In this document: in pieces, positions 1 through 30,602 of the stretch | Layout of the letters: the number at the start of each line of letters is the position of its first letter | Numbering within the stretch: the first letter of the stretch is position 1 | Origin: a virus | Virus record (IMG/VR): IMGVR_UViG_3300039412_000056 | Location: 1-30,602 of that record | DNA: 30,602 nucleotides | Strand: one strand, 5' to 3' | Made by a program: the position numbers and the translations under genes | Notes under the pieces: generated by a model | The model's database searches: none | What the model was told of the DNA's origin: nothing | Seen by the model: the letters and a program-made list of their open reading frames with translations, nothing else

Positions 1-464
1 AACTGATAATGAGATGGTTGTGTTTTTGTAGAATGTTCTATTTGTATTTCATCATCAACCACTTTTATTCTAATAAACCCCAAATCAAATAATCTTAATA
101 CTGGTTCGTCTCCATAATCTTCCACATTTTGTTTTAACAAATAATACACGGCCCACACTGCATGACTATTACCTACCTTTTTTGTATTCCAAAATTTGGA
201 GTTAATATCCATCCAATACATATCACCATTTTTAAGGACATTATTATCATATCCTTCCCAAAGACCTTTGAATAAATCTTTGGATTGTGTTGGAATGTCA
301 GAATGACCGACGAAATCGGATTCCTCCATAGGAGTAAGAGAATATGACGGTTTTACATCAGCAGGAACACTATCATCCATGTAATCACTAAAACTAAGCC
401 CTTCCCGTTGCATCATTATGCGACGGTATTCGCTTAGTCTATTTTGTGATTTATTTGTGCCCAC
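1..464 (-). CDS. Unknown phage protein, 3' part cut off by the window edge
   Basis: An open frame runs without a stop from about 464 to the left edge. The product is mixed-charge and soluble-looking, with the stretches LSEYRRIMMQREG and GDMYWMDINSKFWNTKK. I do not recognise a family. The start is uncertain: a GTG at 464 lies 6 nt past the stop of the upstream 576-aa gene, and an ATG pair lies at 413-416. Neither has a clear ribosome-binding site. The frame is the same as that of the upstream gene, separated from it only by one TAA codon, so readthrough or a recent split cannot be excluded. Its position after two low-complexity genes suggests the same virion-related operon, which is inference only. 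Confidence 0.55.
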   Translation of the reverse strand, partial: MGTNKSQNRLSEYRRIMMQREGLSFSDYMDDSVPADVKPSYSLTPMEESDFVGHSDIPTQSKDLFKGLWEGYDNNVLKNGDMYWMDINSKFWNTKKVGNSHAVWAVYYLLKQNVEDYGDEPVLRLFDLGFIRIKVVDDEIQIEHSTKTQPSHYQ

Positions 465-470
465 ATGAAA

Positions 471-2201
471 TTAAGGTTTTCTCTTGTGAACACCGCTAGT
501 CGTTTTCTTTGGCTTTTGGTGTTTTAGACTTTGAGAAAAGGTTGATTTCTTACCTTTTTGGCCTTTGGCAATGGTTTTAGAAACTTTGCTTTGACCTTCT
601 GTTACGTCGTTTTCCCAACGTGTCTTTGGGTCTTGTGGCAAATTGCCATTCTTAACGGTTCTGTAAGAACTGTGTTGAACATCACCGCTGCCGGCTTCAT
701 TCATACCTTCTTCAGCATCCATCGTGACATCAATTTCACTGGCCGTTTCACTCATATCAGGTTGATATTGATTGTTTCTAGCAACATCATCATCCGATAC
801 TTTATACATTCTTGGTTGAACCGTCTTATAAGATGGCCCCATCTTCATGTCAACATTTTCCTGAAATGCTCCTTCTTCTGAATCAGCACAACGGTCACAT
901 TGATATCCTTTTCTTTTTTGGTCGGCGCTCAAAGCATTTGGAGTCTTACAAGTAGGACACTCAAATCTTTGTGGATTTCTTCTATTGTATTTATCAATGC
1001 CACGTTGAAATTCTTGTCTTTCACGTGCATCATCAGGGTGTTCCATACCATCTTCTTCTAAACCCTTCTTGAATCTTTTGGCTAATGCTTTACGTGCTGG
1101 AGTGCAAGTCGGCTTGCTCATTGGCGTGCAATATCCCTTGTGTTCTGGATTAACCGCTTTCTGAATCCATTTGTCATCTTTTTCATACAAACTTGGTTCA
1201 GTTCCGCCGTGTGATGCTCCGTAGTTCTTACGAATAGCATTTACATGGTCAATCTTTTCACGAAGGGTTTTTAGTTCTGCCAATTCGGCTTCACTCAAAT
1301 TACGTTGTTGATTTGCCAACTCAACGTAACGTTCATTCATCATACATTCTTCTTCGTCATCATACATTTCAGTAATCTCTGGCTCATACTGATTAGTTCT
1401 GGCTGTATCATCATCCATCACCTTGTATTGTCTTGGTTGAACTGTTTTGTATGAAGCACCCATCTTCATATTGACGGTTTCTTCATTAATCTTTACCCAT
1501 TTGCCGGATGCTTTGTCATACTTGATTTCTTTCAAGACTTCTTTGACAATACCACGAAGTTTTCTCTTGTTTTCATTGAGTTTAGCAGTAGCAGCAATAG
1601 TTCCTTGACTATTTGGGCCACCTTGTTTTTGACCTTCGCCTGGAACAACAGAACCACCAACAGATTTGGAAGCGATTGAACTATCGACTTGTTTTCCACC
1701 TGCTGTAATAGGTTCTTTGTCATTAACTGGAGTAACTTTAACACCACCTGTGTCTTTGTTTACACCGGCACAATTGGTCATGCCTGATTGTTCACCGGAT
1801 GCTGGGCCTTTGCCAAATTCTCCACCGACTTGAATAATCTTACCCATCATGATTGGTTGACCAACGTGAGGGACGGCAAGAGCACCACCCACTTTTGGAA
1901 GGCCGCCGTTATCATCGTAGTCGTCGGCAACATCACCATTAAAATCAGTTTCGGCAGTGTCGATATCACCTTCAATGGCATCTTCTTCTTCGCCAATCTC
2001 TTCGTGAAGTTTCTTATAGTAATTAACATCTTCACTTAGATTCTTACTAGCAATCTTTGCAGAAGTGTAGATGTCATTAACGGACTTGTTTTCGATAGCA
2101 ATGGCTCGCTTAAATTCTTTGGAGTCAACGCCCTCTGGGATAAGACTTTGAATGTCTTTGCCAGTTGCCTTTTTATTTTTGTAGAAATCACGATAGTTCA
2201 T
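471..2201 (-). CDS. Low-complexity protein with duplicated module and zinc ribbon, probably virion-related
   Basis: A 576-aa hydrophilic protein of unknown function. In order: a charged N-terminal region; an acidic stretch (about 66-98); a Gly/Val-rich linker (100-205); a basic amphipathic segment (about 208-226, KLRGIVKEVLKEI); two near-identical 33-residue modules (243-275 and 450-482, core MKMG-SYKTVQPR-YKV-DDD); and between them a probable zinc ribbon with CPTC at 415-418 and CDRC at 435-438. The C-terminus is very Lys-rich. There is no enzyme signature. Low-complexity phage proteins of this kind are often structural, scaffold or ejected, but that is inference. The start is supported by the TATTTATA promoter-like motif 4 nt before the ATG. 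Confidence 0.8.
   Translation of the reverse strand: MNYRDFYKNKKATGKDIQSLIPEGVDSKEFKRAIAIENKSVNDIYTSAKIASKNLSEDVNYYKKLHEEIGEEEDAIEGDIDTAETDFNGDVADDYDDNGGLPKVGGALAVPHVGQPIMMGKIIQVGGEFGKGPASGEQSGMTNCAGVNKDTGGVKVTPVNDKEPITAGGKQVDSSIASKSVGGSVVPGEGQKQGGPNSQGTIAATAKLNENKRKLRGIVKEVLKEIKYDKASGKWVKINEETVNMKMGASYKTVQPRQYKVMDDDTARTNQYEPEITEMYDDEEECMMNERYVELANQQRNLSEAELAELKTLREKIDHVNAIRKNYGASHGGTEPSLYEKDDKWIQKAVNPEHKGYCTPMSKPTCTPARKALAKRFKKGLEEDGMEHPDDARERQEFQRGIDKYNRRNPQRFECPTCKTPNALSADQKRKGYQCDRCADSEEGAFQENVDMKMGPSYKTVQPRMYKVSDDDVARNNQYQPDMSETASEIDVTMDAEEGMNEAGSGDVQHSSYRTVKNGNLPQDPKTRWENDVTEGQSKVSKTIAKGQKGKKSTFSQSLKHQKPKKTTSGVHKRKP
756..854 (-). repeat. Second copy of internal 33-residue module
   Basis: Encodes residues 450-482 of the 576-aa protein, the same length as the copy at 1377-1475. 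The shared core is MKMG-SYKTVQPR-YKV-DDD followed by AR-NQY. Most differences are conservative, which suggests an intragenic duplication kept in frame. Confidence 0.8.
1377..1475 (-). repeat. First copy of internal 33-residue module
   Basis: Encodes residues 243-275 of the 576-aa protein, matching residues 450-482. The two copies flank the probable CxxC...CxxC zinc ribbon. Confidence 0.8.
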
Positions 2202-2205
2202 AAGA

Positions 2206-2240
2206 TATAAATATTGGTTTGGAATGTTAAAATGGACAAA
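2206..2240 (-). promoter_or_regulatory. Promoter-like motif before the 576-aa gene
   Basis: Read on the minus strand: TTTG (2240-2237), ATTTTA (2233-2228), then TATTTATA (2213-2206), which ends 4 nt before the ATG at 2201. One of about ten matches to the shared motif. The spacer is 14 nt here rather than 13. Confidence 0.55.
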
Positions 2241-2241
2241 A

Positions 2242-2943
2242 TTATCTACGTCTGCGAGCAGCTAAGTCCTTGAAAATTTGGTTTAACTCTGGTGTTGCTG
2301 CGATTGCCGCAGATTTCTTTCTTGATTCAATCATTTCATCAAGAACTGCTTTTGTTTTGGAAAATGTATCTTTATTTTCAGATTCATCTACTTTCATTTT
2401 TTTGTCATCAATGTTTAACATATCAAGCCTACTGTAATAATGTGGGTCGTTCTTCATGTTCTTGAGAACGGTTTGTTTCGCTATAAACTTGTCCTTCTTT
2501 ACCATGTTACCCAATTCATATTGAAGGGCTGACATGATTTCATCAGGAGATGGAGTTTGTTTTTTCTGAAACAATTGGTCAACCTTCGGGTCAAGTTCCT
2601 TTTCAGGGTCGAGAGGTTTTTGAGATTTTTGGACATCGCCTTGGGTGTCAGGACTGACCGTGTTTGGTTTCGGTATCTTGACAGTATCGCCTGTGTCTGG
2701 CGTTGTGCTGATGGTATTTGAATTACGACCAATCCTATCAGGCCGGTCTGGCGGCTGCATCATTGCAGAAGAAGTGGACTCCGTATTGGAGGCCATGTGA
2801 TTTGTAGTCTTATCTGACGAAGAAAATTTGGAAGGGTCTTGGGTGCTACTGTTAGGTGTTCCGTAGGAACCACCGTAACTCAAATTGCCCGCACCACCAG
2901 GAGCACCTTCAAATCCGTTTTCTATAATGATTTCTTTTGCCAT
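2242..2943 (-). CDS. Unknown low-complexity phage protein, 233 aa
   Basis: Hydrophilic and probably largely disordered. The first ~125 residues are rich in Gly, Ser, Thr, Pro and Asn. The second half is charged and likely helical (KLDPKVDQLFQKK region, then LDEMIESRKKSAAIAATPELNQIF), ending in an Arg-rich tail (AARRRR). No domain is recognised. It sits 40 nt upstream of the 576-aa gene in the same orientation and has its own TATTTATA motif 4 nt before the ATG. It is probably co-expressed with its virion-like neighbour, which is inference from context. Confidence 0.75.
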   Translation of the reverse strand: MAKEIIIENGFEGAPGGAGNLSYGGSYGTPNSSTQDPSKFSSSDKTTNHMASNTESTSSAMMQPPDRPDRIGRNSNTISTTPDTGDTVKIPKPNTVSPDTQGDVQKSQKPLDPEKELDPKVDQLFQKKQTPSPDEIMSALQYELGNMVKKDKFIAKQTVLKNMKNDPHYYSRLDMLNIDDKKMKVDESENKDTFSKTKAVLDEMIESRKKSAAIAATPELNQIFKDLAARRRR

Positions 2944-2947
2944 ACCC

Positions 2948-2977
2948 TATAAATAGTATAGGAATGACTAAAAGAAA
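2948..2977 (-). promoter_or_regulatory. Promoter-like motif before the 233-aa gene
   Basis: On the minus strand, CTTTTA (2974-2969), a 13-nt spacer, then TATTTATA (2955-2948), 4 nt before the ATG at 2943. Same geometry as the copies near 6848, 26748 and 28235. Confidence 0.6.
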
Positions 2978-2985
2978 GAGGATTG

Positions 2986-3276
2986 TTAAGAGTTGTTTTT
3001 TATATCACCGTTCTCAACTATCTTCAAATCCTCGTAAGAAGCTAACTGGCGACGATAGAACTCTTGTTTGACGCACTCTAATGCACCAATCATGTTATTT
3101 CCAAGAGTGTATGAAGGGCCGTTCTTTTCAAAAATACCCCACACCAACTTTGAAATAACGTAATTTAGATGACCGACGTTAGGTGGTGTGTTTGCTCCAT
3201 AATCAGTCAATTTTTCAACCAATTCGGCAATTTCTTTGTCGTAGATGTCTCTACTGGCTTGTTTTATGTAAGGCAT
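2986..3276 (-). CDS. DUF6899-like phage protein
   Basis: A 96-aa protein that resembles the widespread small phage family DUF6899: N-terminal MPYIKQ, a central GHLNYVISKLVWGIF, then IGALECVKQEFYRR and a C-terminal YEDLKIVENGD. I recognise this order of conserved blocks, but no biochemical role is established. In this window it is the last gene of the replication block, 2 nt after the deoxyribosyltransferase-like gene, and probably co-transcribed with it. Confidence 0.8.
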   Translation of the reverse strand: MPYIKQASRDIYDKEIAELVEKLTDYGANTPPNVGHLNYVISKLVWGIFEKNGPSYTLGNNMIGALECVKQEFYRRQLASYEDLKIVENGDIKNNS

Positions 3277-3277
3277 A

Positions 3278-3817
3278 TTATCTGATTTCTTCTCTTAATA
3301 GTCTCCATCTATCAGAATCAATGGCTTTCTTGCCACTGTTGATGTCGTGGATTACTGTCAGGGCATCGTCAATTGACGAGTAGATGTATTTGTGTGGCAA
3401 TACTCCATACATCCAAAGTGGGCATACGTCTTTTCCACCTTCGATACACAGAAATATTGGTTTCTTCATTCTATTAGCCCAAAATATTTCTTCCCATGTT
3501 CCACAGGTGTTGTATTTCGGATTAATGTAACAAAAAACAAAGTCACACAAATCTACACATCGTAAATCTTCGGCTCTGATTTTCTTGACGACTTCGGTTA
3601 CTTCGTCATAGTTCTTATCTTTAATTAACTGATTAAGTTTCTGTCTGGCATCGTTATCTTCTTTTGAGGAATTAACGAATGGGTGGTTATATGGATTGAA
3701 AATGGTCACTCCAATCTCACTAAGAGATTTGGATACCTTTTCTCTCCACGACGAACCATCCATGTATTGCATCTGACCGACCAGATACGTTCTCGTCTTA
3801 TGTAACAGATTTTTCAT
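3278..3817 (-). CDS. Nucleoside 2-deoxyribosyltransferase-like protein
   Basis: A 179-aa protein with the layout of the phage nucleoside 2-deoxyribosyltransferase-like family. YLVGQMQYMDG near the N-terminus matches the substrate-binding start of the Rossmann-like fold. A middle block, LRCVDLCDFVFCYINPKYNTCGTWEEIFWA, contains the Asp-rich and Gly-Thr-Trp-Glu segment typical of the active site. Members exchange bases on deoxynucleosides or hydrolyse deoxynucleotides. Phage copies probably act in nucleotide salvage or in making unusual bases. The start is taken at the ATG at 3817; a TTG one codon upstream is less likely. The exact substrate cannot be told. Confidence 0.72.
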   Translation of the reverse strand: MKNLLHKTRTYLVGQMQYMDGSSWREKVSKSLSEIGVTIFNPYNHPFVNSSKEDNDARQKLNQLIKDKNYDEVTEVVKKIRAEDLRCVDLCDFVFCYINPKYNTCGTWEEIFWANRMKKPIFLCIEGGKDVCPLWMYGVLPHKYIYSSIDDALTVIHDINSGKKAIDSDRWRLLREEIR

Positions 3818-3820
3818 CAA

Positions 3821-4069
3821 TTAACCTTGATTTGACCGAGCAATCACTTCGACTGCGATGTTATGTCCTGAAGCGAATTGAAGGATGTCCTTCATTTCCA
3901 ATACAGGGTTGTAAGCACAGTAGATTTCGATTGTAGGCTTCATGTGGTTGGGGTGTAACTCAACCAATTCGGCTCTATCGAACCATTGCTTGTTCTTGTT
4001 CATATCGTAAAATTCTCCAAGAATCAAACGATGTTCTGTTTTTGCTGGCATTCTTTTTGGTAGTTCCAT
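3821..4069 (-). CDS. Unknown small phage protein, 82 aa
   Basis: A soluble 82-aa protein of unknown function. It sits 10 nt after the clamp-loader ATPase gene and directly before the deoxyribosyltransferase-like gene. A good ribosome-binding site (AAAGGAA) precedes the ATG by 6 nt. In T4 the small clamp-loader subunit gene 62 occupies this place, but this product is much shorter than gp62 (187 aa) and shows no similarity I can see, so I do not assign that role. Confidence 0.7.
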   Translation of the reverse strand: MELPKRMPAKTEHRLILGEFYDMNKNKQWFDRAELVELHPNHMKPTIEIYCAYNPVLEMKDILQFASGHNIAVEVIARSNQG

Positions 4070-4079
4070 AACTGTTCCT

Positions 4080-5060
4080 TTATTTTAAGTGTTTTAGTAT
4101 TTTGTAAATACACGCCAGAAACGATATGTCTCTGACCTTTGGTATAACTAACTGCATTTGCCAGTTAAGTTCACCCAATTCATATATAATTAACGCTTCT
4201 TTTCCTTTGGCATAGTCGTCAACCTTGTCAAAAAGGTGACAAACCACGGTTTCCAGTGACGAAGCATCGAATTCTGTCGTGATTTTACGAATCTCGTCAA
4301 ACACGCCAGGTTGCTGTGGATTCTTTAACAAATCGGTCAACCTGTTTAATAAATCCGTTTCTACTGCATTTTCTTTGGAAATCTTAATCTTCAAAGAAGT
4401 CTTGCCTTCTTCATCAACCGTTTCGATTGATGATTGTTGGGCAAAATTGATTACCTTTCTGATATCAGGGTAATAAGTGTTTACCATGAAAATTACATCC
4501 TCTTGTGTGAAAGAAACGTTTTCTTTCTGTAAGATATGAACCAATTTTAATGCCACTTCCTTTTTAGAGACTGGCTTGATTTCAAATGTCTGTAATCTTG
4601 ATGATAACGGAGAAATGATTTTTTCAACGTAATTACACGTTAGAATAAATCTCGTATGTGCCGAATAGGTTTCGGTCATATTTCTCAAGGCACCTTGGGC
4701 TTCTGGTGACAACCTATCTGCCTCGTCCAGAATGATAACCTTGAGAGGTTTGAAGCCCGCGGAGCAAGCAAATCCCTTCATCTTCGTTCTCACATCGTCA
4801 ACACTGTTTTCGTCTGATGCGTTGATATACATCACGTCACAGTTGATATTCTTTGTAAGAAGTTTTGCTAAAGAGGTCTTGCCTGTTCCGGCGGGGCCGA
4901 ACAGTAGAATCTGTGGAATGTCGCCTTTCTTGATGAATTGGGCGAACGTTTCCTTTACAGTTTCATTTCCAATGTAATCGGCCATCGTTTGCGGACGAAA
5001 TTTTTCTACCCAAAGTCCGTGCGGCTTTTTCTCTATTCTTTTTTCTTCTATAAAATCCAT
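4080..5060 (-). CDS. 44: Clamp-loader ATPase subunit (T4 gp44 / RFC small subunit type)
   Basis: A 326-aa AAA+ ATPase that loads the sliding clamp onto primer-template junctions. Visible motifs: the N-terminal WVEKFRPQ box (17-24), Walker A GPAGTGKT (55-62), Walker B IILDEAD (109-115), sensor 1 TCN (141-143), and SSR (153-155) in the place of the RFC-type SRC motif. The C-terminal part is the expected helical collar. Length fits T4 gp44 (319 aa). It lies two genes downstream of the clamp, the T4-like order, and starts 1 nt after the preceding stop. No separate small subunit gene is recognisable nearby, so the loader may be a homomer or its partner may be encoded elsewhere. Confidence 0.95.
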   Translation of the reverse strand: MDFIEEKRIEKKPHGLWVEKFRPQTMADYIGNETVKETFAQFIKKGDIPQILLFGPAGTGKTSLAKLLTKNINCDVMYINASDENSVDDVRTKMKGFACSAGFKPLKVIILDEADRLSPEAQGALRNMTETYSAHTRFILTCNYVEKIISPLSSRLQTFEIKPVSKKEVALKLVHILQKENVSFTQEDVIFMVNTYYPDIRKVINFAQQSSIETVDEEGKTSLKIKISKENAVETDLLNRLTDLLKNPQQPGVFDEIRKITTEFDASSLETVVCHLFDKVDDYAKGKEALIIYELGELNWQMQLVIPKVRDISFLACIYKILKHLK

Positions 5061-5061
5061 A

Positions 5062-5229
5062 TTATTTTACGAACTTGACTCTGCGAATAATGACACGGCT
5101 CTTCAAAGTCTTCTTGACTCTGTTCTTGGTTTCGCTGGCCGTAGGCAACGTATAAACGTTAGCCGTGGCACGACGCCAATTTCCGTGGTCTTTATAAAAC
5201 AGACCATATACTCTATTTGTAGTATTCAT
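5062..5229 (-). CDS. Unknown basic small protein, 55 aa
   Basis: A 55-aa, strongly basic protein ending in a Lys/Arg-rich tail (VIIRRVKFVK). A longer open frame reaches back into the clamp gene, but the ATG at 5229 has a good ribosome-binding site (AAGGAAA, 4 nt spacing) and lies outside the clamp, so I chose it. It sits between the clamp and clamp-loader genes. Function is unknown; nucleic-acid binding is only suggested by charge. Confidence 0.75.
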   Translation of the reverse strand: MNTTNRVYGLFYKDHGNWRRATANVYTLPTASETKNRVKKTLKSRVIIRRVKFVK

Positions 5230-5272
5230 GTTTTTCCTTTTTGTTTGTGTGTGTTTACCGTCGAACAAATTA

Positions 5273-6034
5273 TTAATCTTCCACTTCAACCTTGACCAAG
5301 TAGTATTGACTCTTGATACCATCCTTGTCGAAGGATACGCCTGCCAATCCAGCTTCACAGATTTGAAGTGTGGCATCTTGAACGTCACTGTTGGCAGAAA
5401 TGATTTCTTTCAAATTCTTAGCCGTAAAACTTACAGGATTTTTGATAGAATCCTTACCTGCATTGGTTGTAACATATCCACCCAAAGCAATACGGTCTGA
5501 ATTGCCTGTGGACTTGTAACCGAAAACCACGTCAAGTTTCTTGGTCTTCTTATTCATTACAACTGTGAACAATGAACCATCATCACCCAACGATGCGAAG
5601 GCTTTTGAGAACTTATCACAGAATTCAGGAGTCAACTTGATTTCCACATCGAACGGTGGAATGTTTTTCATGGAAGGAACTGGGTCAATGGCGGAAGGCT
5701 CTGATGTGACATATTCTTCACACATCTTGCCGTCATCAACTAAAATTTTACGAACTCTTGTTTTGTCCTTGTCGTCAACATCAAGAGAAAGAGAAACGTT
5801 TTCATCCAAGAAGGACAACATCTTTTTCAAACGTTCAGTAGTGAGAATTCCCACGTCTTGTCCATCAATAAATCCTTTGGCGGCATCTTTGAGTTCGACA
5901 GACGCGAATAACTTCTTATCGGAAGTCATAGCCGTTACCGTTAAATCATCCTTGTTGTTTCTCCAGATAACAGAACTTATTGTGTTACCCAAAGTGTATT
6001 TGCGAATGAAAGTCTCAATTTTTGTTTTTTCCAT
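5273..6034 (-). CDS. 45: DNA polymerase sliding clamp (T4 gp45 / PCNA-like)
   Basis: A 253-aa processivity factor that encircles DNA and tethers the polymerase; in T4 it also activates late transcription. The pattern is a repeated beta-alpha-beta clamp fold: LTTERLKKMLSFLDE in the first half, PPFDVEIKLTPEFCDKFSKAF and FTAKNLKEIISAN in the second, and a C-terminal beta strand (SQYYLVKVEVED). Length is close to T4 gp45 (228 aa) and PCNA (~260). Assignment rests on fold pattern plus position beside the clamp-loader ATPase. A TATAAATA box lies 3 nt before the ATG. Confidence 0.88.
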   Translation of the reverse strand: MEKTKIETFIRKYTLGNTISSVIWRNNKDDLTVTAMTSDKKLFASVELKDAAKGFIDGQDVGILTTERLKKMLSFLDENVSLSLDVDDKDKTRVRKILVDDGKMCEEYVTSEPSAIDPVPSMKNIPPFDVEIKLTPEFCDKFSKAFASLGDDGSLFTVVMNKKTKKLDVVFGYKSTGNSDRIALGGYVTTNAGKDSIKNPVSFTAKNLKEIISANSDVQDATLQICEAGLAGVSFDKDGIKSQYYLVKVEVED

Positions 6035-6037
6035 AAT

Positions 6038-6045
6038 TATTTATA
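6038..6045 (-). promoter_or_regulatory. TATAAATA box before the sliding clamp
   Basis: On the minus strand TATAAATA lies 3 nt before the clamp ATG. It equals the T4 late-promoter -10 consensus, but differs from the TATTTATA form used elsewhere in this window, and the upstream GTTTTA element is absent. Chance occurrence is possible in A+T-rich DNA. Confidence 0.3.
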
Positions 6046-6057
6046 TTTTCAATTTGT

Positions 6058-6843
6058 TTATTTGATTTCGAATTTTAACATATCTCCGTCGTTTGTCAAT
6101 TCATTTATTCTATAAAAACTACACCCAAGATGTTTAACTATTTCCTCTTGTCTTTTTACATCCCATTCCCTCAATTTACCACCTTTATAATGATGTCGTT
6201 CGTCCCATTCAATGACAATATTTTTACTTGGTTCATAATAGTCAACCCAATAATCCAAATCTTTAATATGATATTCTCCGTTCTTTGTAGCATAGTAACC
6301 ATCCCAACCAATTTTCAATTCCAACTGTTTAAAATATTCACAAGCAGTTTTATTATATACTGGGTTATATTTTTTAAGATGACTTAAATCTTTAATTCTA
6401 TTTATTCTCCGTTTTATTCGACTTTCTACTGACGCCTTCTTTCCTTTTTTAGAATTTGACATCTTTTGACACGATTCTTCACTTCTTATTATCCCTTTAA
6501 GGGCCTTACTTATTCTGTCTTTGTGTTCTTTGGTAAATGGAATTCCTTTAATTTTAGAAGGTTTTCCAATTAAAGATTTTGATATATTTTCACCTTTACA
6601 AAATGAACAAAAAGAATTTCTTTTTATTGCCCGAATTAAAACGTATTTCGTTGAATAACTAATATCTTTCCCACATTTAGGGCAATTTCTTTTCCAAATT
6701 TTCCCAGTATTTTCGCATACGTTCTTTTTTGATTCTATCTCCGTGTTTTTTGTAATATCGTTCATCTCTGACTCGCTTTTGTTCACGAAGTTCGGTTTTG
6801 GTTCGGTGGAGTTTTTTTCTTCCCATAATATCTTATTGTTCAT
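6058..6843 (-). CDS. Free-standing homing endonuclease: zinc finger, NUMOD3, Vsr/EDxHD-like nuclease
   Basis: A 261-aa mobile nuclease. From the ATG at 6843: a shared N-terminal segment (ILWEEKN, 5-11) that overlaps a second gene in another frame; a zinc finger with CPKC (54-57) and CSFC (79-82); NUMOD3-type DNA-binding motifs (about 92-118 and 125-140, GIPFTKEHKDRISKALKG); and a C-terminal nuclease resembling the Vsr-like EDxHD group, with DYWVDYYEPSKNIVIEWDERHHY and RQEEIVKHLGC (about 196-241). It homes next to the sliding-clamp gene, its likely target neighbourhood. The start is chosen because it lies 4 nt after a TATTTATG motif. A TTG 36 nt upstream would extend the frame but is unlikely. 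Confidence 0.85.
   Translation of the reverse strand: MNNKILWEEKNSTEPKPNFVNKSESEMNDITKNTEIESKKNVCENTGKIWKRNCPKCGKDISYSTKYVLIRAIKRNSFCSFCKGENISKSLIGKPSKIKGIPFTKEHKDRISKALKGIIRSEESCQKMSNSKKGKKASVESRIKRRINRIKDLSHLKKYNPVYNKTACEYFKQLELKIGWDGYYATKNGEYHIKDLDYWVDYYEPSKNIVIEWDERHHYKGGKLREWDVKRQEEIVKHLGCSFYRINELTNDGDMLKFEIK
6677..6826 (-). CDS. MGRKK small basic protein, nested in the endonuclease gene
   Basis: A 49-aa basic protein in a different frame from the endonuclease that covers it. It starts MGRKKLHRTK and contains RYYKKH and MRKYW. Its homologues at 16277-16444 and 28270-28419 align without gaps over about 40 residues (GRKKL, TK, RYY-RH, M--YW). Many of the base differences between copies fall in third positions of this frame (CTC/CTT, TAC/TAT, CAC/CAT), so this reading is under selection. 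GRKK with a Tyr/Arg-rich helix suggests DNA binding; function is otherwise unknown. The ATG is 17 nt inside the nuclease frame. The stop lies just before the zinc-finger part of the nuclease. Confidence 0.72.
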   Translation of the reverse strand: MGRKKLHRTKTELREQKRVRDERYYKKHGDRIKKERMRKYWENLEKKLP

Positions 6844-6847
6844 ATTA

Positions 6848-6880
6848 CATAAATATAATGTCGAAACATAAAACGACAAA
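6848..6880 (-). promoter_or_regulatory. Promoter-like motif before the clamp-side homing cassette
   Basis: On the minus strand: TTTG (6880-6877), GTTTTA (6874-6869), a 13-nt spacer, TATTTATG (6855-6848), then 4 nt to the ATG at 6843. A full match to the shared motif. Confidence 0.65.
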
Positions 6881-6885
6881 TATTT

Positions 6886-7446
6886 TTACATAAACGAATC
6901 TAACGTCAATTCTCGTTTCATAACTTTCTCATCAGGAATACAAAGGTTAATATCCACTCCAAACTTATTGGCAAATGGATGTAATTGGTTTTTTACTAAT
7001 AATTTCAAAGATTCCCTATCAGGGAGAGGGGTTAATCCTTTAGGTTCTAATACTTTTCCATACGGCCCTTTACGACCATTCTTTCCACCCGGAAGAGGTA
7101 GATTTACTGATTTAATGTCGTTCTCAAGAATGACAAGTTTTAAAGACTTGATTGAAGATTCCAACCATTCGAGTGTGCTCCAGTGACGCCAATCGTTTTT
7201 AACCGCAAGGCCTAAGACATAATGGGAATCGTTAGTGTCTTCGGTATGCCAGATGTAACAGTCGCCAGGGCGAATCAAATTTTTAGAACACTGTTCCTTG
7301 TAATGTTGAAACATTCTTGGATATCTATTTTTGAATTCAAGGGCGATGCCGGCTCCCATAGCTCCAACACAGTTTATTGTGTTGACGTAGGCATCTACTT
7401 TAGTGTCAAAAATAGATTTGTAAGATATTTGAAATCTGTCTGCCAT
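6886..7446 (-). CDS. Macro-domain protein (ADP-ribose-binding or hydrolysing)
   Basis: A 186-aa protein made mostly of a macro domain. The N-terminal half carries the family's ligand-loop hallmark: DAYVNTINCVGAMGAGIALEFK (18-39), followed by YP-MF-HY and a PGD turn (60-62), as in DarG/Poa1-type macro domains. The second conserved loop is unusual: PLPGGKNGRKGPYG stands where most members have a P-LGCG-GGL motif. Macro domains bind or remove ADP-ribose. In a phage this could reverse DarT-like ADP-ribosylation of DNA or act in nucleotide metabolism; that role is inference. It lies in the replication block between a nuclease gene and a homing endonuclease. Confidence 0.82.
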   Translation of the reverse strand: MADRFQISYKSIFDTKVDAYVNTINCVGAMGAGIALEFKNRYPRMFQHYKEQCSKNLIRPGDCYIWHTEDTNDSHYVLGLAVKNDWRHWSTLEWLESSIKSLKLVILENDIKSVNLPLPGGKNGRKGPYGKVLEPKGLTPLPDRESLKLLVKNQLHPFANKFGVDINLCIPDEKVMKRELTLDSFM

Positions 7447-7479
7447 AATGAGGTATTATCCACCCCATTGTGTAAAATG

Positions 7480-8028
7480 TCAAGGCTCTTTTGGAGGTTT
7501 AACAATTTTATAATGTGTCTTAACTTTATCCTCAAACAAACAAACGCCGGCTTCGGCAATGACTGAACGTGGAATCTTATACCCATAAGAATGAAACGGC
7601 TTACCTGTGGAATCTTTGTTCGGAATGGGTATCGGTTTCAGTTTATTTTCTTTGATGTATTTGTCAAGAAATTCACACAAAATCTTTGGGTCAAACCAAA
7701 ACAAGCTTTTCTCTGTTATGTAATAATATACAAATCTGTCAACCTTGTGTTGTAACGAACGCCACGGGCCTCCAGGAATATCCTTACCATCAGGTAAAAC
7801 GGTATTTTTTTCCATAAAGAAGTTTTTGGTCTTCTCCATAGAATAACTGTCAGTTTTCAATTCAACTGTGTAACCGTTGTTTAGAGTGAAGTCAATCTTT
7901 CGGTCATCTACACTCTTAACTGGGTTCAACTTTTTTTTGTATATTTTGATGAATTCGGCTTCACCCCTATCACCAACTCGCATTTGGTCTTTAAAGTTAA
8001 AGACCTTGCCACTCTTTTTTTTAGTCAT
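7480..8028 (-). CDS. PD-(D/E)XK nuclease-like protein
   Basis: A 182-aa basic protein with a likely PD-(D/E)XK nuclease core: GDRGEAEF helix (19-26, with E23), then DRKIDFTLNNGYTVELKTD, where D46 and E56-x-K58 form the D...ExK signature on adjacent strands. A C-terminal stretch (IPRSVIAEAGVC) resembles the end of Holliday-junction or restriction-like phage nucleases. Substrate is unknown; DNA processing during replication or recombination is the likely role given the location. It starts a few bases after the stop of the 61-aa gene upstream. Confidence 0.7.
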   Translation of the reverse strand: MTKKKSGKVFNFKDQMRVGDRGEAEFIKIYKKKLNPVKSVDDRKIDFTLNNGYTVELKTDSYSMEKTKNFFMEKNTVLPDGKDIPGGPWRSLQHKVDRFVYYYITEKSLFWFDPKILCEFLDKYIKENKLKPIPIPNKDSTGKPFHSYGYKIPRSVIAEAGVCLFEDKVKTHYKIVKPPKEP

Positions 8029-8031
8029 AGT

Positions 8032-8217
8032 TTATTTTAACGTCTTTCCGATACTTGGATGACGGTGAACTTCTTCTTGTAGGAATGCGTTCAATCTTGA
8101 ATTCATACGTATAAGGAAGTCTCCGCTAACTCTTGTAAATTTTCCGGCTCTATGAGCCTTGCTCAGTTCGAGTGCCATTCTTTTAACCGCTTGCCTATTG
8201 ATTAGGGGTGTATTCAT
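8032..8217 (-). CDS. Small conserved phage protein, 61 aa
   Basis: A 61-aa basic, helical protein with INRQAVKRMALELS, RAGKFTRVS and a C-terminal EVHRHPSIGKTL block. I have the impression of similar small proteins in other phages but cannot name a family. The RVS--FL-R pattern may be a short DNA-binding helix pair, which is speculation. Its ATG is preceded by TATAAT, a possible -10 element. Confidence 0.65.
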   Translation of the reverse strand: MNTPLINRQAVKRMALELSKAHRAGKFTRVSGDFLIRMNSRLNAFLQEEVHRHPSIGKTLK

Positions 8218-8279
8218 ATTATAATTGTAAGTCTATCAGTTATTTTTGATTAGTCAACTTTATACATTTTTTCGATTCA

Positions 8280-8417
8280 TCAAACCACACACTTATCAGA
8301 TTCATCAAAATAGTATCCATTGCCTATAATTTTAGTCGCTTCTCTAAGAATATCCTCAGTCCAAAATATTTGATTCAAACCATCATAAAAATTTGATTTA
8401 TGAATTAAAATTTTCAT
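8280..8417 (-). CDS. Unknown 45-aa protein
   Basis: A short gene starting MKILIHKSNF and ending DKCVV. Support comes from the start region: a GGAGA ribosome-binding site formed by the last codons of the polymerase C-terminal half (GGA GAA TGA), 5-6 nt before this ATG, so translation of the two is probably coupled. No family is recognised. The remaining 62 nt up to the next gene contain nothing I can identify. Confidence 0.5.
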   Translation of the reverse strand: MKILIHKSNFYDGLNQIFWTEDILREATKIIGNGYYFDESDKCVV

Positions 8418-8418
8418 A

Positions 8419-9741
8419 TCATTCTCCGAAATTAAAAAAGTTAGCAGCTGTTTTTACGGACGGATTTGGGAACGACCATTTTAAAACATCGTAAAAATCT
8501 TCTAATTTACTTTTCAGTTCGTTTTCAAACATTTTCTTTCTATCAACGTGAGTATTGATAAAATCCAACAATTCATCGGCATCGTTGCCGTCGCCTTTGA
8601 ATGCTATGGCATCAAGACCATAACCATTCTTTTGTAAATATACCCATTTGATTTTACTACCATGATGGATAGGTTCACAAGTCTTCTCAAGACCCATCTT
8701 CAAAATCAAATCATTGTAGGCGAGTGCTGCCTTCGCTTGGGCGGGTGTTTTATTCTCAAAATGAAATGGCCTTCTACTCTCTGGATTATAATTATTGGCC
8801 CCATCTTGGCTTACGTATTTTACAGAAGTATTCTTGGCAATTTCAATGACAGGCAAAGTCTTTATTACATCTTCTCTCGCCTTGAGAATCATTTCATCAA
8901 TTTCCGCCTTTGGTGCTGCGGTCAACAGTTTTCTCAAAAATAAATCCATAAACTTACGGAATGCCGAAGGGAACGATGTTCTAACAACGTCAATACCCTT
9001 GACTTCCAATTCAGGCTTTTCCAATAGATGACCTTCTTTATGAATAATCCATTGTGCGTAACGTTTCTTTGCCAACCAAAATGAAGTCTTACTGATAACT
9101 TCCTGTTTGGCGTCAAACGTATGCTTTGGAATATTGAAAAATCTCTTGGCCATGATGTCATAGAACTTATTAACATAAGTCTGAACTTCTGTTGTGACAC
9201 TCATGATTGCCTTTGTCATTTCATCATCGTTATTAAAATTTATATCAGGAAATCTCTTTTTGATAATAGGAACTGCGTCAACAAAACAAGAATCTGTATC
9301 GCTGTAAACAACCCAATCACCTTCTTCTACTTCCAAAGCATTCTTATAGTAAATGTTAATGGCTTTTGATGTGGTCTGAATAATATCGACTCCAGACATG
9401 GTTACGGCTTCAGCGTTATCAATATCATAGAAACGGAAGATTGGAAGACCCAACACACCGTAGAACGAGTTAAGTAAAATCTTTTGAACTTGTTGGCGTT
9501 GATTGTAGAAATTATACTTTTCAATGTTGCCGGCTTTTCTAAACTCGGCAGCTTTCTTTCTCATTTCCTTACGTTGCAAAAACCAAAGACTTAATAATGT
9601 CGGCACTACACCAATACCAACAGTTTCTATAATATTATCATTATCATCAAGTTCTAATTTATTTTCAACTAAAAAGATTTTAAATTCTTCTTCTGTTGAA
9701 AACTTCTTTGTCAAACCTTTATATTCTATTTCAATTTCCAT
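8419..9741 (-). CDS. 43: Family B DNA polymerase, C-terminal half (palm/fingers/thumb)
   Basis: A 440-aa protein that completes the split replicative polymerase. From the ATG at 9741: a short region of uncertain origin (1-40); the GVVPTLL--WF-QRKEMRK linker (about 44-62); motif B KILLNSFYGVLG (87-98); motif C YSDTDS (146-151) with the two catalytic Asp; the KKRYA motif; a KGIDVVRTSFP block; and the thumb. It contains no exonuclease and no motif A; those are on the other half (10665-12245). The ATG overlaps the HNH stop by 11 nt, so translation is probably coupled. An in-frame extension to 9792 would only read the HNH gene in another frame and is rejected. Confidence 0.92.
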   Translation of the reverse strand: MEIEIEYKGLTKKFSTEEEFKIFLVENKLELDDNDNIIETVGIGVVPTLLSLWFLQRKEMRKKAAEFRKAGNIEKYNFYNQRQQVQKILLNSFYGVLGLPIFRFYDIDNAEAVTMSGVDIIQTTSKAINIYYKNALEVEEGDWVVYSDTDSCFVDAVPIIKKRFPDINFNNDDEMTKAIMSVTTEVQTYVNKFYDIMAKRFFNIPKHTFDAKQEVISKTSFWLAKKRYAQWIIHKEGHLLEKPELEVKGIDVVRTSFPSAFRKFMDLFLRKLLTAAPKAEIDEMILKAREDVIKTLPVIEIAKNTSVKYVSQDGANNYNPESRRPFHFENKTPAQAKAALAYNDLILKMGLEKTCEPIHHGSKIKWVYLQKNGYGLDAIAFKGDGNDADELLDFINTHVDRKKMFENELKSKLEDFYDVLKWSFPNPSVKTAANFFNFGE

Positions 9742-10312
9742 ATGATATAACCATCTTACACAACTTTTTAAATTTATCAACATTAAAATCATTTTTCATA
9801 ATGTTTATATCTTTGTGAACCCACTGAATATTGCCTTTGACATATCCTTTAGAAGAATCAATTCTATCAAGTGAAGCTGTAGTTTCTTCATAAGTTCCTG
9901 TTATTTTATCGTTTCTTCCACCGAATTTAATATCCAATCCGGTTAAAGCACATTTTTTATTTTGTTTAATAAATAAATTCCACAAATATTCATCATCAAT
10001 TGAAACTTTTATGCCCTTAGTTTTAGCATTTCTTTTCATTCTACTTAAATAACATCCTGGAATATCACCAACACCTTTCCAAAAACAACTATTATTTTTT
10101 CTTCTAACACAATTACATCCCCAAGATATTCCGGCTTTTAATTTTCTACACGAAACATATCTTTCAGTTCCTTTATCACAATCACATTTTACTTTGACTG
10201 AATATTCTTTCATATGATTTAAAAATATTGGTTTAGAATCGGTTACAATCCACTTTCCAAATTTATCCCCAATATTGAATGTTTTTTCGTATTTACTTAT
10301 ACCTTTTTCCAT
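9731..10312 (-). CDS. HNH homing endonuclease inserted in the polymerase locus
   Basis: A 193-aa endonuclease. The N-terminal part has a zinc-binding look (CDC at about 43-45, WGCNCVRRK), followed by CYLSRMKRNAKTKGI and the HNH core: CALTGLDI, then LDRIDSSKGYVKGNIQWVHKDINIMKN, the hallmark of phage AP2/HNH homing enzymes. It has its own strong ribosome-binding site (AAAGGAAA, 5 nt before the ATG), so it is free-standing and not an intein. Its 3' end overlaps the start of the polymerase C-terminal half. It is the likely agent, or a later occupant, of the polymerase split. A degenerate TACTTATA box lies upstream near 10335-10342. Confidence 0.9.
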   Translation of the reverse strand: MEKGISKYEKTFNIGDKFGKWIVTDSKPIFLNHMKEYSVKVKCDCDKGTERYVSCRKLKAGISWGCNCVRRKNNSCFWKGVGDIPGCYLSRMKRNAKTKGIKVSIDDEYLWNLFIKQNKKCALTGLDIKFGGRNDKITGTYEETTASLDRIDSSKGYVKGNIQWVHKDINIMKNDFNVDKFKKLCKMVISYGN

Positions 10313-10360
10313 GTTATTTCCTTTCGTTGGTTTCTATATATAAGTATAGTGTAGAAATGA

Positions 10361-10663
10361 TTAAGATTGAATATTAGATAATATTTTTGCCAATAATTCC
10401 AAATCCGGCATTATATTATGGTCGATAATATAATGAGAATATCCGTCTGGATAAACAAATTCATCATCCGTCAAACAAGTTGTTCCGTTCATTTTACCAC
10501 AGATTCTACATTTAGAAAATCCCATCCAGGCCGATTGTAATTTTCCTCTATTCAAATATTCTACAACTTTTTGTTTTGTTTCCAAAGGCAATCTACCTTC
10601 GGTTGGCCAAGGCAAATTTTCATTAGATTCTTCTTTTTGTCTCCAATATCCGACTTGTTTCAT
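10361..10663 (-). CDS. Unknown 100-aa protein between the polymerase halves
   Basis: A 100-aa protein with W-RQKEESNENLPWP near the start, then WMGFSKCRICG, CLTDDEFVYPDGYSHYI and DHNIMPDLELL. Three Cys could bind zinc (CRIC...C). I recognise the WMGFS-CRICG...G--Y-HY layout as a recurrent small phage protein of unknown role. Its ribosome-binding site (AAGGAAA) is made from the last codons of the polymerase N-terminal half, whose stop lies 1 nt before this ATG. Confidence 0.72.
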   Translation of the reverse strand: MKQVGYWRQKEESNENLPWPTEGRLPLETKQKVVEYLNRGKLQSAWMGFSKCRICGKMNGTTCLTDDEFVYPDGYSHYIIDHNIMPDLELLAKILSNIQS

Positions 10664-10664
10664 A

Positions 10665-12245
10665 TTATTTCCTTATTATTTTTCCTACAATCTTTTTTTC
10701 TGGTTGACGGTATAAAACACCATTAGAACTCAAACTGTAGTTGGCCTCTTTTATCAAGGATTTGAATTCGGGTTTCTTATATTCAGTTGTTCCAAGATGG
10801 TAATGTTCCAATTTTTCACGAACATGATATTCCATGTCAAACTCACGACAACGTTTCTGAATGTATTCTTCCTTACCTTCCTCATTTGACCAAAGACGTT
10901 CTTTCATTTCCGTTTCCATTTCATCAATCTCTTTGAGAACAGAACGACGTTTTTCAACCTTACAATCATCATTGTAATCGGCCTTGATAATCTTACCAAC
11001 CTTCGTTTCAGGAGAAATATTCAAAGAAATGATGATATTAGGATACATGGATGTCAAATCCAAATCGAATACCCAATCATATCGGCCTGGAACCGGCTCT
11101 TTAACGAAAGCACCTGAAAATCCTTCTTCTCCATCTTCCTGTTGTTCTTCGTATTCTTCACGTCCACCAGCAGGCTTATTTGGGGCAATGACATTATTTC
11201 TATGAAGATACATCAAAGAAGCACCGTCAAGATATCTTGCCGGCATATGAAAACTTTCGTAAGGAACATGACCAACGTGACAGATGTTTCTGTAAAGGTC
11301 AATAAGTTTTAACTTAACGTCAATCGCCACAACGATTTTTACGTCAGTGATGTTATACTCCAAAAACTTCTTGATGTCAGACTTGTATAAGTCGTTGAGA
11401 TTTCCGTGGTATTGAACCTTACCGAAACCAACAACCTTCTTACCAATTGGCCCCAATGCCCAAGTAGGTTCCATTTTACCAGCCAAGAATTTCTTATACA
11501 AAAGAATGTAATCCATTACAGATATACCTGCAATAGTCAGTTTTTTATTGTAAGCATTGAGATAACAAGTTCCAATCGGAGAAAGGCATTTTGCCGCCTT
11601 GGCCGTAAGACAACTCTTGAGACGAGTGTATAGATACGGCATATCGAAGAAATCTACGTTCCAACCTGTAACTATGGTAAAGGCACATTCTTGCCATTTA
11701 TCCATGAAACTTATTAACATATCGTCTTCACTGTCATAAGGCAATGTGACGATTTTAATTTTCTTACTTTCTTCTTCTGACTGAACTTTCCAATCGGTAG
11801 GCAACCAAGCATCAACTTCACTTTCATCTTTTTCTACCTTACCATCCTTATCAAGAACAAAAACATAACAAGTTCTTGTAATACAGTCGTAAAGGGAAAT
11901 ACTTGTAATTTCCTTGTCGGCTAGTTCCATATTTGGAAACCCGCCTTCGGTGGATACTTCTATGTCAATGACACCAACCCGATGACCTATTGACGGCTCA
12001 TCTGAATCCTTGTAGTAATCTAAAAGAACTCTCATTTCGGCCGGAACATCGGATTCGAAGAGATTTGGGTCTTTGTCGTTGTAGTTGGTGACTCTTACTA
12101 ATTCATCACCATAGAGAGATTTGAAGTTGCCGCCGGGATGACGTTTATACGCATACTTTTCGTATGGGAACGTTCTGTAACCTTTTTCATCATCCCATAG
12201 ATGAACAGTATTATCTTTTCTGCTGATGTAAATGTTTTGATACAT
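10665..12245 (-). CDS. 43: Family B DNA polymerase, N-terminal half (exonuclease and motif A)
   Basis: A 526-aa protein with the N-terminal domain, the 3'-5' exonuclease and the first part of the palm. Exo I DIE at 94-96, Exo II NVDFFD at 196-201 and Exo III YNITD at 297-301 are intact, so proofreading should be active. Motif A is D396-LTSMYPN followed by SPET. It ends after NGVLYRQPEKKIVGKIIRK, just where an intact family B enzyme would run into the fingers. Motifs B and C are on the gene at 8419-9741. Together the two total ~966 aa, a normal T4-type size. The two proteins probably assemble, as for the split gene 43 of some T4-like Aeromonas phages. Confidence 0.94.
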   Translation of the reverse strand: MYQNIYISRKDNTVHLWDDEKGYRTFPYEKYAYKRHPGGNFKSLYGDELVRVTNYNDKDPNLFESDVPAEMRVLLDYYKDSDEPSIGHRVGVIDIEVSTEGGFPNMELADKEITSISLYDCITRTCYVFVLDKDGKVEKDESEVDAWLPTDWKVQSEEESKKIKIVTLPYDSEDDMLISFMDKWQECAFTIVTGWNVDFFDMPYLYTRLKSCLTAKAAKCLSPIGTCYLNAYNKKLTIAGISVMDYILLYKKFLAGKMEPTWALGPIGKKVVGFGKVQYHGNLNDLYKSDIKKFLEYNITDVKIVVAIDVKLKLIDLYRNICHVGHVPYESFHMPARYLDGASLMYLHRNNVIAPNKPAGGREEYEEQQEDGEEGFSGAFVKEPVPGRYDWVFDLDLTSMYPNIIISLNISPETKVGKIIKADYNDDCKVEKRRSVLKEIDEMETEMKERLWSNEEGKEEYIQKRCREFDMEYHVREKLEHYHLGTTEYKKPEFKSLIKEANYSLSSNGVLYRQPEKKIVGKIIRK

Positions 12246-12595
12246 TATTTTAGATATTCAATTGACTCCTTCACCAATTCTACCAAATCTTTACCATTTG
12301 AAAAGTAATTATACCCATGTGGCAAAGTTCCCACATCCCAATTTTTAGGGTTCAACATTTCTTCTTCCAAGGTATCCAATTTACATTGTCTATCAAATAC
12401 AGTAACATTGGTGAACCCCAGTTGATTATCATCAGCAGGAATCCATTCCGATGTCATGTAAATGGATAAATCTTTCTCTACGTGTAGAAGAAATTTTTTG
12501 TGAATAGATTTGTCATGTGGAATTCTCCACACAAATTCAACGAATTCAGAATTGAAACTCTGACTGTGTAAGTTCTGGCTTTGTGGCACGTTCAT
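12245..12595 (-). CDS. Unknown 116-aa protein
   Basis: A soluble protein of unknown function with FVWRIPHDKSIHKKFLLHVEKDLSIYMTSEW near the N-terminus and a C-terminal LVELVKESIEYLK helix. Its stop overlaps the ATG of the polymerase N-terminal half, and its own start overlaps the end of the preceding gene by 50 nt. The long overlap makes the start slightly uncertain, but no better ATG exists before about residue 47. Confidence 0.7.
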   Translation of the reverse strand: MNVPQSQNLHSQSFNSEFVEFVWRIPHDKSIHKKFLLHVEKDLSIYMTSEWIPADDNQLGFTNVTVFDRQCKLDTLEEEMLNPKNWDVGTLPHGYNYFSNGKDLVELVKESIEYLK

Positions 12596-12866
12596 AATCT
12601 TCTATTTCCTGTTCTACTGTTTTTGTTAGTTTGGATATTAGACTTTGATATACTGCCTTACCCTCGTCATTAAGATTTTTTTCTTGATTTTTAAGTTTAG
12701 AAATAAGCGATTCATGTTTTATGAATAACATATCTTTGAGTGTTTTAATCTCAAATTTTGGAGACTCTATTGGTTCCAAAGTTTGTAAAACAATAAGCAG
12801 TAATGACAGTTCTTGTTCTGTCAATGATTCCAATTGGCTAATTCTCATTTTACCAAGTGTACCCAT
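12546..12866 (-). CDS. Unknown helical protein, 106 aa
   Basis: Almost entirely helical and charged, with coiled-coil character (LTEQELSLLLIVLQTLEP, then ISKLKNQEKNLNDEGKAVYQSLISKLTKTVEQEIEDYE). No catalytic motif and no family recognised. Start alternatives are ATG 12866 (used) and ATG 12848; neither has a convincing ribosome-binding site. Lies between the exported FecR-like protein and the polymerase block. Confidence 0.62.
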   Translation of the reverse strand: MGTLGKMRISQLESLTEQELSLLLIVLQTLEPIESPKFEIKTLKDMLFIKHESLISKLKNQEKNLNDEGKAVYQSLISKLTKTVEQEIEDYERATKPELTQSEFQF

Positions 12867-12879
12867 CAGAGGGGAGAAG

Positions 12880-13581
12880 TCAATTTATAACAACGCCGGT
12901 GGTTTTGCCGTCAATTCTTATAAACATAATAGAATTTTTTAAATTCGTAACATCCTTGGATTCAACAGTTAATTTATCAATGACAGATTGTTTTACCTTG
13001 TCAGTATAAAAAGAAACCTTGGAGTCGAGAATACCATTACTGTCATTCTGAACAGCGATGACAGCATAGCCAGTTGGTGTGGTTGTGGTGCTACGACTGT
13101 TGCCACTTGTGGATTTTAATGACCCATCAATAGTAAAAACAATTACCTTATTATCACTCACCTGAAAATAAAACGTTCCCTTTGATAGTTCGTGGTCTGT
13201 GAACGGCGTTGAGATTGTGCATGATGAATTTTCATCGCCGACGTTGTAGGTCACGATGGCAGTTCCTTTATTCAGAGTGGCAGCAAAATTATGAGTAGGT
13301 GCCTTTAATTTCTCAGGAGTTGAATTTGTATTCAATACGTTCTGAAAGAAACTGTTTACCATGAAATCGGAATTTGTATTCACCTTAACAATCAAGTCAT
13401 TGGAGAAATACAAAATTTCAGGTTTATTTGTCGGTGTGATTTCATGGATTGCTTTGTCTATTTCGACTGTCTTTCCTTGTTCACAATATACACCGTTTGT
13501 GTATATGTCCGCACCAGCAGCTAATTCGGGATTCATCAATCCCAACATACCGTTTATTACTAATACTCTTAACCATTTCAT
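12880..13581 (-). CDS. Exported FecR-like beta-rich protein
   Basis: A 233-aa protein with a probable signal peptide (MKWLRVLVINGMLGLMN, then PELAAGA with a likely cleavage after Ala ~22-24). The mature part is beta-rich with the FecR-domain feel: LNKGTAIVTYNVGDENSSCTIST, then KGTFYFQVSDNKVIVFTIDGSLK and GYAVIAVQN. There are only a few Cys and no catalytic signature. Its ATG overlaps the stop of the metallophosphoesterase gene (ATGA), so the two are translationally coupled. Export suggests a role at the host envelope, for example during infection or exclusion, but that is inference. Confidence 0.68.
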   Translation of the reverse strand: MKWLRVLVINGMLGLMNPELAAGADIYTNGVYCEQGKTVEIDKAIHEITPTNKPEILYFSNDLIVKVNTNSDFMVNSFFQNVLNTNSTPEKLKAPTHNFAATLNKGTAIVTYNVGDENSSCTISTPFTDHELSKGTFYFQVSDNKVIVFTIDGSLKSTSGNSRSTTTTPTGYAVIAVQNDSNGILDSKVSFYTDKVKQSVIDKLTVESKDVTNLKNSIMFIRIDGKTTGVVIN

Positions 13582-14315
13582 ATTTTTTTATCCAAATCAA
13601 TTAATTCCAATCTTCCATCCTCATGTTCTACCAACGCGGTTGCTAGTTCAATCCAACAACCTGTATTGTGATATTCTATACCTTTTATCACCTTTTGACA
13701 AGGATAATGTATGTGACCACATATAACACCATCAACACCCTCGCCTCTAGCTGCTTCTACCAAGGCATTTTCAAATTTAAAGCAAAACTTAACTGCTTCT
13801 TTTGTGTTAACTTTTATGTGATGTGACAATGACCAATATTCCATTCCAAACCAACTACGAACTTTATTAAAAGCAGAATTCATAGATAAAAGAACATCAT
13901 ACAACCAACTACCAACATGACTCACTATTTTCATAGATGATAAAATACCATCAAACACATCACCGTGTATCACCAAATATTTTTTTCCATTAGGCGAAGT
14001 ATGAATTATATCGTTAACAACTTCAATATTGCCCATGTTCAGATAATTTCCAAATCTTCTTAAAAAATCATCGTGGTTGCCTGTTAAATAGACAATTCTA
14101 GTCCCATGTCTTGATTTTCTCAATAACTTCTGAACTAATAAATTATAATCAGCGTTCCAATACCATTTACGACTTAAAGCCCAACCATCTATAATATCTC
14201 CAACCAGATAAAGAGTATCACATTCATTGGCTTTTAAGAATTCCAACAATTCTTTTACTCTTGAGTATTTCATACCCAAATGCACATCTGATATAAAAAT
14301 CGACTTGTATTTCAT
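13578..14315 (-). CDS. Calcineurin-like metallophosphoesterase, LpxH-like (COG2908 type)
   Basis: A 245-aa enzyme with a full set of two-metal phosphoesterase motifs: SDVHLG (9-14), GDIIDGW (39-45), TGNHDD (78-83), HGD (117-119) and GHIHYP (200-205), followed by NTGCWIE. Layout and length match the UDP-2,3-diacylglucosamine diphosphatase-like group, which act on lipid A precursors at the inner membrane; many relatives have unknown substrates. It is the first minus-strand gene after the divergence point and carries TATTTATA 4 nt before the ATG. The ATGA overlap with an exported protein suggests a joint envelope role, which is inference. Confidence 0.87.
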   Translation of the reverse strand: MKYKSIFISDVHLGMKYSRVKELLEFLKANECDTLYLVGDIIDGWALSRKWYWNADYNLLVQKLLRKSRHGTRIVYLTGNHDDFLRRFGNYLNMGNIEVVNDIIHTSPNGKKYLVIHGDVFDGILSSMKIVSHVGSWLYDVLLSMNSAFNKVRSWFGMEYWSLSHHIKVNTKEAVKFCFKFENALVEAARGEGVDGVICGHIHYPCQKVIKGIEYHNTGCWIELATALVEHEDGRLELIDLDKKI

Positions 14316-14319
14316 TCGG

Positions 14320-14347
14320 TATAAATAGTTGATAATACTTGTTAAAT
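14320..14347 (-). promoter_or_regulatory. Promoter-like motif before the metallophosphoesterase
   Basis: On the minus strand TATTTATA (14327-14320) lies 4 nt before the ATG at 14315. The upstream element is weak (ATTTAA with a 14-nt spacer) and TTTG is missing. It forms one arm of the divergent region at 14316-14409. Confidence 0.45.
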
Positions 14348-14370
14348 TGATTATGATTTAAATGTAGATA

Positions 14371-14404
14371 TTTGTGGTATTTTTAAATATTGAACATATT
14401 TATT
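14371..14404 (+). promoter_or_regulatory. Promoter-like motif before the GIY-YIG gene
   Basis: TTTG (14371-14374), TATTTT (14378-14383), a 13-nt spacer and TATTTATT (14397-14404), then 5 nt to the ATG at 14410. The other arm of the divergent promoter region. Confidence 0.55.
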
Positions 14405-14409
14405 ATTAT

Positions 14410-15267
14410 ATGAAAATTTTAATTGACAATAAAATAAAATGTGGGGTGTATAAAATACAAAACTTGGTAAATAATAAATGTTACATAGGTTCGACCACAG
14501 GAGTATTAAAATACAGATGTATAACACATAGATGTCATTTAAGACATAATCGACATAGCAATCAACATTTACAAAATTCTTGGAATAAATATGGAGAAGA
14601 CAATTTTGAATTTTCCGTTCTTGAAATGTGTGACATAGATAGATGTGTAAACAGAGAACAATATTATATAGATACTTTAAATCCAGAATATAATATAAAT
14701 AAGTTTGCTAATTCTACATTCGGATATAAACACACAAAAGAAGCAAAAGAAAAAATATCTAATGCATTTTCTGGAGAAAATCATCCAGCATATTCTGGAA
14801 AATATGTCTTTTATCATCCAACTTACGGATATATTATAGAAGACCAAAAAACTTTATGTAATAAATTTAATTTAATCTATACATCAGTAAATAAAATGTG
14901 TAGAAATGAATTAAATAAACATAAAAATTGGATATTTTTAGAAAAGTTTAATAAAAAATTTAAACATTTAAATAATATAAATGAAATTTATAAAACCAAA
15001 ATAAATTCCAACCGACCGCTATTTGCATTTTATCACAAACAACACGGAAAATTTATCATTCCAATAAACGTATTTTGTCATAAATTTAATTTTAAAAATA
15101 AAGAAATTGGTGGAATATATAATGGAACAAGATATTCGGCCAATGGATGGATATGCTTTGGAAAATGCGATTCGAAATTTTCATTTCCAAAAAATTTAAA
15201 TGAAATTTATAAAAACAGATTAGAAAAAAGTAATCGAAACCAACGTAAAAACATTAAAATAAATTGA
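14410..15267 (+). CDS. GIY-YIG homing endonuclease with NUMOD3
   Basis: A 285-aa enzyme. The GIY-YIG domain is at the N-terminus: GVYKI (12-16), CYIGST (24-29), an HRCHLRHNRH block, then NREQYYIDTLNPEYN with the catalytic Glu. A NUMOD3 motif follows (GYKHTKEAKEKISNAFSGENHPAYSG). The C-terminal half contains two repeats of a small DNA-reading module (about Y-HPTYGYIIEDQKTLCNKF and FYHKQHGKFIIPINVFCHKF). The start is at the ATG following the TATTTATT motif; a GTG 36 nt upstream is rejected because it lies inside that promoter. It stands at the strand switch and has no recognisable host gene to its left on this strand. Confidence 0.92.
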   Translation: MKILIDNKIKCGVYKIQNLVNNKCYIGSTTGVLKYRCITHRCHLRHNRHSNQHLQNSWNKYGEDNFEFSVLEMCDIDRCVNREQYYIDTLNPEYNINKFANSTFGYKHTKEAKEKISNAFSGENHPAYSGKYVFYHPTYGYIIEDQKTLCNKFNLIYTSVNKMCRNELNKHKNWIFLEKFNKKFKHLNNINEIYKTKINSNRPLFAFYHKQHGKFIIPINVFCHKFNFKNKEIGGIYNGTRYSANGWICFGKCDSKFSFPKNLNEIYKNRLEKSNRNQRKNIKIN

Positions 15268-15298
15268 ATTTGTATTCTTTTTATGATAATATTTTTAT

Positions 15299-16222
15299 AT
15301 GTCAACATCTAAAAAAACTCCAAAAGGAGATAAAAAAAGAGTATCCTATTCACAATTCGCTAATTGGTATCGTTGCAGGCATCGTTGGTTTCTTGATAAT
15401 GTTAAGGGTTTACGAACATTTGAAGATAGTGTTAGCACTTGTTTCGGAACAGCAATGCACGAAGCAATTCAACTCTATATTGAAACATTGTATAAGAAAT
15501 CTGCGAAGGAAGCCGACTCTCATGATTTGAACGCCATCTTTTTAGCTGCGTTTGACAGAGAACTTGCCGGTGGTGAGAAGAAAGCTAAACCAATAGAAAT
15601 CACTCCAGAAGTCCGTAAGGAATACATTGAAGACGCCGCCAACATTATTACGTCATTCACCAACATGACGAATCGTATCAAACATTTCCCATCAGGAAAA
15701 TATGAGTTCATTGGTGTTGAAGATGAAATCATCATGCCTATCAAACAGAACATTGAGTTTGTTTGTTACATTGATTTGGTGTTAAAGGAAAAGGCAACAG
15801 GCAGATACAGAATTATTGATATCAAAACTTCAACAAGTGGTTGGAATAGATATCAAACTGAAAATCCTGAAAAATATTACCAAGTTCTTTTATACAAAGC
15901 ATTTTTTAGTCGAAAATATGATGTGAATATTGATATGATAGATGTGGAGTTTTTTATTCTTCGAAGGAAACTTTGGGAAAATTATGCTTTTCCACAAAGT
16001 AGAATTCAAACTTTTATCCCAAAGAATGACCAAAAATCCGTCGCTAAATCGTTGAATCATTTTTCGGAGTTTGTGACTGAATGTTTTACCGAGAACGGAA
16101 CATTCATTACAGATGAAAAAGTTTATTTAAAAAATCCAGGGAAGGCTTATAAAAATTGTAAATATTGCGTTCACAAAGGAAAAAACTGTTTTCCTAAAAA
16201 ATCTGACATAGAAATTGAATAA
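15299..16222 (+). CDS. Cas4/RecB-like exonuclease with a probable Fe-S cluster
   Basis: A 307-aa PD-(D/E)XK nuclease of the Cas4/AddB/RecB class. The helix SYSQFANWYRCRHRWF at the N-terminus and GTAMHEA with H54 precede the nuclease core: D159 in CYIDLV, D174-I-K176 in RIIDIKTS, and the QVLLYK helix (motif V). Four cysteines fit an iron-sulfur cluster in the Cas4 arrangement: C26 near the N-terminus and C287, C290, C297 at the C-terminus. Phage relatives probably resect DNA ends during recombination or degrade host DNA. No cas1/cas2 genes are present, so there is no reason to link it to CRISPR adaptation here. Confidence 0.88.
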   Translation: MSTSKKTPKGDKKRVSYSQFANWYRCRHRWFLDNVKGLRTFEDSVSTCFGTAMHEAIQLYIETLYKKSAKEADSHDLNAIFLAAFDRELAGGEKKAKPIEITPEVRKEYIEDAANIITSFTNMTNRIKHFPSGKYEFIGVEDEIIMPIKQNIEFVCYIDLVLKEKATGRYRIIDIKTSTSGWNRYQTENPEKYYQVLLYKAFFSRKYDVNIDMIDVEFFILRRKLWENYAFPQSRIQTFIPKNDQKSVAKSLNHFSEFVTECFTENGTFITDEKVYLKNPGKAYKNCKYCVHKGKNCFPKKSDIEIE

Positions 16223-16223
16223 T

Positions 16224-16258
16224 TTTCCGTGTTTTTTGTTCCGTGAAATATACTTATT
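16224..16258 (+). promoter_or_regulatory. Degenerate promoter-like motif before the second MGRKK cassette
   Basis: TTTC (16224-16227), GTTTTT (16231-16236), a 14-nt spacer and TACTTATT (16251-16258). It is followed by a GAGAAAG ribosome-binding site and the MGRKK ATG at 16277. Weaker than the other copies and further from the start codon. Confidence 0.4.
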
Positions 16259-16276
16259 AAAAGAGAAAGAATTCAT

Positions 16277-16444
16277 ATGGGAAGAAAGAAATTATATGTC
16301 ACCAAAAAACAAAAGCGAGAATCTAAACGAAAAGACGATAGATTGTATTACGAACGACACAAAGAGCGAATCAAGCAAAAACGGATGGAAGATTATTGGA
16401 GGAAAAAAGAAGTGGATAAGAAAATGTCCGAAGTGTCAAAATGA
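16277..16444 (+). CDS. MGRKK small basic protein (second copy)
   Basis: A 55-aa basic protein beginning MGRKKLYVTKK, with LYYERHKERIK and MEDYW, homologous to the copies at 6677-6826 and 28270-28419. Here it has its own ribosome-binding site (GAGAAAG, about 7 nt before the ATG), and the overlapping nuclease frame has no upstream ATG. This is the clearest case that the small protein is the primary product of the shared 5' module. Likely DNA binding, from charge and the GRKK start; function otherwise unknown. Confidence 0.75.
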   Translation: MGRKKLYVTKKQKRESKRKDDRLYYERHKERIKQKRMEDYWRKKEVDKKMSEVSK

Positions 16445-17198
16445 TATTATCGTTTCTAGTGAAAAATATTATAATGAATCTATTAACAAAAATTCATTAT
16501 GTCTTTTTTGTGCATCAAAATCATCACATAAAAATAGAGGGCATATATCAAAAGAAGAAAAGAAAAAAATATCAATAGAATGTCCTAAATGTAATAAACC
16601 ACGACCATATTATAGAACAATTTTAAATAATAGATTGTGTAAATCGTGTGCGGCTAAAAATAATTATCCACATCAAAAAGAATTACTATTATATGGAATA
16701 TTACACAATAGAATTCATGGAAAAACTATCAAATCTAAAAATATAGAAAGAAATTGTCCAAAATGTAATAAAATTATAAAAAATACATCTTTACATTATG
16801 TGAATAAAAATAAACACCGATTATGTAAATCTTGTGCATGTAAAGAAAACGTTAGAAAAAATAATATCAATTTTCCAAATATTCCATCGTTTAATCCTAA
16901 TGCGTGTAAAATAATAGATGAATATGGAAAACAAAACGGATATAATTTTCAACATGCGTTAAATGGTGGAGAAATATTCATTAAAGATTTGGTCGTGTGG
17001 TTAGATGGATATGATAAAGAAAACAATGTTGTAATAGAATGTTATGAACCATTCCATTATTATTGCGATGGCCGACTAAAATCAAAAGACATTATTAGAC
17101 AAGAAAAAATCATAAATCATTTAAAATGTAAATTAATTGAAATTATGTATGACGGAAAATCTAATAATATCAAATCAATAAAAACTTTTTCAAAATAA
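16296..17198 (+). CDS. Homing-type nuclease with repeated zinc fingers and Vsr/EDxHD-like domain
   Basis: A 300-aa protein if begun at the ATG at 16296. Several CxxC pairs (CPKC, CLFC, CPKC, CKSC, CPKC, CKSC) form a series of zinc fingers. The C-terminal nuclease domain matches the one at 6058-6843: FIKDLVVWLDGYDKENNVVIECYEPFHYY followed by RQEKIINHLKC. The nuclease frame is open further 5' (to a TTG at 16215), including IWEERN, but has no ATG there. Translation must start inside the MGRKK gene, use a poor start codon, or reach this frame by a shift from the MGRKK frame. Confidence 0.75.
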   Translation: MSPKNKSENLNEKTIDCITNDTKSESSKNGWKIIGGKKKWIRKCPKCQNDIIVSSEKYYNESINKNSLCLFCASKSSHKNRGHISKEEKKKISIECPKCNKPRPYYRTILNNRLCKSCAAKNNYPHQKELLLYGILHNRIHGKTIKSKNIERNCPKCNKIIKNTSLHYVNKNKHRLCKSCACKENVRKNNINFPNIPSFNPNACKIIDEYGKQNGYNFQHALNGGEIFIKDLVVWLDGYDKENNVVIECYEPFHYYCDGRLKSKDIIRQEKIINHLKCKLIEIMYDGKSNNIKSIKTFSK

Positions 17199-17201
17199 AA
17201 A

Positions 17202-17229
17202 AATTGTTTGGATTTCCTTTCAGACAATT
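17202..17229 (+). other. Hairpin after the nuclease gene
   Basis: AATTGTTTG (17202-17210) pairs with CAGACAATT (17221-17229), nine base pairs with one G-U, around a 10-nt loop. No T-tract follows, so it is not a standard terminator. It may protect the 3' end of the message or be chance. Confidence 0.35.
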
Positions 17230-17280
17230 ATTCATATACATTAAACCATACTAATGTGTTAATGTAATCACATATTGTAT

Positions 17281-17484
17281 ATGAAAACAAAAATAGCAAC
17301 TACGGTAAAGATTGAAAAAGACCTCTACGATTCTTTTAAGATTTTAGGGATTCAAAACAGTCTCACCCTCCAAACGTTCGTGGACAAATGCGTTCATCTT
17401 TATGTAGATGACACATCATTTCGTTCATTGGTGAATAACTTCGTTATTCCTGTTCTAAGCACCACTGGTTCATTCGGTTCCTAA
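17281..17484 (+). CDS. Small ribbon-helix-helix-like protein
   Basis: A 67-aa protein with a beta-helix-helix pattern: ATTVKIEKDLYDSFKILG, then LTLQTFVDKCVHLYV. This is the layout of RHH DNA-binding dimers, with TVKI as the DNA-contacting strand. It differs in sequence from the RHH genes at 19289 and 22114 and is not followed by a nuclease but by a glycosyltransferase gene. A small inverted repeat, ATGTG (17254-17258) and CACAT (17269-17273), lies just before its start and could be an operator. Start taken at ATG 17281; another in-frame ATG lies at 17275. Confidence 0.6.
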   Translation: MKTKIATTVKIEKDLYDSFKILGIQNSLTLQTFVDKCVHLYVDDTSFRSLVNNFVIPVLSTTGSFGS

Positions 17485-17498
17485 GATTTTAATTTGTT

Positions 17499-18983
17499 AT
17501 GGCTAAACCAAAAATTCTACTGTTGTCAGATGATTTAAGAATGCACTCTGGCGTAGCAACTATGTCAAGAGAACTCGTTCTCGGAACTGTAGCAAGTTAC
17601 GATTGGGTTCAGATTGCCGGTGCAATTCAGCACCCTGACAAAGGCAAGGTAATCAACATGGATGCGGCGTCAGCACAAATCACCGGCGTCAAAGATGCCA
17701 AGGTGACTTTGTATCCTGTCGATGGTTATGGAAATGAAGAACTTCTTTTCAACATAATGGAAAGAGAAAAACCTTCGGCAATTATGCACTTCACCGACCC
17801 TAGATTTTGGGGATGGTTGTATGCTATTGAAAGACAGATTCGTTCAAAGATTCCTTTGACCTATCTAAACATTTGGGACGACGTTCCGTATCCAATGTAT
17901 AACAGACCGTATTATGAATCATGTGATTTGTTGATGTCAATCAGCAAACAAACCTACAACATCAACAAGTGGGTATTGGGCGGCGAAGACAAAGTAGCCA
18001 CCATTGATTCTGAAAATACAACTAACAAAACAGTATTACACTACGTTCCACACGGAATCAATAGTGAAGTATTTCATCCAATTCCATCAGACGACTCAAT
18101 TTTGAAGAGACGACGTAAGGAAATCTTTGGTGATAAGAATTATGAATTTGTAATCTTTTACAATTCAAGAAACGTTCAAAGAAAGAGAACAAGCAACATC
18201 ATGTTGGCTTATAAGGCATTTTGTGACAATCTTCCAAAAGAGAAATCAGCAAAATGTGTAATGGTTCTTCACACCGAAGTTCGTCAAGACGCAGGCACAG
18301 ATTTGGCTGCAGTCAAGGAAGCATTCTGTCCTGAATATGATGTCGTATTCTCTACGGCAAAATATACACCGGAAGACATGAATGTGATGTATAACATCGC
18401 AGACGTTACTATCAATCTTTCATCTAATGAAGGATTTGGATTATCAACCGCAGAATCGTTGATGGCCGGAACTCCAATCATTGTGGCAGTCACGGGCGGT
18501 CTTCAAGACCAAACTGGACAAGTTCAAGATGATGGTTCACCAATTGTATTTGATTTGCACTTTGGTTCAAACAATGTCGGCAAATACAAGAAACACGGTG
18601 TATGGGCATATCCTGTATATCCCACTTCTCAATGTGTTCAGGGTTCTATCCCAACTCCATACATCTTTGATGATATGTCTCGTTGGCAAGACGCCGCTGA
18701 AGGTATGATGTATTGGTATCTTGCTGGTGCCGATAAACGTGAACTCTTTGGTATGAAGGGTCGTCAATGGGCTTTGAATGAAGGTGGTATTAATAGTAAA
18801 AATATGTGTATGCAGTTCGTTAAGTGTATGGATTATACATTGAAGAATTTCAAACCCGTCAAAACATTTGGTATCTTTACCGAAAAAGATTATGTCGGTA
18901 ATTTGATGCCAGGTGGAATGGGATTTGAAATTCCTGTCATTGACCAAGAAAAAATAAAACAACAACTATTGGAGGTAGTATGA
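17499..18983 (+). CDS. GT4-type glycosyltransferase
   Basis: A 494-aa GT-B enzyme that should transfer a sugar from a nucleotide donor. KILLLSDDLRMHSGVATMSREL at the N-terminus is the acceptor-side glycine loop; HGIN (185-188) and NSRNVQRKR (222-230) mark the start of the donor domain; and EGFGLSTAE (311-319) is the complete E-x7-E donor-binding motif. Acceptor and sugar are unknown. Its stop overlaps the next start by 4 nt (ATGA). It is the first of four glycosyltransferases on the plus strand. Confidence 0.9.
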   Translation: MAKPKILLLSDDLRMHSGVATMSRELVLGTVASYDWVQIAGAIQHPDKGKVINMDAASAQITGVKDAKVTLYPVDGYGNEELLFNIMEREKPSAIMHFTDPRFWGWLYAIERQIRSKIPLTYLNIWDDVPYPMYNRPYYESCDLLMSISKQTYNINKWVLGGEDKVATIDSENTTNKTVLHYVPHGINSEVFHPIPSDDSILKRRRKEIFGDKNYEFVIFYNSRNVQRKRTSNIMLAYKAFCDNLPKEKSAKCVMVLHTEVRQDAGTDLAAVKEAFCPEYDVVFSTAKYTPEDMNVMYNIADVTINLSSNEGFGLSTAESLMAGTPIIVAVTGGLQDQTGQVQDDGSPIVFDLHFGSNNVGKYKKHGVWAYPVYPTSQCVQGSIPTPYIFDDMSRWQDAAEGMMYWYLAGADKRELFGMKGRQWALNEGGINSKNMCMQFVKCMDYTLKNFKPVKTFGIFTEKDYVGNLMPGGMGFEIPVIDQEKIKQQLLEVV

Positions 18984-19246
18984 AAGAAAATAAAATTGTA
19001 TGTGGAACAAAAGACGAACTTGTAGAATATTTCTATAATATTGTTAAACCAACTCAAGACATATGTGCGAAAAAAGATAATTATCTATATTCTAAAGAAG
19101 GAATAGAAAAACAAATAACCGACGTTTTAAATGACCAGAAAGGCGTTGGTATGATTTTCTATATGACCATGGATACAGACGTAAAACCAATTATCGAAGT
19201 TAATATTAAATTGATGAGTTCTTATATTCATGTTAAAGATAAGTGA
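18980..19246 (+). CDS. Unknown 88-aa protein
   Basis: Soluble, mixed-charge, no recognised family. Contains ELVEYFYNIVKPTQDIC, then IEKQITDVLNDQKGVGMIFYMTM. Its ATG overlaps the stop of the GT4 gene, so it is translationally coupled to it. It ends just before the promoter of the first RHH-nuclease cassette. Confidence 0.65.
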   Translation: MKENKIVCGTKDELVEYFYNIVKPTQDICAKKDNYLYSKEGIEKQITDVLNDQKGVGMIFYMTMDTDVKPIIEVNIKLMSSYIHVKDK

Positions 19247-19251
19247 ACATT

Positions 19252-19285
19252 TTTGAGTGTTTTTGAATTTTTCATTATATTTATT
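19252..19285 (+). promoter_or_regulatory. Promoter-like motif before RHH-nuclease cassette 1
   Basis: TTTG (19252-19255), GTTTTT (19259-19264), a 13-nt spacer, TATTTATT (19278-19285), then 3 nt to the ATG at 19289. Almost identical to the copy before cassette 2 (22077-22110). Confidence 0.65.
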
Positions 19286-19288
19286 GTT

Positions 19289-19441
19289 ATGAACAAAAAA
19301 CGTAGAACCGTTAATATTCCAGACGAGATTTATAAATCTTTAAAGGAATATTGTGACAAAAATGGTTTAAAGATACGGTGGTTATTGGAAAAAATCATAA
19401 CAGAGCATATCAATGAAAACCAAACCAAAGATAAAATGTAA
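19289..19441 (+). CDS. Ribbon-helix-helix-like protein of cassette 1
   Basis: A 50-aa protein: RRTVNIPDEIYKSLKEYCDK, then LKIRWLLEKIITEHINEN, a short beta strand and two helices as in Arc/MetJ-type DNA-binding dimers. Start chosen at the ATG 3 nt after TATTTATT; an upstream in-frame extension would run through the promoter. The 3' end overlaps the nuclease gene by 29 nt, with the nuclease ATG embedded in the INEN codons. It has a close homologue at 22114-22266 in the same arrangement. Likely autoregulator or DNA-binding partner of the nuclease, which is inference. Confidence 0.75.
   Translation: MNKKRRTVNIPDEIYKSLKEYCDKNGLKIRWLLEKIITEHINENQTKDKM
19331..19419 (+). repeat. 89-bp direct repeat, copy 1
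   Basis: Matches 22162-22250 without gaps at about 80 of 89 positions by eye. Covers the helices of the RHH gene and the start of the nuclease gene. Confidence 0.8.
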
Positions 19442-20204
19442 TTGTCAAATTTGTAATAAAGAATTTTTTAAAAATGAATCTGTGATAAAAATGGGATGGG
19501 CAAAATATTGTTCTAAAAAGTGTTCTTACAAATCAAAAGAAACATTAAATAAATATAGAAATAAAATTTGCGTTATTTGTGGAAAAAATTTTATATCAAA
19601 TCAAAAATTTAAAAAACAAGTATTATCACATAAATATTGTTCTAAAGAATGTAGTAGTATAGGTAGGTCACAACAAAAGAAAACAGGAATTAATAAGACG
19701 TGTATTCAATGTGGTAAACAATTTTATACTAAAATACATAATAAAAAAACACATAATTTTTGTGGTCGAAGATGTCATTATATTTACAAAACAGGAAAAC
19801 CAAACCCAAAAGCATCTAAAACTCTGGCAAGGAAGATTGCATCTGGAGAAATAAATCCGAAACGAAATTTCTACAAACAAGGATGGTATAAAACAAAAGA
19901 CGGTAATAAAGAGTGGTTTGGTTCTTCATATGAAGAAAAACGAATGAAACAGTTAGATGGGATGAAAGTAAGATGGACAAAAAATCATGGTATTAGAATA
20001 CCATATACAGATAATGATGGAAGAAAAAGAAATTATGTTCCTGACTTTTTAGTAAATGATAAAATCATAGAAGAAGTTAAACCAAAAAATTTAGTAAACT
20101 CTAAAATGGATAACAATTTATTAAAACATCAGTCCGCTATAAAATTTTGTAATAAAAATGGGTATCAATTCAGAATAATAACGGAAAAAGAATTGGATGT
20201 ATGA
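19413..20204 (+). CDS. Zinc-finger nuclease of cassette 1 (PD-(D/E)XK, TnsA-like core)
   Basis: A 263-aa protein. Three zinc-finger-like modules: C11/C14 with C33/C37, C53/C56 with C76/C80, and C97/C100 with C117/C121. Then a short NUMOD-like linker and a nuclease core: SSYEEKRM (Glu ~174), RIPYTDNDGRKRNYVPDF (D211), DKIIEEVKP (E221, K223), and a C-terminal NGYQFRIITEKEL. The E...D...ExK order resembles PD-(D/E)XK enzymes such as the TnsA N-terminal domain. It is probably a free-standing homing nuclease. Its stop overlaps the next gene's start (ATGA), fusing it into the operon. Confidence 0.78.
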   Translation: MKTKPKIKCNCQICNKEFFKNESVIKMGWAKYCSKKCSYKSKETLNKYRNKICVICGKNFISNQKFKKQVLSHKYCSKECSSIGRSQQKKTGINKTCIQCGKQFYTKIHNKKTHNFCGRRCHYIYKTGKPNPKASKTLARKIASGEINPKRNFYKQGWYKTKDGNKEWFGSSYEEKRMKQLDGMKVRWTKNHGIRIPYTDNDGRKRNYVPDFLVNDKIIEEVKPKNLVNSKMDNNLLKHQSAIKFCNKNGYQFRIITEKELDV

Positions 20205-20803
20205 ATAAAGAATTTGACCCATACAATTTTGATTTTAAATCATACATTACTGAGATGTATAATTTAGTTGAAATGCCCTTAAGACTCCCACACAACACGC
20301 CATTTAGAATGGATGATTATGTAACAAATAATTATGAAGGATTGCAAATTGAAAAGCATGGGAATTTTTTAGGAAATTGGGAAAATTATAGATTATTTAC
20401 AGAAAAGGAAAATAATATAGAAACTTATTATCTATTGGATAAAAATCAACCCCATATATGTGCATGCCATAGTTTTGAAAGAATAACATCACCAATAAAA
20501 GGAATTGAAAATAAAGAATTATGGAATGGTAAATATAATAAAGGATTGGTAAGATACTGGTTTAATAAGGAAATTATTCCAAAAGAAGCCATCATAATAT
20601 CAGATAAAATTCAATCGGATATGGGGTTTAATTTTTGGACAAGTTTATTTAACGATTACGTAAAAACAAATGATTCTCATAGTATGTTAGTTATAGATTA
20701 TAATAATGGAAATGTAATTAAAAATATTACAAATAAAGATGAGATGAAAGAATTTTACGGTGATAATAAATTTAATTTTAGGTTTATATTAAAAAGGAAA
20801 TAA
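20201..20803 (+). CDS. Unknown 200-aa phage protein
   Basis: No family that I can name. Visible blocks: PLRLPHNTPFRMDD, HGNFLGNWENYRLFTE, then IPKEAIIISDKIQSDMGFNFWTSLFNDYV and a C-terminal FNFRFILKRK. The IISD--QS--G--FW pattern recurs in other uncharacterised phage proteins as far as I remember, without known role. Soluble, no signal peptide or membrane segment. The start overlaps the nuclease stop. Confidence 0.7.
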   Translation: MNKEFDPYNFDFKSYITEMYNLVEMPLRLPHNTPFRMDDYVTNNYEGLQIEKHGNFLGNWENYRLFTEKENNIETYYLLDKNQPHICACHSFERITSPIKGIENKELWNGKYNKGLVRYWFNKEIIPKEAIIISDKIQSDMGFNFWTSLFNDYVKTNDSHSMLVIDYNNGNVIKNITNKDEMKEFYGDNKFNFRFILKRK

Positions 20804-20807
20804 AATT

Positions 20808-21092
20808 ATGAATCATTACGAAAAATTATTATTTTTACAAAATGATGGAAATGTAATACGATACGATACAGACATACCTGGCCCATATGGGGATACAGTT
20901 AAACTGTATCATAATAAAACACATAATTCATATGTGAGAGAATGGCCGGCATCTGGTTCGATACGGCAACAAATACAAGAACCGGAAGCATTAGAAATAA
21001 TGAAACGTGCAACGTCAAAACAAGAATATACAGGAACCTATAATCCGTTCTATAGAAAAAACGTAGAAATAAGTGGTTCGTCAATAGTATAA
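20808..21092 (+). CDS. Unknown 94-aa protein
   Basis: Small soluble protein, Tyr- and Pro-rich, with GPYGDTVKLYHNKTHNSYVREWP. An AAAGGAAA ribosome-binding site overlaps the stop of the preceding gene, and the ATG follows that stop by 4 nt, so it belongs to the same operon. No recognised family. Confidence 0.65.
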   Translation: MNHYEKLLFLQNDGNVIRYDTDIPGPYGDTVKLYHNKTHNSYVREWPASGSIRQQIQEPEALEIMKRATSKQEYTGTYNPFYRKNVEISGSSIV

Positions 21093-21096
21093 AAAC

Positions 21097-21125
21097 TTGA
21101 AAATAAATTGAAGTGTGGATACAAT
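21097..21125 (+). promoter_or_regulatory. Sigma-70-like promoter before dut
   Basis: TTGAAA (21097-21102), a 17-nt spacer and TACAAT (21120-21125), each one base from the bacterial consensus. The ATG at 21133 is only 8 nt after the -10 box, so transcription would begin at or next to the start codon and give a leaderless message. Confidence 0.55.
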
Positions 21126-21132
21126 AAACTAT

Positions 21133-21702
21133 ATGAATTCTATATTAGAAATAAAAAAACTCAACGAGTTAGCTGTAGTTCCCTCAAAAGGAAGTCCTCA
21201 ATCCGCAGGTTATGACCTTTATTCAACAGAGAAATACACACTAAAACCACTTGAACGTAAATTATTCAAGACCGGTTTGGCTATGTCAATTCCAAGTGGA
21301 ATGTATGGTCGTATTGCTCCTCGAAGTGGTCTGGCTTTCAAACAAGGTCTTGACGTTATGGCAGGAGTCATTGACGAAGATTATAGAAACGAAGTTGGAG
21401 TAGTTCTTATAAATCTTAGCAATGAAGACGTATCAGTTCCAGTTGTAAAAGATGGAAAAGAAACGGCAATCGCCCAAATCATATTTGAATTCTATAACAA
21501 CGTGAATGTAAGCGTTGTGAGTGAATTGAATACCACAGAACGTGGTCAAGGTGGTTTTGGAAGCACCGATAATAAAAAAAAAGTAGAATCACCGAAAGAG
21601 GCTAACACCCTTGTCCAACGATGGAAGGATGCTGGAGCAGAAGTTCCAGCCCCACCAAAATATGAAACTATTGTCCGTGAAAGAGAAAAACTAATACAAT
21701 AA
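21133..21702 (+). CDS. dut: dUTPase with a C-terminal extension
   Basis: Hydrolyses dUTP to dUMP and pyrophosphate, keeping uracil out of DNA and supplying thymidylate synthesis. A 189-aa trimeric-type enzyme with all five motifs: SAGYDLY (24-30), PRSGLA (63-68), GVIDEDYRNEV (78-88), AIAQIIF (112-118) and RGQGGFGST (137-145). The remaining ~44 residues (KKVESPKEANTLVQRWKDAG...) are extra; typical trimeric dUTPases end soon after motif V. The ATG at 21133 is preferred over an in-frame GTG at 21115, which overlaps the probable promoter. Confidence 0.95.
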   Translation: MNSILEIKKLNELAVVPSKGSPQSAGYDLYSTEKYTLKPLERKLFKTGLAMSIPSGMYGRIAPRSGLAFKQGLDVMAGVIDEDYRNEVGVVLINLSNEDVSVPVVKDGKETAIAQIIFEFYNNVNVSVVSELNTTERGQGGFGSTDNKKKVESPKEANTLVQRWKDAGAEVPAPPKYETIVREREKLIQ

Positions 21703-21704
21703 TT

Positions 21705-22070
21705 ATGAAAACTGAAAATGTTATTAAATGGGAAAAGACAGGACTTTTAAAATATATAAAAGGAAAGAAGAAGACGTTGTGCGCAAATTTATTGGAAGAT
21801 GTCGGCAATCTTCTACTTAAAAAGTATCAAAATAATACTACACCAAAATCAGAAATGATTTGTGGAACTATATTGCCAATTGTAAGAAAATTATTTAATG
21901 AAGACGTTAAAACTTTACCAACCGCAGATTGGTTGTATAAAGACTACATAAACTTTGTTGAAAATCATCCGGAATTAAATCCTTTAAATCAAGATATAAT
22001 CGGCCAAGACTATGAAGCTGAGTTATGTTCTATCTATACCAAAAATATTGTAGAAAAACTAAATAAATAA
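21705..22070 (+). CDS. Unknown 121-aa phage protein
   Basis: A mostly helical protein: WEKTGLLKYIKGKKKTLCANLLEDVGNLLLKKY, then SEMICGTILPIVRKLF and a C-terminal IYTKNIVEKLNK. No motif pointing to a function. It begins 2 nt after the dut stop and is likely co-expressed with it. Confidence 0.68.
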   Translation: MKTENVIKWEKTGLLKYIKGKKKTLCANLLEDVGNLLLKKYQNNTTPKSEMICGTILPIVRKLFNEDVKTLPTADWLYKDYINFVENHPELNPLNQDIIGQDYEAELCSIYTKNIVEKLNK

Positions 22071-22076
22071 AATATT

Positions 22077-22110
22077 TTTGTGTGTTTTTGTATTTTTCTG
22101 TATATTTATT
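22077..22110 (+). promoter_or_regulatory. Promoter-like motif before RHH-nuclease cassette 2
   Basis: TTTG (22077-22080), GTTTTT (22084-22089), a 13-nt spacer, TATTTATT (22103-22110), then 3 nt to the ATG at 22114. Confidence 0.65.
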
Positions 22111-22113
22111 GTT

Positions 22114-22266
22114 ATGAAACAAAATGATGACCGCAAAACCGTTAGTGTTACTGGTGATGTATATAAATCTCTAAAGGAACATTGTGACAAAAACGGTTTA
22201 AAGATACGGTGGGTGTTGGAGAAAATCATAACGGAGTATATTAATGAAAATAATAAAAAAGTGTGA
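22114..22266 (+). CDS. Ribbon-helix-helix-like protein of cassette 2
   Basis: A 50-aa homologue of the gene at 19289: RKTVSVTGDVYKSLKEHCDK, then LKIRWVLEKIITEYINEN. Same length, same promoter spacing, and the nuclease ATG embedded in the same INEN codons (23-nt overlap). The N-terminal strand differs most (NIPDEI versus SVTGDV), as expected if the two proteins recognise different operators. Confidence 0.75.
   Translation: MKQNDDRKTVSVTGDVYKSLKEHCDKNGLKIRWVLEKIITEYINENNKKV
22162..22250 (+). repeat. 89-bp direct repeat, copy 2
   Basis: Partner of 19331-19419, about 90% identical by eye and ungapped. Beyond it the downstream nuclease genes diverge strongly. Confidence 0.8.
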
Positions 22267-22855
22267 AATATGCGATAAACATTTTACACCGACAACAAGA
22301 GGCAAAAAAGGAAGAGCATTTAGATTTTGTAGTAATGAATGTAAATTTAAATATCAAAAAGAACATCCTCCAGTTCCAAAATCGGGGATTTATAAAATTT
22401 GTGAATGGTGTAACTCTAAATTTTATGTCCAACAAAATGAAATCCGATATAGATGTTGTTCTTCCAAATGTGGAAATTTGAACAAAGCAAGTAAAGGATT
22501 ACATCATTCAAATTTATATACTAAAGGATATTATAAATCAAAAGTTACAGGAAACAAAGAACACTATGACAGTTCTTACGAACTTATAAGAATGGAACAA
22601 TTGGATGAAATGAAAGTTATATGGACAAAACACCACAAAATAGCAATTCCGTATAAAGACAATAAAAATGAAATTCATCATTATATTCCTGATTTCTTAA
22701 TTGATAATAAAATCATAGAAGAAGTCAAACCGAGAAAAATAATAAAATCAAATTATTTAAACACAAAAATAAAATTAAAGGCGGGAAGAAAGTATTGTAA
22801 AGAAAATGGATATAAATTTAGAATAATAACAGAAAAAGAATTAGGAATAAAATAA
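22244..22855 (+). CDS. Zinc-finger nuclease of cassette 2 (PD-(D/E)XK, TnsA-like core)
   Basis: A 203-aa relative of the nuclease at 19413, shorter by one zinc-finger module. C7/C10 with C29/C33 and C53/C56 with C71-72/C76 form two fingers. The nuclease core has SSYELIRM, IAIPYKDNKNEIHHYIPDF (D150) and NKIIEEVKP (E160, K162), ending NGYKFRIITEKEL. It is inserted between the 121-aa gene and the second GT4 gene, 3 nt before the latter. Confidence 0.78.
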   Translation: MKIIKKCEICDKHFTPTTRGKKGRAFRFCSNECKFKYQKEHPPVPKSGIYKICEWCNSKFYVQQNEIRYRCCSSKCGNLNKASKGLHHSNLYTKGYYKSKVTGNKEHYDSSYELIRMEQLDEMKVIWTKHHKIAIPYKDNKNEIHHYIPDFLIDNKIIEEVKPRKIIKSNYLNTKIKLKAGRKYCKENGYKFRIITEKELGIK

Positions 22856-22858
22856 TAT

Positions 22859-24193
22859 ATGAGTAAACCAATATGTATATTTCAATCCCCTGCCTGGACA
22901 CGTTCAGGCTATGGCGATTTAGGATTAGCGTTAGCAAAAAGTCTTCTGCGGTATGATAAATATGACTTATTGATGGTTCCTACCAGATGGGGCGGATGTT
23001 CGAGAAAATATTTAGCAGAAGATATTACAGACCCATTAGAACAAGAACTTTTTAAAAGAGTTATAAGACAACCAATTAACAAACAACCCGAATTGTTTAT
23101 TCAGTGTTCTATTCCAAACGAATTTCAAGCACCGGCAAAGTATAATATTGGGGTAACGGCAGGAATCGAGACAACTATAGCACGTCCTGATTGGATTGAA
23201 GGATTGAATCGTATGAACGCCAATCTTGTCACATCTAATCATGCTAAGAAGGTGTTTCAAGAAGCATCCTATCAAAAAATGGATGAACAGACAAAACAAG
23301 TAATTCCTGGTCAAGAATTGAAATCTCTCAAACCTATGGAAGCTTTGTTTTGGGGAGCCGACACTTCAATCTATGGAACAGGCAAATCATTTGAACCAAA
23401 AGTGGAAATTGAATTGGAAGCTGTAAAGGAAGACTTTAATTTTCTGTTTGTTGGTCAATGGACTGGCGGCGGATTATTTTCTGATAGAAAGGACATTGGA
23501 GGTCTTATCAAGACTTTCTTGGGAACTTTTGCCAATATGGGAGCCAAGCCAAAACCTGCGTTGATTATCAAGACAAGTGGTGCTGCCATTTGTAATATGG
23601 ATAAACACGATATGGTTAATCGTTTGAAGACTGTAAAAGAAATTGTTCAGAAGGAAAAAGGAACTACTGACCTTCCAAACGTTTATCTTTTGTATGGTGA
23701 ATTGACAGAATCAGAAATGAATGCTTTGTATAACCATCCAAAGATTAAAGCACACGTATCATTCACTCATGGTGAAGGATTCGGTATGCCATTGCTTTTG
23801 TCATCATTGAGTGGTAAGCCAGTTCTCGCTTCTAATTGGAGTGGTCATTTGGATTTCCTCGACCACAGATATTGTAAGTTACTCGACGGTGAAGTTAAAC
23901 CTTTGCCTCCAGAATGTGTAAATGAATGGTTAATCAAGGATTCGGCTTGGTTTAATGTGAATTACTCCAAAGCATCAGAATCTATGAAGAATTGTTTCCA
24001 CTTCTACCGCCCATATCTTGAAAAGGCAGAAGAACTTCGTAAACAAAATGAAGTCAACTTCTCAACACAAGCAATGGATAAGAAGTTTTGGGAATTTTTG
24101 GATAACAACGTTCCTAAGTTTGCCACCGAGCAAAAACTCATTCTTCCAAAATTGAAGAAGGTAGTCAAGCCGGCGGAGACTCCTACTGCCTAA
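22859..24193 (+). CDS. GT4-like glycosyltransferase
   Basis: A 444-aa GT-B fold enzyme. The N-terminal SPAWTRSGYGDLGLALAKSLL is the acceptor-domain loop; FNFLFVGQWTGGGLFSDRKD (about 193-212) begins the donor domain; and HGEGFGMP (304-311) followed by SGKPVLASNWSGHLDFL is the donor site. The second Glu of the usual E-x7-E motif is replaced (position 314 is Leu), so activity or donor choice may differ from the GT4 at 17499. The stop overlaps the next gene's ATG. Confidence 0.87.
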   Translation: MSKPICIFQSPAWTRSGYGDLGLALAKSLLRYDKYDLLMVPTRWGGCSRKYLAEDITDPLEQELFKRVIRQPINKQPELFIQCSIPNEFQAPAKYNIGVTAGIETTIARPDWIEGLNRMNANLVTSNHAKKVFQEASYQKMDEQTKQVIPGQELKSLKPMEALFWGADTSIYGTGKSFEPKVEIELEAVKEDFNFLFVGQWTGGGLFSDRKDIGGLIKTFLGTFANMGAKPKPALIIKTSGAAICNMDKHDMVNRLKTVKEIVQKEKGTTDLPNVYLLYGELTESEMNALYNHPKIKAHVSFTHGEGFGMPLLLSSLSGKPVLASNWSGHLDFLDHRYCKLLDGEVKPLPPECVNEWLIKDSAWFNVNYSKASESMKNCFHFYRPYLEKAEELRKQNEVNFSTQAMDKKFWEFLDNNVPKFATEQKLILPKLKKVVKPAETPTA

Positions 24194-24870
24194 TGAAATT
24201 ATCATATTTAATTACTGTTCACAATGAAACCGATACGTTGATTCGACTATTAGAAAAGTTGGTCAATAATCGGGCCGCTGGAGACGAAATAGTTATTTTA
24301 GATGACCATTCAGACAATCTTAAAACGGCACAAATCATGACCGATGTTTGTAAAAATCATGATGTTTTTACATATCTCCATAGGTTGAATGGGGATTATG
24401 GAGCACATAAAAACTTTGGTAATGAAAAATGCACCGGCGATTGGATATTTCAAATTGATGCCGATGAAAATCCAGCAGATACTCTTATTTTTAACATAAG
24501 AGAAATCATCGAAACAAATTTGATGATGGAAATGATATACGTTCCTAGAATCAACGATTTCAGGGGCGTCACGCCAGAAGAAGCAAGAAAGTGGGGATGG
24601 AGATTATCACCTTCACCAACATACGAAAATAGACCTATTGTAAATTGGCCTGATTATCAGAGTCGAATTTATAAGAGAGACGTGAATAGAATCAAGTGGG
24701 ATAGAAAGCTACATGAAAAAATTATCGGTCATACCCAATATGCTTTTCTACCAGCAAATGAAGATTTGGCTCTTTATCACGATAAAACAATCGAAACACA
24801 AATAAAAACGAATCAACGATATAATCAACAATTTAGTGTTGAAGATAATCTTGGACACAAAGTATCATGA
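24193..24870 (+). CDS. GT2-type glycosyltransferase
   Basis: A 225-aa GT-A enzyme. LSYLITVHNETDTLIRLLEKL at the N-terminus, VILDDHSDN (34-42), and the metal-binding DAD motif in QIDADENP (87-94). The C-terminal part has a WDRKLHEKI block that resembles the catalytic region of the waaE/kdtX-like GT2 group (lipopolysaccharide core glucosyltransferases), so a similar reaction is possible. Overlaps its neighbours by 1 and 4 nt in a tight operon. Confidence 0.88.
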   Translation: MKLSYLITVHNETDTLIRLLEKLVNNRAAGDEIVILDDHSDNLKTAQIMTDVCKNHDVFTYLHRLNGDYGAHKNFGNEKCTGDWIFQIDADENPADTLIFNIREIIETNLMMEMIYVPRINDFRGVTPEEARKWGWRLSPSPTYENRPIVNWPDYQSRIYKRDVNRIKWDRKLHEKIIGHTQYAFLPANEDLALYHDKTIETQIKTNQRYNQQFSVEDNLGHKVS

Positions 24871-25466
24871 GTGAGTGGGTAATAAAACAGGCGGCGTATA
24901 AACCAAAAATACGAGACTTGAATAATAATGATAAAACCTTTCAGGAAATTTATCAGGATGTTCTTGCGGCTGGATGGAATACAGACAAGGGAACTACTCA
25001 TGCTTATGTGGATAGTTACGCAGAATTATTCAAACCATATCGTAACCAACCAATAAATCTATTGGAAGTCGGTATTGACTTTGGATATAGTCTGGCATTG
25101 TGGAGAGCCTATTTTGACAAAGCTACAATTTATGGTGTTGACATCAGAAACGTCCTACAATTCACCGAAGAAGTGAATCCGGTCATTCATGATGGAAATG
25201 ACCCAAGCATCATTGAAAAATATTTTTCAAATCTGGAATTTGATATTATTATTGACGATGCAAGTCATGAAGTTCAACATCAAGTTTTGAGATTTCCAAT
25301 ATACTTTCCAAAGTTGAAAAAAGGTGGATTGTATGTCATTGAAGACGTTCAAGATTTGGATAAAGAAGGTGATTTATTAAGAGCATTAGACCCAACAGCA
25401 GAAGTCATTGATAACCGTAAATTAAAGGGCCGATATGATGACGTAATGTTTGTTTACAGAAAGTAA
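24867..25466 (+). CDS. SAM-dependent methyltransferase, macrocin-O-methyltransferase-like
   Basis: A 199-aa class I methyltransferase. TDKGTTHAYVDSYAELFKPYR precedes the SAM-binding loop LLEVGIDFGYSLALW (65-79) and the acidic strand end VDIR (91-94); FDIIIDDASHEVQHQ contains the catalytic-site Asp/His. The arrangement resembles sugar O-methyltransferases such as those acting on demethylmacrocin. Within a glycosyltransferase cluster a glycan O-methylation role is likely (inference). Confidence 0.83.
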   Translation: MSEWVIKQAAYKPKIRDLNNNDKTFQEIYQDVLAAGWNTDKGTTHAYVDSYAELFKPYRNQPINLLEVGIDFGYSLALWRAYFDKATIYGVDIRNVLQFTEEVNPVIHDGNDPSIIEKYFSNLEFDIIIDDASHEVQHQVLRFPIYFPKLKKGGLYVIEDVQDLDKEGDLLRALDPTAEVIDNRKLKGRYDDVMFVYRK

Positions 25467-25469
25467 AAT

Positions 25470-26705
25470 ATGAATAAAGACTACAAAGAATTATTTCAAT
25501 GTCCGGTGACAGTCTCAACAGATAAATTTTCTTATTTGGATTTTGGGCCAATGCCTTTGGTAAACAATCTGAATAATACAAAACAAGAATCTTTGGATTG
25601 TCCAAGGCATCCTCTTGTAGTCAATTATTACCCAGATAGTAAACTTTCAATGTTGTCCGTTGCAATCAAACCTGAAATTTTGTTTGCTCACTACGTTTAT
25701 AAATCAGGAACCAGTCAACCATACATCGAACACTGCAAAGAAATGTATGAATACATTTCAAAATTTGTAATAATCAATGACCACGACAGATTTGTTGATA
25801 TTGGTGGTAATGATGGAACATTGCTTTCAACTTTCAAAACTAAATCTGGAAGACCTATTGATACCATAAACGTTGACCCATCAGAAAACATCAGTAAAAT
25901 CTCAAGAGACAAAGGAATCATCACACTTACAAAAATGTGGGACGCTACAGTAGGAGCCCAGATGAATGGGACTTGTAAGGTTATTACATCCACTAACGTC
26001 TTTCAACACACCGAACCGATTGGTAACTTTGCCAGTGGAGTTTGGCACGCTTTAAGAGACGATGGCATTTGGTGTTTGGAATTCCCTTATTGGGGGCATG
26101 ATTTGGAAACGTATCAATACGACCAAGTGTATCATGAACACATCTATTACTATCTATTGACTCCATTGTTCAAATTATTCAATGACAGAGGATTCAGAAT
26201 ACTTGACGTTTCCGAAAGAAGTATTCACGGTGGAAGTCTTCGTATTATCAGTCAGAAAAGAAACAAGGATAATGATTTTGTTCCAGAAAGTGTGGCAAGA
26301 GTTTTGGAAAAAGAAAAAATATTTGATAACAATTTTTACAAAGTTTGGGGTGAGAATATGAAAACTCACGCCATTGAAAGTAAAAAGTTTCTGACAGACC
26401 TAAAAGAGTCTGGTAAGAAAATTGCTGCTTTCGGTGCGGCGGCAAAAGGATGCACATTCTTAAACGCCACCGGAATCAATCATGAAATCATAGATTACAT
26501 CGTGGATGACACTGATACAAAGCAAGGCAAATTCATGCCAGGAACAGGAATTGAAATTGTCAAGAGACAACATCTTATTGATAACCAACCGGATTATGTC
26601 GTAATTTTAGCACATAATTTTGCTAACTATATCAGAACTTCATTGAAACCAATTTTCAGTGGTAAGTTCATTGTCATGTTTCCTAGACCAGTAATTTATG
26701 ATTAA
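25470..26705 (+). CDS. Sugar C-methyltransferase-like enzyme
   Basis: A 411-aa protein with the three-part layout of NDP-sugar C-methyltransferases (TylCIII-like): a reduced N-terminal putative zinc-binding region, a central SAM domain with VDIGGNDGTLLS (109-120) and the YHEHIYYYLLTPLFKLF active-site helix, and a C-terminal Rossmann-like domain with KIAAFGAAAKGCTFLNATGI and IVDDTDTKQGKFMPGTGIEI. The N-terminal part keeps few of the usual Cys, so zinc binding may be lost. Such enzymes add a branch methyl group to a keto-sugar before transfer. Confidence 0.87.
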   Translation: MNKDYKELFQCPVTVSTDKFSYLDFGPMPLVNNLNNTKQESLDCPRHPLVVNYYPDSKLSMLSVAIKPEILFAHYVYKSGTSQPYIEHCKEMYEYISKFVIINDHDRFVDIGGNDGTLLSTFKTKSGRPIDTINVDPSENISKISRDKGIITLTKMWDATVGAQMNGTCKVITSTNVFQHTEPIGNFASGVWHALRDDGIWCLEFPYWGHDLETYQYDQVYHEHIYYYLLTPLFKLFNDRGFRILDVSERSIHGGSLRIISQKRNKDNDFVPESVARVLEKEKIFDNNFYKVWGENMKTHAIESKKFLTDLKESGKKIAAFGAAAKGCTFLNATGINHEIIDYIVDDTDTKQGKFMPGTGIEIVKRQHLIDNQPDYVVILAHNFANYIRTSLKPIFSGKFIVMFPRPVIYD

Positions 26706-26722
26706 TAATAATTTTGAAATAA

Positions 26723-26755
26723 TTTACAGTTTTATCATCACATAATATATTTATA
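26723..26755 (+). promoter_or_regulatory. Promoter-like motif before the LRR protein
   Basis: TTTA (26723-26726) in place of TTTG, GTTTTA (26729-26734), a 13-nt spacer, TATTTATA (26748-26755), then 12 nt to the ATG at 26768, including AGG. Confidence 0.6.
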
Positions 26756-26767
26756 GGTTAAAATATT

Positions 26768-27538
26768 ATGTCAAATTTATACCTTCCACTATCAGAAATA
26801 ACATCGAGTTCATCTTGCAGTTATGTTATACCAACAAGTGCTTCATATTCTATATCGGCGTCATATGCTCAAAATGTATCAAACTTTGGAGGTATAACTA
26901 CACAGGCAACATTATTCAGTTTTAATAATGTTGGAAGCGAATATATAAATCCAATAGTATCAGCATCGTATTCTTTTGCCACATTTCAATTTACAAGCGG
27001 GTCACTAACATCTGTTGCATATGGTGTTCCTGTAAATAATGATTTAATATTCTCCGGTTCAGGAAATAGTTTGTATATAATATTTAATCCCTCAGATTCT
27101 ATTAATGAAGCATCATCTGGTTGGTCTTCTGTAGAGGGATTAAATTGTGTAAATATGACTTCGTTAGATGTTTCAAATAATAGTTTGACATCTTTACTTT
27201 TAAGTGGTTCTACTTCGTTGGTAACATTAGATTGTTATGAAAATTCATTAACAACTCTTGATATATCAACGCTTACATCATTACTTACGTTTTTACCTTA
27301 TCAAAATAGTTTAACTTCATTAACAATGTCAGTATCTTCATCTATAACATATTTGAATGCTAGATTTAATTCATTAAATCAATCTTCGGTAGATAGTATT
27401 TTGGGGTCATTAGTCAATGGTGGAAAATCAAATGGAACTGTATATGTTGATGACCCAGGAAATTCAGCACCAAGTTCCGCTGGTCATGCTAGCGCATCAA
27501 TTCTTACTGGAAGAGGTTGGTCTGTATTGACAAATTGA
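26768..27538 (+). CDS. Leucine-rich-repeat protein, probable virion or adhesion protein
   Basis: A 256-aa, Ser-rich protein. The N-terminal SASYSISASYAQNVS resembles short heptad-like repeats found in phage tail-fibre and collar proteins. From about 125 to 205 it has LRR units of ~21 residues (LTSLDVSNNSLTSLLLSG, VTLDCYENSLTTLDIS, ...ITYLNARFNSLNQSS), ending in a TGRGWSVLTN cap. No signal peptide. It sits in the glycan gene cluster but has its own promoter motif, as expected of a separately expressed virion gene. Receptor binding is a possibility, not shown. Confidence 0.75.
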   Translation: MSNLYLPLSEITSSSSCSYVIPTSASYSISASYAQNVSNFGGITTQATLFSFNNVGSEYINPIVSASYSFATFQFTSGSLTSVAYGVPVNNDLIFSGSGNSLYIIFNPSDSINEASSGWSSVEGLNCVNMTSLDVSNNSLTSLLLSGSTSLVTLDCYENSLTTLDISTLTSLLTFLPYQNSLTSLTMSVSSSITYLNARFNSLNQSSVDSILGSLVNGGKSNGTVYVDDPGNSAPSSAGHASASILTGRGWSVLTN

Positions 27539-27544
27539 TTTATC

Positions 27545-28204
27545 ATGAATAAAAATGATGTTTACACATCTCAATTGACAACTAATATTGTTGAAACATA
27601 TTGTAAAATCATACAACCATTAGATAAATTAGAAAAACCATGCGATGTTTGGTTTGATGGTTCTCAAAAACCGTATGAGTTTTATAATGCTTGGAACTCT
27701 GTAGGAGATATTCTAAAAAATGAAGAAATTCCTACTATGTTAGAAATAGGAGCATTTAAAGGACTTTGGGCTATAGCCTTTTTTGAGTGGTGTAAATTGA
27801 ATAATAAGCACGGCGAATATTACACCGTTACTTGGTTAAAACACGATTGCCAGAATAAAGATTTAAAAAATGTTCAAAAATACTATTTGGAACAGGGGTT
27901 TAAATTTAAACTATTTGATAAAAATTCACAATTAATTTCTACAAAAGAAGAAGTAGTAAAAGAAAAATCCGATTTCAATTTTGTATTTATTGATGCCGAC
28001 CACACTTATGACGGCATAACCAAAGATATTCATCTTTATTCTTCTTTATCAACTAAAATTTTAGGATTTCATGATATTAGACCAAGAGAAATTCAAATTA
28101 ACATTATGGGGGTTTATAAAGCCCTCGAAGACAATAAAATAATATTTGATAAAGAGTTCATTTGCGATGATACTCACATGGGTATAGGTCTAAAATATAA
28201 TTAA
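27545..28204 (+). CDS. SAM-dependent methyltransferase-like protein
   Basis: A 219-aa class I methyltransferase of the Methyltransf_24-like type: MLEIGAFKGLWAIAFFEW (65-82) is the SAM loop, FVFIDADHTYDGITKDI (about 146-162) the metal/substrate strand, and LGFHDIRP a conserved end. It probably methylates a sugar or small molecule, given the neighbouring glycosyltransferases. It starts 6 nt after the LRR gene. Confidence 0.75.
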   Translation: MNKNDVYTSQLTTNIVETYCKIIQPLDKLEKPCDVWFDGSQKPYEFYNAWNSVGDILKNEEIPTMLEIGAFKGLWAIAFFEWCKLNNKHGEYYTVTWLKHDCQNKDLKNVQKYYLEQGFKFKLFDKNSQLISTKEEVVKEKSDFNFVFIDADHTYDGITKDIHLYSSLSTKILGFHDIRPREIQINIMGVYKALEDNKIIFDKEFICDDTHMGIGLKYN

Positions 28205-28209
28205 TATTC

Positions 28210-28242
28210 TTTCACGTTTTATTCTTTCACTTTATATTTATA
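28210..28242 (+). promoter_or_regulatory. Promoter-like motif before the third MGRKK cassette
   Basis: TTTC (28210-28213), GTTTTA (28216-28221), a 13-nt spacer and TATTTATA (28235-28242), then 4 nt to the ATG at 28247. One of the best matches to the shared motif. Confidence 0.65.
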
Positions 28243-28246
28243 TGGT

Positions 28247-29332
28247 ATGGATAATACCACATCAATTTTATGGGAAGAAAAAAACTTAATCGAACCAAAG
28301 AAGAACTTGCCGAACAGTCAAATAATCGTTCCAAACGATATTATCAGCGACATAAAGAAGAATGTAACAGGAAATCCATGCGAAGATACTGGAAACGAAA
28401 AGCGAAGAAAATATTGTAAATGGAATACATCGGGATTCATAAAACAATTAAATATCATTCATAAAAATAAATATGATTATTCTAATACCCATTATATACA
28501 TTCTCATATTAAAATAAATATATTATGTCCAAAACACGGAAAATTTAATATATTACCACATGAACATTTAAGAGGAAGAGGATGTAAAAAATGTTATAAT
28601 GAACGAAGAGTTTCTAATACAGAAAATTTTATTAAAAAAGCCAAAAAAATTCACGGTGATAAATACAATTATTCTAAAACCAATTATAAAAGAGCGATAA
28701 AAAAAATTACAATAATATGCCCGATTCATGGCGATTTTAAACAAACTCCAAATAGTCATTTATATGGATACGGATGTAAAAAATGTGCAACTGATTATAA
28801 TAGACAATTAACAAAATCTAATACCAAAGAATTCATTAAAAAAGCCAAAAAAATTCATGGGAATAAATATGATTATTCAATGACGAATTATATAAACGTC
28901 TCTACTCCTGTTAATATCATATGTAATAAACACGAATCATTTTTTCAAATTCCAAATTATCATCTATCAAACAAAAGTGGATGTCCAAAATGCACTCATA
29001 GAATATCAAATCCAGAACAAGAATTTTTAGATTATTTAAAAATTCCAAATACTAACAAAAATAGACAAGTAAAAATATGTCTAAAAAAAGTAGATGGTTT
29101 AAAAAATAAAACTATATATGAATTTCTTGGGGATTATTATCACGGAAATCCAGAAAAATATAAGCCGAACGACTATAATCAAATCTGTCACAAAACCTTC
29201 GGACAACTTTACAGAGAAACTTTCGATAAACTCAATAAATTAAAATCTCTCGGTTATAATGTAAAATATATTTGGGAGTCTGACTGGAATAATTTTAAAA
29301 AAGGAAACCAATTAAAATTACAATCATTATGA
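28247..29332 (+). CDS. Homing endonuclease with three repeated zinc modules and Vsr-like nuclease
   Basis: A 361-aa protein. The shared N-terminal ILWEEKN segment (7-13) overlaps the MGRKK gene. Three repeats of ~53 residues follow (64-116, 128-180, 196-249), each with IHG-KYDYS, C--HG-F, P--HL and GC-KC, likely zinc-dependent DNA readers. A Vsr-like nuclease domain closes the protein (257-348: QEFLDYL, KVDGLKNKTIYEFLGDYYHGNP, LGYNVKYIWESDW). No other ATG exists in this frame for the first ~200 codons, so translation starts at 28247 or the frame is reached by a shift from MGRKK. The stop overlaps the following GT2 gene (ATGA). Confidence 0.85.
   Translation: MDNTTSILWEEKNLIEPKKNLPNSQIIVPNDIISDIKKNVTGNPCEDTGNEKRRKYCKWNTSGFIKQLNIIHKNKYDYSNTHYIHSHIKINILCPKHGKFNILPHEHLRGRGCKKCYNERRVSNTENFIKKAKKIHGDKYNYSKTNYKRAIKKITIICPIHGDFKQTPNSHLYGYGCKKCATDYNRQLTKSNTKEFIKKAKKIHGNKYDYSMTNYINVSTPVNIICNKHESFFQIPNYHLSNKSGCPKCTHRISNPEQEFLDYLKIPNTNKNRQVKICLKKVDGLKNKTIYEFLGDYYHGNPEKYKPNDYNQICHKTFGQLYRETFDKLNKLKSLGYNVKYIWESDWNNFKKGNQLKLQSL
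28270..28419 (+). CDS. MGRKK small basic protein (third copy), nested
   Basis: A 49-aa basic protein beginning MGRKKLNRTKEEL, with KRYYQRHKEE and MRRYWKRKAKK, in a different frame from the nuclease. It aligns gap-free with the copies at 6677-6826 and 16277-16444. The stop falls right before the first zinc module of the nuclease. It has no clear ribosome-binding site, being 23 nt downstream of the nuclease ATG, so expression could rely on reinitiation or leaky starting. Confidence 0.72.
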   Translation: MGRKKLNRTKEELAEQSNNRSKRYYQRHKEECNRKSMRRYWKRKAKKIL

Positions 29333-30060
29333 ATAAATCGTTGATAATTATCTTGCATTATAATACAACTCACTATACTGATAATTTGTATGAAATGTTA
29401 TTTCCATACCAACAGTCGGGAAATTATACTCTTGCCGTTCTTGATAACGGTAGTGATGAAGGTAAATCGAGTAAATATACTACATGGAAATCCGAAGAGT
29501 GGGGTGGTTATGGAACAGGATTAGATTTGGCACTTCAATTATTTATAGAAAATAAAGAATACGATTCTTTTGTTCTCCTAAATTCAGATTTGGTATTACA
29601 TGGTTATAATTTCATAAAAACTCTTAGACAACAATTATTTAGCAGAGAAGATTTAATGATTGTTTCTCCGTGTGTTATTCAACCTGAAAAGGCACAAACA
29701 TATTGGAAACAGATGCATTGTTTTAATTCTACCGCATTAAGAGAAGTTCCGTTTGTAGATTATCAGTGTGCTTTCATGAAACGAGAATTTGCCGAAAAAG
29801 TTCAATCTTTTGGAAGCACTTATGGCTGGGTTCAAGACATCATGACTGGTTTGATTTGTGAAGATAATAAATGGAAAATTGGCGTATGTGATTGGCTTCC
29901 TATAGTTCACATTGGAAATGGAACAGTCAAAGACAATCCTAAATTATCCAATTATAATATTCTTGCCCAACAGGAGATGGATAGATATTTCTTAGAAAAA
30001 GGATTGACAGACAGGGTAAATCAGTTAAAATTGAAGTCAATAGGTTATAAATATGAGTAA
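29329..30060 (+). CDS. GT2-type glycosyltransferase, rhamnosyltransferase-like
   Basis: A 243-aa GT-A-like protein: IIILHYNTTHYTDNLYEML at the N-terminus, LAVLDNGSDEG (donor-binding), a G-G-G loop (GGYGTGLDLAL) and VLLNSDLVL, in which NSD stands in place of DxD, as is common in rhamnosyltransferase-like GT2 enzymes. FVDYQCAFMKREF and WVQDIM follow, as expected for the acceptor side. Overlaps the homing nuclease upstream by 4 nt and the nucleotidyltransferase downstream by 8 nt. Confidence 0.82.
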   Translation: MNKSLIIILHYNTTHYTDNLYEMLFPYQQSGNYTLAVLDNGSDEGKSSKYTTWKSEEWGGYGTGLDLALQLFIENKEYDSFVLLNSDLVLHGYNFIKTLRQQLFSREDLMIVSPCVIQPEKAQTYWKQMHCFNSTALREVPFVDYQCAFMKREFAEKVQSFGSTYGWVQDIMTGLICEDNKWKIGVCDWLPIVHIGNGTVKDNPKLSNYNILAQQEMDRYFLEKGLTDRVNQLKLKSIGYKYE

Positions 30061-30602
30061 GATAAATATAGTAATTCCGATGGCAGGTCTTGGAAAAAGA
30101 TTTTCAGATTGTGGATATAAATTACCAAAGCCGTTCTTACCACTTGGTAATAAGACGATGATTGAGTATGTGATTGCCAATCTAAATCAAGTTAACCAAT
30201 TCAGTCACCATTCATTTTTCTTTACTTTCATAGTTAATAGGAAGCAATTGGATATTACCGAATTTGAAAGTAAATTAAACAAAATTTTCAACCGAAGTGA
30301 CTATCAAATAATCGACATAGATTACGTTCCACAAGGCCCGGCCGATTCAAGTCTTATTGGTGTGGTTCAGACAGATATTCAACTTCCTCTTATTATAACA
30401 AACTGCGACCAAATTATCGAAGACTATAATTTTGCATTGTTGGAAAAGTTCTGTGAGATAAATGCCGTTGACGGAGTTCTTGGAACATTCCATTCATCAA
30501 GTCCAAAGAACAGTTACGTCAAACTTAGCGACTCAAATGAAGTTATTGATGTTCGAGAAAAGGAAGTAATCAGTAACGTAGCAACTAATGGATTTCATTG
30601 GT
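30053..30602 (+). CDS. Sugar nucleotidyltransferase, 3' end beyond the window
   Basis: The first 183 residues of an NTP-transferase-fold enzyme. VIPMAGLGKRFSDCGYKLPKPFLPLGNKTMIEYVI contains the nucleotide-binding G-G-R signature and the conserved K-P-L; ITNCDQII provides the metal-binding Asp. Such enzymes make NDP-sugars from sugar-1-phosphates, here probably a donor for the neighbouring glycosyltransferases. Truncated by the window, so the exact class cannot be assigned. Confidence 0.85.
   Translation, partial: MSKINIVIPMAGLGKRFSDCGYKLPKPFLPLGNKTMIEYVIANLNQVNQFSHHSFFFTFIVNRKQLDITEFESKLNKIFNRSDYQIIDIDYVPQGPADSSLIGVVQTDIQLPLIITNCDQIIEDYNFALLEKFCEINAVDGVLGTFHSSSPKNSYVKLSDSNEVIDVREKEVISNVATNGFHW

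Follow-up and report, generated by a model that had tools for sequence, protein, structure and literature searches.

To our knowledge, how phages avoid being harmed by free-standing homing nucleases is known mostly from T4. The homing endonuclease I-TevI of phage T4 is limited by binding at an operator that overlaps a late promoter (PMC2988022). In RM systems, C.PvuII-type C proteins are small DNA-binders encoded 5' of, and overlapping, the nuclease gene, with a repeated operator in their own promoter; in PvuII the C-dependent transcript is leaderless and controller and nuclease are translated independently, and natural controller–nuclease fusions are known (PMC2997769, PMC3850674). Overlapping frames also occur with ShiLan-type HNH endonucleases, which are hidden out-of-frame in phage and for which a leaderless start has been proposed (PMC11855218).

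Here we analysed a 30,602-nt viral record (IMGVR_UViG_3300039412_000056, the window) with three cassettes, 1, 2 and 3 (W1, W2 and W3), in each of which a small gene, MGRKK, is nested at the 5' end of a homing nuclease gene (Table 1). Compared on sequence only, MGRKK is like the RM C proteins in its 5' overlap with a nuclease and in having a repeated operator in its own promoter, which is common to the nuclease gene, and natural C–nuclease fusions compare with one in-frame fusion found here (L064, 351 aa). It differs from them in that RM C proteins are helix-turn-helix proteins, whereas MGRKK matches no family and its predicted structure is a single long helix; the RM C gene overlaps by ~20 nt, whereas MGRKK lies almost wholly within the nuclease frame; and its partners come from several unrelated families of homing-type nuclease. 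In I-TevI the nuclease itself is the repressor, whereas here, with the L064 fusion as the exception, a gene of its own, nested in that of the nuclease, would supply the DNA-binding function. The nuclease polypeptide lacks the putative operator-binding domain, MGRKK being in a different frame at all loci except L004/L005 and L064. As in the ShiLan type, a phage homing nuclease overlaps another coding frame, but there the nuclease is hidden within a host gene and here a regulator-like gene is hidden within the nuclease.

Table 1. Features of the three MGRKK cassettes, with positions in the window
Feature	Positions	Strand	Description
Cassette 1 candidate operator-promoter	6849..6882	-	direct repeats TTTGTCG ... 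TTTCGAC; TATTTAT box 6849-6855; PWM 38.2
MGRKK gene, cassette 1	6677..6826	-	49 aa; K17, D21; repeats of CG class
Nuclease 1	6058..6843	-	zinc-ribbon, NUMOD3, MTES_1575-like; frame +1; ATG 5 nt past TATTTAT box (start taken from sequence)
Cassette 2 candidate operator-promoter	16225..16257	+	TTCCGTG twice, exact copies, 14-nt spacing; TACTTAT 16251-16257
MGRKK gene, cassette 2	16277..16444	+	55 aa; K17, D21
Nuclease 2	16296..17198	+	zinc-ribbon; frame +1; no in-frame ATG upstream, the first being internal to the MGRKK gene at 16296
Cassette 3 candidate operator-promoter	28208..28241	+	TTTCACG ... TTTCACT; TATTTAT box 28235-28241; PWM 40.0
MGRKK gene, cassette 3	28270..28419	+	49 aa; S17, N18, S21; repeats of TC class
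Nuclease 3	28247..29332	+	phrog_681 endonuclease, DUF723; frame +1; ATG 5 nt past TATTTAT box

Results

A conserved gene nested in homing nucleases

MGRKK represents a conserved protein family of ~50 aa, with 66 distinct cassettes in the first set and further ones from DNA scans, and it lies nested in the 5' part of a nuclease gene, nearly always one in the +1 frame. In the window, all three MGRKK ORFs were present where the original prediction had placed them, with the nuclease frame at the same +1 offset in 3/3. When the nuclease-frame protein was kept fixed and its codons reshuffled (52 loci), the MGRKK frame was open across 29 codons in 52/52 loci against 0.3/52 expected, with a mean MGRKK amino-acid identity of 0.58 (0.26 expected). 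Hence the nested frame is real and far from chance. Reciprocally, the nuclease frame was open through the overlap in 52/66 loci (5.7 expected). Both frames are maintained, MGRKK for its protein and the nuclease frame mainly for openness.

Conservation of the MGRKK frame had been set beforehand as the point on which the prediction could fail; MGRKK proved to be the better conserved of the two frames, and it remains open at loci whose nuclease frame is closed or disrupted (L004, L012, L017, L019, L022). The nuclease N-terminus, as had been proposed, is conserved mainly through MGRKK, its identity being 0.37 where MGRKK constraint alone would give 0.28.

Database searches placed MGRKK in no known family. 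There was no Pfam, PHROGs or NCBIfam match of any weight, none among PDB sequences (best E 0.35) and nothing convincing among 50,697 INPHARED phages with three queries (a single match at E 0.5), while 84,980 genome species yielded one match, L144, on a 4.6-kb metagenome contig labelled Magasanikbacteria. The AlphaFold model, which carries no information on the oligomer, is one helix (residues 10-47, pLDDT 91), and we know of no DNA-binding fold made of a lone long helix. An RHH sequence match was absent and the predicted model is helix-only, so MGRKK does not belong with the RHH proteins. The window does encode two RHH-like small proteins (19289-19441, 22114-22266), which are similar in being putative DNA-binders ahead of a nuclease with a TATTTAT box and repeats, the box standing 4 nt ahead of their ATG; they differ from MGRKK in their weak RHH-type matches, an overlap of only about 25 nt and other repeats. 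An open-access literature search, with most subscription journals outside its reach, found nothing on regulators nested in homing nucleases.

Varied nuclease partners

Nucleases behind MGRKK were of GIY-YIG, HNH, DUF723 and Zn-ribbon/VSR-like types. Family matches in the +1 frame included GIY-YIG (L040, L018), NUMOD3 (W1, L007, L018) and DUF723 (W3, L064), and several HNH/Zn-type partners were without a significant Pfam match. The link to zinc-finger nucleases made in the original prediction holds for some loci and is ruled out as a general rule, many partners being GIY-YIG or DUF723; in these, MGRKK stops where the GIY-YIG or DUF723 domain begins rather than just before a zinc finger. Furthermore, L085 and L129 share 196 identical bp (65 upstream and 131 downstream of the MGRKK ATG), with differing upstream flanks, and this block leads into a GIY-YIG nuclease in the former and an HNH-type nuclease in the latter. 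The promoter–MGRKK block is, from these alignments, a module joined to unrelated nucleases.

Promoter repeats specific to MGRKK cassettes

In each cassette promoter two direct repeats abut a TATTTAT promoter box. Scanning IMG/VR by the DNA motif alone gave 90 unique motif sites, 48 with intact repeats (matching at >=6 of 8) and 42 without; MGRKK was next in 48/48 of the former and 9/42 of the latter. Across the window and some 60 loci, every motif match >34 bits lay ahead of an MGRKK ORF, and a PWM scan of the window found just two sites scoring >9.1, those of cassettes 1 and 3, with the cassette 2 operator being missed because its geometry departs from the main 15-nt class. This repeat-box element is, as far as the scans reach, specific to MGRKK cassettes. 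TATTTAT was also the top enriched 7-mer ahead of 298 other ORF starts without the ACGTTTTAT operator (38 vs 2.9 expected), therefore the box seems functional without the repeats.

Covariation of repeats and protein

The repeats contain a variable dinucleotide, whose classes include TC (as in L051), CG, TG (as in L116) and TA. This dinucleotide was the same in both copies in 57/72 cassettes (permuted mean 14, maximum 29), cassettes whose repeats are arranged otherwise (12 or 14 nt, e.g. W2, L057, L073, L076) being omitted from this and the other covariation statistics; the W1 repeats disagree (TG/CG). MGRKK residues 17 and 21 ranked first by mutual information, and continued to do so as redundancy filtering was tightened to 70% identity. 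Association with these residues reached z of 6-14 at repeat bases and stayed <2 in the spacer and box of those promoters. Covariation along MGRKK showed a helical moment (p = 0.013), and residues 17 and 21 are predicted to lie on one face of the helix.

A prospective prediction of repeat class with an ungapped naive alignment succeeded in 14/24 cases, as did the whole-protein control (14/24), with four test proteins misaligned and two classes having few or no training cases. Residues 17 and 21 were the best of 351 column pairs for predicting the dinucleotide from relatives <60% identical elsewhere (0.77 vs 0.22 class frequency), using an anchored alignment in a test designed after that prospective outcome was seen. 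Cassettes on the same contig did not avoid sharing a repeat class (3/17 pairs alike vs 2.3 expected), therefore orthogonality of repeat classes inside one phage is unsupported.

Discussion

We propose, with a probability of about 0.8, that MGRKK is a small helical, sequence-specific DNA-binder of its own promoter repeats which controls its own and the nuclease transcript, repression being the likelier sign. MGRKK would bind both direct repeats of its cassette's promoter and, once bound, would control one transcript encoding both itself and the homing nuclease, in what would be autoregulation. The transcript from the TATTTAT box would be leaderless, with MGRKK and nuclease translated from independent starts. 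Somewhat better than even, in our judgement, are the odds of a broader reading, that MGRKK is a new minimal (~45 aa) controller family reading two operator bases via residues 17 and 21 of one helix, with phage homing nucleases spreading as interchangeable payloads behind the nested module.

The original prediction had offered either a DNA-binding protein made beside the nuclease or a frameshift joining the two. The former is strongly supported, its likely target being the cassette's own promoter repeats. A programmed +1 frameshift yielding a MGRKK–nuclease fusion protein would suit the constant offset and the natural in-frame fusion L064, but is very unlikely, and was set aside as the main explanation on the evidence of start codons: where the +1 nuclease has no usable upstream start (no in-frame ATG, or one blocked by a stop), an in-frame ATG past the last stop is kept in 19/19 loci, compared to 20/45 of those having an upstream ATG (Fisher p = 1e-5), hence the downstream frame has its own start codon, which a frameshift would make superfluous. 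Nor would a frameshift near the MGRKK stop require the nuclease frame to be open both before and across the overlap, as it is. The ATG 4-7 nt past the box belongs to the nuclease frame in most loci and to MGRKK in others, the second protein presumably starting internally. That MGRKK is instead untranslated, its frame arising by chance from a conserved nuclease N-terminus, has a negligible chance of being right; we found nothing in its favour, and it is opposed by the reshuffling result and by conservation above that of the nuclease frame.

Promoter and MGRKK are physically linked and their covariation could reflect shared ancestry, co-inherited without recognition, yet this is highly improbable given that the spacer and the box, although just as linked, show no covariation with residues 17/21, that the two repeat copies vary in concert, and that the signal persists among distant relatives. 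MGRKK might bind the repeats and activate the promoter, or activate then repress; both modes of action are known from RM C proteins (PMC3850674), the repeats immediately precede the box, and the cassette promoters showed no sign of a conserved host -35 element. We consider activation rather unlikely, as TATTTAT without ACGTTTTAT repeats stands ahead of many further ORFs of these contigs, and repeat 2 ends near the box, a position at which a bound protein would tend to obstruct polymerase. Less likely still is a role for MGRKK as the nuclease's DNA-targeting partner (whether as a subunit or within the homing machinery), with repeats that mark or mimic the target. MGRKK always adjoins a nuclease, is fused to one in L064, and a single DNA-binding domain of I-TevI serves both its homing site and its operator (PMC2988022), but one 196-bp block serves two unrelated nucleases and the repeats are inside the cassette, moving with it, at a fixed distance from the promoter box.

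Under the proposed control of the cassette by MGRKK, each nuclease seems to travel with a built-in switch. By this reading, nuclease genes in an uncultivated group of phages would each bring along a separate nested controller and its cognate operator, an arrangement that RM systems would have reached convergently. Double coding accounts for an N-terminus that one would otherwise take for a nuclease extension without meaning, and with the 34-bp promoter signature such cassettes can be located from DNA alone. For so small a protein, the relation between residues and bases would amount to a recognition code that lends itself to direct testing.

Occurrence and double coding of the nested gene

MGRKK, a protein of about 50 residues, is encoded out of frame at the 5′ end of homing-nuclease genes, and its three open reading frames (ORFs) in the window lie where originally predicted, with the nuclease frame at +1 relative to MGRKK in each (see the table of features). 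Searches of IMG/VR matched 17 loci with the 49-aa MGRKK protein and 79 with a 15-member profile, metagenomic viral contigs being the source of most MGRKK loci. Cultivated phages gave no convincing match, and among 84,980 genome species the sole match was L144 (JAPLWP010000089.1), a contig of 4.6 kb from a Candidatus Magasanikbacteria bin; it may be a phage contig placed in that bin.

The nuclease partner varies by locus and includes GIY-YIG, GIY-YIG with NUMOD3, DUF723/treble-clef, zinc-ribbon with EDxHD-like ends and HNH-like repeat proteins. The nuclease frame was +1 to MGRKK at nearly all loci, with L064, L082 and L004/L005 as exceptions; in L064 the old +1 frame has stops and the usual repeats are present upstream. 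MGRKK is kept at loci with a broken nuclease frame (e.g. L017, L019, L022). Nuclease 2 of the window reads IECYEPFHYY where relatives have EYDE-HH (e.g. IEWDERHHY in cassette 1). It thus lacks an Asp and a His presumed to be catalytic and may be inactive, while its MGRKK is intact.

Coordinates and characteristics of features in the window and of exceptional related loci
Feature	Position	Strand	Description
MGRKK 1	6677-6826	-	Nested ORF, cassette 1
MGRKK 2	16277-16444	+	Nested ORF, cassette 2
MGRKK 3	28270-28419	+	Nested ORF, cassette 3
Nuclease 2, altered motif	17000-17070	+	Presumed catalytic residues
DNA polymerase gene	8419-12245	-	Split into two ORFs
Nuclease-like ORF	9731-10312		Between the polymerase ORFs
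Further nuclease cassette	19278-20204	+	TnsA/PD-(D/E)XK-like
Further nuclease cassette	22103-22855	+	TnsA/PD-(D/E)XK-like
Ribbon-helix-helix-like ORF	19289-19441		Precedes and overlaps nuclease start
Ribbon-helix-helix-like ORF	22114-22266		Precedes and overlaps nuclease start
TATTTAT(A), examples	2213, 2955, 14327 (-); 26748 (+)		11-15 nt before ATG
L064 exception	3001-4053		Natural in-frame fusion of MGRKK and DUF723-type nuclease, 351 aa in total
L082 exception			Zinc-type protein in +2 frame
L004/L005 exception			MGRKK reads in frame into remnant of deleted nuclease

Frame analysis covered 66 distinct cassettes (promoter, MGRKK and nuclease), including the window's three. When the MGRKK protein sequences were held constant and their codons resampled from background usage, an open nuclease frame over 42 codons was expected at 5.7 loci, versus 52 of 66 observed. 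When the nuclease-frame proteins were held constant instead, 0.3 of 52 loci were expected to have an open MGRKK frame, and all 52 have one. Both counts treat related loci as independent. Amino-acid identity was 0.58 for MGRKK (0.26 expected) and 0.37 for the nuclease frame in the overlap (0.28 expected), comparisons which are indicative only as the expectations leave shared ancestry aside. The nested gene is real, and these counts and identities indicate that MGRKK is selected as a protein and the overlapping nuclease frame chiefly for staying open.

Translation starts

The original prediction had offered, as one option, a frameshift joining MGRKK to the nuclease. Forty-five loci have an open nuclease frame with an ATG upstream of MGRKK; at the other 21 this frame is stop-blocked or lacks an upstream ATG, the blocking stop often being formed within the codon pair TTA AAT (MGRKK Leu6-Asn7). 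Nineteen of these 21 have a +1 nuclease (the others are L064 and L082), and all 19 possess an internal in-frame ATG (codon 6, 10, 13, 24 or 40) past the last stop, compared with just 20 of the 45 loci with an upstream ATG (Fisher p = 1e-5). This argues for independent starts of the two proteins and against an obligatory frameshift, hence the frameshift option is disfavoured.

Putative promoter element and its specificity

Almost every cassette is preceded by the consensus TTTTxxACGTTTTATtcTTxxACnnnaTATTTAT, whose direct repeat has a 15-nt period (12 or 14 nt in some cassettes, including window cassette 2) and stops 3–6 nt short of a box reading TATTTAT or TACTTAT. An R21-M22 subclass (L057, L070, L073, L077, L080, L076) appears to use 12-nt rather than 15-nt spacing, with a changed box distance.

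TATTTAT also led the enriched 7-mers upstream of 298 further ORF starts from the same contigs, a set excluding operator-bearing starts (38 versus 2.9 expected), and is therefore probably the promoter element of the phage group. There it lies mostly 11–15 nt ahead of the ATG, as does TATTTAT(A) before many ATGs in the window and related loci, a spacing which suggests that leaderless or near-leaderless mRNAs may be the rule in this T4-like phage group. In the cassettes, the nuclease ATG falls 4–7 nt past the box at 41/51 loci with an upstream nuclease ATG, and the MGRKK ATG does so at 18/27 loci without one.

Within the window, scores above 9.1 bits occur at cassette 1 (38) and cassette 3 (40) alone, and the four other strong motif matches in the loci each lie upstream of a further MGRKK ORF. 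Four DNA-only scans of IMG/VR yielded 90 unique sites. All 48 whose repeats match at 6/8 positions or more had an MGRKK relative downstream (E below 1e-3 against the profile), as did 9 of the remaining 42. These scans recovered forms missed by the protein search (MGRKPKS, MGRRRL, MGRHRL, MGRNKL, MGRERL).

Covariation between repeats and MGRKK residues

The variable dinucleotide of the repeats is the same in both copies in 57/72 cassettes (permuted mean 14, maximum 29; 10,000 permutations). Residues 17 and 21 of MGRKK have the highest mutual information with it, in the full set and when thinned to 80% or 70% identity; after thinning, its first base is best tracked by residue 21 and its second by residue 17. 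A first prospective test, based on an alignment that was not anchored, predicted 14/24 correctly, with no gain over a whole-protein control. In a test devised afterwards, anchored on the RxxRYY motif and using as predictors only relatives below 60% identity elsewhere, the pair 17+21 came out best among the 351 column pairs, with a fraction of 0.77 predicted correctly (0.22 by chance from class frequencies, 0.21 for the median pair).

For example, N17 occurs with TA (10/10 cases), Q17-R18-A21 with TG (12/12), S17-N18-S21 with TC (8/8), K17-R18-D21 with CG (3/3), and R17-R18-Q21 with CT (7) or CG (2). Repeat bases reached z of 6–14 against residues 17/21; spacer and box bases 24–26, 29 and 30 of the same promoters, a control for common descent, had no association with either residue (z below 2). 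AlphaFold2 (55-sequence alignment) predicts helices at 3–7 and 10–47 (pLDDT 91, pTM 0.58), and the covariation signal shows a helical moment (0.40 versus 0.19 permuted, p = 0.013).

Modularity and other nuclease arrangements

Loci L085 and L129 are identical over a 196-bp stretch that starts 65 bp before the MGRKK ATG and runs 131 bp beyond it. Past this stretch L085 encodes a GIY-YIG nuclease and L129 an HNH-type one; their upstream flanks are unrelated. The promoter-MGRKK block thus behaves as a unit onto which nucleases are joined.

Elsewhere in the window, two ribbon-helix-helix-like ORFs (weak Pfam matches) adjoin TnsA/PD-(D/E)XK-like nucleases; each is preceded by GTGTTTTTGnATTTTTC repeats, with a TATTTAT box lying 4 nt ahead of the small ORF's own ATG. 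The upstream sequence is retained in two relatives, L145 and L146. This is a second, distinct controller-like arrangement in the same phage. The DNA polymerase gene, its two ORFs separated by a nuclease-like ORF, has the layout of an intron or free-standing homing insertion.

Proposed control of the cassette

The other option of the original prediction, a DNA-binding protein made beside the nuclease, is strongly supported by the sequence comparisons, with the promoter repeats as its candidate target. In the simplest account, MGRKK would bind the repeats adjoining the box and so set the level of the transcript encoding both itself and the nuclease. Repression would be the favoured sign of control, because repeat-less boxes serve many other genes and because restraining a free-standing homing nuclease has a precedent in I-TevI, which represses its own late promoter (PMC2988022).

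Restriction-modification controller proteins, with their nuclease-gene overlap, leaderless controlled transcript, independent translation and natural fusions (PMC2997769, PMC3850674), are the closest parallel in logic to the regulation proposed here, although MGRKK falls outside that family by sequence and predicted fold. What is new here is the protein family, its near-complete nesting within the nuclease gene and a putative cognate operator.
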